The translations under genes and the position numbers were made by a program. Shown here in pieces: positions 1-64,000 of a stretch of DNA of 64,000 bases (positions are counted from its first letter, which is position 1; the number at the start of each line of letters is the position of its first letter). This DNA is from Manduca sexta (Eukaryota; Arthropoda; Insecta; Lepidoptera; Sphingidae). The stretch spans positions 10,037,245-10,101,244 of the forward strand of contig NC_051119.1 in assembly GCF_014839805.1 (NCBI RefSeq). Direction: 5' to 3'. The notes under the pieces are model-generated. The model searched no databases and had not been told where the DNA came from. It saw nothing but the letters and a program-made list of their open reading frames with translations.

Positions 1-308
1 GGCTCGTCTTTGCAAATCATCATCTGACAGATGTCTGCTGTCTTGTAAAAGCTTTTGTTGTCAATGGTCTTGAGAGCTTCTGTGACGGTCGGCAGGTCGA
101 CGATCTTGGCATGCATGAGCCAGTGATCCAAGCGTACTTCACCATGCCTCATGTCGTTGTCCATCTGGATGGTGAGGCGATTCTTGAGATTGTCGCCCGT
201 TTTCAACACTTCTCTGAGTATCTTCGCAGGTTCGTCTGGAAGCCGTAATATGAATTCCGACTCCAGCTCCGTCGGGTACTCCGGCTCACGTTTGTCCCTG
301 TTCATCAT
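1..308 (-). CDS. Taf7: TAF7, TFIID subunit 7, N-terminal part (runs off window)
   Basis: On the minus strand an open frame starts at the ATG at 308-306 and runs without a stop for 102 codons to the window edge. It opens [19 protein letters not shown] and continues through [55 protein letters not shown] and [11 protein letters not shown]. These are the hallmark blocks of the TAFII55 N-terminal domain of TAF7, including the Leu-Pro-Thr-Val/Thr-Ile-Asp/Lys-Thr-Ala-Asp-Ile core. In known systems TAF7 binds TAF1 in TFIID and restrains its activity at RNA polymerase II promoters. Two Met codons are adjacent and the first is chosen. The gene is head-to-head with INCENP; the starts are about 1.06 kb apart. 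The C-terminal part lies outside the window. No second copy follows the first N gap, because the repeated block begins inside the intergenic region. Confidence 0.93.
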
Positions 309-1365
309 TTTCACGTAATTTAATGCACGAGTATTCAAATATTTTACCTCTTTAGAGGATTTTCTGGTAACAATGTCCTCCCTTCAGGCTTCAAGTATTG
401 ATCCACAGTATGTCTGTGATTAAATTACCCTGGCGCCATCTTCATTATTAATTTCTTAATACTATCATTTGCGCACATTTACAATTTATAACTTTATTCT
501 TATTCAACAAGTCTCAGTAAATTCAAACGAAGTTTTATGAAACACCGCTTTCGTCCATTTTCGGTTTTCAGTAACACTTTATGACATTTATGTTGGCAAA
601 ATCTAATCAATAATAGGGAATAGGGATGCACTGATATGATATTATGAATCGGTATATCAATTGACATCGGTACTAGGTATTTCTTGTAATGCGTTCTAAT
701 ATATATGACTAAATATCTAGCAATATAATAAACAAATTACATAAATTGTACGCAAAATCCGTCTAATTTTCTGCAAAGAGAAAGTCACTACTTTCATATG
801 TATAAAACATTATTCTTTTTGGCCATTACTGTATAACGCGGCGCAGCTCGGTGGGGCGTTTATAACTTTACTATAGCGATAACAAATATAAAATAAATAA
901 AAGAAAACAATAGCTGAAAAATATGAAAAAGAAACTTTACTTATCGCACTTGATATCTTTCATAATATTATTCCCAAACAGTGATAACTAGAGATTAGAT
1001 TATATTATGCACTTGTATAATATGTAGGACACTTGGATCCGTTTTTACATATAATTAGACCTTGTGCAAATTTTCGCTATGCATGTACTTTTTCATTAGG
1101 ATAACAAATAAAATATGACGTTGCATTATTACAGGCGTAACAAAGTTGCTAAGCTGAAAATAAATCCAATATTTGAAAATATGGGCAATTTTAAAATTTC
1201 ATAATTTGAACATGCTTTTGATTTGAACCTGAGATTTGAACGCATGTTACACATTATGATGTTGGCATCACTGCGCCGTTTTCATATTTCAAACGGTTTT
1301 TGTTTCGTATTCTATGGCGTTTGTCAAATCTAAAAGATTGTAATTGTGTTATTTTTATAATAATT
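309..1365. promoter_or_regulatory. Divergent TAF7/INCENP intergenic region
   Basis: AT-rich spacer between the TAF7 start (308, minus) and the INCENP start (1366, plus). It must hold both 5' UTRs and promoters, because the genes diverge with no other coding signal between them. I see no convincing TATA box with fixed spacing. The portion from 983 onward is repeated after the first N gap (from 19936), so the second INCENP copy has only about 385 bp of upstream sequence in this assembly. Confidence 0.5.
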
Positions 1366-4300
1366 ATGTCCATATTCAATGATTTATTACCTAAAATCAA
1401 AAAAATACCAAACGCTTTCATCAAAAGTTTTAATGATGATCTTAAGGTAAATGTGTTGTTACAAAAATATGGTGTCAGTGTTATAATTCGTCCTAAAGTT
1501 TGCTGTTTCGTTTAAAATATCAACTGATTGCAAATTTGTCTTGTTTAGAATAAGAAGATGGTGATTTTACTGTGATTCAGTGATTTTGAATGTGATTGCA
1601 GATTGCGTTTGACAATTTGGATAAGTTTGAGGAGGAATTTTTAAAAGCGAAAGGAAAGGCGCGAGATAAAACTCAAAAGGAGAAAAATACTACAACACTC
1701 CAAAGTATACACGAGGATGAAGGTACGCCATCAAGATTTATTAGAATTGGTTAGTTTAAACTCATATACAAGGCACCATATTGTGGTTGGACCAGTGATT
1801 TCTTATTGGCGTATGTCTTTGGATTTAATTTGATAAGTACTATTAGAACCCACTATATGACTTTGTTTAAGTATGCTTCGTAGTACACAATTTTTTATTA
1901 CCGTGTTGTTAATATGATACATTATTTGAGTTTCTGAATTTCTTGCATAGTGTAAGGGAAAAGTAAATTAATAGTTCAGGAAAACATTTAAATCCACATT
2001 GATTAACCTTCATTTGCATACTTTTATGTGGGGAGTTTTTGAACAATTTGTCAATCAAAAATTTTGAAATAAGCTGTTAATTCTGTCATTCTTAGTGGCC
2101 CTTATTCTTAGGGCCCCTTGAAACCAGGGGCCCGTGACCTTTTGCCATTGTCACTCTAGTTACACACTCTGGGTGGCATTAATGCTATTATGAGCACTTC
2201 TTTAGCAAACTCATCAAGAGAAAGGCTTGCTTGTCCTGTCATTACTTTGCATAAAAATAAAACTTGGTATAGATCTTTTCAAGCCTTGCATGACCAAAGG
2301 GTGAATCATTTCATCTATTTCAGTTTGGAGCATCATAGATAAAATTCACCTCAATCTTAAAGATACCATAAAGTCCTCAAACTTATATTATTGATTAAAA
2401 ACAATATTTCAGATGAATCAACAAAATCAGACGCCAGCTCGCAGCACAGGTCTAGCGCCAAATCAGTCACGGAGACAACGGGCAAGAGTTCAGTGGAGAG
2501 TGAACCTGACCAGCCGAAGAGGGCATCTAAAAAGCGGAATAAGAATGAGGTGGACGATGTCTTCAGTCCGGAGCAGGACAAGAGACTAAAGCGAAATGCT
2601 TCTGTTAAAGCACAGAGCATTATTTCTAAACAGGTATGTTCCTTTTAGGGTCTATAGTGTCTTTACAATTTGTAATTTGTTCTTGTGATATTTGGATCTG
2701 TGTAACTCCATCATTAAAATATCAAAACAAAAGTGGAAAACAACATACACCTTTATCCTTAAAGGAGTAGGAGGAGGTAAACAGGGTACTTACTTTCACA
2801 TATGTGTCTGTCCCATCATGTGATAGGAAGTGAGCCTTTTGCAATATTGAGCACAAAGTCCAGGCTCCGGGCTTATAGTGAAGAGAAAAACTCAATATTT
2901 TGCCTAACCTGGAATTCAAACTCAAGACCTTAGAGCAGTTTTGTATCACATACAATTACAGGATTATATCTTTGATTGTATCTTATAAATTAGATTATAC
3001 TAAATAAAATGCTTTATTATGTTAATCAAGTTTTTCCAGTGAGTCTTAGACTCTTATGCTTATTCCCAATTTTTTGTGATTTCTGACTTTTGTTGTATGG
3101 TACTGTATCCTTTAAAAAGCTAGAGCCATTATTGTTATAGTAACTATTTTTGCTATTTGTTATATTCATTCCAATATGAGTGGAATGTTATGATACTGAT
3201 ATGATAAAATGTGCAGGTAAATGTTAACTTAACACAAAAGTTGAGGCGTGAGAACTCGACAGAGAAGGTGGAGAAACCGCAGTCTTCGAGAAGCAGGCGC
3301 CGCAAGGACGATGACAAGGAAAACACACAGCCGATCATACAAAGTGAGTATGTCATTAATGTATAATATGAAGAATTGTGTGAACAATGAAGATATTTGG
3401 ATGCTTTATAGAAATCAACTCAGAATGCTAAATTAATTTAAATGTAATATGGTACGAAGATAGGCAGTTGCCGTAAAGAACAGGGTAGATTATTTTTATT
3501 AATTCATTTTTGAATTGTGGTTGGAAGTTTTGGTGTGCACATAGGTAACTTTAATCTTAAAATCATAAATTTGTATGCAATTGCGTCATTAAGTATCAGA
3601 TGGGCAGCTTGCTTCTACTTATTTGGTTGAATTAAAGCAAAAAAAAATGGATATCTTTTTGCTATAAATGTAAAATTTTTTAATAAGTATAACTGAGGGC
3701 CTATGTAACCTGTGCATTCTCCATAAGAGTTGTATATGAATTCTGCTACCCCAAACTATCCCAGCACTATTGATAAAGCCAAAACCCTGGCAGTAGTGGA
3801 ATGGGTCTATGCTTTGCAAAGGGCATTTTATCATACAAGGCTGGTGTTATTGATTATAACTGATGAATTAACGTCTTTGTCCAGTCAAAGAGGAGAAGGT
3901 GTCGTTGCCTCCTGAGCCAGAGTTGATGGAGATGGAATCATTGCCTCTCATCATCCCGATCAAACAGGAGGTGGATAAGGACGATATCGCCATGCCACCG
4001 CCGCCAGTGCCGTTGCCCAGTAAGTATTACTTAGGCAAGAAAACTTGCACAAGTCGACTTTCGCAAGCAATTTTTAACATGTAAACAAACATGGCAAGCT
4101 GACTTCTGCAAATTTTGAATACTTTCAGATACTGTAAAAAGCATTTGGTTCTTATGAAATATTTTACTTCGAAAACTTGCGTTTAAACTTAGTTTTATGT
4201 ATTTTGTTTGCCTTATGCAACAAGTTTCAGTCTCTGAGGTAATACTGTAAAGAAAACTCAATATAACTTCTAGTCTATTTTATATTATGTATATTCAGAT

Positions 4301-7300
4301 GTATTGTGCTATGTATATGTATAGCTAAATTAATAATTAATTGTCCAAATCAGAAGCACGCAGAGCGGCTGCGAAGGAGAAACCGAAGGAGGATGAAAGC
4401 AGCGAAGACGAGGGCGGCAGGCGGCGAACCACGCGCACCAGGAAACAGACTGACACCGCGCCTGTGGCAGGTAACGCGCACTGAATATACGAAAAATAAC
4501 TTGTATTTTAATGTATTACATTCGCATAAACATAAGAAATCAAAATACCGATACCATTAAGTATAATGTATGGATAACCTAAAAAGAAATTGGACAGTAT
4601 ATCAAATTATTGTATTTATTGTTAGCAATGGTATGTCCAATGACCACGGTTGAACATAGCTAACATTCATAAAAAAAATCTAGACTACCCTCTTGTTTTT
4701 TTTTTAAACACAGGATACAATAAAAACATATAATAATGACTATAGCTAGGGTTAGTGTTTGTTTAGATTACACTCCAAATTTTGGTTCTCTCCTCAAATA
4801 GGTGTTTAATCTATTTTTATTTAAGGTTTCAGAATAATCTAAATAGTAAGATAAGTAAATTACAAAGTCATTATCGGTTTGTTACATTTTGTATAAGTTC
4901 CATGGAAATTAATATCATGCATGTAGCACATTAATTAAGTTAAGGCAAATCTAAGAAAGTTTTGTGTGCAATATGTATCAGAGCTACAATTATTCACACA
5001 TCGGTTTTTCCCAACGACACACCGTATCCGATTCAATTAATATGTTAGACAATATAGACTTCTTATTTGTATACAAAATTATACGTGTCTTATGCAGCCC
5101 CGCGGTCCACACGTGGCTCCCGCGCGACGCAGGCCGAGGCGGAGGAGCCCGCGCCCACCGACGCTAGGCCCAAACGGACCAGGGCAAAGAAGGTAACAAC
5201 TACTAAGGTTAAACAGAAACTCATTTTAATAAATTATAAAAAAAAAAACTGTGGATTTACTTCACTACATTTCTTTCCAGAAACCAACTGATGTAGTCAA
5301 TGGCGATGTAGAAAAGGATGCACAGGCTTCAATACTCAGTGGAATTGGTAAGTATAAAATATAATTATAATTTTTGCATTATACATATTAGGTTTTATTT
5401 TTATATGTATTGACATTTTTTTTATTTTTTATTTTATAGAATCTTCCACTGAGAAACCAAGACCGAAGAGAACAAGAAAAATACAAAAGGCGGCGTAAGT
5501 ATCACAACATATCAGTTCTAACCAATGTCACATAATTAAGCAAAAGCTGTTTTTTCCACTATAATATAGAATTTAAAAATTATTTTCGATCTTACACAAC
5601 TGTCAAAGAAGCGTATTGTTTTTACTATAATATACATTATTCTAATAGTCTTTTAACATTTCGTTGTATCGTCCCATAGTTACGTCGATACCGATAAAGA
5701 GTCCGAACCAGAGACACAGCCAGAACCCATTGTATCACCAAAGGAAGAGAGGGTGTCCGCACCAGAGGTGAAATCGCCGATACTGCCGCTCAAAGTGAAA
5801 AACAACATTAAAGATAAGGACAAACAAGAGACAGAGAAAAAAGACAAAGAGAAGGAAAGAGTAGAAGTGGACGCGATAGAAAAGGAGATAATGAATGAGA
5901 CTCATGTGTTGAAGGACACGCCAGCTGTCACAGACATGGACAAGACTGTTATACTGCCAAACGGACATACGGCGCCCGCGCAGAAAACTGTAAGTATAGA
6001 ATAAACCACTCTTTTTTGCCAGATTACAGCAGGATGTCTTAAAAGAATTCGTAATTTACTGTCTGATGTCACAGATATAATGGCCTAAGTGTGCGAGGGA
6101 GATAGCAATGTTTCCTGTTACGCTCCCATTGTAGTAACGATATTGCGTATATTCATTGTAATAAATACGATTGTACATTTTTATTACATACATACATACA
6201 TAACATCACGCATTTTATCCCCGAAGGGGTATGCAGAGGCGCAACTAGGGCACCCACTTTTCGCCAAGTATGTTCCGTCCCATGATGTGATAGGGGGCGA
6301 GCCTATCGCCATATCGGGCACAAATTCCAGACTCCGGGCTGATACTGAGCAGAAAAACCCAAATATCACTTTTTATTGCTTTTATAATATTAACATGGTA
6401 CATATGACTTTATGTAAACATAAGATGCTATGTCTAATGATATTGTATTTGTTGTCTTCAGATGAATATGAACGAGACAGTGGTGCTAGAAACAAGGCCG
6501 GCCATGGACGCAACTGTAGTACTCAACAATGGTATGGCTTAAGACATTTTATATACTATGCTGGTGGTGGGATATATTTTATATCCGCCCGGATAGCAAC
6601 CACCGTATTCAATGTGTTAAAATCCGCTATAGTGGCCCACGTAAGTGTGTCGCGTTTCGGGATCAGCCTGTATACATCCGGTTCCAACAAGCCGGCATTA
6701 TTGGGTCGACTGCCGAGGGGTAAATGCTGGTGGTAGGATATATTTCATATCCGCCCAGAAAGTGACCACCGTACATAAGATGTTAATATCCGCCATAGTG
6801 GCCCACGTAAGTGTGTCGCGTTCCAGTGATCAGCCTGTATATCCGGTTCCAACAGGCCGGCATTATTGTGTCGACTGCCGAGGGGTAAATGCTGGTGGTA
6901 GGATATATTTCATATCCGCCCAGAAAGTGACCACCGTACATAAGATGTTAATATCCGCCATAGTGGCCCACGTAAGTGTGTCGCGTTCAGAAATCAGCCT
7001 GTGTAGATCCTAATCTATACTATTATATAAAGCTGAAGAGTTTGTTTATTTGTTTGTTTGTTTGTTTGTTTGAACGCGCTAATCTCAGGAACTACTGGAT
7101 CAAACTGAAAAATTATTTTTGTGTTGGATAGCCCTTTGTTCGTGGAGTGCTATAGGCTATATATCATCACGCTATGACAAATAGAAGCGGGGCAGTAATG
7201 GCTAATCTCAGGAACTATCGGTTCGAACTGAAAAAATCTTTTTTGTGTTGGATAGCCCTTTGTTCTTTGAGTGCTAAAGACTATATATTATCACGCTATG

Positions 7301-10300
7301 ACCAATAGGATCGGAGCAGTAATGAAACATGTTGCAAAAACGGGGAAAATTTAGTAGTGTTGAGAGCTTCCGTGCGTGCGCTGCATAAACGGTTAAAGTT
7401 ATGCAACAATGATGTATGACGGGATTGTTCCTCTTAAAAAGTTCTACAAAAATATATTATTAAGCAAAGTCCCCCGCTCCATCTGTCTGCCTGAACGTAT
7501 TAAACTCAAAAACTACCCAACGTATTAAGATGAAATTTGGTAAGGAGACAGTTTGAGACCCTGGGAAGAACATAGGCTCCCGGGAAAATATATAGCGAGA
7601 CTTTTATAACGGAAAACTTTAGCCCGAAAAACTTTATAACGCGGGCGGAGCCGCATGCAAAAGCTAGTTTAATAATACGGCGACGATGCCTCTCCGAGTT
7701 GGAATGTGTTACGACCTTTCATACAGATGAGCCATATCGCATATCGGATATTAATAATAAAACACGAAAAAGCCTATTCAATTATAAAAGCATCCGTAAC
7801 CAGACACTCTGCAAAAATAGATTATTAAATCGAAAGATTGAACGTAATAACTATCCACAAAATACTTGGCTAGAGTATACATACTAGCAACTGCTTCAAA
7901 TCATAGCGCGATGTAGCTGTGAAAGCGGTCAACACGGACCCACACGCGGCACACATGTCGCGCGACATTTTAACACACCGCGATAAATACGAACACGTGT
8001 CATGGAGACAGGGGATTTTTTTCAATCATATATTGCCTCATTCGCAAGATATTATAGGAAAAATTAAATTTGTTGCAAAGATAGCGCCATCTGTTGGTAT
8101 CTGAGAAGATACTTATAGTAGGGAATGTTCATGCTTTGTGAGTATCCTAATATAATTGTGTCGACCGAGGGGCAATCATCTCTCGTCAGTTGACATTCTA
8201 TTGGACCCTACTCCACTTACTACCAGGTGCAGTGGAGACACTTCTGTGCACTTATAAAACAAAATACTATGCATTTTTGTTGTCTGAATAAAGAATAATT
8301 ATGAACCAATTCATTTTCGAATCAGTAAAAAGGTTAATACATTTCTATTTACATTGAAACATCACTGCACCTGCCATCATGTATTAACAATCCCAAGAAC
8401 AGTTGTGTATTAATGATATATTACTCATTGTTAGCTGCACATAGGCTGTTGTAAGCTATCAGCTGCCCGACTTCACCATACCAATGTAACCATTGTTTTT
8501 AATAATTTTCCATATAGTTAATTGAAGCGACCATCTGATCCATTATACGCATGTAATTTACAATGTTATAGATAATATTTTTCTGAACAGATCCGAAAGG
8601 CGTGGACATTACGGATGACAACTCTCTAATTACTGACGACAGCGATTCTGCGCACACGCCACCTCCGAAACAACCACCTACAGTTCAACCCACGTGAGTA
8701 TTTATATACAATATTAAAATGGGTTTTTCTTGATATTCGACTGCCTTGCTCGTTTGGTTGTAGATGAGTAGGAAAACTTACAGAATTTGAGTTCCGCAAA
8801 TTTTTGTAACAATCATGGCTAGTTGATTTTTGGAAATATTGAATTAAGGCTTGTGGCGATTCGCTTGTGTATAGAATTATTGAAGTCAGTAGATTGCTGT
8901 GTGAACTAGGTGGTCTAAACTTAGAATATCACATTTGCTGTGTTGTGGTTTCGGGACAGATTCCAAAGATCGGTAAAGTTATATTGGTGTTTTTCTGCTC
9001 AGTGTCAACTTTGTAGTATCAGATATCCCAATTGGTTCGCCCCTTATCATATCAAGAGACGGTATACATAATATAGCTAAATATGGGAGGACTATTTTGC
9101 GCCACTGCCTAATCCTATCGAGTTAGTAGACTAAGGGGCGTCCTCAAAAACAAACCTCTACGGAGTTTGTGGTGTATTATGTTCCAAATAGCGGACCCTA
9201 ATGTGAACCAAACCAGAATGTTAACATAGTTATTATATGAAACAGTAAACCTAATATTGAGTCATTAGTAAAAATAACCCTACGCTATTCAAATAAGTAT
9301 TGTATAACTATTCTTTTGAAAATGTCCAGGTCTGCTGTGAAAGAGAAGGTCCAGCAGTTCGAAGAGATGGCGTCGCGAGTGACTCGCACAAAGACCAGAG
9401 CCATGGCCAAAAAGGTGAACTAAATAATCATTTTTGTACAAGTACCACTTATTTTTAGGTCTTATTTACTGCTGAGTCTGTGTCATATAAGCCTTATGTA
9501 TATAGACATAAGGTGGAAATTTCAATGTCATCATTGATATTTTTTTGGCCGATTTTAGTATAAAGCAAACTTCGGATCGACACCAAAAATAGACCAAACA
9601 GAACAAAACTTATTTGACATGCCAAAAGATTTAATTTTGATTGGGTTATTTTTACCATTGCATTATAGTTTACTGCTAAAACTAACTAAAAGATTACTAA
9701 TACCAGCCATACGTCTATAGATATAAATTGCAGTTTCCACTGTCATTATATTTCTGCTGAAATTACATTTTTAAATGGACAAAAAGCTTACAATGTACTC
9801 GTTTTGTGCAGGAGGACCCAGTAGAGAACCAAACGCCGCCCGATAAGATAGTGAAGGCGGTGCTGTCGTCTGACACGTTGCACAAAATGAACGACATGAT
9901 CTTCAACGGGAAGCCGCCCCAGCATCAGGTGCGTTTACTAATACTACATCACATCTTTACACCGTTTTAGGGGCAGGCAGAGATGTATCAAACAGTCATT
10001 TTGTTAGCTATGTTAGGTCCCATGTAATGGAGGGCGGGTCTATTGCCATATACCAAGTGCAGTTTTGCATTCCAAGCTTGATACTAAAAAAAATTCCAAC
10101 ACTATAATGCGAGATTTAGATTAGCAACTAAACTTGCAGAAGTAAACTTACTCATGGAATTTTTACCGTATAAAAAATCACTGCTAGAGTAAATGCATTT
10201 AGAAATTCCTTCTGTCAATATATTGTTACAAGAATTAGTTACATTTACTTTTACGTTTAGCTGATAGATAATTTTTATGCTGTATCCGTCCCTCGTTTAA

Positions 10301-13300
10301 ATAAATCAATTATATTGTAATAATATAGGTTATAAAGTGGCAAGTGGCAATGGGCAGGGCACATAGGTCGTAGAACTGATGGCCATTGGGGCGGAAAAGT
10401 TTTGGAGTGGAAACCACGAATTGGGAGACGCAGCGTAGACAGGCTCCCCACGAGATGGACCGACGACCTGGTGAGGGTCGACGACCGACGGACGAGGGCG
10501 TCCCAGAACTGATCCCTATGATGCTCAGTGGGGGAGGCCTATATCCAGCTGTGGACGAAATGATGATGACGATGATTATTATTTTTCTAAGTGTCATGCG
10601 TGCTTTTGATTTGTATGATTTCATTGTACCTTTTTATTTGTAAGTCATGTTGTAAAAAAATATTTATGTAATTCATACTTTTGGTTCGCTACATAAAAAT
10701 AAATGGAGAAATTGGAAGTGAATGTTGTGGCATTGCAGACGTCGAGTTCAGCGGTGAAGCCCCGCGCGGCGGTGCCGGTGCCGAAGGTGGCGTCGTCCGC
10801 GTCCAAGCTCAGCGCGCTGCGCGCCGCGCGCGACGCCGAGGAGCGCGACCGCGAGGACGCGCGCAGGAAGAAGGAGGCCCTGCTCGACGCCAAGCGGGAG
10901 CTGCAGCGGAAGTACGATACCAACATTATTCTCTTTTTTGTTTCCTTTACTCATAGGAATGGGATAATGTCGACCGTTTTCAATAAATCATACATCGCGA
11001 TACTAAATCAAACGGAATTTAGAAGTATTTTTTGAGATGCTTTCAAATTGCTTTGATTGTTTTAATCGGGATCAGATTAAATATTAAGATTGGTATCGTT
11101 TATTGGTTATAATTATTTAGAACATGTTTAAGATCTCATTAAGTTAAGACTACACAGAATGTATGTTAGTTGTGTCACTACGAAAAACATAATACTTTTC
11201 CTTGAATCATTACCACAATATGAACTCTGCTTAGTGTAACATAATCTAATTACTCATTTAGACTATTAGCAAGTAATCTCTAATAACTTTACTATGAATT
11301 ATGAGTAATGAATACACCGGAATCGTGACTTCTTCTGTACTCAGCAACTATTTATATCGGGATTAAAACTGTGTGTTGTGTCAGGAAGCGCGAGGAGAAG
11401 ATGGCAGCGGCGGCGGCGGCGCGCGACGCGGCCGAGCGCGAGCGACGCGCCGCGCACTCCGCCGCCGCCTCGCAGCGGGACAAGCGCCAGCACCAGCTCG
11501 ACTGCGGGCGGCAGGACCGGCTGCGAGACATCGAACGGGTACACCACACACGTCTATCTATATCTATACTATTATATAAAGCTGAAGAGTTTGTTTGTTT
11601 GTTTGTTTGTTTGTTTGAACGCGCTAATCTCAGGAACTACCGGTCCAAATCGAAAAATTCTTTTTGCGTTGGATAGCCCTTTGTTCGTGGAGTGCTATAG
11701 GCTATATATCATCACGCTATACCCAATAGGAGCGGAGCAGTAATGGCTCATCTCAGGAAATACCGGTCCAAACTGAAAAATTCTTTTTGCGTTGGATAGC
11801 TCTTTGTTCGTGGAGTGCTATAGGCTATATATCATCACAAAAAAATCTTTTTGCGTTGGATAGCCTTTTGTTCGTGGAGTGCTATAGGCTATATATCATC
11901 ACGCTATACCCAATAGGAGCAGAGCAGTAATGGCTAATCTCAGGAACTACCGGTTCGAACTAAAAAAATCATTTTGCATTGGATAGCCCTTTGTTCGTGA
12001 AGTGCTATAGGCTATATATCATCACGCTATGACCAATAGGAGCAGAGCAGTAATGGCTAATCTCAGAAACTAGGAGTTTGAACTGGGCCCTTATTCTCTA
12101 TCCCGCACGTTATTTTAACAGTGCGTAACAAGCACGTAACACAACACATCATGTTTAGGACTATAGAAATTTGGCTTACAGAATACCATTTCACGCACAT
12201 TTCTCAAAGATAACATGACACGGCCGCGTTACGAGTTTACACTATCATACAGAATAAGGGTCCTGAATAATTCTTTTTGTGTTGGGTAGCCCTTTGTTCC
12301 TGGAATGCTATAGGCTATATATATCATCACGCTATGCCCAATAGGAGCGGAGCAGTAATCGCTAATCTCAGGAACTACCGGTTCGAACTGAAAAAATATT
12401 TTTGTGTTGGATAGCCCTTTGTTCCTGGAGTGCTATAGGTTATATATCGTCACGCTATGACCAATAGGAGCGGAGCAGTAATGAAACATGTTGCAAAAAC
12501 GGGGACAATTTATTAGTTATGAGAGCTTCCGTTGCGTGCGCTGCGTAAACGGTTAAAGTTATGCAACAATGATGTATGACGGGATTGTTCCTCTTAAAAA
12601 GTTCTAAAAAATATATTATAAAACAAAGTTCCCGGCTGCATCTGTCTGCCTGAATGTGTTAAACTCAAAACTACCCAACGTATTAAGAGGAAATTTGGCA
12701 TGGAGACAGTCTGGGACCCTGGGAAGAACATAGGCTCCCGGGAAACTACTACTTTTATAACGGTAAACTTTAGCCTGAAAAACTTTATAACGCGGGCGGA
12801 GCCGCGGGCAAAAGCTAGTACTCATATAAAGATGAAGAGTTTGTTTGCTTGAACGCACTAATCTCGGGACCTAATAGGGAGCTACATCACTCCTAAGTGC
12901 TATAGGCTACTTATTATCCCGGGAAAATGTTAGTCCCGGAAAGACTTTTTCACGCGAGCGTAGCTGCGAGCAAAGGTATGTTCGAATGTTTCTGGAACAT
13001 TCAAAATGTCACTACAGGTCGCGTTGTATTTCAAATTTAGTAATAAGTTTGGATCAAATAAAATGCCGTGACCAAACTTATCCCAACACACTACTCTCTA
13101 TATTATTTTATGCGGCTGTCCAAACTGTCTTTAAGTGATAAATTAAAATGAATAAAATATTGTAACGCGAAGAAATTAATTGTACGTTGTACGTTTCACA
13201 GAAAAAAATGGAGCTTGCGCGTAAAGTAGCCGAGACGGAAGAGAGGCGACGCGCGGAGGAACTAGCGCGACGGCAGAGGCTCGCCAGCGAACAACGCAAG

Positions 13301-15543
13301 GCGGACGAGCAGCGACGAAGACAACTCACAGAGGCAGAGAAGTAGGACTTACATTAATATTAGATTAAGTAACATAAGCATTCATAATTATTCGCGCATA
13401 ATAAAATCGCTATGCAATATATTCCGTGCTACAAAACTGTTAACTACTAATACTGTCACTGCGAATTTCGACACTATTTTCGCATGTTAAAATTCACATT
13501 GTTTGATTTAACTGGATGACGGATGAGCAAGCCGTTCGCCTGGTGGTAAGCGACATGACCGATCATATACCACATAAGGTGAAAAATCATACACTGGACT
13601 CATATTGAATCCTGAGTATCAGTGGTGTAGGGTGAAATTTTCCTAAAGGCAACCCGACACAACTTATAGGTACTAATTATATGCATAAATGAGGTCTGCA
13701 AATCGGTCTTATCTTAATTAGATTTTACATCAATCACGAAAGGAAAGCTGGCAGGAATTTAATTATCCTTACCTAATGTGGACCTTTCGCCATAATGGAG
13801 TATCCTGAATATTTTATTTAAATTTAATTTATATTGATTGAAAAAATATTAAATAGTCATATATTTATGCAATAGTGTGAGGAAAGAGGCGGCCTTGATG
13901 GAGAAAGAGATAGAGAAAAGGCAGAAGGAATATATGGAGAAACAGAAGATGAAGCACAGGATCGAGGATAAAAGTAAGTATTATTTAGATATTTATGACT
14001 CATTAATAAGGTGTGATTATTTTAAATGCAAAAATACCTTTAGTTTGTTTTATTGCACAGAATCCTTGACAAGCATTTGAGTGAACTTCAAAAATATATA
14101 GTGGTATTGATACTAAAAAGTATCGATACGATTCGGAAAATGATCGCATTTATTATTTTTGTTTCAGCCTTTTTTATACCAGTATTGATTATCGATGGCC
14201 ATAAATATCGACACTAAATCGATGATTTGTTATCAGTGCACACTCCGCTGAAGACTGTGAACGGCGTGACCACCGGCGTGGGCGCACACCACATGGAGCC
14301 GGTGTACATGTGCGACGGGTTCCAGTACCTCGTCTCGGACGAGGACTCCGACCCGCCGGAGAGACCAGTGCCAGACTGGTCCACTTCTAAGGTAACGCGC
14401 ACTCATTTATACACAATACACTAATACATCACGCCTTTATTTTCCAGAAACACCTTCAAACCCCTGGAATTACAAAGCATTTTTGGCATTCCACTGCGAT
14501 GGTCATCCGAAGACATGAGATGTTAAGTTTTATTATGTTTCTGAAAGGCCCAGATACAACTGGGCTACTTTATGCCATACTGTTACTGTCTCCATTTCGG
14601 ACACAAGTTCCAAACTCGGGGTTGATGTAACAAATATAAGTAATGAGGTGTATGTGTTGTTCGCAGGCGCGTCGGCTGCAGCTGACGGTGCAGAGCGGCG
14701 TGGCGGCGGCGCACGTGGACCGGTTGTTCAGCGTGCGCGTGCACAGCCCGGACCTGCGGCTGATCTTCCCCGACATCGAGCGCGCGCGTCTCAAGCGCAC
14801 CTCCTCCGCCGTGTGGCGCACGCCGCCGCGCCTGCCCGCGCTGCAAGAGTCAGTATCGCGACGCACCGCATACATGCACACACATTGCACACATAGCACA
14901 CCAACAAATTACACACACGACATACTACATAAAAACCACGTCCTTTTAATTATGTTTTATTACCCTCGAAGGTAAACAAACGGCCAATCAGATAGTATGT
15001 GGTCATCGCTGCCAATGGACGTTGGCAATGCTAAAGCTGCTGCCTAGCGTAAAAAAAATATTTAAACCGAGGAGGGATACCCGTGGGAGGCAAAGAAAGA
15101 AGTCACATAATACTTTACAATTAAACAGGCTACAATATTTTTCAAATCCGTAAATGTTGCTCTCAATCCAATAAATTAAACTTTATCCAACATTTACTGA
15201 CCAATGACTGCTCTGTTATCCGCGGTTAACAATAAACGATTCCGATCCCTTTCTTCAGTCCATCGCGAAAGTAAACCAACCAACAAATATTTTTTTACGT
15301 GGGTACAAATGACTTATATTTCTAATTGGTTTATTCACGGGATCGGATCGGAGATTAAAATTGGGATTGTTTAATGATAAAGGTTGTATATCTTTCAAAT
15401 CGCACGCAAGTCATTTCATCTTTTTATTTATTTATTTTTTTCAGGTAAATTGGCCAACGCTGTTCAACCGGCTAAAGAATATCACTATAAATAAACATAG
15501 ATCATTCATCGGGCTATATCGGCGTTTCCCGCAAGTGGAGTAA
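1366..15543 (+). CDS. Incenp: INCENP, inner centromere protein (copy 1), 21 exons, 902 aa
   Basis: Scaffold subunit of the chromosomal passenger complex. In known INCENPs the N-terminus binds Survivin/Borealin at centromeres and the C-terminal IN-box binds and activates Aurora B. All 21 exons join in frame through GT/AG sites to give 2709 nt including the stop. The N-terminus opens MSIFNDLLPKIKK. The middle is low-complexity and charged, with basic patches such as RRRTTRTRKQ. Residues about 569-756 are an Arg/Glu/Lys/Ala-rich single alpha helix. The IN-box runs from about residue 790: YLVSDEDSD, PVPDW (Trp804), LIFPDIERARLKR, then RTSSAVWRTPP with Thr853-Ser854-Ser855, the Aurora B target motif. 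The final exon adds about 32 residues. The start at 1366 is the first in-frame ATG in exon 1. Length is close to human INCENP. Identity rests on the IN-box and overall architecture. Confidence 0.93.
2098..2160. repeat. Short palindromic repeat fragment in INCENP intron 2
   Basis: GGCCCTTATTCT followed by GGGCCCCTTGAAACCAGGGG, a strong local inverted repeat. The first 12 bases match the end of the small TIR element at 12086-12262, so this may be the remnant of a related MITE. The same sequence is in copy 2 (about 21053-21115). Confidence 0.35.
2786..2935. repeat. Old SINE-like repeat in INCENP intron 3
   Basis: The segment CCCATCATGTGATAGGAAG through CCAGGCTCCGGGCTT matches, with divergence, the interior of the copy-1-specific insertion at 6186-6377. 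It is present in both INCENP blocks (about 21747-21895 in copy 2), so it predates their split. Another degraded member, with GGTCCCATGTAATGGAGGGC, is at about 10014-10100 and 28734-28820. Confidence 0.5.
6178..6377. mobile_element. Recent SINE-like insertion, copy 1 only
   Basis: Copy 1 intron 10 contains about 184 bp that copy 2 lacks, flanked by direct repeats TTTTTATT (6178-6185 and 6370-6377). The empty site in copy 2 is at about 25292-25300. The insert starts with CATA repeats, then CCCCGAAGGGG, and ends AAATATCAC. The family resembles short non-LTR-derived repeats widespread in Lepidoptera; the family name is not certain. Confidence 0.75.
6561..7013. repeat. Tandem repeat, about 165-bp unit, three units (copy 1)
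   Basis: The phrase CTGGTGGTRGGATATATTT starts at 6561, 6727 and 6892, giving periods of 166 and 165 bp. Each unit also contains ATCCGCC, AGTGGCCCACGTAAGTGTGT and GGCCGGCATTATTG; the last unit is truncated. The repeated phrase makes an open frame on the plus strand that is probably not coding. Copy 2 has two units at 25482 and 25646. Single diverged relatives lie at about 8150-8255 and 16540-16650. Confidence 0.8.
7014..7667 (+). mobile_element. Non-autonomous Helitron, INCENP intron 11 (copy 1)
   Basis: Starts TCTATACTATTATATAAAG after an A, contains a (TTTG)n run and internal repeats of the TAATCTCAGGAACTA type, and ends GCAAAAGCTAG before a T. A GC-rich hairpin (GCGGGCGGAGCCGC) sits just upstream of the end. 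5'-TC, 3' hairpin plus CTAG and insertion between A and T are the Helitron signature. No Rep/helicase is encoded. Copy 2 has it at 25768-26384 with an internal deletion near the 3' hairpin. Confidence 0.82.
8145..8260. repeat. Diverged dispersed repeat in INCENP intron 11
   Basis: Contains ATAATTGTGTCGACCGAGGGG and then a CTCGTCAGTTGACATTCTAT stretch, related to the 165-bp tandem units upstream and to the copy downstream of INCENP at 16540-16650. The same is present in copy 2 at about 26868-26977. No coding potential is seen. Confidence 0.5.
10329..10588 (+). mobile_element. RTE-type LINE 3' end, INCENP intron 14 (copy 1)
   Basis: One frame reads QWAGHIGRRTDGHWG, VLEWKPRIGRRSV, then PTRWTDDLVRV and a stop after ASQN. 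This is the typical C-terminus of RTE-clade reverse transcriptase polyproteins. It is followed by GATGATGATGACGATGATT, a simple-repeat 3' tail. Only the 3' end is present (5' truncated), as usual for LINEs. The same fragment is in copy 2 at 28934-29189. Confidence 0.75.
11557..12818 (+). mobile_element. Helitron in INCENP intron 16, present only in copy 1
   Basis: 1262 bp, beginning TCTATATCTATACTATT and ending GCAAAAGCTAG, with the hairpin GCGGGCGGAGCCGCGGGC at the 3' end. It is inserted between an A (11556) and a T (12819). Copy 2 at 30159/30160 has the uninterrupted A-T. The interior is built of several near-identical repeats (GGATAGCCCTTTGTTCGTGG, ATAGGAGCGGAGCAGTAATG). It interrupts the 5' part of an older Helitron-like fragment. 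No protein-coding capacity. Confidence 0.88.
12086..12262. mobile_element. MITE nested inside the copy-1 Helitron
   Basis: 177 bp bounded by inverted ends GGCCCTTATTCT and AGAATAAGGGTC, with CTG on both sides (12083-12085 and 12263-12265) as a possible 3-bp target duplication. The flanking Helitron repeat reads on normally when this segment is removed. Family not assigned. Confidence 0.6.
12819..12976 (+). mobile_element. Old Helitron-like fragment, INCENP intron 16 (copy 1)
   Basis: Starts TACTCATATAAAGATGAAGAG and ends near TCACGCGAGCGTAGCTGCGA with a degenerate 3' hairpin and no CTAG. It is present in both blocks (30156-30317 in copy 2), so it is older than the inserted 1262-bp element. 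Confidence 0.6.
13515..13690. repeat. Dispersed repeat with hAT-like end, INCENP intron 17
   Basis: Contains GATGAGCAAGCCGTTCGCC then CAGTGGTGTAGGGTGAAATT and GGCAACCCGACAC. The latter closely resembles the left end of the hAT element at 62623 (CAGTGGCGAAGGGTGAAAA, GGTAACCCGACG). Only one end is visible. Copy 2 has it at about 30840-31010. Confidence 0.45.
14237..15543 (+). other. Incenp: INCENP copy 1, exons 19-21 (IN-box and C-terminal tail)
   Basis: Exons 14237-14391, 14667-14852 and 15445-15543. Exon 19 begins the IN-box (MCDGFQYLVSDEDSD, then PVPDW). Exon 20 holds the Aurora-binding segment and the Thr-Ser-Ser motif followed by AVWRTPPRLPALQES. Exon 21 encodes a basic/aromatic tail (VNWPTLFNRLKNITINK, ending RRFPQVE) and the TAA stop at 15541-15543. 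The copy-2 exon 21 is the same. Confidence 0.88.
14475..14640. repeat. Dispersed lepidopteran-type repeat, INCENP intron 19
   Basis: GGCATTCCACTGCGATGGTC and the following ACATGAGATGTTAAG, TTATTATGTTTCTG are a diverged version of the repeat at 54476-54690, probably the 3' end of a non-LTR element. The same lies in copy 2 at about 31814-31976. Confidence 0.4.
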
Positions 15544-17372
15544 GGAACAATCATCTGTTATACTTGAGGCATGGCAGAGGATTATAAGTTTGTCAATATA
15601 TATCCAATTTTAAGCTAATCGAAATAAGATACGTATTTCAGTGGCCTTCCGAGTATTGAGGAATAGTGCCAATTTTCGTAAATTTTGGACTGGAAGTGCT
15701 TGTAGGGTTGCAACTGTCATATCACTGTGTGCATTATGCATAACTATTGTCTCTGGTTAGCTGTATTTGTGAGAGGGCACCATTCCAGATATATAGTACG
15801 TTAAACTGCGGATGTATCAACCCACCAATCAGATCGCTTGATTTCATAGCTTAGCTTCCAAACGACCACAATCATGCAATCCTATTGGTTAGACACATTA
15901 TCTGTGGCATTCAATTATTACTCTTGTGCCATTGAATTACGTGTCAATGTTGATCTTAAGATTTTTATTCCCCATTCGTATGGGGTTATAAAGTGTAAAC
16001 CGTGTATCTAGCTGTTAAATGTGTTATTTGTCGTATACCTAAGAAATTATTTAAGTTAGGCTGTTAGTATATTTTCGTGTTTATTATTTACACTTTATTA
16101 GCGTAATATCAGCAATTTTAGTATAAATGCGGGGATATTTGGATGGGTTTTTTGACAACTTTTGACCAGTTCTTATTTATTGACTTACAATTGTATGAAA
16201 TATGATTTTGTAGCATTAATTGGACATTTAATGTGTGTACAATACGATAATTGCTAAAGTGTATCAAGAAACTAATCGTACTTCATATTCACACAAAATA
16301 AACTATGTATAAGGCGCGGCGTCGACTAGAGCAAAGTCAAAGTTCGCCGAGTCGAATCGTATTTATTCTTATATGCGCAGTGAGTCAGCTTGGCGCGTTC
16401 CTAATGAACACAGTTTCAGTAAATGTATAGCTGACGATACTTTAATGCAACTCCATTATTTTCGACTTTGCAAACTTATTTGACGCTAGCCTTAATATTT
16501 AGAAGCTTGCCAAACACCATTTTTTCGCGTTGCGGCATCAACCTGTTTATGAACAGTCACGACCAGGCCGGCATAATTGTGTCGACTGGCGAAGGATAAT
16601 CATCTCCACTGAACTGAAGTCGAGACACTGACTTGTTGTCTACACCCTTGTCACACTTTAGAAAAATATTATTGTGACGCCCTGCCGCTACGAATCAACT
16701 TCGGGCCGGCTTTCGTGCAATAAGCATGAAATTAAACTGTTCCACAAAAACATCAGAAGATCGCGAAATACAAAAAAAAAAATACCGCTGAGTTTAATGA
16801 CCGCCTGGTTCTTCAGTTGCAATGATCAAATTGCAAACACTAAGTTGATTCCAATGAAATATATATTTATTTAAATAAACTCGGACAAGACCTTCAATAA
16901 ATGATCCGATGCTATATTCAGATCAATCAAGAACCAATCAAATCATCTGTAAGCCAAACTTCGCGATCGATCTGAAGATAGCATAGTTCCTCTATCTGCC
17001 ACCCGCTGTGTATGATATGTTAAGTACAGTAAGGCGCAGTTTCATCCGTGTTCAAGTAAGGATCTAGTCACACTGGTGCATTGCAAGCGAATTCAAAGCG
17101 GCGAGTGACGCTCGTCCAGTGTAATAAGAACTTACTTAATCATGGTTGAAACAATAGCCTCTAAGGGGGCGCTAGCCGCTCGCCACTCGTCTCCTACTGC
17201 TGCGTCTCGATCTACAGACTGGACCCTGCAGTTCTAGAGTAATTTAATGTTAAGACTGTTTTGTAATTACGAAAGAAACATTAAAATAATTTACGTCAAG
17301 TACTAATTTGTTTTTATTGAACACTGATAAAATGGGCTATCATGAAAGTAAGATGTGATGTTATGATGATGT
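15544..17372. other. INCENP copy 1 3' flank
   Basis: 3' UTR and intergenic DNA. The first clear polyadenylation hexamer after the stop is AATAAA at 16297-16302; another is near 16873. A dispersed repeat related to the 165-bp units lies at 16540-16650. No coding sequence recognised. Confidence 0.4.
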
Positions 17373-18397
17373 TATAGATAAACCACACAACTGGCAGATC
17401 GCCCGCGCGGCAAAAGGTAGGTTGGGGGGCGATGTTACGGGGGTGAAGGCATGGGTACGGGACACAGAGGTCAAATGACATTTCTCAGTGTGCTCACGAT
17501 TCCCCAAAGAGAATTATAATATACTAGCTCTTGCTCGCGGCTTTGCCCGCGTGAAGGTGTTTTCCGGGATAAAAGTCCCACTATATATTTTCCCGGGATA
17601 GTAGCCTATAACCTTCCCAGGGTCTTATACTATCTCCATACCAAATTTTGCTTTCTTATACCACGGCATATGTCACGTTCCGTTCCCGTGGGAACGGGGT
17701 AAAAATCCTATGTCCATCTCCTGGTTCTAAGCTACCTCTCCACCAATTTTCAGCCAATTCATCTGTTCTTGAGTTATAAATAGTGTAACTAACACAACTT
17801 TCTTTTATATATATAGATATGGAAACGGTTCCCGCACAGCGCAGTTGTGTAGTTTTTACGAACGCTTAAAAGAAAACGCATATGATTTAAGCTGCCCAAG
17901 ATATTTCCCGAGAGGAACTCTCAACATCAGTCTTCGTTTCTGCAAAGAAAATAAACGAGCAAGCCAAACAGCTGGTGTACAATATAGATTCCTTTAAACT
18001 AAGAAAAGAAGATCAGTCATGAATCGAAATTTTACAATATTTCTGTTTTTCAAAATTATGTGTTTTTGTCTATATTTAAATAAATGATTCTAGTATAAGT
18101 CACGTTTTATCATATCCATGTATATGTTATAATAAATTACAATAATAATAACATAATAAAGATAAAAGTAAAATTAAAATAAAATAATATTAAATACCCT
18201 AGACAAATCAATTATCTAGCGATTTAAAGAAGAATGCAAGTAAAGTACATTAGACATTATCTTATAATTACAGTCGACATTATTAGGTCTATCTCGCCTC
18301 GGAATTTATTTTAGCAGAAAGTAACTACGTGTATATCGATGCCCACCCCCAGCTACCTCTTCCGCGCGGGCGATCCGCTAGTCGTGGCTTATCTATA
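17373..18397. mobile_element. TIR element downstream of INCENP (copy 1)
   Basis: Inverted ends of about 50 bp: TATAGATAAACCAC with GATCGCCCGCGCGGC at the left, and the reverse complement TATAGATAAGCCAC with GATCGCCCGCGCGGA from the right. Both are followed inward by a G-rich run. The interior holds a minus-strand Helitron (17524-17817) and AT-rich sequence without a transposase. Copy 2 carries the same element at 34704-35740. Superfamily not assigned; a TA target duplication is possible. Confidence 0.55.
17524..17817 (-). mobile_element. Helitron (minus strand) nested in the TIR element (copy 1)
   Basis: Reading the minus strand, it starts TCTATATATATAAAAGAAAG and ends CACGCGGGCAAAGCCGCGAG followed by CAAGAGCTAG before a T. 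This is a typical Helitron 3' hairpin and CTAG end. The interior includes CCCGGGAAAATATATAGTGG, shared with the other Helitrons here. Confidence 0.75.
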
Positions 18398-18549
18398 GGT
18401 AAGTAAAGGAATGTATAATAAAAAATATTTTTCGTGGTTCGTTGTGAAAACGGAATGTCAAAGAAGAACAATTGATTTTTAGTCTGTTTGGTTAAATTTT
18501 CATTGGTGTGTCCAGCCCGAAATCAATAATTTAATACAAAATATAATAA

Positions 18550-18880
18550 GGAGCCGTTCAAGTATTACGTAACGCAATTTGGGGAGAGGTGGCGTCTTGT
18601 AGAACGTTACGATGATTTACAGGGGCGGGAGGGGGCTTTCGTACAAAGCATTATGTTACATTGTTTTTTATTATTTTAAAACAATAACAAACATATTTTA
18701 GCGACTCCGGATTTTTGCGTAAAATAATTGTGAATATAACACAAAGAAATGTCACTTTAGAGTTACGTAACTTTTGGAGAGGGGCGGGGGCGTACAGGAA
18801 AAAGTTACGGCGCGTTACATGAGGGGGGGGGGGGGTCAAAAACCTTCAAAAATTGCTTTACGTAACACTTGAACAGACCC
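18550..18880. mobile_element. Harbinger-like MITE (copy 1)
   Basis: 331 bp with about 30-bp inverted ends. The left starts GGAGCCGTTCAAGTATTACG and the right, reverse complemented, starts GGGTCTGTTCAAGTGTTACG. Both continue into TAA(C/A)GCAATTT. TAA flanks both sides (18547-18549 and 18881-18883), which fits the 3-bp TWA target of PIF/Harbinger elements. A poly-G run lies inside. Copy 2 has it at 36742-37066 with a shorter G run. Confidence 0.65.
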
Positions 18881-19435
18881 TAACTGAAAAATATTTAATT
18901 TGTAACACATTTGGTAAATCAGGGACAGATGGAGACATGGGGAGTGGGAGTGACAGGTGTACAAATACGGTGCTGAATCATAATATATAATGTAACTAGT
19001 TTAGTTCAGTTCATTACTATAATAACATTATGATCGTTCGATCGTTTTTAAATTCTTTTTGTTTAAAGATAACTGAAAATATTTCCCTCCAAATTATTTT
19101 GCATAATCAATAATATAGGTATTCAAAATTGCTTCCATGTTTTAAAAAATACTTATATAAGTATTATTCTCCAATTGTCAGAGATGACTTCATAATTGCA
19201 TTCTTAATTCTATATAATGCCAATATGTGTATTATGGTGTGGGTTATGTGTTCTTATAAACATTCAGATTAAGATTAGTCTACAACATAGCCTAAAATGT
19301 AACAATTTATTGTTCCTACAAATGACAATGAAAATAAAATAATGTCACAAAGCTTTACCAATGTTATCTATATCAGTTGCTTTCACACATAACAGTGTAT
19401 TATCTATATTATATCTATAGATAGCTATGTGTAAT

Positions 19436-19935
19436 NNNNNNNNNNNNNNNNNNNNNNNNNNNNNNNNNNNNNNNNNNNNNNNNNNNNNNNNNNNNNNNNN
19501 NNNNNNNNNNNNNNNNNNNNNNNNNNNNNNNNNNNNNNNNNNNNNNNNNNNNNNNNNNNNNNNNNNNNNNNNNNNNNNNNNNNNNNNNNNNNNNNNNNNN
19601 NNNNNNNNNNNNNNNNNNNNNNNNNNNNNNNNNNNNNNNNNNNNNNNNNNNNNNNNNNNNNNNNNNNNNNNNNNNNNNNNNNNNNNNNNNNNNNNNNNNN
19701 NNNNNNNNNNNNNNNNNNNNNNNNNNNNNNNNNNNNNNNNNNNNNNNNNNNNNNNNNNNNNNNNNNNNNNNNNNNNNNNNNNNNNNNNNNNNNNNNNNNN
19801 NNNNNNNNNNNNNNNNNNNNNNNNNNNNNNNNNNNNNNNNNNNNNNNNNNNNNNNNNNNNNNNNNNNNNNNNNNNNNNNNNNNNNNNNNNNNNNNNNNNN
19901 NNNNNNNNNNNNNNNNNNNNNNNNNNNNNNNNNNN
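19436..19935. other. Assembly gap, 500 N
   Basis: Exactly 500 N, the usual placeholder for a gap of unknown size. The base before it is the right end of INCENP block 1 and the base after it is the left end of block 2. Confidence 0.98.
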
Positions 19936-20320
19936 GATCACTAGAGATTAGATTATATTATGCACTTGTATAATATGTAGGACACTTGCATCCGTTTTTA
20001 CATATAATTAGACCTTGTGCAAATTTTTGCTATGCATGTAATTTTTCATTAGGATAACAAATAAAATATGACGTTGCATTATTACAGGCGTAACAAAGTT
20101 GCTAAGCTGAAAATAAATCCAATATTTGAAAATATGGGCAATTTTAAAATTTCATAATTTGAACATGCTTTTTGATTTGAACCTGAGATTTGAACGCATG
20201 TTACACATTATGACGTTGGCATCCACTGCGCCGTTTTCATATTTCAAACGGTTTTTGTTTCGTATTCTATGGCGTTTGTCAAATCTAAAAGATTGTAATT
20301 GTGTTATTTTTATAATAATT

Positions 20321-23300
20321 ATGTCCATATTCAATGATTTATTACCTAAAATCAAAAAAATACCAAACGCTTTCATCAAAAGTTTTAATGATGATCTTAA
20401 GGTAAATGTGTTGTTACAAAAATATGGTGTCAGTGTTATAATTCGTCCTAAAGTTTGCTGTTTCGTTTAAAATATCAATTGGTTGCAAATTTGTCTTATT
20501 TAGAATAAGAAGATAGTGATTTTACTGTGATTCAGTGATTTTGAATGTGATTGCAGATTGCGTTTGACAATTTGGATAAGTTTGAGGAGGAATTTTTAAA
20601 AGCGAAAGGAAAGGCGCGAGATAAAACTCAAAAGGAGAAAAATACTACAACACTCCAAAGTATACACGAGGATGAAGGTACGCCGTCAAAATTTATTAGA
20701 ATTGGTTAGTTTAAACTCATATACAAGGCACCATACTGTGGTTGGACCAGTGATTTCTTATTGGCGTATGTGTTTGGATTTAATTTGATAAATACTATTA
20801 GAACCCACAATATGACTTTGTTTAAGTATGCTTCGTAGTACACAATTTTTTATTACCATGTTGTTAATATGATACATTATTTGAGTTTCTGAATGTCTTG
20901 CATAGTGTAAGTGAAAAGTAAATTAATAGTTCAGGAAAACAGATTTAAATCCACATTGATTAACCTTCATTTGCATACTTTTATGTGGGGAGGTTTTAAA
21001 CAATTTGTCAATAAAAAATTTTGAAATAAGCTGTTAATTCTGTCATTCTTAGTGGCCCTTATTCTTAGGGCCCCTTGAAACCAGGGGCCCGTGACCTTTT
21101 GCCATTGTTACTCTAGTTACACACTCTGGGTGGCATTAATGCTATTATGAGCACTTCTTTAGCAAACTCATCAAGAGAAAGGCTTGCTTGTCCTGTCATT
21201 ACTTTGCATAAAAATAAAACTTGGTATAGATCTTTTCAAGCCTTGTATGACCAAAGGGTGAATCATTTCATCTATTTCAATTTGGAGCATCATAGATAAA
21301 ATTCACCTCAATCTTAAAGATACCATAAAGTCCTCAAACTTATATTATTGATTAAAAACAATATTTCAGATGAATCAACAAAATCAGACGCCAGTTCGCA
21401 GCACAGGTCCAGTGCCAAATCAGTCACGGAGACAACGGGCAAGAGTTCAGCGGAGAGTGAACCTGACCAGCCGAAGAGGGCATCTAAAAAACGGAATAAG
21501 AATGAGGTGGACGATGTCTTCAGTCCTGAGCAGGATAAGAGACTGAAGCGAAATGCTTCTGTTAAAGCGCAGAGCATTATTTCTAAACAGGTATGTTCAT
21601 TTTAGGGTCTATAGTGTCTTTACAATTTGTAATTTGTTCTTGTGATATTTGGATCTGTGTAACTCCATCATTAAAATACCAAAACAAAAGTGGAAAACAA
21701 CATACACCTTTATCCTTAAAGGAGTAGGCGGAGGTAAACAGGGTACTTACTTTCACATATGTGTTTGTCCCATCATGCGATAGGAAGTGATCCTTTTGCA
21801 ATATTGAGCACAAAGTACAGGCTCCGGGCTTGTAGTGAAAAGAAAAACCCAATATTTTGCCTAACCTGGAATTCAAACACAAGACCTTAGAGCAGTTTTG
21901 TATCACATACAATTACAGGATTATATCTTTGATTGTATGTTATAAATTAGATTATATTACATAAAATGCTTAATAATGTTAATCAAGTTTTTCCAGTGAG
22001 TCTTAGACTCTTATGCTTATTCCCAATTTTTTGTGATTTCTGACTTTTGTTGTATGGTACTGTATCCTTTAAAAAGCTAGAGCCATTATTGTTATAGTAA
22101 ATATTTTTGCTATTTGTTATATTCATTCCAATATGAGTGGAATGTTATGATACTGATATGATAAAATGTGCAGGTAAATGTTAACTTAACACAAAAGTTG
22201 AGGCGTGAGAACTCGACAGAGAAGGTGGAGAAACCGCAGTCTTCGCGAAGCAGGCGCCGCAAGGACGATGACAAGGAAAACACACAGCCGATCATACAAA
22301 GTGAGTATGTCATTAATGTATAATATGAAGAATTGTGTGAAGAATGAAGATATTTGGATGCTTGATAGAAATCAACTCGGAATGCTAAATTAATTTAAAT
22401 GTAATATGGTACGAAGATAGGCAGTTGCCGTAAAGAACAGGGTATATTTTTTTTTTTTATTCATCTTTGAATTGTGGTTGGAAGTTTTAGTGTGCACATA
22501 GGTAACTTTAATCTTAAAATCATGAATTTGTATGCAATTATGTCATTAAGTATCAGATGGGCAGCTTGCTTCTACTTATTTAGTTGAATTAAAAGCAAAA
22601 AAATTGGATATCTTTTTGCTATAAATGTTAAAAAATGTAATAAGTATAACTGAGGGCCTATGTTACCTGTGCATTCTCCATAAGAGTTGTATATGAAGTC
22701 TGCTACCCCAAACTATCCCAGCACTGTTGATAAAGCCAAAACCCTGGCGATAGTGGAATAGGTCTATGCTTTGCAAAGGGCATTTTATCATACAAGGCTG
22801 GTATTATTGATTATAACTGATGAATTAATGTCTTTATCCAGTCAAAGAGGAGAAGGTGTCGTTGCCTCCTGAGCCAGAGTTGATGGAGATGGAATCATTG
22901 CCTCTCATCATCCCGATCAAACAGGAGGTGGATAAGGACGATATCGCCATGCCACCGCCGGCAGTACCGTTGCCCAGTAAGTATTACTTAGGCAAGAAAA
23001 CTTGCACAAGTCGACTTTCGCAAGCAATTTTTAACATGTAAACAAACATGGCAAGCTGACTTCTGCAAATTTTGAATACTTTCGGATACTGTAAAAAGTG
23101 TTTGGTTCTTATGTGATATATTGCTGCGAAACTTCCAAGTCTAAACCTTTATCTATTTTGTTTTCCTTATGTAGATCTTACTATTTACATTCAATCTATA
23201 TTCTAATTAAACTCGACACTGCATGTTTGAATACACGCCTGATATTGTATAGCGGAAAATAACTGTTTAAAGTTACGCGTGATTCGATAACAGCTTAAAT

Positions 23301-25106
23301 TTAACGGTTTTTCTCGTACAGTAGAAATTGTAGTAGTGTAGAAGATACTGTAAAGAAAACTCAATATAACTTCTAGTCTCTTTTATATTATGTATATTCA
23401 AACGAATTTATGTATTGTGCTATGTATATAGCTAAATTAATAATTAATTGTCCAAATTAGAAGCACGCAGAGCGGCTGCGAAGGACAAACCGAAGGAGGA
23501 CGAAAGCAGCGAGGACGAGGGCGGCAGGCGGCGAACCACGCGCACCAGGAAACAGACTGACACCGCGCCTGTGGCAGGTAACGCGCACTGAATATACGAA
23601 AAATACTTCTATTGGATTGGATATAGAAATCATAATATGCATACCATTAAAAACAATGTATGTACAATGTATGGATACCATAAAAATAAATGGGATAATA
23701 TGTCAAATTATTGCATTTATTGTTAGCAACGGTATGTCCAATGACCATGGCTGAACATAGCTTACATAAAAAAATTCCAGACCACACTCTTGATATCTTT
23801 TTTAAATACACAGGATTCAATCAAAACAATAATAATGACTATAGCTAGGGATATTACTGGTCTAGATTTCACTCCAAATTTTGGTTCCATCCTCAGTGTT
23901 AAATCTATTTTTATTATTTTTATTGTAGGTTTCAGAATAATCTTAAATAGTAAGATAAGTAAATTACAAGAATCAATATCGGTTTGTTACGTTTTATATA
24001 AGTTCCATGGTAATGAATATCATGCATGTAGCACATTAATTAAGTTAAGGCAAATCTATGAAAGTTTATTGTGCAGTAATATGTATCAGAGCTGCAATAA
24101 TTGTACCTTCATATCAGTTTTTTTCAACGCACACCTTATCCGATTCTATTAATATGTTAGACAATATAGACTTCTCATTTGTATACAAAATTGTACGTAT
24201 CTGATGCAGCCCCGCGGTCAACGCGTGGCTCCCGCGCGACGCAGGCCGAGGCGGAGGAGCCCGCGCCCGCCGACGCTAGGCCCAAACGGACCAGGGCAAA
24301 GAAGGTAACAACTACTAAGGTTACTTTAAACAGAAACTCATTTTAATAAATTATAAAAAAAATATCTATGGATTTACTTCACTACATTTCTTTCCAGAAA
24401 CCAACTGATGTAGTCAATGGCGATGTAGAAAAGGATGCACAGGCTTCAATACTCAGTGGAATTGGTAAGTATAAAATATAATTATAATTTTTGCATTATA
24501 CATATTAGGTTTTATTTTTATATGTATTGACATTTTTTTTTTTTTTTATTTTATAGAATCTTCCACTGAGAAACCAAGACCGAAGAGAACAAGAAAAATA
24601 CAAAAGGCGGCGTAAGTATCACAACATATCAGTTCTAACCAATGTCACATCGTTAAGCAAAAGCTGTTTTTTCCACTATAATATAGAATTTAAAAATTAT
24701 TTTCGATCTTACACAACTGTCAAAGAAGCGTATTGTTTTTACTATAATATACATTATTCTAATAGTCTTTTAACATTTCGTTGTCTCGTCCCATAGTTAC
24801 GTCGATACCGATAAAGAGTCCGAACCAGAGACACAGCCAGAACACATTGTATCACCAAAGGAAGAAAGGGTGTCCGCACCAGAGGTGAAATCGCCGATAC
24901 TGCCGCTCAAAGTGAAAAACAACATTAAAGATAAGGACAAACAAGAGACAGAGAAAAAAGACAAAGAGAAGGAAAGAGTAGAAGTGGACGCGATAGAAAA
25001 GGAGATAATGAATGAGACTCATGTGTTGAAGGACACGCCAGCTGTCACAGACATGGACAAAACTGTTATACTGCCAAACGGACATACGGCGCCCGCGCAG
25101 AAAACT
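20321..25106 (+). other. Incenp: INCENP copy 2, exons 1-10
   Basis: Coding exons: 20321-20401, 20557-20677, 21370-21590, 22174-22300, 22842-22976, 23461-23577, 24210-24304, 24398-24464, 24557-24611 and 24797-25106. All differences from copy 1 at the protein level fall here. Intron 5 (22977-23460) carries about 200 bp absent from copy 1. Confidence 0.85.
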
Positions 25107-28100
25107 GTAAGTATAAAATAAACCACTCTTTTTGCCGGATTACAGCAGGATGTCTTGAAAGAATTCGTAATTTACTGTCTGATGTCACAAATAATGGCCT
25201 AAGTGTGCGAGGGAGATAGCAATATTTCCTGTTACGCTCCCATTGTAGTAACGCTATTGCGTATATTCATTGTAATAAATACGATTGTACATTTTTATTG
25301 CTTTTATAATATTAACATGGTACATATGACTTTATGTAAACATACGATGCTATGTCTAATGATATTGTATTTGTTGTCTTCAGATGAATATGAACGAGAC
25401 AGTGGTGCTAGAAACAAGGCCGGCCATGGACGCAACTGTAGTACTCAACAATGGTATGTCTTCGACATTTTATATACTATGCTGGTGGTGGGATATATTT
25501 TATATCCGCCCGGATAGCGACCACCGTATTCAATGTGTTAAAATCCGCCATAGTGGCCCACGTAAGTGTGTCGCGTTCCGGGATCAGCCTGTATATCCGG
25601 TTCCAACAGGCCGGCATTATTGTGTCGACTGCCGAGGGGTAAATGCTGGTGGTAGGATATATTTCATATCCGCCCAGAAAGTGACCACCGTACATAAGAT
25701 GTTAATATCCGCCATAGTGGCCCACGTAAGTGTGTCGCGTTCAGAAATCAGCCTGTGTAGATCCTAATCTATACTATTATATAAAGCTGAAGAGTTTGTT
25801 TATTTGTTTGTTTGTTTGTTTGTTTGAACGCGCTAATCTCAGGAACTACTGGATCAAACTGAAAAATTATTTTTGTGTTGGATAGCCCTTTGTTCGTGGA
25901 GTGCTATAGGCTATATATCATCACGCTATGACAAATAGAAGCGGGGCAGTAATGGCTAATCTCAGGAACTATCGGTTCGAACTGAAAAAATCTTTTTGTG
26001 TTGGATAGCCCTTTGTTCTTTGAGTGCTAAAGACTATATATTATCACGCTATGACCAATAGGATCGGAGCAGTAATGAAACATGTTGCAAAAACGGGGAA
26101 AATTTAGTAGTGTTGAGAGCTTCCGTGCGTGCGCTGCATAAACGGTTAAAGTTATGCAACAATGATGTATGACGGGATTGTTCCTCTTAAAAAGTTCTAC
26201 AAAAATATATTATTAAGCAAAGTCCCCCGCTCCATCTGTCTGCCTGAACGTATTAAACTCAAAAACTACCCAACGTATTAAGATGAAATTTGGTAAGGAG
26301 ACAGTTTGAGGCCCTGGGAAGAACATAGGCTCCCGGGAAAATATATAGCGAGACTTTTATAACGGAGCCGCATGCAAAAGCTAGTTTAATAATACGGCGA
26401 CGATGCCTCTCCGAGTTGGAATGTGTTACGACCTTTCATACAGATGAGCCATATCGCATATCGGATATTAATAATAAAACACGAAAAAGCCTATTCAATT
26501 ATAAAAGCATCCGTAACCAGACACTCTGCAAAAATAGATTATTAAATCGAAAGATTGAACGTAATAACTATCCACAAAAATACTTGGCTAGAGTATACAT
26601 ACTAGCAACTGCTTCAAATCATAGCGCGATGTAGCTGTGAAAGCGGTCAACACGGACCCACACGCGGCACACATGTCGCGCGACATTTTAACACACCGCG
26701 ATAAATACGAACACGTGTCATGGAGACAGGGGATTTTTTTTTCAATCATATATTGCCTCATTCGCAAGATATTATAGGAAAAATTAAATTTGTTGCAAAG
26801 ATAGCGCCATCTGTTGGTATCTGAGAAGATACTTATAGTAGGGAATGTTCATGCTTTGTGAGTATCCTAATATAATTGTGTCGACCGAGGGGCAATCATA
26901 TCTCGTCAGTTGACATTCTATTGGACCCCACTCCACTTACTACCAGGTGCAGTGGAGACACTTCTGTGCACTTATAAAAACAAAATACTATGCATTTTTG
27001 TTGTCTGAATAAAGAATAATTATGAACCAATTCATTTTCGAATCAGTAAAAAGGTTAATACATTTCTATTTACATTGAAACATCACTGCACCTGCCATCA
27101 TGTATTAACAATCCCAAGAACAGTTGTGTATTAATGATATATTACTCATTGTTAGCTGCACATAGGCTGTTGTAAGCTATCAGCTGCCCGACTTCACCAT
27201 ACCAATGTAACTATTGTTTTTAATAATTTTCCATATAGTTAATTGAAGCGACCATCTGATCCATTATACGCATGTAATTTACAATGTTATAGATAATATT
27301 TTTCTGAACAGATCCGAAAGGCGTGGACATTACGGATGACAACTCTCTAATTACTGACGACAGCGATTCTGCGCACACGCCACCTCCGAAACAACCACCT
27401 ACAGTTCAACCCACGTGAGTATTTATATACAATATTAAAATGGGTTTTTCTTGATATTCGACTGCCTTGCTCGTTTGGTTGTAAATGAGTAGGAAAACTT
27501 GCAGAATTTGAGTTCCGCAAATTTTTGTAACAATCATGGCTAGTTGATTTTTGGAAATATTGAATTAAGGCTTGTGGCGATTCGCTTGTGTATAGAATTA
27601 TTAGTCAGTAGATTGCTGTGTGAACTAGGTGGTCTAAACTTAGAATATCACATTTGCTGTGTTGTGGTTTCGGGACAGATTCCAAAGATCGGTAAAGTTA
27701 TATTGGTGTTTTTCTGCTCAGTGTCAACTTTGTAGTATCAGATATCCCAATTGGTTCGCCCCTTATCATATCAAGAGACGGTATACTTAATATAGCTAAA
27801 TATGGGAGGACTATTTTGCGCCCCTGCCTAATCCTATCGAGTTAGTAGACTAAGGGGCGTCCTCAAAAACAAACCTCTACGGAGTTTGTGGTGTATTATG
27901 TTCCAAATAGGGGACCCTAATGTGAACCAAACCAGAATGTTAACATAGTTATTATATGAAACAGTAAACCTAATATTGAGTCATTAGTAAAAAAAAAACC
28001 CTATGCTATTCAAATAAGTATTGTATAACTATTCTTTTGAAAATGTCCAGGTCTGCTGTGAAAGAGAAGGTCCAGCAGTTCGAGGAGATGGCGTCGCGAG

Positions 28101-31100
28101 TGACTCGCACAAAGACCAGAGCCATGGCCAAAAAGGTGAACTAAATAATCATTTTTGTACAAGTACCACTTATTTTTAGGTCTTATTTACTGCTGAGTCT
28201 GTGTCATATAAGCCTTATGTATATAGACATAAGGTGGAAATTTCATTGTCATCATTGATATTTTTTTGGCCGATTTTAGTATAAAGCAAACTTCGGATCG
28301 ACACCAAAAATAGACCAAACAGAACAAAACTTATTTGACATGCCAAAAGATTTAATTTTGATTGGTTTATTTTTACCATTGCATTATAGTTTACTGCTAA
28401 AACTAACTAAAAGATTACTAATATCAGCCATACGTCTATAGATATAAATTGCAGTTTCCACTGTCATGATATTTCTGCTGAAATTACATTTTTAAATGGA
28501 CAAAAAGCTTACAATGTACTCGTTTTGTGCAGGAGGACCCAGTAGAGAACCAAACGCCGCCCGATAAGATAGTGAAGGCGGTGCTGTCGTCTGACACGTT
28601 GCACAAAATGAACGACATGATCTTCAACGGGAAGCCGCCCCAGCATCAGGTGCGTTTACCAATACTACATCACTTCTTTACAAATTTTTAGGGTCAGGCA
28701 GAGATGTATCAGACAGTCATTTTGTTAGCTATGTTAGGTCCTATGTAATGGAGGGCGGGTCTATTGCCATATACCAAGTGCAGTTTTGCATTCCAAGCTT
28801 GATACTAAAAAAAATTCCAACACTATAATGCGAGATTTAGATTAGCAACTAAACTTGCAGAAGTAAACTTACTCAAGGAATTTTTACCATATAAAAAATA
28901 CCATAAAATACCATATATATTGTAATAATATTGGTTATAAAGTGGCAAGTGGCAATGGGCAGGGCACATAGGTCGTAGAACTGATGGCCATTGGGGCGGA
29001 AAAGTTTTGGAGTGGAAACCACGAACTGGGAGACGCAGCGTAGGCAGACCCCCCACGAGATGGACCGACGACCTGGTGAGGGTCGACGACCGACGGACGA
29101 GGGCGTCCCAGAACTGATCCCTATGATGCTCAATGTGGGAGGCCTATGTCCAGCTGTGGACGAAATGATGATGACGATGATTATTATTTTTCTAAGTGTC
29201 ATGCGTGCTTTTGATTTATATGATTTCATTGTACCTTTTTATTTGTAAGTCATGTTGTAAAAAAATTTTTATGTAATTCATACTGTTGGTTCGCTACATA
29301 AAAATAAATGGAGAAATTGGAAATGAATGTTGTGGCATTGCAGACGTCGAGTTCAGCGGTGAAGCCCCGCGCGGCGGTGCCGGTGCCGAAGGTGGCGTCG
29401 TCCGCGTCCAAGCTCAGCGCGCTGCGCGCCGCGCGCGACGCCGAGGAGCGCGACCGCGAGGACGCGCGCAGGAAGAAGGAGGCGCTGCTCGACGCCAAGC
29501 GGGAGCTGCAGCGGAAGTACGATACCAACATTATTCTCTTTTTTGTTTCCTTTACTCATAGGAATGGTATAATGTCGACCGTTTTCAATAAATCATACAT
29601 CGCGATACTAAATCAAACGGAATTTAGAAGTATTTTTTGAGATGCTTTCAAATTGCTTTGATTGTTTTAATCGGGATCAGATTAAATATTAAGATTGGTA
29701 TCGTTTATTGGTTATAATTATTAAGAACATGTTTAAGATCTCATTAAGTTAAGAGTACACAGAATGTATGTTAGTTGTCACTACGAAAAACATAATACTT
29801 TTCCTTGAATCATTACCACAATATGAACTCTGCTTAGTGTAACATAATCTAATTACTCATTTAGACTATTAGCAATTAATCTCTAATAACTTTACTATGA
29901 ATTATGAGTAATGAATACACCGGAATCGTGACTTCTTCTGTACTCGGCAAGTATTTATATCGGGAGTAAAACTGTGTGTTGTGTCAGGAAGCGCGAGGAG
30001 AAGATGGCGGCAGCGGCGGCGGCGCGCGACGCGGCCGAGCGCGAGCGACGCGCCGCGCACTCCGCCGCCGCCTCGCAGCGGGACAAGCGCCAGCACCAGC
30101 TCGACTGCGGGCGGCAGGACCGGCTGCGAGACATCGAACGGGTACACCACACACGCCTATACTCATATAAAGATGAAGAGTTTGTTTGCTTGAACGCACT
30201 AATCTCGGGACCTAATAGGGAGCTACATCACTCCTAAGTGCTATAGGCTACTTATTATCCCGGGAAAATGTTAGTCCCGGAAAGACTTTTTCACGCGAGC
30301 GTAGCTGCGAGCAAAGGTATGTTCGAATGTTTCTGGAACATTCAAAATGTCACTACAGGTCGCGTTGTATTTCAAATTTAGTAATAAGTTTGGATCAAAT
30401 AAAATGCCGTGACCAAACTTATCCCAACACACTACTCTCTATATTATTTTATGCGGCTGTCCAAACTGTCTTTAAGTGATAAATTAAAATGAATAAAATA
30501 TTGTAACGCGAAGAAATTAATTGTATGTTGTACGTTTCATAGAAAAAAATGGAGCTTGCGCGTAAAGTAGCCGAGACGGAAGAGAGGCGACGCGCGGAGG
30601 AACTAGCGCGACGGCAGAGGCTCGCCAGCGAACAGCGCAAGGCAGACGAGCAGCGACGAAGACAACTCACAGAGGCAGAGAAGTAGGACTTACATTAATA
30701 TTAGATTAAGTAACATAAGCATTCATAATTATTCGCGCATAATAAAATCGCTATGCAATATATTCCGTGCTACAAAACTGTTAACTACTAATACTGTCAC
30801 TGCGAATTTCGACACTATTTTCGCATGTTAAAATTGTTTGATTTAACTGGATGACGGATGAACAAGCCGTTCGCCTGGTGGTAAGCGACATGACCGATCA
30901 TATACCACATAAGGTGAAAAATCATACACTGGACTCATATTGAATCCTGAGTATCAGTAGCGTAGGGTGAAATTTTCCTAAAGGCAACCCGACACAACTT
31001 ATAGGTACTAATTATATGCATAAATGAGGTCTGCAAATCGGTCTTATCTTAATTAGATTTTACATCAATCACGAAAGGAAAGCTGGCAGGAATTTAATTA

Positions 31101-32881
31101 TCCTTACCTAATGTGGACCTTTCGCCATAATGGAGTATCCTGAATATTTTATTTAAATTTAATTTATATTGATTGAAAAAATATTAAATAGTCATATATT
31201 TATGCCATAGTGTGAGGAAAGAGGCGGCCTTGATGGAGAAAGAGATAGAGAAAAGGCAGAAGGAATATATGGAGAAACAGAAGATGAAGCACAGGATCGA
31301 GGATAAAAGTAAGTATTATTTAGATATTTATGACTCATTAATAAGGTGTGATTATTTTAAATGCAAAAATACCTTTAGTTTGTTTTATTGCACAGAATCC
31401 TTGACAAGCATTTGAGTGAACTTCAAAAATATATAGTGGTATTGATACTAAAAAGTATCGATACGATTCGGAAAAATGATCGCATTTATTATTTTTGTTT
31501 CAGCCTTTTTTATACCAGTATTGATTATCGATGGCCATAAATATCGATACTAAATCGATGATTTGTTATCAGTGCACACTCCGCTGAAGACTGTGAACGG
31601 CGTGACCACCGGCGTGGGCGCACACCACATGGAGCCGGTGTACATGTGCGACGGGTTCCAGTACCTCGTGTCGGACGAGGACTCCGACCCGCCGGAGAGA
31701 CCGGTGCCAGACTGGTCAACTTCTAAGGTAACGCGCACTCATTTATACACAATACACTAATACATCACGCCTTTATTTTCCAGAAACACCTTCAAACCCC
31801 TTGAATTACAAAGCATTTTTGGCATTCCACTGCGATGGTCATCCGAAGACATGAGATGTTAAGTCTTATTATGTTTCTGAAAGGCCCGGGTACAACTGGG
31901 CTACTTTATGCCATACTGTTACTGTCTCCATTTCGAACACAAGTTCCAAACTCGGGGTTGATGTAACAAGTATAAGTAATGAGGTGTATGTGTTGTTCGC
32001 AGGCGCGTCGGCTGCAGCTGACGGTGCAGAGCGGCGTGGCGGCGGCGCACGTGGACCGGTTGTTCAGCGTGCGCGTGCACAGCCCGGACCTGCGGCTGAT
32101 CTTCCCCGACATCGAACGCGCGCGTCTCAAGCGCACCTCCTCCGCCGTGTGGCGCACGCCGCCGCGCCTGCCCGCGCTGCAAGAGTCAGTATCGCGACGC
32201 ACCGCACACATGCACACACATTGCACACATAACTCACAAACAAATTACACACACGACATACTACATAAAAACCACGTCCTTTTAATTATGTTTTATTACC
32301 CTCGAAGGTAAACAAACTGCCAATCAGATAGTATGTGGTCATCGCTGCCAATGGACGTTGGCAATGCTAAAGCTGCTGCCTAGCGTAAAAAAAATATTTA
32401 AACCGAGGAGGGATACCCCGTGGGAGGCAAAGAAAGAAGTCACATAATACTTTACAATTAAACAGGCTACAATATTTTTCAAATCCGTAAATGTTGCTCT
32501 CAATCCAATAAATTAAACTTTATCCAACATTTACTGACCAATGACTGCTCTGTTATCCGCGGTTATCAATAAACGATTCCGATCCCTTTCTTCAGTCCAT
32601 CGCGAAAGTAAACCAACCAACAAATATTTTTTACGTGGGTACAAATGACTTATATTTCTAATTGGTTTATTCACGGGATCGGATCGTAGATTAAAATTGG
32701 GATTGTTTAATGATAAAGGTTGTATATCTTTCAAATCGCACGCAAGTCATTTCATCTTTTTATTTATTTATTTTTTTTTCAGGTAAATTGGCCAACGCTG
32801 TTCAACCGGCTAAAGAATATCACTATAAATAAACATAGATCATTCATCGGGCTATATCGGCGTTTCCCGCAAGTGGAGTAA
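20321..32881 (+). CDS. Incenp: INCENP, inner centromere protein (copy 2), 21 exons, 902 aa
   Basis: Same gene model as 1366-15543: 21 exons with the same lengths, phases and splice sites, giving an uninterrupted 902-codon frame. The IN-box, Thr853-Ser854-Ser855 motif and single alpha helix are unchanged. Against copy 1 I count five amino-acid changes (V95A, P224A, E237D, T288A, P356H), all in the poorly conserved middle, and a larger number of silent ones. One acceptor changes from CAG to TAG (before exon 17, 30540-30542). Both copies being intact and this similar suggests alleles of one gene. If the duplication is real, it is very recent and both genes may work. Confidence 0.9.
25482..25767. 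repeat. Tandem repeat, about 165-bp unit, two units (copy 2)
   Basis: Units start at 25482 and 25646. One unit fewer than in copy 1 (6561-7013); otherwise nearly the same sequence. Confidence 0.8.
25768..26384 (+). mobile_element. Non-autonomous Helitron, INCENP intron 11 (copy 2)
   Basis: Allelic to 7014-7667. About 34 bp next to the 3' end are missing (TTTATAACGGAGCCGC replaces the longer hairpin arm), so the terminal hairpin is broken, while the CTAG end remains. Confidence 0.8.
28934..29189 (+). mobile_element. RTE-type LINE 3' end, INCENP intron 14 (copy 2)
   Basis: Allelic to 10329-10588, with the same RT C-terminus (TDGHWG, PTRWTDDLVRV) and GATGATGA tail. Confidence 0.75.
30156..30317 (+). 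mobile_element. Old Helitron-like fragment with empty insertion site (copy 2)
   Basis: Uninterrupted version of the fragment at 12819-12976. The junction 30159/30160 (A then T) is the pre-insertion site of the 1262-bp Helitron of copy 1. Confidence 0.65.
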
Positions 32882-34703
32882 CGAACAATCATCTGTTATA
32901 CTTGAGGCATGGCAGAGGATTATAAGTTTGTCAATATATATCCAATTTTAAGCTAATCGAAATAAGATACGTATTTCAGTGGCCTTCCGAGTATTGAGGA
33001 ATAGTGCCAATTTTCGTAAATTTTGGACTGGAAGTGCTTGTAGGGTTGCAACTGTCATATCACTATGTGCATTATGCATAACTATTGTCTCTGGTTAGCT
33101 GTATTTGTGAGAGGGCACCATTCCAGATATATAGTACGTTAAACTGCGGATGTATCAACCCACCAATCAGATCGCTTGATTTCATAGCTTAGCTTCCAAC
33201 GACCACAATCATGCAATCCTATTGGTTAGACACATTATCTGTGGCATTCAATTATTACTCTTGTGCCATTGAATTACGTGTCAATGTTGATCTTAAGATT
33301 TTTATTCCCCATTCGTATGGGGTTATAAAGTGTAAACCGTGTATCTAGCTGTTAAATGTGTTATTTGTCGTATACCTAAGAAATTATTTAAGTTAGGCTG
33401 TTAGTATATTTTCGTGTTTATTATTTACACTTTATTTAGCGTAATATCAGCAATTTTAGTATAAATGCGGGGATATTTGGATGGGTTTTTTGACAACTTT
33501 TGACCAGTTCTTATTTATTGACTTACAATTGTATGAAATATGATTTTGTAGCATCCATGGGACGTTTAATGTATGTACAATACGATAATTGCTAAAGTGT
33601 ATCAAGAAACTAATCGTACTTCATATTCACACAAAATAAACTATGTATAAGGCGCGGCGTCGACTAGAGCAAAGTCAAAGTTCGCCGAGTCGAATCGTAT
33701 TTATTCTGTAGGCGCGCTGAATCGGCTCGGCGCGTTAATAATGAACACAGTTTCATAGCTGACGATACTTAAATGCGACTCATTTTTTTTCGACTTTGCA
33801 AGCTTATTCGGCGCTTGCCTTAATATTTAGAGGCTTGCCAAATACCATTTTTTCGCGTTGCGGCATCAACCTGTTTATGAACAGTCACGACCAGGCCGGA
33901 ATAATTGTGTCGACTGGCGAGGGATAATCATCTCCACTAAACTGAAGTCGAGACACTGACTTGTTGTCTACACCCTTGTCACACTTTAGAAAAATATTAT
34001 TGTGACGCCCTGCCGCTACGAATCAACTTCGGGCCGGCTTTCGTGCAATAAGCATGAAATTAAACTGTTCCACAAAAACATCAGAAGATCGCGAGATGCA
34101 AAAAAAAATTACCGCTGAGTTTAATGACCGCCTGGTTCTTCAGTTGCAATGATCAAATTGCAAACACTAAGTTGATTCCAATGAAATATATATTTATTTA
34201 AATAACCTCGGACAAGACTTTCAATAAATGATCCGATGCTATATTCAGATCAATCAAGAACCAATCAAATCTTCTGTAAGCCAAACTTCGCGATCGATCT
34301 GAAGATAGCGTAGTTCCTCTATCTGCCACCCGCTGTGTATGATATGTTAAGTACAGTAAGGCGCAGTTTCATCCGTGGTCAAATAAGGATCTAGTCACAC
34401 TGGTGCATTGCAAGCGAATTCAAAGCGGCTGAGTGACGCTCGTCCAGTGTAATAAGAACTTACTTAATCATGGTTGAAACAATAGCCTCTAAGGGGGCGC
34501 TAGCCGCTCGCCACTCGTCTCCTACTGCTGCGTCTTGATCTACAGACTGGACCCTGCAGTTCTAGAGTAATTTAATGTTAAGACTGTTTTGTAATTACGA
34601 AAGAAACATTAAAATAATTTACGTCAAGTACTAATTTGTTTTTATTGAACACTGATAAAATGGGCTATCATGAAAGTATGATGTGATGTTCCAGTTAAAT
34701 TAT
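32882..34703. other. INCENP copy 2 3' flank
   Basis: 3' UTR and intergenic DNA allelic to 15544-17372. Candidate AATAAA at 33635-33640. The dispersed repeat related to the 165-bp units is at about 33870-33985. Nothing coding recognised. Confidence 0.4.
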
Positions 34704-35740
34704 TATAGATAAACCACACAACTGGCAGATCGCCCGCGCGGCAAAAGGTAGGTTGGGGGGCGATGTTACGGGGGTGAAGGCATGGGTACGGGACACAGAG
34801 GTCAAATGACATTTCTCAGTGTGCTCACGATTCCCCAAAGAGAATTATAATATACTAGCTCTTGCTCGCGGCTTTGCCCGCGTGAAGGTGTTTTCCGGGA
34901 TAAAAGTCTCACTATATATTTTCCTGGGATAATAGCCTATAACCTTCCCAGGGTCTTATACTATCTCCATAGTCCATACCAAATTTTGCTTTCCTATACC
35001 ACGGCATATGTCACGTCCCGTTCCCGTGGGAACGAGGTAAAAATCCTATGTCCATCTCCTGGTTCTAAGCTACCTCTCCACCAATTTTCAGCCAAATCGG
35101 TTCATCTGTTCTTGAGTTATAAATAGTGTAACTAACACTACTTTCTTTTATATATATAGATATGGAAACGGTTCCCGCACAGCGCAGTTGTGTAGTTGTT
35201 ACGAACGCTTAAAAGAAAACGCATATGATTTAAGCTGCCCAAGATATTTCCCGAGGGGAACTCTCAACATCAGTCTTCGTTTCTGCAAAGAAAATAAACG
35301 AGCAAGCCAAACAGCTGGTGTACAATATAGATTCCTTTAAACTAAGAAAAGAAGATCAGTCATGAATCGAATTTTTACAATATTTCTGTTTTTCAAAATT
35401 ATGTGTTTTTGTCTATATTTAAATAAATGATTCTAGTATAAGTCACGTTTTATCATATCCATGTATATGTTATAATAAATTACAATAATAATAATATAAT
35501 AAAGATAAAAGTAAAATTAAAATGAAATAATATTAAATACCCTAGACAAATCAATTATCTAGCGATTTAAAGAAGAATGCAAGTAAAGTACATTAGACAT
35601 TATCTTATAATTACAGTCGACATTATTAGGTCTATCTCGCCTCGGAATTTATTTTAGCAGAAAGTAACTACGTGTATATCGATGCCCACCCCCAGCTACC
35701 TCTTCCGCGCGGGCGATCCGCTAGTCGTGGCTTATCTATA
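34704..35740. mobile_element. TIR element with nested minus-strand Helitron (copy 2)
   Basis: Allelic to 17373-18397. The nested Helitron spans 34855-35160 and ends in CTAGCTCTTGCTCGCGGC as read on the plus strand. No transposase is seen. Confidence 0.55.
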
Positions 35741-35877
35741 GGTAAGTAAAGAAATGTATAATAAAAAATATTTTTCGTGGTTCGTTGTGAAAACGGAATG
35801 TCAAAGAAGAACAATTGATTTTTAGTCTGTTTGGTTAAATTTTCATTAGTGTGTCCAGCCCGAAATCAATAATTTAA

Positions 35878-36020
35878 TCTATACTTATAATAAATCTGTA
35901 GAGAGGTCAATTCTGTACATGAAATATATTTCCAAAATAACTATCAGGGGGTGATTAGGGATCGATACTGATGCCAAAAATGCAATTAGTAAAATTTTTG
36001 TCTGTCTGTCTGTCTGTCTA

Positions 36021-36081
<61 letters not shown>

Positions 36082-36726
36082 ATAACCGTTATAGAAACAA
36101 AAACTACTCGACAGATTTTAACGAAACTTGGTAAAATTATTTGTCATACTCCTGTGCTGGTTATAGTATACTTTTCATCACGCTACAATTAATAGGAGCA
36201 GAGCAGTGAAGGGAAATGTTGGGAAAACGGGAGAAGTTACTCCATTTTTAAGCTTCCGTCGCGTGTGCAACCTTAATGGTTAAAGCTACACAGAAATCAT
36301 GTATGACGGAAATGTTCTCCTTAAAATTATGTAAAAAATATCCCACGACAGCATATGTCTATCTTTTATGGTTGACTCACAATAACACGTGTAACTCCCG
36401 ATAGCTTAGCAGTTCGAAGCTTTCTTATTATATTTGTCTACTCTTACGTTTATAACACTCTCAGTCATCCCTAATTAAAAAGTTAACATTATTAAATATT
36501 CCATAAAAAAGAATCATAGAAATTGGTATAGAAACACCAAAGTTATACATGATATGCTAATAATAAGCCATCACGCGTGAATACTGAATCCCATCATCAG
36601 ACCCTGACCGGACAATCGGACCACCTGCATACCACCATACATCAAAAAAACATCCCGACAAATTGAGCACCTCCTCCATTTTTGAAGTCCGAAATCCACG
36701 CGGGCGAAGCTGCGAGCGGAAGCTAG
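35878..36726 (+). mobile_element. Helitron downstream of INCENP, present only in copy 2
   Basis: 849 bp starting TCTATACTTATAATAAATCTG after an A and ending GCGAGCGGAAGCTAG before a T, with the hairpin CGCGGGCGAAGCTGCGAGC upstream of the end. Copy 1 shows the intact A/T junction at 18534/18535. It contains a (TCTG)n microsatellite at about 35999-36081, which produces a fake Leu-Ser-Val-Cys open frame. Confidence 0.88.
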
Positions 36727-36741
36727 TACAAAATATAATAA

Positions 36742-37066
36742 GGAGCCGTTCAAGTATTACGTAACGCAATTTGGGGAGAGGTGGCGTCTTGTAGAACTTA
36801 ACCTAACTGATTTACAGGGGCGGGAGGGGGCTTTCGTACAAAGCATTATGTTACATTGTTTTTTTTATTTTAAAACTATAACAAACATATTTTAGCGACT
36901 CCGGATTTTTGCGTAAAATAATTGTGAATATAACACAAAGAAATGTCACTTTAGAGTTACGTAACTTTTGGAGAGGGGCGGGGGCGTACAGGAAAAAGTT
37001 ACGGCGCGTTACATGAGGGGGTCAAAAACCTTCAAAAATTGCTTTACGTAATACTTGAACAGACCC
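36742..37066. mobile_element. Harbinger-like MITE (copy 2)
   Basis: Allelic to 18550-18880, same inverted ends and TAA flanks. The internal G run is four bases instead of fourteen. Confidence 0.65.
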
Positions 37067-37256
37067 TAACTGAAAAATATTTAATTTGTAACACATTTGG
37101 TAAATCAGGGACAGATGGAGACATGGGGAGTGGGAGTGACAGGTGTACAAATACGGTGCTGAATCATAATATATAATGTAACTAGTTTAGTTCAGTTTAT
37201 TACTATAATAACATTATGATCGTTCGATCGTTTTTAAATTCTTTTTGTTTAAAGAT

Positions 37257-38238
37257 AACTGAAAATATTTCCCTCCAAATTATTTTGCATAATCAATAAT
37301 ATAGGTATTCAAAATTGCTTCCATGTTTTAAAAAATACTTATATAAGTATTATTCTCCAATTGTCAGAGATGACTTCATAATAGCTTGTAGTCTGTTCAT
37401 AATAGCATTCTTAATTCTATATTATGCCAATATGTGTATTATGGTGTGGGTTATGTGTTCTTATAAACATTCAGATTAAGATTAGTCTACAACATAGCCT
37501 AAAATGTAACAATTTATTGTTCCTACAAATGAAAATGAAAATAAAATAATGTCACAAAACTTTACCAATGTTATCTATATCAGTTGCTTTCACACATAAC
37601 AGTGTATTATCTATATTATATCTATAGATAGCTATGTGTAATATGAACAGTTCAGTCTTATTAGTAATACAATTGGAATGTAATTTTTTTAACATTATTA
37701 TTAAGTATAAAGTGGTAAAATTTATTACTTCGGATTAAAGTGTAGGCGTAGCTGTGGACAGCGGGACAAAGTTGGGTTGACCATGTGTAATTATATATTG
37801 GACTGGCTAGTATTACTAATACAGATAAAAGTGATATCATATTGCCAGAATTACGTACTTAAAACAATTTGATTAAACATGTTATCAAATATTTTTTCTG
37901 CGTAAAGCAACTATTATTACCTGTGATTATATGTATTAGTAACAATTTGATGATAGGTTTTTAACAATATGAGTTCACAAATTTTATCTTTAAAATGATA
38001 AGCAGAGCTGCACTTAGTGCAAATAATCCTTGGATATATTGATCAGATGACCTAATTATAGTCGGGCAGATTACCATATTAGATGCTAACTTTACTCCTG
38101 GGCAATTTACATACAAATTTTAATTACCTGATTGCGACTTGAACCTGAAATTATTACAATCCACTACTACAATCAAGGTATGCTGCTAGTAGACGAATTG
38201 AACATTGATGAAATTACCTTTTTTTCAGATCCATCAAC
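37257..38238 (+). repeat. Upstream flank of the unknown gene, duplicated unit A
   Basis: AT-rich DNA whose pieces (ATAACTGAAAATRTTT, GTGTATTATCTATATTA, CGTAAAGCAACTATTATTAC) recur in the same order, diverged, upstream of the paralogue between 43447 and 47925. The promoter and a 5' UTR exon should lie here, because TTTTTTCAG at 38218-38228 is a splice acceptor 10 nt before the ATG. The first part (to 37642) is also the end of INCENP block 2. Confidence 0.5.
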
Positions 38239-39327
38239 ATGATTATATTAACTGGGAACAGTCTAAATGAGAGGCATCGGGAGCTGAACACCAAGGTGAA
38301 TCAAGCAATAAGAAATGGTGTGTCGTTTGATAAAGTCAAATTACAAAATGAGAAGACTGGCATTGACAGACTGTTTAAAATAGACTTGGCAAACAAGAAA
38401 AAACAAATAGACTACATTATCGAGACCCTCAAGTGCGGAGACAGCGTGTATATCACCAGAGCATTAAAATGTCAATGGCTTTGCCCACAATTGCCCACAT
38501 TGTCAATCCAGATTACCTGGAACAACATGTCTTCCCAGAAATGTCATTGAAGATGAGAAGAAAATTTTTAAAGTTCATATCTCAGCATGTGACCAATAGT
38601 AACCGAGCATCTCGGTTTTGCTCTTACTGTATAAAAATGAAAATACCGGAAATAGCTCTCAAGTTTTTGCAGCATGCTCCAGAGTCAAAGAAAGTAGAGG
38701 TGATTAAAGGCCACTATATTATATTAATCTCTATTAAGGATATGGTAAATATTGTTGATGATTCATTTATTGTAGCTAGAACTGTGTTAGATGCAATGAC
38801 TAAATATACAGAGGACAGGCCTCAAAAGTTAGCTATATGAATAAGTTATATTTATGTTAGGGAAATCAACGCAGAATTGTCAATATATATGTCTATCTCT
38901 TTTACTCAAAGCTTATTTGGAACGCAACAAAAAAAGACAAAATAATTGCTTCCTTCGAATATGGCACTATTTCGTTTACTTCAACACGCTGGGACCGCCT
39001 TGCGGCAGAAACGCCATTTATTGCAGCCAATGATAAAAGAGTATAGAGGATGAGTGATATGGTCACGTGACATGCGGCACATTTAATGCATAAAATGGCG
39101 CCGACTCCGCCCCTTACAATAATCACTATTGTATGCTAGTACTGAAAATTTTGTATCGACATCGAAGAATTAAAAGAGAGACAAACAAGCCCAATTGCAG
39201 CCCAGTCAGCAAGTACATGTAGTGTCAGACGATGTAAACAAATCTTCATAAATATTGAATTTAAAGTAATATAATCATATTCTCAATTGTTTAGTTTGTT
39301 TATTAGTGTATTTGATAAGTTTCGAAA

Positions 39328-39893
39328 ATGACTCAGTGTTGTGTGAAAGGATGCAAATCGAATTCACGCAAGAAAGACCCCGAAATATCTTTTCATAGGT
39401 TAGTAACTGTTTTACCGAAAATTAGTAAATATCTTTGTATATTTACATTTTGGATGTGTTATTATCAAATAAAATTATATGTGGATCTTGTTTGATAAGC
39501 TTTGAACCCTTTTAGGCGTGATGTATATCCATTAAAATCATTATGTTTGTTTACACACGAGCTTAGGGATGGGTGGATTTGTTTAGAAATTATCGATATC
39601 GATATTTTAACAGACCCCGTTTATCAGTTACGGTTTTTTGTCTTTGAAAGAATGTTAGAGCACACATCAATACTGTATTATCCAGAACGACAAACTAAGT
39701 GAAATTAGAAATTTTTTTAGATTACCAAAAAAATTAAAAACCAAGGCAAAATGAATTGAGAATATTAGGCGACGTGATTGGAATCCTACACCAAATACAT
39801 ATATTCGTTCTTTACATTTTGAGAAGAAATGCATAAACCACACGTTGAATTAACGCGAGTAAAAGATAACTGTTTTCCAACAATATTCCCGAT
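39328..39893 (+). pseudogene. THAP zinc-finger remnant of the transposon
   Basis: Exon-like start MTQCCVKGCKSNSRKKDPEI followed by SFHR and a donor-like GTTAGT (39328-39397). At 39712-39893 the second half follows: RLPKKLKTKAK, then a stop where Trp is expected, IENIRRRDWNPTPNTYIR, SLHFEKKCI. This matches the C2CH THAP fold in order (Cys-x4-Cys, Pro, His-Phe). A stop codon breaks the second half, so the protein is inactive. Confidence 0.65.
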
Positions 39894-40039
39894 AAGTAAA
39901 ATAGTAATGATTATTATACTTCACCTAATAGTAATATTACTTTAATATATTGCTATGAATAAAATTAGAATTGTTACATAAAATAATAGATAAACATAAA
40001 AGAAACAACATAAAGATGAAATGTAAGATATATTTTTAC

Positions 40040-40830
40040 AATTATTATTATTTATTTATTTATTTACAGTATTATTATTTAGTTACAATATTTACTAGTG
40101 GCACCCAAACTAAGCTACGCTTGTATCTTGGGCTGCCACGTTAAAAGTCACATATAAGTATTTAGCCGCAAGCAGAAAACAGTGCAATTTATAATACTTA
40201 ACTTTGAGCTAAATAATAAAATGTAATAATAATTATAAAAGTAATAATTATTATAAAAAGTAATAATAATTAAATTGTAGAAATTAGGTGAGCAAACAAA
40301 TCTAAAGATACACTGGAACAAGTTTAAAGCATAACATGATCATAGTAAGTTACTGTACCAAGAGTTTATGTGTATGAGCTAATTGTTTGGCAAGGTGTAT
40401 ATGAGAAAGTGTTTGTGGAGCGGGGTGTGGTCTATGTAGGATGAATGAATGTTGTGATGTGTGGTGAACGGTGATGATGAACGATAGATACTTTCATAAT
40501 ATAAGGAATTATTCTATTAATATGTTTGTATACCTATTCATTAGGTTTTCTGTTTCAATGTAATCGAGGCGTAGGAGAAAATTGGTCAACTTTGTTTTTG
40601 CTGCGTGATTGGTGCAGTCTTTAAGGGAGCATTTAGAGGAGACATTATTGTACACGGATGGATGGCTGTATATTGGGAACCTTTTTGCAAACGATGATTT
40701 AATAGATGGGAGTGGGATTCTAAAGGCACGTTTGGACTTGATTGCGTCATATAACGGAGATTTCGTCAATATTTTGTGAGCAATTGGCGGTCTTATGTTT
40801 CGAGCAACCTTTGCATGCACGGAAATAGAT
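40040..40830 (-). mobile_element. LINE 3' fragment nested in the THAP transposon
   Basis: Minus-strand open frame 40820-40509 (about 103 codons, with HAKVARNIRPPIAHKIL and YNNVSSKCSLKDC), then a 3' segment with GGCAGCCCAAGATACAAGCG and a TAAATAAATAAATAA-type tail at about 40040-40070. This resembles the 3' end of lepidopteran non-LTR retrotransposons. Clade not assigned. Confidence 0.5.
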
Positions 40831-41825
40831 ACATAATCATATTGTTGTTATTGCAAATAATCAATAATTATTATAATTGATTACCTTAACCATCATCTTT
40901 ACGCTCATTGATTTTAGTTTGCTGAAACATAGTTATGTTTCTAAGAGCATAATAATAAAATAAAATAAAACCAACCAAATAATTGCTGTCTACGCTATCT
41001 TATTCCATTTATCATGTACTAAGTAAATATCTTAATCTGTAACTTAAATTTTTAGTAAGGAATAGTGCAACATACAAATATAGATCAAACACAACTGGAT
41101 GTTTGTCACAACAGGTACTGCTTTCTTTAACAATTGTTACTTATAAATCAGTTTCAGTTTGTTTGTTTATATTATGGTTTGTTATATTTATATTATGGTA
41201 GAACCTAACCCTTTTCGTATTTGATCTTTTTTGGGCTTGTTTGTCTCTCTTTTAATTCTTCGATGTTGATACAAAATTTCGGTACTAGCATATCACTATT
41301 GTAAGGGGCGGAGTCGGCGCCATTTTATGCATTAAATGTGCCGCATGTCACGTGACCATATCATTCATCCTCTATACTCTTTTATCATTGGTTAGATAAA
41401 GTAAACAGATACGAAATTTGTAATTTACTAAAAAGGCTGAGTTACCTGTACTCTGTCTCAAATGGAAAATATTTAGTTCTTGTTGAGAAACCTGTGTTTA
41501 AATATAATTTAATTTGGTCATGTAGTGAAAGGTTTGGATTGCGCCTTTTTAAAAATATAATGAAAAACCACAAAAACAGGCTGTTTAAACATATAGAATT
41601 ATACCTAAGCATTGACATCGGACGTTTCCGGAAGTATTTGGCTGCTCGGACAGGCTGGCAGAAGAGAAGAAATGTTACGCGGCGACTATTCTATTATTCT
41701 CTCTGGTTGGACGTTGTCAAAAAATTGTCTAAAATTTTATTCTGTAATTATTTTTGCTAATATAATGTTTACTGTAAAAAGAGCGTTTAACGTTATATTG
41801 AAAAAAATATCTGAAGATGGTTCTA

Positions 41826-42252
41826 CTGCCTCGGTGGCGTAGTTGTAATTGTACATGGTACAAGTACGACTACCGAGCTGAGATTCTGGGTTCGAATCCC
41901 GGGTCGGGCCAAAATAATTGTGACTGGGTTTTTCCATCTTAAAAAAATTACCCAGTCGCAGCTCGGAATCAGGAAGTTGGCGGTGTGATACCCCCGTGCC
42001 TCGGAAAGCACGTAAAGCCATTGGGCCTGCGCCTGATCTCTTTCCGGTAATGTCGGCTTGCCGTCTCACCGAGCTATGAGAGTGAAGGAACAGAGAGTGC
42101 ACCTGTGTACTGCGCACACACTTGTGCACTATAATAATATATATCCTGCGTACCTGGCTGATGTCCGTTGAGATTGGCCGCCGTGGTCGAAATTCGGATA
42201 GGAGGAAGTTACTGAAAGTAAAGGTGGGCTGTCAACTCAGGCGAAAAAAAAA
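41826..42252 (+). mobile_element. tRNA-derived SINE
   Basis: The head resembles a tRNA with RNA polymerase III boxes: A box TGGCGTAGTTG (41835-41845) and B box GGTTCGAATCC (41889-41899). A roughly 300-bp body follows (GGAAGTTGGCGGTGTGATAC, GGAAAGCACGTAAAGCC) and an A-rich tail at 42244-42252. The tRNA-like part does not close into a proper acceptor stem, so it is a SINE and not a tRNA gene. Confidence 0.8.
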
Positions 42253-43106
42253 CACTCTAGACTAAAATTTAGAGATAAGTGCCTCAGTGACAGTTCTATT
42301 GATAGCGAATAAAAGCTTATTACAATATACCCCAAATTTAATTGTGGGTAATTTTCTACTTCATATGTCAATTTAATTATCCTGTAATATACACTGCATT
42401 TTTATTTTAACTTTTACCGTATTTTTCTGTCTTTCTCCGAAACACTGTATTTTGGTGTCTAGGATATAGGTATTTTTAGAATTGTAGTTTGGCAACACTG
42501 GTCATATCGCAAACGTCAATGCCATTTTAAATTCTTACGTCAATTAGACAGTTGTGTACAGTACCTACCTATATTACTTACTTCATGTCAAAGAATATAG
42601 TACTCTCTAACGAGAACTCCATGTAAGTAAATTGTAGTGTACTGCTTTGGTGAACACAGAAAGTTGTCGGTTATAATTATTTCATCTAAAGTAAATGTAG
42701 GCAAGGTAAGCTATTAACTAATATTATATGTGGGTGTTTCATAAAATTTTGCCTTATTCGTGTAATATTATTATGTATTTTTCGCCAGTATCTCGAGTTA
42801 GGTCACCCATCAAATTAGATTATGAGTCACTCTTTCTGTTTCGATTGGATACCAACCTATTTGAAATAAAAATTAATATGCCAAACACCTACCTTTATTC
42901 GTCATGTAATTGATTAAATAGATGAAATAATGGTGATCTTATCCCTGTAAAGTGATAATTATTTTAATGTTTTCCCACTTAATTGCAACACAATTTCATA
43001 GCTTATGCCTTAAACATTTTGATTATTTTAGTGAGCTTGTAACAGTTTAGTGATTCACTTAATAGATATGGAACAAGACAAGGATTGATCAAACCATGTC
43101 TAATCA
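42253..43106. other. AT-rich spacer, nothing recognised
   Basis: No coding frame with codon-like composition, no terminal repeats and no RNA gene recognised. Confidence 0.4.
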
Positions 43107-43300
43107 CTACATAGTATAAAACAAAGATGCTTTCTCTGTCCCTATCTATGTATGCTTAAATATTTAAAACTATGCAACGGATTTTGATGTGTTTTTTTTT
43201 AATAAATAGAGTGATTCAAGAGGAAGGTTTATATGTATAATAACATCCATTAAATAGTGGAGAAATATTGCACCCGTGCGAAGCCGGGGCGGGTCGCTAG
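43107..43300 (+). mobile_element. Helitron-like fragment
   Basis: Contains TGCTTTCTCTGTCCCTATCT and ends ACCCGTGCGAAGCCGGGGCG, GGTCGCTAG before a T. GC-rich hairpin then CTAG matches a Helitron 3' end. The left limit is approximate. Confidence 0.6.
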
Positions 43301-44585
43301 TAAAATAATAAAGTCATACATTTTCTGTGTCTGTACTGAACGCTGGAAGAAGCAAGAAATAGATAACAGAATGATTTAAGAACTGTTGCGTTTTTTGTCT
43401 GCTTGCTAAAAGAATTATTTTTTTAGAATTTGTTATCCTATCTTTTAGACATAACTGAAAATGTTTGACACCAAATTATTTTTCTTAATCAATCATATAG
43501 GTATCAAAATGATATATTATCTTTTTTAGTTGTTATCACATATTAAAGATAGTTGATTTCCATTTGTGTATTATCTATATTAAACACTAAGATAGCTATT
43601 TATATATAGACACTTAAATTATATTATGAAAAAAAATTGAATGTAAGTTATAAAACATTACTTTTATAAATAGGTAAAGGAGAATTCCCTATTTTTGTAT
43701 GGAAGTTGAGCTGCTCCTGCGTCTTTACAAAACCTTCACCAAACTATAGGGAATATGTCCTAAATCTTATACAATTTGAAAACAATTGGATTTTTGATGA
43801 CAGTTTGGAATAATCAGAATTTGAATTGCTTAATTATTTTGATGTTAAGTATGTATTGCAATAACAGTTCCCTTCTGGAAAAAATCACCTTTCACCACTG
43901 GTAGATACCAGTACCAGTACCATCATGTGCCTAATTAAGTTCAATATTGCAGTACCTACTTGTTATTACTATAAACAATTATTGAACCATCTTTTCACCT
44001 AGATTTAAATGCTCTTTTAAATAACTGATAGGAACTGTCATATCTGATAAGATGGAAATCCAATGTAACTTTTAATAAGATAGTATGGTGGATTAGCAGG
44101 GTTTTCCCTGAAAGTTTTTTCACTATACTGACTGAACATTTGATAATTTCATGATTTAAGTCTTTTTTATTAAATTAAATACTTAATCTTTATTTCTATC
44201 TAATTCCAACATAGCATCGGCACAACACAATGTATTGCAGAATAGATCGAGCTAGTTTTTATAACTGGCTGCCTACTTAGCGCTAATCCTCTTTGGAGGA
44301 TTCCCGGTCGAACAACTCATGGTAGAAACATTGAGATAAAATGTTGCCTGGCCTTGGAATTGAACCCATGATGTCTTACTCCATAGCCTTATAGTAATTA
44401 GCATGAGAAATAAAAATAAAACAAGCAATACGAAATCAGATGAAATATATTTTGATTATATTATGTCCATAAAATATAGAAAATATTCCTAAAATTTGTG
44501 ATATCCGTAGTTTAAATACTAGAAACAAAAATAATTTTCTTAATCACAATACAAGGCTCCAAAAGATCAGCAAATTTTTTTAAGG
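43301..44585. other. AT-rich spacer with start of duplicated unit B
   Basis: From about 43447 the sequence is a diverged copy of 37257 onward (ATAACTGAAAATGTTT, ATCATATAGGTAT, GTGTATTATCTATATTA), marking the left part of the second unit of the tandem gene duplication. No coding sequence recognised. Confidence 0.45.
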
Positions 44586-44673
44586 CTATTTCTTTATTGG
44601 TCCCTAGCAATAAAGAAATAGTATGTTATAATTTTTACCTCTAGCACCCCTGTACTAGAGGTAAAAATTATAA
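44586..44673. other. Two adjacent perfect hairpins
   Basis: Hairpin 1: CTATTTCTTTATT (44586-44598) with its exact reverse complement at 44609-44621, 10-nt loop. Hairpin 2: TTATAATTTTTACCTCTAG (44626-44644) with its exact reverse complement at 44655-44673, 10-nt loop. Only four bases separate the two. Function unknown. Confidence 0.75.
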
Positions 44674-45853
44674 GTATAATATAATATTTTATGATTCCCA
44701 AGAGGGTTGTGCACTCAGATGGAAATTTAAAATTAATTTATTCCATGTTTTGCGAGCATATAAATGAACTGCTCTAAAAACAATAAAAAAAACTAATCAT
44801 ATTTTTTTCTTCTCTGTATAATGTATTGTAGTTTATACCTTAAACTCACTTTGAAAAGAGCAACACCATAGTTTCGTGCCCGTTCTTCTTTAGAGAACTG
44901 CTTTTCGAATTGGTATAGTTCATATTGACAAAATATAAATAATGTATAACATTTTACGGGTTCAAATAAATTATTCATATATATACATATTTATATCATT
45001 TCATATATAGATACACGTTTTCTTGGCATCCCAGAAATAAATTAAAACTTGATGTAGCTGCAGCAAGCTTATATACTACTGAATTTATCTTTGCTGCACC
45101 TGGTCTGAAGCATTGTGCAGTCGGTTGGGATGGCAAAGGTGGTGGCACTGAGATTTCAAATCCAGTTTCACTTGTAGACTGAATAACGTCTTCGTCGGTC
45201 GGTTCATGTCATGTTGTTGTTGTCTGTGAACCTCTCTATTAGCTGGTCTCCAACAAGCAGCACAAACTCGTTTCAGCCTTGAAACCTAATATACAATGGA
45301 GAAGTTGAGTAAATAATAAATATGTTCAGATGATTAATGTTGTTAAACAGTTTTCTTAAACAAAACATACACTTTGTGCACATTGTGGATATGTTTATAA
45401 TAATCTACATAATTTACAAACTGGTTATTACAGTAAGTTCACCTCCGTTTAGATTAACCAGGTGTGTTATAATATTATAAAAATAAGATTTTTGATATAA
45501 GTACATCATATTCCTTTCTGGATATTCTAAAGAAACTGTAAGATCGAAATCTTAATAAATACTTTCCACAACCGAAGCAAACTTGCCCATGGCTAAATTC
45601 CAGTGCAGGTATAACCTCAGAAGTTAACTTTCACGACATAAAATGTTTCCATACATTATCAACAACAATGGGTTTTAAATTGATTTAGCATCCAGTCAAA
45701 CTTGCTCTTTAGGAATTGAAAAAATCGAGCAAATAACGAGATATTTATAGTAGGTATTCGACGACAATCCGCGAACTTAAAATATTGAGCTCCGAGTGTG
45801 ACAGCTCGTCCTAAAATATACTTATCGTTGCTTTGGCACCGCAAAGGTACAGT
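44674..45853. other. Spacer with a possible degraded minus-strand coding remnant
   Basis: Mostly AT-rich. At about 45290-45040 on the minus strand a frame reads VSRLKRVCAACWRPANREVH, RQQQHDMNRP, and after a one-base shift EDVIQSTSETGFEISVPPP and so on. It is preceded by a TTAG acceptor-like site. It looks like an old exon or transposon piece; not identified. Confidence 0.25.
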
Positions 45854-46354
45854 TAGGGGTTGCCACCTTTTTTAGGCAAATAAAGTACATCGGTAAATTG
45901 AAGGTAGAAGAAAAAGTACATGGTGTCAAAATAAAGTACAAATTATTTCTACTTTATTATTTTTCGCTCCTAAACATAAATTAAATTTGGGAACTTTTAA
46001 CAAGTAAAATTATTATTTCACATTCAAACACGAATTATTTTGTTCGTCTAGTCATTTGGTATTTTACATCACAAAATTTGAACTCTCTCTGTGAGTGCTG
46101 ATGTAATAAAATAACAATGAAATTAATGCATACAATTTTAAAAAACATATCATCAGATTTATCAAATAATTGCTGCCATTTTTGTACCATTACTTATCGT
46201 TGTTTTACGCAAAAATTCTTACGAAAAATCTTAGAGGAATCATAGCATGGTTAATAAAGTATTTTCGCGTACTTTATTGTTCTCATAAAGTATAGAGTAC
46301 AATTACCCAAAATAACGTACAATACTTTATTATAAAGAACGGGTGGCAACCCTA
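45854..46354. mobile_element. hAT-like MITE, 501 bp
   Basis: Inverted ends TAGGGGTTGCCACC and (right, reverse complement) TAGGGTTGCCACCC. Flanked by GGTACAGT (45846-45853) and GGTACACC (46355-46362), an 8-bp target duplication with two mismatches. The interior is AT-rich with repeated AAAGTAC words and no transposase. Confidence 0.7.
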
Positions 46355-47925
46355 GGTACACCGCCAGGATATAAGTACCGTCTCACTCTCGATTAACTGT
46401 TCTAGGCAGCGACAATACATACTAGACTCCTCATTACATATACAATATTTAATGAGGCCTCTTTTCTGCTTCCTGTTACTTACCCCTTCCACCGAAATTC
46501 AAATACTCATAACTTGTTGATTTTTTACCGGATTTAATAATTCCTTCTTAGTCCATTGAAATGTTACAATTTAAGAACCGAATATTGCATTTGTTAGAGG
46601 ACGCAATTTTATTTTTGGGATATGTGTGGGGGGTCAATAGAAACTTAACCTCAAGTTTGTGGGGTCAGCACCCTTGTCCCCAGGCCGCCATCTTGGAAAA
46701 AGAGGTGAAAACCCTTCTTTCGCGATATCGAAAACTATGCGTCTTACAGAAATGAGTCCAGTACCCTATTGTTGAAATAGGGCATCTTATTAGTATTTTG
46801 CTTCCACCGGAAACTCTGGCCGGCACTAGTAATGATTACGAATAGACAAACGTTGACAAAGATTTGCCGCCCGGAACTTCGCATTGGTTAAAGACTGCCA
46901 CTGCACACGTGTGTAATATTAATTTGAAATATTTTCAAGTAGAGGCAAATTTAATGTACGAACTGTAGATCTAGGCATAAGCTGCCGGTGTTTTGTGTAA
47001 ATAAAATAGTGTTCACTGTTCAATAACCACACACCATGTACTATGAGAACCAGTTCTCTCGTTTTGTTGTAACAATCCCATTTATTTTTTATATCCGGGT
47101 CTTTTAGATAAGTATATAAAATTAGTAACTGTTTTACAGTAACTTAAATAGAAGTATAAAAGTTAAAAAAAAGAATTCTATTCATTTTGATTTTTTTCGT
47201 TAACACTATCACTAAATGCTTTTGGTGCATTACGTATTTATAATGCGAAACAAGAAAACGAAAGAGTACCCTCATTAATTTATGACTGAAATAAATATAA
47301 ATTAGATAATAATTGAAATAATGTTTTTTTATGGATAATTTTAATAAAGTTAAGATGCATGAGTGACGCTAAGTTAGCCTAGTTTTGGGCATTCTCCTTA
47401 TTAAGTTTGGATATAAGGGAGGCGTAACTCGGGAAGAGGAAGCTTGGTTGTACGGGGCATGTGGATCTGCAATAATTCTATATCGGAGTGGGCACTATTA
47501 GTAATACAGATAAAATTAAACAATCATATTGCCAGAATGATATACTAATAATAATTTGACAAAACATGTTGTCACACATTTTTCGGCGTAAAGCAACTAT
47601 TATTACCTGTGATCATGTTAGTTAAAATTTAATAAAGATAATATGTTCACAGTATAAGTTTTCAGATTTTGTCCTTAAAGTGGTGAGCGGAGCTGCACTT
47701 AGTGCAAATAATTATAAGTGATATTGATCAGATGACCTGATTGTAGGCAAGCAGATTACTATATCAGATGCCAACTTTAATCCTGGGCAATTTACATACA
47801 AAACTTAGGGACCTGATTGAAACTTGAACCTAAAATTATTACAATCTACTACTACAGTCGAAGTATGCTGCTAGTAGACGAATCAAACATTAATGAAATT
47901 ATTTATTTTTTTCAGATCCATCAAC
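46355..47925. other. Upstream region of the unit-B unknown gene
   Basis: 46440-46850 holds a moderately GC-rich segment (GGGGTCAGCACCCTTGTCCC, CAGGCCGCCATCTTGG) of unknown nature, perhaps a repeat. From about 47490 the sequence parallels 37800-38238 (CATATTGCCAGAAT, GCGTAAAGCAACTATTATTA) and ends in TTTTTTTCAG (47906-47915), the acceptor of a spliced 5' UTR exon 10 nt before the ATG at 47926. Confidence 0.45.
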
Positions 47926-50900
47926 ATGATTATATTTACTGGGAACAGTCTAAATGAGAGACATCGAGAGTTGAACTCAAAAGTGAATCAAGCAGTAACA
48001 AATGGTGTGTCATTTGATAATGTCAAATTACAAAATGAGAAGACTGACATTGACAGACTGTTTAAAATAGACTTGGCAAACAAGAAAAAAAACATAGACT
48101 ACATTATCGAGACCCTCAAGTGCGGAGACAGCGTGTATATCACCAGAGCATTAAAATGTCAATGGCTTTATCAACAAGAGTATGCCCACATTATCAATCC
48201 AGATTACCTGGAACAGTGTGTCTTTCCAGAAATGCCATTTAAGATGAGAAGGAAATTTTTAAAGTTGATATCCCAGCACATGACGGACAGTGATCGAGCA
48301 GCTCTGTTCTGCTCTTACTGTATAAAAATGAAATTACCGGAAATAGCTCTCAAGTTTCTGTGGTATTCTCCAGAATCAAAGAAAGTAGAGGTGATTAAAG
48401 GCCACCATATATTTATCTCTGTCAAAGATATGGTAAACATTATTGGCGATTCATTCACTTTAGCTACAACTGTATTAGATGAAGTAAACAAATACGAGGT
48501 TTGTAATTTTCTAAAACTGTTGAGCTACCTGTATTCTGTGTCGGATGTTAAATATCTGGATCTCGTTGAGAAATATATGTTTAAACATGAATTAACTTGG
48601 CCATCGAATCAAAGGTTTGGATTGCGACTTTCTAAACATATAATGAACAACCACAAAAACAGGCTGTTTTGCCACACAAAACTGTACCTAAGCATGCTGA
48701 ATAGAAAAATGCTAGTAAAATGTAGCACAGCTGACGATGTAAAAAAATATGTTACAAATCTATATTTTTACACATTCTGGGACTTTTATAGGGAATATGA
48801 GTTTATACTAGAGGTAATTCCGCTAGAAACACGGCTACAATACCTAAAAGAGGTTTTCACTAAGCACTACCCAGGACAAGAATTTGAAATGAGTATGAAT
48901 TTTTATTATGCTGGTTTATACAAATTAATGACAAATGCAGAGAGAGAAGCTTGGGCCCTGGAACATGTAAAGTCTGGTCTTGAGCATTTTGGTCATGGTC
49001 AAGATTTTAAATGGTACGAGTTTGTATCGTTTGACAAAGCATTTGAGCCTCTCAAAAAATACATATTAATTGCTGCTAATGCTGACCTCAGGATCGATAT
49101 TGTCAATGTGCTAGTCATCAGCGCACAGTCAGACCGCGAATTAGAAAAGTTGTTTAATTATTACTATCAGAGATTCGTTAACGAAATGATAAGTAATAAA
49201 GAAAAGTTTATTGACAAAGTATTAAGTATCCATAGCTACCATAAATTCGATGAGAATTGCTGGCAGGCATTTAATAAAATATTACACAGCATGGATGTCT
49301 ACGATAATAAGAATGCCTATAGCTGCAGAGCAGAATATAAGTTAGTCGCAATAGTTTACGCTATCATTCACAAAATAGAACTACATGACGCTCTAAAGCA
49401 ACACATTGATGATGGATTGAATTTGTACTTATTTAAACAGCTAACTGACAAATTGACTGCAGAGGATGTTGAGATTGTCTATAATTACATAATTAATTAC
49501 TATTTAAAGAAAATAAATGAGTTCAATGTTGAAAACTATGATGAACACACTAAATTTGGTGTTAGAAAATATATACATAGTCTATTGGAACTAATGATTC
49601 GATATGATAAGCCTAAAAAGATATTCCAGATATAGTCATGAAATTCGTCGCACTAGACCGCGAGGAATACAAGTATAACAGTTTTTAGGGAAGAAGAAAT
49701 CCCCTTCACACAATTTGTCCTGGTGAAAGATTTAAAAAAAGATGCATCTATAGTAGTATCAAAAATTACATTACTCAACAAAAATCTTGAAAACAGAACG
49801 AGATTCAATCTTACTTATCTGCTCAGAAAGTTAAAGATTTACTTTTCTACCGATATTGCACTAAATTTTGTAGAATTATTCAATAAAATACTATCTACAG
49901 GTGAATTATGTGAAATAACTTACGATGCTGCCGTTTACGGAATATTTAATCTAGCAGAGTATGCAGATAGAGTTGGATTGGTTTCCAAATATGTTCCAAC
50001 TGAATCAAAAATAGACCATGTTGAGATTGAACGGAAAATACTGTACATCAGGAAAGCTATATGTAAATTTGTATGTTTGTCACGCCCTATCGTTCCTTTA
50101 TCAGAAACACAGAAGTATATAGTAGGTGACTATTTAAAGTTCTGTTTACCAATGTTTCAATCATATGCAGCTAATTTACAACCTGCTGTATTAAAGGAAT
50201 TTGTCAATTTCTTACTAAACTCGCCAACGTCCATTCAAAAACACGGCATACGCTTAGCGTTCCGGTCTTTCAGCATTCTTGATTTAAAAATAACAATGGT
50301 GGGTATTTGGAAGAAAATAAAATGTATCATTAAGGTTGGTAATGTACCAGCACATCTACCAAAAAATTGTAAATGATTTGAAAAACGAACTATATGACAC
50401 TCTCAAAGTGTTTACTTTGGATGTTCGTGAAGATGACGATGACCAATTGTTCATAGAAATGACAAAAACACAGCTTCCAAGTCATCTCTTAGGCGATCAT
50501 ATTTTATGTACGTGGCAGGTATTGAATACATTACCTGATAAAAAGATCTTGATTAACCGCAAGGCTGCAGTACTGAGGAACATGGCAGATCATCTTGAAT
50601 TAATGCAGCAAGATGTGGTTGAATCAATTGTATGCGAGCATATTACAATTATGTTAAAACAGGGACAATTGAAAGTGGAAAAGGATATAATCATAAAAGA
50701 TTTCTTCAACGCTAAATGGAATCTGACTGCAAGATATCTCATGTATCTACCGAGCCAGGAAGTTTTGGAACGTAAATTGAAGATAGTCGAAACTTTAGTC
50801 AAAGAATCTATAAACTTGTGGAAGTCTGAAAAAGTAAATAAGTATGTTTTTCAGGGATTTTTGGTTCGTTTTGTTGAGATCCTTGGGAGTAAAATATGTT

Positions 50901-51484
50901 ACCACGATTCAACCTACTGCTTACACGGAGTTGTGTTACTAAAACAAGTATTGAAAGATTTACTAGAAGCGGTGCCGCTAGTAGAGATATATGACACAAT
51001 ATGGGATTTACGGTTGACTATCATTGCCGCAAATACTATAGTTGATGCACGACGTACCTTGGCCGAACAAGGCGATTCTAGTAACTTTGTGACATTTGAA
51101 CAGTACATTGACAACTTTGCTAAAGAATTTGCAAGATTATTTAATGAATTTATAGAGGAAAATAAGTGTTACACATTAGCATTTAGGACAATCGCCAACA
51201 TTTTGGTAACATCTTTCCGCAGTTTAATATCTCATGGGCCCTTCGAAGTTAAAGAAGAGTTTGCCAAAGAGGAGTATATGTTTACTGCAATAAGCTCCAG
51301 ATTGGTCGAAATAGAAAAATATGAAACTTATAAATTCGCTTTAGAAATATTCCCAAAAGGAGCAAGATATTCGCATACACAAAACATGATAATAGATAAA
51401 ATTAAATCCTTCGACAACAACAACATCAGATACCATTGCTACAAGTCTGAAGTTGATATGAATAAATATACGATATTGGGTTGA
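47926..51484 (+). CDS. Unknown large helical-repeat protein (unit B), about 1,180 codons, frame-interrupted
   Basis: I do not recognise this family. The chosen ATG (47926) follows a splice acceptor and equals the start of the paralogue at 38239; an in-frame ATG at 47893 lies before the acceptor. The protein opens MIIFTGNSLNERHREL and is rich in Leu, Lys, Ile, Tyr with regularly spaced amphipathic helices; no signal peptide, membrane segment or catalytic motif is evident. It looks like an alpha-solenoid. Frame 1 covers 47926-49628. A compensating pair of indels shifts 49629-49686 and restores the frame. At 50299-50350 a 52-nt GT...AG stretch can be an intron joining ATG to CACATCTAC in frame. 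The last part runs 50351-51484 and stops at TGA. Either a gene with sequence errors or a young pseudogene. Confidence 0.6.
50299..50350 (+). other. Candidate 52-nt intron in the unit-B gene
   Basis: Starts GTGGGTATTTGG and ends GGTTGGTAATGTACCAG. Its removal joins DLKITM to HIYQKIVNDLKNEL without a frame break. Length 52 (one more than a multiple of three) matches the frame difference between the two flanking open frames. Confidence 0.5.
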
Positions 51485-51834
51485 ACTGGCTAACGAAATT
51501 TATTAACTATATATTTGTTAAATAGATTGGTTATACATACAGGTTAATTTTGAAATTTTGTTACTAAATGAAACCATATACTTACCTACTTGGAAATAAC
51601 ACATAATAAAAAAATAATTATAAGTTTCGAACAAAATAAAATAAATAAATATTGCTAAAAGTAATTTTAATTTTATGCGTCCTAATGCCAGTACTACCAC
51701 TCTAAGAGAATTCGTCGTAGCGACTACGTCATACTTTTAGTCAGAAATACACTCACGCACACGTCATATTCGTATTAAACTACAAAATGATCAAAAAATC
51801 AGAAATGTAAAACCAATATTTTGGTGAAAATATT
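51485..51834. other. 3' flank of unit-B gene
   Basis: AT-rich; AATAAA-like hexamers cluster near 51634-51650 (AAAATAAAATAAATAAAT) and are candidate polyadenylation signals. Confidence 0.4.
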
Positions 51835-52445
51835 CTTTATTAAAACGAAAAAGACGATTAAGACGAAAAGATTGGATTTCCGATTATACCTGGAAACTTA
51901 TAGAATGCCAGAGTTCTTTAAACGAACAAGGTCTCAATAACAGTTCAAATATGACTCAATATCTAAAATTGCATAACGAAGTAAAGAAAGCATGTAGGCG
52001 GGACAAGGACAACTTTATTGATTTGTCTTTTAGATTTTTCTATACGCATCAGAGACCTGAACGATTCCGCAATGCTGAGCTGGATCGATGCTTTCGAAAT
52101 GTTTTGTTGGCGTCGCCTCTTACGTATACCTTGGACAGCTATGCGAACAAATAAATCAATACTGGATGAACTTCGTATACACACTCGACTCTCGACACTC
52201 TGCAGGAAACGCACTCCTTTTTTTCTTAGGACACATAGCTCGCAAAACCGACAGCCTCGAAAAAATAATATTGATGGGAAAAGTAGAAAGTAAGCGCCCT
52301 CGTGGGATCACCGGCTAAATGGAGTGAACAAACCACTAAACCTTTGCAACTCGAGTTGCACGATGCAATTCACGCCGCCTATGATAGAGCCAGATGGAGG
52401 GCGCTTTAGACTCTAGACCCGGCCTCCTGCGGTCCCAATCCTCAG
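51835..52445 (+). mobile_element. Internally deleted LINE (endonuclease-reverse transcriptase type)
   Basis: The frame from about 51845 reads KRRLRRKDWISDYTWKLIE, then YLKLHNEVKKACRRDKDNF, which is the segment upstream of the RT core in lepidopteran RTE-like elements. It joins directly to the C-terminal part in other frames: SWIDAFEMFCWRRLLRIPWT, TNKSILDELRIHTRLST, HIARKTDSLEK, KRPRG, LHDAIHAAYDRARWRAL and a stop. The RT catalytic core is missing, so the copy is internally deleted and frameshifted. A 3' tail with GGAACGACAGGATGGATGG follows. Confidence 0.75.
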
Positions 52446-52768
52446 CTTTGAGGGAACGACAGGATGGATGGATTCGTTATTAATGAATGACTTTTGGCGC
52501 AATGCCAGTAAAGCTGAAGATGAGATAATGAGTATGTGGTTTCATTTAGTAACGCAATGTTAAAATGACCCTGTATAGTGTAGATCGTATTGTAAACATT
52601 TTATATTTTAAATAAACTCTTTTGAAAGTAACTTGTTTTGTCGTTTGTTTTTTTTTTCGGATTTGAGAAAGATGAACGTAATGGAAACAATTCCTCGAAG
52701 AGGTTTTCGCAAACAGATGAGAAATGCAATTTACTAATAAAGCTCTCTGAATATCATATTCATATTAA
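52446..52768. other. Spacer, nothing recognised
   Basis: AT-rich sequence between the LINE tail and the next TIR element, with no coding or structural signal seen. Confidence 0.35.
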
Positions 52769-54326
52769 TAGGGTATCATACTCTTTTTTGAAAAATGTCT
52801 CAAATTAATCTTAAGGTGATAAAATACCACTAGAAATTTTATAAAAAAATATTCAATCAATAAGTGCCATTACAATACTTTTAAATATTACATTTCAAAT
52901 TTTCCCGCCACGTTGCTGACGTCATCACTACAGTAAACATCAAGTAACAACGCTGTGTATGGGCACAGAGTTCAGGGAAAGCGGAAATTATTACAATTAA
53001 AATGAACTACTATCCTTATCATTAGTGTAGGTATTGTTCCTGAATCTAAGAATACTAGTGCAAAAACGCCGAACAAATTGTGGATTCAAGTGGCAACTGA
53101 TATAACTATAAGGAAAAATTGGTTACAACTTACGAGAAGAGATCCAAAGGAGACGGGCGAAACTTCATAGAACCTTGGGCTTGGTGTTACAGAGATGATT
53201 TATGCATTATTTTATAGGAATAATAGAACCATTTCTAAATTAGAAAAAAAATCTGTCTACAATGGGAGTAAAGAAATAATCGTTATAGAATATAGCGTAA
53301 AAAAACACTTTTCTGTGAATATCTTTGTGTTTACCCGATAGCACAAGATGTTCACAGTACCTAATTATTGTCCATTTGATTGCCGTGTTGACTAATGAAC
53401 AGCTGGCTTAGATAATAACCAGAATTGAAATGATCGTATGGGATAGACGAGGACCGATATAAAGGTACTTATCGCAAGATGAAACTAAGTGTAGGTTGCA
53501 TATCTTCTTTTATCTACTCCTTCATGGAATCAGGCATGAGTTTATACTGTTTTTATATTATTGAAAGAACTATTTCGTTTTCAATTGGAAGAATTCCTTT
53601 AGTGTTACAACGCCATGTAGCTATGCCACAATTAACACAATGGTGTTGGTGGTTCATTGTTACTTTTTGAAATCCGGTAGAACAAGCAAAATCAGTCGAG
53701 CAAGCAAGAAATCAAAGTCGTTTGTTGAATAAGCGTGGGTAGTTCATTAAAGCAGCAATCGTCAAAATATTCTCGAAAAGCCGTAGTCGTTAAAATAAAA
53801 ATGTCAAACCAAAAACATTCACTTGCGCAGAAGTACAGAAAGCGAATAACAATAATAATATACATTAATAAAAGACAGCCTGATATTCCCGATACCGAAA
53901 GTCAGTTACTTATTCATAATAAAAAATATTTTATTTTCCTATTGTAATACAATCTAATATTCTTTAATGGCTGATATAAAAATAAAAGAAGAATATTGAT
54001 AAATGTTTCATAAGTGTACAGTCAAGCCCAATTTCGCCCGTCTCCTTTATTGTCCGAAAAAATTGTAAGTAAGTATATTTCGATAATTTAGAAATAGTAA
54101 ACGCGTATTTACACTTCAAGCAGTTTACTACCTTGATGACGTCATGTCATGGCGGCACACGTTTCGCATCTTTGTAAAACAGATAAAAAAAGTCAAAACT
54201 TTGAATTGAATTTAAAAATTTATTTATAATTTTATGAACTGAAACTACTATTTTCCGATTGCCTTTTGATGAAACTATCTTATTTATGTAATTTTGTTTT
54301 TTTCTCACATACACTAAAATACCCTA
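52769..54326. mobile_element. THAP-related TIR element, decayed
   Basis: Ends carry TAGGGTAT in inverted orientation (52769 and, reversed, 54319-54326). Subterminal inverted pieces include GACGTCAT near 52919 and ATGACGTCAT near 54136, and GGAGACGGGCGAAA at about 53150 with its reverse complement near 54034. Inside, 53060-53170 reads KTPNKLWIQVATD then IRKNWLQLTRRDPKE, similar to the middle of a THAP domain. Other short open frames (53479-53947) are not recognised. No clear target duplication. Confidence 0.5.
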
Positions 54327-54475
54327 TTACATTGACTTATAAAGAAAAATAGTAAAATGTTCACCCGCAACAAGATTCGGATCTTTACCACATCTTTATC
54401 AACCGCAACCTCTACGTGGACAGCAATATGCCGGCCATCAGTTTGTATCAGTGTTTAGTACAAAGTATTATTTGG

Positions 54476-54695
54476 TATTCCACTGTGTTCCTCATCCTGA
54501 GACATTAGATGTTTAAGTCTTATTATGTCCAGTAGTTACACTGGCTACAATGTTCTTCAACGCGAGACATAACAGTGAATGCAAACTGCTGCTTGGCGGC
54601 AGAAATAAACATTGCGGTGGTACATACCCAGGCGTGCTTTCACATATGGGAGACCTACCACCAGTAGTAACCAAATTAAATTTAGATTAAGGGTT
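54476..54695. repeat. Dispersed repeat, probable non-LTR 3' end
   Basis: Contains TTGGTATTCCACTGTG, TTATTATGTCCAGTAGTTAC, CTGCTGCTTGGCGGCAGAAA and GGAGACCTACCACCAGTAG. I know this as a common lepidopteran interspersed repeat; the parent element is not certain. It is cut by the second N gap. Confidence 0.55.
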
Positions 54696-54699
54696 ATTA

Positions 54700-55199
54700 N
54701 NNNNNNNNNNNNNNNNNNNNNNNNNNNNNNNNNNNNNNNNNNNNNNNNNNNNNNNNNNNNNNNNNNNNNNNNNNNNNNNNNNNNNNNNNNNNNNNNNNNN
54801 NNNNNNNNNNNNNNNNNNNNNNNNNNNNNNNNNNNNNNNNNNNNNNNNNNNNNNNNNNNNNNNNNNNNNNNNNNNNNNNNNNNNNNNNNNNNNNNNNNNN
54901 NNNNNNNNNNNNNNNNNNNNNNNNNNNNNNNNNNNNNNNNNNNNNNNNNNNNNNNNNNNNNNNNNNNNNNNNNNNNNNNNNNNNNNNNNNNNNNNNNNNN
55001 NNNNNNNNNNNNNNNNNNNNNNNNNNNNNNNNNNNNNNNNNNNNNNNNNNNNNNNNNNNNNNNNNNNNNNNNNNNNNNNNNNNNNNNNNNNNNNNNNNNN
55101 NNNNNNNNNNNNNNNNNNNNNNNNNNNNNNNNNNNNNNNNNNNNNNNNNNNNNNNNNNNNNNNNNNNNNNNNNNNNNNNNNNNNNNNNNNNNNNNNNNN
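54700..55199. other. Assembly gap, 500 N
   Basis: Exactly 500 N. It removes the outer end of the left arm of the Penelope inverted repeat. Confidence 0.98.
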
Positions 55200-55299
55200 A
55201 GACATATTAAATTAGTCAAAACAACACGGTTTTACTCACGTATAAAAGTAGTCGGAATCGCCGACCAGTTTCGACCTATTAAGTAGGTCATCCTCAGGG

Positions 55300-57868
55300 G
55301 CGAGTGCTAAGAGGACGTCGCGTCGCGGTGGCCTCGATCGTCAGCCACCCGCGCCCGCGCCGCCGCCCGCCTAGCGGCACGTAAAGCACGGCTCGAAGAT
55401 TGGGGTGGGGGTGGTTCAGAGGGTTCCGAAGATGTCACATCTGTTTGATCATGTGCAGCTACCGGTGCATGTAGAACACTTTGTGTGTACTGAACTGACT
55501 GTGTCACATCCTCGTGTAGGCCTGTTAGTGTATTTATGTACGGTTTGAAGAATCGGTCTCAAGTAGTCGGCAACGTCCAGCCTACGTCACGATTGAAATT
55601 CGGACGTTTGTTGATTTCTATGGCCTCACGTATTTTACGCGGCCGAAAGACTTTTCTATAGCCAATACTTTGGTCTTATCAAAACGGATGTAATGGGAAA
55701 CGTCCGAATCCAATGCATGCTCGGCGATCGCAGAGCCGTTCCCGTCCAATTTCTTCAAACACCGAATGTGTTCAGTCAATCTAGTAGCCACGTTGCGTCC
55801 TGTTTCACCTATGTAGCTTTTGCCGCAGTCGCAAGGCACCATGTATACACCCGGCACATTCAGTGGGTCACTGTCCTTAGGAGAGCGCATTAAATTCTTA
55901 TCTTCGCAAAGGGCCGGAAAATGGTCTTAATGTTGTATTGCCGGCGTAGTAAATGACCTATTTTGTCTGTAATGCCTTTAACGAAGGGTAGAAATGCTAG
56001 CGCTCTATCCACAGACGTACCGCGTTCTGCTGTATTTTCACTAACCCGCAGACTCTGTCTCCAGCTATAACCATTTGACTCCAACACTTGCTTGACGTGC
56101 ATCAGCTCCTCGTTAATGTGTTGGGGATCACATTAAACGTAGGGCCTCTATGGATCAATGTCCGTGGACGAAGAAGCCAAATGAGCCGGATGGTGGTGCG
56201 AGTCGGCCCCTAAGTATCGGTCTGTGTGTGTAGGTTTTCGATAAACCGTATGCGTGAGATTCCCGTCGGGTTTTATAACCAATACGTCAAGGAAAGCTAG
56301 AGCGCCATCCCTTCTTGCTCGATGGTAAAACGATTTTGGGTGTATCTTATTCAAATGAACAAGAAAGGGCATCACACTATTCTTGTGCAAGATGGCAAAA
56401 CATCATCCACATATCGCCACCAGAATCTCGGTTTATCTTCCGTCGTACTGAGAGCTCTTTCTTCAAACCACTCCATGAAAATATTTGCCACCACTGAGCT
56501 ATGGGAGAACCCATCGCTACACCATCCATCTGTAGTAGTATTCGCCACGCCAGACGAAGAAACCGCTCTTCAGACAGTATTCTATGATACCTACAACGGT
56601 AGGTAAGCCTGCATTCTTAATCAGGTCATCTATTCTATGTAGTGCGTCCTCTACCGGTACATTTGTAAACAACGAAGTAACGTCGAAGCTCACTATTAGT
56701 TCTTCGTCTCAGCCCCACATTAGCCAACTGTTGGATGAAGTGCGTTGAGTCCTTTATGTAACCCGCCGTTTTTCCAGTCAAAGGTTGGTATACCGACATA
56801 TACCTGGAGGTCTTGTAAGTAGGTGAGTCTATTTGGCTGACTATCGGTCGCAAGGGCCAGTTGGGTTTGTGGATTTTAGCAAAACCATAGATTTTGGAGC
56901 GGTGGGGGTTTTGTGACGTAGTGTCTTCTAAGTGAGTCATCCGGACTTGAGCGTAACAAACTATCTAAACCGGAAGTCACGCGAGCGGTAGGGTTGTAAT
57001 TAACCTTTTATAAATACATTCATCCCTGACCAGCCTCCTGTGAGCTTCTTTTCATGCCGTGTCCATCATGACAGTAGCGTTGCCCCTTTGTCCGCAAGTA
57101 ACAACAAAAAGAGATGAGTCATTACGTAAGTCTTTGAGCTGTAAACTCTCGTTTTGACATATTAGGTTTCGGTAACTTGACTTACGGCATGACTGGATGA
57201 CACATCTTGTCTCAAACACTCAGCATCTTGATCTGGAATTTTGTTGTGCGTAGCGATCGTTTCTTCTATGCCAGCGATAATTGCCTCCACTGGTATTTTC
57301 CCGCGGAGTCGGTGCGAAATTCAGACCTTTTATGAGCGCCGCTTGCGTCGTAGGTGTTATTGGCCTTGAAGATAGGTTCACAACCAACTTTCATTCTCAC
57401 GAGAACAAGTTCTTTGTTTCAAACATTGCTCATCGTTTTTAATTAGGCGTGTGAATTTTCCCAGTTGTCTGTGTTCCATCTTCCTCTTCTGTGTTTGAGA
57501 CCTGCTGAAGGTCATTGAGTCCAAAATATTCCACAAATCAGTACGCAGGAAACTCGATAGCTTCAGATGAAGGGTATATAGCTCCATATTTATATTGGCG
57601 ATTTTACGGCGATGATCACGCAGTACCCGCACTATTAATTTCTTGTGTACCGCCTCAAAGAATCTTTCGTAACCGTAATGCATTTTACCGGATTCACGCG
57701 CATAAATTTCGGCACTATACCACTATCACGGCACTTCTGCACATATTGGATGCTGCACTCGGAGTCTATTGCGTTTCATTCTAAGCCGCACAAAACGCTT
57801 CACTTCACTTTGCCGTACCTCACCGTAAAGGTTAGCAATAATATTATTAAAACTTACGCGAGACATAT
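55300..57868 (-). pseudogene. Penelope-like element, full-length but frameshifted copy (left arm)
   Basis: Reverse-strand copy of 59137-61728 with many single-base indels, so only short frame pieces remain. Recognisable parts are SKIYGFAKIHKPNWPLRP with PIVSQIDSPTYKTSRYM (about 56880-56800), HNSVMPFLVHLNK-type text near 56390, and the GIY-YIG motif VPGVYMVPCDCGKSYIGETG (55870-55800). Many indels are in homopolymers (for example CAAGAAGGG against CAAGAAAGGG in the other arm). A reading error in a hard-to-assemble palindrome is therefore as likely as decay. Confidence 0.75.
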
Positions 57869-57876
57869 TAAATTAG

Positions 57877-58437
57877 TCAAAACAACACGGTTTTACTCAC
57901 GTATAAAGTAGTCGCAAAATCGCCGACCAGTTTCGACCTATTAAGCAGGTCATCCTCAGGGGCGAGTGCTAAGAGGACGTCGCGTCGCGGAGGCCTCTCG
58001 ATCACTGTCAGCCACCCGCGCCCGCGCCGCCGCCGCCTAGCGGCACGTAAGCACGCTCGAAGATGGGGTGGGGGTTCAGAGGGTTCCGAAGATGTCACAT
58101 CTGTTTGATCATGTGCAGCTACCGGTGCATGTAGAACACTTGTGTGTACTGAACTGACTGTGTCACATCCTCGTGTAGGCCTGTTAGTGTATTTATGTAC
58201 GGTTTGAAGAATCGGTCTCCAAGTAGTCGGCAACGTCCAGCCTACGTCACGATTGAAATTCGGACGTTTGTTGATTTCTATGGCCTCACGTATTTTACGC
58301 GGGCCGAAAGACTTTCTATAGCCAATACTTTGGTCTTATCAAAACGGATGTAATGGGAAACGTCCGAATCCAATGCATGCTCGGCGATCGCAGAGCCGTT
58401 CCCGTCCAATTTCTTCAAACACCGAATGTGTTTAAAT
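57877..58437 (-). mobile_element. Penelope-like element, 5'-truncated partial copy (left arm)
   Basis: Minus-strand 3' part of the element, starting inside the GIY-YIG domain at the inversion axis and ending with the terminal sequence GGTCGAAACTGGTCGGCGAT at about 57945-57920. It leads directly into the full copy. Confidence 0.75.
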
Positions 58438-58443
58438 TAAACC

Positions 58444-59136
58444 GGAATTTAATGCGCTCTCCTAAGGACAGTGACCCACTGAATGTGCCGGGTGTATACA
58501 TGGTGCCTTGCGACTGCGGCAAAAGCTACATAGGTGAAACAGGACGCAACGTGGCTACTAGATTGACTGAACACATTCGGTGTTTGAAGAAATTGACGGG
58601 AACGGCTCTGCGATCGCCGAGCATGCATTGATTCGGACGTTTCCCATTACATCCGTTTTGATAAGACCAAAGTATTGGCTATAGAAAGTCTTTCGGCCCG
58701 CGTAAAATACGTGAGGCCATAGAAATCAACAAACGTCCGAATTTCAATCGTGACGTAGGCTGGACGTTGCCGACTACTTGGAGACCGATTCTTCAAACCG
58801 TACATAAATACACTAACAGGCCTACACGAGGATGTGACACAGTCAGTTCAGTACACACAAGTGTTCTACATGCACCGGTAGCTGCACATGATCAAACAGA
58901 TGTGACATCTTCGGAACCCTCCTGAACCACCCCCACCCCACCCGAGCTGTGTTTACGTGCCGCTAGGCGGGCGCGGTGCGGGCGCGGGTGGCTGACAGTG
59001 ATCGAGGAGGCCTCCGCGACGCGACGTCCTCTTAGCACTCGCCCCTGAGGATGACCTACTTAATAGGTCGAAACTGGTCGGCGATTCCGACTACTTTTAT
59101 ACGTGAGTAAAACCGTGTTGTTTTGACTAATTTAAT
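58444..59136 (+). mobile_element. Penelope-like element, 5'-truncated partial copy (right arm, pseudo-LTR)
   Basis: Begins GGAATTTAATGCGCTCTCC, matching 61120 of the full copy. It encodes VPGVYMVPCDCGKSYIGETG and the following helix with its His residues, then frameshifts. It ends with the 3' sequence that includes AATAGGTCGAAACTGGTCGG and runs into the ATG of the full copy at 59137. Confidence 0.78.
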
Positions 59137-61728
59137 ATGTCTCGCGTAAGTTTTAATAATATTATTGCTAACCTTTACGGTGAGGTACGGCAAAGTGAAG
59201 TGAAGCGTTTTGTGCGGCTTAGAATGAAACGTAATAGACTCGAGTGCAGCATCCAATATGTGCAGAAGTGCCGTGATAGTGGTATAGTGCCGAAATTTAT
59301 GCGCGTGAATCCGGTAAAATGCATTCGGGATTACGAAAGATTCTTTGAGGCGGTACACAAGAAATTAATAGTGCGGGTACTGCGTGATCATCGCCGTAAA
59401 ATCGCCAATATAAATATGGAGCTATATACCCTTCATCTGAAGCTATCGAGTTTCCTGCGTACTGATTTGTGGAATATTTTGGACTCAATGACCTTCAGCA
59501 GGTCTCAAACACAGAAGAGGAAGATGGAACACAGACAACTGGGAAAATTCACACGCCTAATTAAAAACGATGAGCAATGTTTGAAACAAGGAACTTGTTC
59601 TCGTGAGAATGAAAAGTTGGTTGTGAACCTATCTTCAAGGCCAATAACACCTACGACGCAAGCGGCGCTCGCAAAAGGTCTGAATTTCGCACCGACTCCG
59701 CGGAAAATACCAGTGGAGGCAATTATCACTGGCATAGAAGAAACGATCGCGCACAACAAAATTCCAGATCAAGATGCTGAGTGTTTGAGACAAGATGTGT
59801 CATCAGTCATGCGTAAGTCCAAGTTACCGAAACCTAATATGTCAAAACGAGAGTTTACAGCGCTCAAAGACTTACGTAATGACTCATCTCTTTTGGTGTT
59901 ACCTGCGGACAAGGGCAACGCTACTGTCATAGTGGACACAGCGGCATATGAAAAGAAGCTCACAGAGCTGGTCAGGGATGAATGTATTTATAAAAAGGTT
60001 AATTACAACCCTACCGCTCGCGTGACTTCCGGTTTAGATAGTTTGTTACGCTCAAGTCCGGATGACTCACTTAGAAGACACCTACGTCCACAAAACCCCA
60101 CCGCTCCAAAAATCTATGGTTTGCCTAAAATCCACAAACCCAACTGGCCCTTGCGACCGATAGTCAGCCAAATAGACTCACCTACTTACAAGACCTCCAG
60201 GTATATGTCGGATATACTTCAACCTTTGACTGGAAAAACGGCGAGTTACATAAAGGACTCAACGCACTTCATCCAACAGTTGGCTAATGTGAGGCTAGCC
60301 GACGAAGAACTAATGGTGAGCTTCGACGTTACTTCGTTGTTTACAAATGTACCGGTAGAGGACACACTACATAGAATAGATGACCTGATTAAGAATGCAG
60401 GCTTACCTACCGTGTACATGAGTATCATAGAATACTGTCTGAAGAGCGGTTTCTTCGTCTGGCGTGGCGAATACTACTTGCAGATGGATGGTGTAGCGAT
60501 GGGTTCTCCCATAGCTCCAGTGGTGGCAAATATTTTCATGGAGTGGTTTGAAGAAAGAGCTCTCAGTACGACGGAAGATAAACCGAGATTCTGGTGGCGA
60601 TATGTGGATGATGTTTTGCCATCTTGCACAAGAATAGTGTGATGCCCTTTCTTGTTCATTTGAATAAGATACACCCAAAAATCGTTTTACCATCGAGCAA
60701 GAAAGGGATGGCGCTCTAGCTTTCCTTGACGTATTGGTTATGCGAAAACCCGACGGGAATCTCACGCATACGGTTTATCGAAAACCTACACACACAGACC
60801 GATACTTAAGGGCCGACTCGCACCACCATCCGGCTCATTTGGCTTCGATCCCACGGACATTGATCCATAGAGCCCTACGTTTATGTGATCCCCAGCACAT
60901 TAACGAGGAGCTGATGCACGTCAAGCAAGTGTTGGAGTCAAATGGTTATAGCTGGAGACAGAGTCTGCGGGTTAGTGAAAATACAGCAGAACGCGGTACG
61001 TCTGTGGATAGAGCGCTAGCATTTCTACCCTTCGTTAAAGGCATTACAGACAAAATAGGTCATTTACTACGCCGGCAATACAACATTAAGACCATTTTCC
61101 GGCCCTTTGCGAAGATAAGGAATTTAATGCGCTCTCCTAAGGACAGTGACCCACTGAATGTGCCGGTGTATACATGGTGCCTTGCGACTGCGGCAAAAGC
61201 TACATAGGTGAAACAGGACGCAACGTGGCTACTAGATTGACTGAACACATTCGGTGTTTGAAGAAATTGGACGGGAACGGCTCTGCGATCGCCGAGCATG
61301 CATTGGATTCGGACGTTTCCCATTACATCCGTTTTGATAAGACCAAAGTATTGGCTATAGAAAAGTCTTTCGGCCCGCGTAAAATACGTGAGGCCATAGA
61401 AATCAACAAACGTCCGAATTTCAATCGTGACGTAGGCTGGACGTTGCCGACTACTTGGAGACCGATTCTTCAAACCGTACATAAATACACTAACAGGCCT
61501 ACACGAGGATGTGACACAGTCAGTTCAGTACACACAAGTGTTCTACATGCACCGGTAGCTGCACATGATCAAACAGATGTGACATCTTCGGAACCCTCTG
61601 AACCACCCCCACCCCAATCTTCGAGCCGTGCTTTACGTGCCGCTAGGCGGGCGGCGGCGCGGGCGCGGGTGGCTGACAGTGATCGAGAGGCCTCCGCGAC
61701 GCGACGTCCTCTTAGCACTCGCCCCTGA
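59137..61728 (+). pseudogene. Penelope-like retroelement: reverse transcriptase plus GIY-YIG endonuclease
   Basis: The longest frame (59137-60642, 501 codons) opens MSRVSFNNIIANLYGE and carries a basic N-terminal region and the RT: VLPADKGNATVIVD (about residue 256), PKIYGLPKIHKPNWPLRPIV (about 325), VSFDVTSLFTNVP (394), GVAMGSPIAPVVANIFMEW (452) and YVDD (489). Right after YVDD a T-run one base short shifts the frame; a second T-run near 60684 does so again. The thumb region continues at 60734 (PDGNLTHTVYRKPTHTDRY). The C-terminal GIY-YIG nuclease (61159-61300: CDCGKSYIGETGR) is hit by a one-base loss in a G run near 61164, absent from the partial copy. RT plus GIY-YIG defines canonical Penelope elements. 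Frame breaks make it inactive as written. Confidence 0.9.
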
Positions 61729-61859
61729 GGATGACCTACTTAATAGGTCGAAACTGGTCGGCGATTCCGACTACTTTTATACGTGAGTAAAACCGTGTTG
61801 TTTTGACTAATTTAATATGTCTCGCGTAAGTTTTAATAATATTATTTCAATTGTTATAG

Positions 61860-62018
61860 GATGACAAAGGACATAATGATCCCAGAAGATGTAAGAAGCA
61901 AGTGAACTTCGAAAATGTAGTCAGTGAGAAAGAGGATGCTACGGAAGACAAGAAAGACTGCAAGAACCTGTATGATCTCGAAGAGCACATTCCACCAGAT
62001 TTAGAGAAATACATCAGG
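61860..62018 (+). CDS. Candidate internal exon of an unidentified host gene
   Basis: TTTCAATTGTTATAG/G acceptor and AGG/GTGAGT donor frame 159 nt (53 codons, phase 0 to 0) that read DDKGHNDPRRCKKQVNFENV, then KNLYDLEEHIPPDLEKYIR. The text is acidic/basic and not repetitive; codon use is coding-like. No matching exons were found nearby, so the rest of the gene should lie outside the window, in a gap or beyond the Penelope cluster. Family not recognised. Confidence 0.55.
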
Positions 62019-62361
62019 GTGAGTCAGGAACATATTTTGGATAAAAAGACTTTTTATTTCGTGTATACATCAGCAGAGGGGGTTCGGTTTAAAAGAATTA
62101 AACCTGTCTCTTCATACGGATTTCCTTAGACAATTTGCTTTGATTAGAACGATTTGCAATCCGTATTTATGCATATCAGTTTATTTTTTGTCGGCTTCAC
62201 TTTGGAAAATTTCAACATGTAGTGTGGGAATTACAGTATAAAACTTTAGAAGTAGCCTCTGGACCGTATGTGACTATGCCAAGTTCAAAATTTATGTTAG
62301 ACTGGCGCCATCACGTCGGCCATTTCTTTGGCAGGAACCAGCCAAAGTAAGACTTGTACTC
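62019..62361. other. Intron-like sequence after the candidate exon
   Basis: No feature recognised apart from the 8-bp TTGTACTC (62354-62361), the left target duplication of the next element. Confidence 0.35.
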
Positions 62362-63358
62362 CAGAGCCGTAGCTAGGGGGAGGACATTGTGGAGCAATGC
62401 CCTATCTTAAAAAACTAATGCCCTACCTTAATAATCAACTAAATTATACATAACTCAATCAAAATATATGGAGCAGTGGGTTTTTTATTTCACGATTTGG
62501 AAGTTGGTCCCATAGTAACCTGAGTCATTCACAAGTTAAGTAAGCCAAAAATCGATCGACCAGATCAGATATAGTAACATTTATACTTCGGCCCTAGCTG
62601 TAACCACAGCTGCCCTACCTTACAGTGGCGAAGGGTGAAAATTTTCAAAAGGTAACCCGACGAAATATTTTTTTCTACCATGTAATACGCTGTTAACATG
62701 TAATACGCTGTTCACAATAAATTAAAATCAGTAAAATATCATAATACATAATAATTTCCTTCTAACATAAACTTTATTTCTAAACTCTAAATTTAACAAA
62801 TAATCACATATTTTGAACATAGGTACTTATCTAAAAGAGCCCAACAAAAATGAATACTTAACCCACACTAAACACAAACACTAATAATTATATATTCTAA
62901 ATTATTAAAAAATTTCACGCCAATGGCCCAACATTAAGCCGCAAATTCTCGGGTTACCCTGAAGTACACATACACGCACGCACACATGTATTTTTGCGTC
63001 ACTTCCAAAAGATTAGACAAAGACACCGCGCTACGTGTGAAAGAGACAACAATATCGCGAGGGAAGCTATGCGCGGCCGGGTTCACTTCGAACACTATAA
63101 GGCGCGAGCACTGCGCGCGAGTTACGATTTCACGAATTGATAATAATATGAACTATATACCGTAATCGTTGAAGTATTGATTTAATGAAATATGTAGGTA
63201 TAGGATGACTTGTTTGAATATACTATTATTATTCTAGTTATATAGTTATGTTTTTCATTTATTATTTTAAGTAATTTACAAAAGGTAACCCGGTAGGAAT
63301 CGGCTTGTATGGACGCTTCGCCACTGCTACCTTAAATTCAAATCTAGCTACGGCCCTG
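62362..63358. mobile_element. hAT-like non-autonomous element (outer)
   Basis: Ends CAGAGCCGTAGCTAG and, reversed from the right, CAGGGCCGTAGCTAG. Flanked by TTGTACTC (62354-62361) and TTATACTC (63359-63366), an 8-bp target duplication with one mismatch. Once the nested element is removed it is only about 285 bp, i.e. a MITE. Confidence 0.78.
62623..63326. mobile_element. hAT-like non-autonomous element (nested)
   Basis: 704 bp with ends CAGTGGCGAAG and, reversed from the right, CAGTGGCGAAGCGTCC. It is flanked by perfect 8-bp repeats CTACCTTA (62615-62622 and 63327-63334). The phrase AAAGGTAACCCG occurs just inside both ends in direct orientation. It is inserted in the outer hAT element. No transposase. 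Confidence 0.85.
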
Positions 63359-63366
63359 TTATACTC

Positions 63367-63667
63367 GATACTAAAGAAGGGCTATAGTATACTAACACGT
63401 AGATCTAGATCGCGGAAAAAACGAATACATGGCTTTTTAAAAGATATTATTTCCATTGTCAATGCCATTTCAACTAAACAATGAAAAAGTGAGGCGGGCC
63501 GCCCGCGCGTCTCATTATATTTTTCACACTGCCATTAGTTTGTTTAGAACGTTAGGCTGGTCGCTAAATGGGCGAAGCGCTGTCGTGAGTTGGGGGATTA
63601 AGGATCATTAATCTGTCGTTTTATCCTACTGAAAATATTGATTTAACGCCTTAAATACGATATCAAT
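63367..63667. other. Spacer, nothing recognised
   Basis: About 300 bp of mixed composition with a GC-rich patch (GAGGCGGGCCGCCCGCGCG at about 63491). No coding frame or repeat boundary seen. Confidence 0.35.
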
Positions 63668-63878
63668 GCATATTATAAAACAACGTCTCCTTTTCTGTCT
63701 GTATGTATATTATCGATTTTTTCAAAATCTACTGAACGGATTTCTATGAAATTTGGTATGGAGATAGTTTAAGACCCTGGGAAGGTATATATAGGCTTTC
63801 TATAACAGGGAAAATATATAGCGGGACTGTTATCCCGGAAAACTCCTTCACGCGGGCGAAGCCGCGAGCAAAAACTAG
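63668..63878 (+). mobile_element. Helitron fragment at window end
   Basis: Contains ATTTGGTATGGAGATAGTTT, GACCCTGGGAAGG and GGAAAATATATAGCGGGACT, the core shared with the other Helitrons here. It ends CACGCGGGCGAAGCCGCGAG, CAAAAACTAG before a T. The left end is approximate. Confidence 0.7.
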
Positions 63879-64000
63879 TAAATAATTTCATGCAATTTTC
63901 ACCTATGGCTGCTATGATGCAAGAGGAAAGTTTATGTATATAATTCATTGGTTTATACGACAAAAAATTTAGGCATATATATATGCTTCGCTTTCTCTAT

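Follow-up and report, generated by a model that had tools for sequence, protein, structure and literature searches.

Two 18-kb blocks that each carry the gene for inner centromere protein (INCENP) follow one another across an assembly gap on C5 of Manduca sexta (NC_051119.1), and in all likelihood they are the two alleles of one locus in a single diploid male, laid head to tail by Hi-C scaffolding as a false heterotype duplication. We draw this reading from the 64,000-nucleotide stretch under analysis, here called the window (C5:10037245-10101244), together with whole-genome searches that covered 470,002,661 bases in 4,056 contigs. A preliminary description of the window had already proposed two haplotypes, and this proposal best fits the whole-genome evidence: an unplaced contig, C3514, shows block 1 entering its own copy of the DNA that lies after block 2.

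Block 1 (983-19435, plus strand, 18,453 bp) is the right-hand part of a scaffold piece that we call fragment A, and block 2 (19936-37642, plus strand, 17,707 bp) is the left-hand part of contig B (window 19936-54699, 34,764 bp). Between the pair, on the same scaffold, lies a scaffolder-placed gap of 500 N (19436-19935, unstranded), one of two runs of exactly 500 N in the window (the other at 54700-55199). Self-BLAST of the window returned collinear pieces of 91.5-97.7% identity, from 983 paired with 19936 through to 19435 paired with 37642. Together with a full alignment of the blocks, these pieces bear out to the base the bounds first proposed, with the last base of block 1 abutting the gap and the first base of block 2 opening directly after it. 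Over 16,613 aligned bases, the blocks differ by 385 single-nucleotide variants (SNVs; 2.3%) and 54 indels, six of them at least 40 bp long (149, 192, 167, 116, 1,262 and 849 bp); divergence peaks at 11.5% in the 1-kb bin 4001-5000 of the alignment, where poor alignment is possible. Judged by E = 0 over kilobases, chance likeness of the two blocks is excluded.

INCENP is a subunit of the chromosomal passenger complex. Each block encodes it on the plus strand in 20 coding exons that stay open over 869 residues (1366-14849 in block 1, 20321-32185 in block 2); the stop codon was not located in either. Once spliced, block 2 agrees at all 869 residues with 'inner centromere protein A [Manduca sexta]' from the database and block 1 at 864 of 869, matches on which the gene name rests and by which the identity given in the preliminary description holds. 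The Pfam ARK-binding model scored weakly (18.3 bits against a cut-off of 22). Between the blocks 31 codons differ, 26 synonymously and 5 non-synonymously (pS 0.044, pN 0.0025). Searched against the whole genome, the INCENP protein gave 38 listed exon matches, 36 in blocks 1 and 2 and two at the end of an unplaced contig, C2643, which holds the first two exons of the gene. As far as sequence goes, these matches uphold the earlier warning that gene counts from this assembly would arrive at two INCENP genes. A whole-genome DNA search with 13000-19435 listed two full matches, fragment A and contig B.

The N-terminal part of TAF7 (3-383, minus strand; PF04658 TAFII55_N, E 1.2e-31) stands head to head with INCENP and, of the two scaffolded pieces, is on fragment A only. 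A minus-strand frame to the left of window base 1, with no Pfam match of its own, is likely to encode the C-terminal part. TAF7 had been placed next to block 1; it does adjoin that block, and the window holds its N-terminal part and not the whole gene. Block 2 lacks TAF7, as had been described, because contig B starts where block 2 starts. The TAF7 region is covered only by fragment A and by C2643, the latter with a second version of it; contig B begins within the block.

To the right of block 1, fragment A ends after a round number of bases: it spans C5:10021680-10056679 (window -15564 to 19435), exactly 35,000 bp with a 500-N gap on either side. A whole-genome search with the DNA 3' of block 2 found C3514, an unplaced contig of 13,484 bp whose base 1 aligns to window 37643, the first base past block 2, and which provides the other version of 37643-44765 (plus strand), the part of contig B beyond block 2. 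Set end to end, fragment A and C3514 match contig B with zero bases lost or repeated at the junction, which is bridged by one BLAST piece (3,366 columns, 96.3%). A 240-column alignment across it has two differing sites, both within the first 40 columns, and is identical at 160 of 160 columns in its last two rows. Both copies have their own version of the flank attached: block 1 runs into C3514 and through it into the sequence found after block 2.

3D-DNA pads its joins with 500 N and edits at round coordinates. A fragment of round length, followed by an unplaced contig that resumes at the exact next base, is the trace to be expected of a scaffolder cut, and the right end of block 1 is very probably such a cut rather than a natural contig end. 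Block 1 would thus end at the gap because the scaffolder split a longer contig at a round 35,000 bp. Since C3514 continues fragment A, the DNA next to block 1 would have been its own downstream sequence, so that the order block 1, gap, block 2 appears to be an artefact of placement. The preliminary description had argued from breakpoints shared with contig ends; this applies to block 2, whose start is the start of contig B, but not to block 1, whose end is in all probability a cut. We make no use of that argument, and the conclusion is unchanged.

The degree of divergence is in keeping with two alleles. Using a common SNV filter (pieces of at least 400 columns and at least 93% identity), fragment A differs from contig B by 275 SNVs in 15,146 columns (1.82%), and C2643 differs from fragment A by 207 in 11,612 (1.78%) or, in pieces wholly outside the block, by 187 in 9,031 (2.07%). 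The blocks are no more diverged than two versions of the neighbouring DNA; the comparison of 1.82% with 1.78% describes one locus and is not a genome-wide estimate of heterozygosity. One-base indels number 45 in 7,020 columns between C3514 and contig B and 19 in 15,146 between fragment A and contig B, and C3514 is poorly polished.

The published methods offer a plausible origin. The assembly report (PMC8022704) describes JHU_Msex_v1.0 as a nanopore assembly of one male, produced with Canu 2.0 and scaffolded by 3D-DNA in diploid mode, and gives 4,057 scaffolds and 470,051,811 bases; the figures of the assembly analysed here fit this description. Canu would have produced a contig of at least 48,484 bp in which one haplotype is represented by TAF7, INCENP and downstream DNA, along with contig B, which represents the other haplotype by INCENP and its downstream DNA. 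3D-DNA would then have cut the first contig at base 35,000, leaving its 13,484-bp tail unplaced as C3514, and would have set the 35,000-bp piece ahead of contig B with 500 N between them, after which the diploid merge step would have failed to collapse the 18-kb overlap. The default 3D-DNA setting merges overlaps from about 20 kb upwards, which would account for the missed overlap. That fragment A and C3514 were once a single contig is our inference, as are the view of the cut as a 3D-DNA misjoin correction (perhaps triggered by ambiguous mapping of reads where the sequence is doubled), the idea that merging overlooked the overlap, and the placing of individual contigs on one haplotype or the other. 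Among four 500-N gaps in 284 kb of C5, direct neighbours dovetail at one, the INCENP gap, which we count against the allelic reading. Another dovetail passes over one intervening contig, with the terminal 1,526 bases of contig B (53174-54699) matching the opening 1,526 of the contig at C5:10109454 at 98.95%.

A real and recent duplication on the same chromosome is quite improbable, and it would involve a unit larger than the block, with INCENP and at least 7 kb of downstream DNA; fragment A plus C3514 and contig B would then be two loci, with contig B starting inside the second unit. The passage of block 1 into downstream DNA is compatible with a unit extending over that DNA, relatives of 83-90% identity to parts of the flank lie at C5:9.81-9.85 Mb, and there are more versions of the sequence than one diploid locus needs. 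Fragment A, contig B and C2643 all cover the first 1.1 kb, where fragment A is the odd one out at 10 sites, contig B at 10 and C2643 at 6. Were C2643 and contig B on one haplotype, they should agree. C2643 is no closer to contig B than to fragment A, which argues against a simple two-haplotype model, and at 10 sites against 10 it could not be assigned to one haplotype within this 1.1-kb overlap; poor polishing of small contigs, or haplotype-mixed reads at contig ends, could produce such ambiguity. Downstream, window 41289-44765 exists in four versions (contig B, C3514, C3470 and C2286), a number too high for two haplotypes unless a single haplotype is represented by several overlapping or poorly polished contigs, and this too speaks against one locus. 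C3514 and C2286 share an element junction, which points to one common insertion, and the two contigs may overlap within one haplotype; against that explanation, C2286 has listed identities of 98-99% to contig B and 97% to C3514. A larger-unit duplication, segregating or fixed in Manduca sexta and hidden by collapsed and unplaced contigs, would account for the extra versions both in the flank and in the first 1.1 kb, and it is because of the three versions and the four that we still grant this account a slim chance.

Several observations favour the allelic reading over a larger duplicated unit. The whole genome has two INCENP genes and a contig end with two exons, whereas two loci with two alleles each could give up to four copies. 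The divergence of the blocks equals that of C2643 from fragment A, and contig B begins within the overlap, as a haplotig should. In addition, the assembly is rich in duplicated BUSCOs, at 5% for JHU_Msex_v1.0 against 0.6, 3, 0.3 and 2.9% in the other four sphingid columns of a table in PMC10234378. An INCENP query matched 59 proteins, with most listed species appearing once, although this is not a test of copy number. A genuine tandem duplication confined to the 18-kb block itself would agree with the adjacency and common orientation of the blocks on C5; we rejected it as extremely unlikely, given that of the two full matches to 13000-19435 listed by the whole-genome search, contig B continues into 37643 and fragment A, by way of C3514, reaches the same DNA, while nothing but the gap connects the end of one copy with the start of the other. 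It is just as hard to credit that a single haplotype was assembled twice through read errors. This is a nanopore assembly in which some contigs, such as C3514 with its one-base indels, are poorly polished; however, the blocks differ mostly by SNVs, with two clean insertions, one of 1,262 bp and one of 849 bp, that lie in opposite directions, and a ratio of 26 synonymous to 5 non-synonymous coding differences is unlike error. The reciprocal insertions and this ratio led us to reject sequencing error as the sole source of the differences.

The doubling of INCENP is very probably an error of a known kind and not a real feature. False heterotype duplication with a gap between the copies is a class described by Ko et al. 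2022 (Genome Biology, PMC9516828), and the present case resembles it in that both alleles are adjacent in a haploid scaffold, separated by a gap, with the gene counted twice. That paper uses half depth and 1-copy k-mers; here the case is argued without reads, from the probable round-length cut and the surviving unplaced tail. Similar to the undercollapsed heterozygosity described for AaegL5 in PMC6421076, overlapping contigs of alternative haplotypes were very probably put near each other by Hi-C. That account presents a merge algorithm meant to collapse such overlaps, calls its defaults relatively stringent and reports a rerun with permissive settings and a whitelist; the 18-kb INCENP overlap was left in place. 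A literature search for Manduca sexta with inner centromere protein returned one paper, which by its title concerns a hemichordate, and a broader search on the species, its assembly, false duplication, haplotigs and INCENP had no INCENP among the matches listed. Manduca sexta is a model insect, in which the copy number of INCENP would be taken for biology, and gene counts, expression measurement and guide RNA design from this assembly could all meet two INCENP genes. Errors of this type could be recognized without reads by a round-length fragment before a gap and an unplaced tail that starts at the very next base.

The two largest indels between the blocks appear to have element-like ends. The 1,262-bp insertion (11557-12818, unstranded) is in block 1 only and the 849-bp insertion (35878-36726, unstranded) in block 2 only; by eye, the ends of the former look Helitron-like (TC...CTAG between A and T) and those of the latter look similar. 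The Helitron and Penelope motif readings are tentative. Scans of the window for Rfam families and tRNAs gave 0 matches and 0 genes. Beyond the blocks, a 4,655-bp element in C3514 is bounded by 200-bp direct terminal repeats (97%) and shows a 5-bp target duplication; the corresponding site in contig B is empty. At 41274, the pattern of this unfilled site sits in a repeat with 320 matches at no more than two mismatches, so its presence or absence elsewhere is uninformative. The point where the 4,655-bp element meets its flank has exactly two matches in the genome, C3514 and C2286, against 0 in the reversed control.

The INCENP-bearing contig that occupies window positions 19936-54699 (contig B) ends in sequence that recurs further along the chromosome. 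Its last bases, 53174-54699, are 98.95% identical to the opening 1,526 bases of another contig, which begins at C5:10109454 (C5 being NC_051119.1); the two form a second overlap left unmerged. Because of this match, the 16,510-bp contig lying between them is flanked by two contigs that overlap each other, and it is probably misplaced.

The first base of this 16,510-bp contig is also the start of the left arm of a large inverted repeat (55200-61822). Its arms, 55200-58432 and 58570-61822, align over 3,279 columns at 96.8% identity; this alignment contains 34 mismatches and 48 gap openings. A reverse transcriptase is encoded within the repeat (RVT_1 at E = 1.1e-9), together with a GIY-YIG-like stretch, read by eye, of the kind found in Penelope-like elements. 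The structure may have arisen as an artefact of fold-back reads, or it may be a genuine inverted pair.

The database protein 'inner centromere protein A [Manduca sexta]' is identical to the INCENP copy on contig B (20321-32185) at 869 of 869 positions and to the block 1 copy at 864 of 869; the public INCENP model therefore follows contig B. Its protein cluster comprises 2 member sequences on 2 contigs. C2643, an unplaced contig with a second version of the TAF7 side and the first two INCENP exons, lacks ~275 bp of the block 1 fragment (between window -757 and -482, left of window base 1 and inside a TAF7 frame), and its copy of INCENP exon 2 differs by single bases in homopolymers. This contig looks poorly polished.

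Downstream of INCENP, 47473-51800 has relatives of 83-90% identity at C5:9.81-9.85 Mb, ~200 kb upstream, a resemblance that suggests a local duplicated family. Self-comparison of the window showed 84.7% identity between 37788-38806 and 47473-48494, both within contig B. An element at 39027-41391 has inverted ends of ~160 bp (39027-39194 and 41231-41391), and parts of it have dozens of genomic matches at 93-97%. On C3514, the unplaced contig that continues the block 1 fragment, a 4,655-bp element (L033:4605-9259) carries 200-bp direct terminal repeats (97% identical) and a 5-bp target duplication. Judged by its copies, this element is young, since more than 20 near-full-length matches at 98-99% were found among the 28 of 140 candidates scored.
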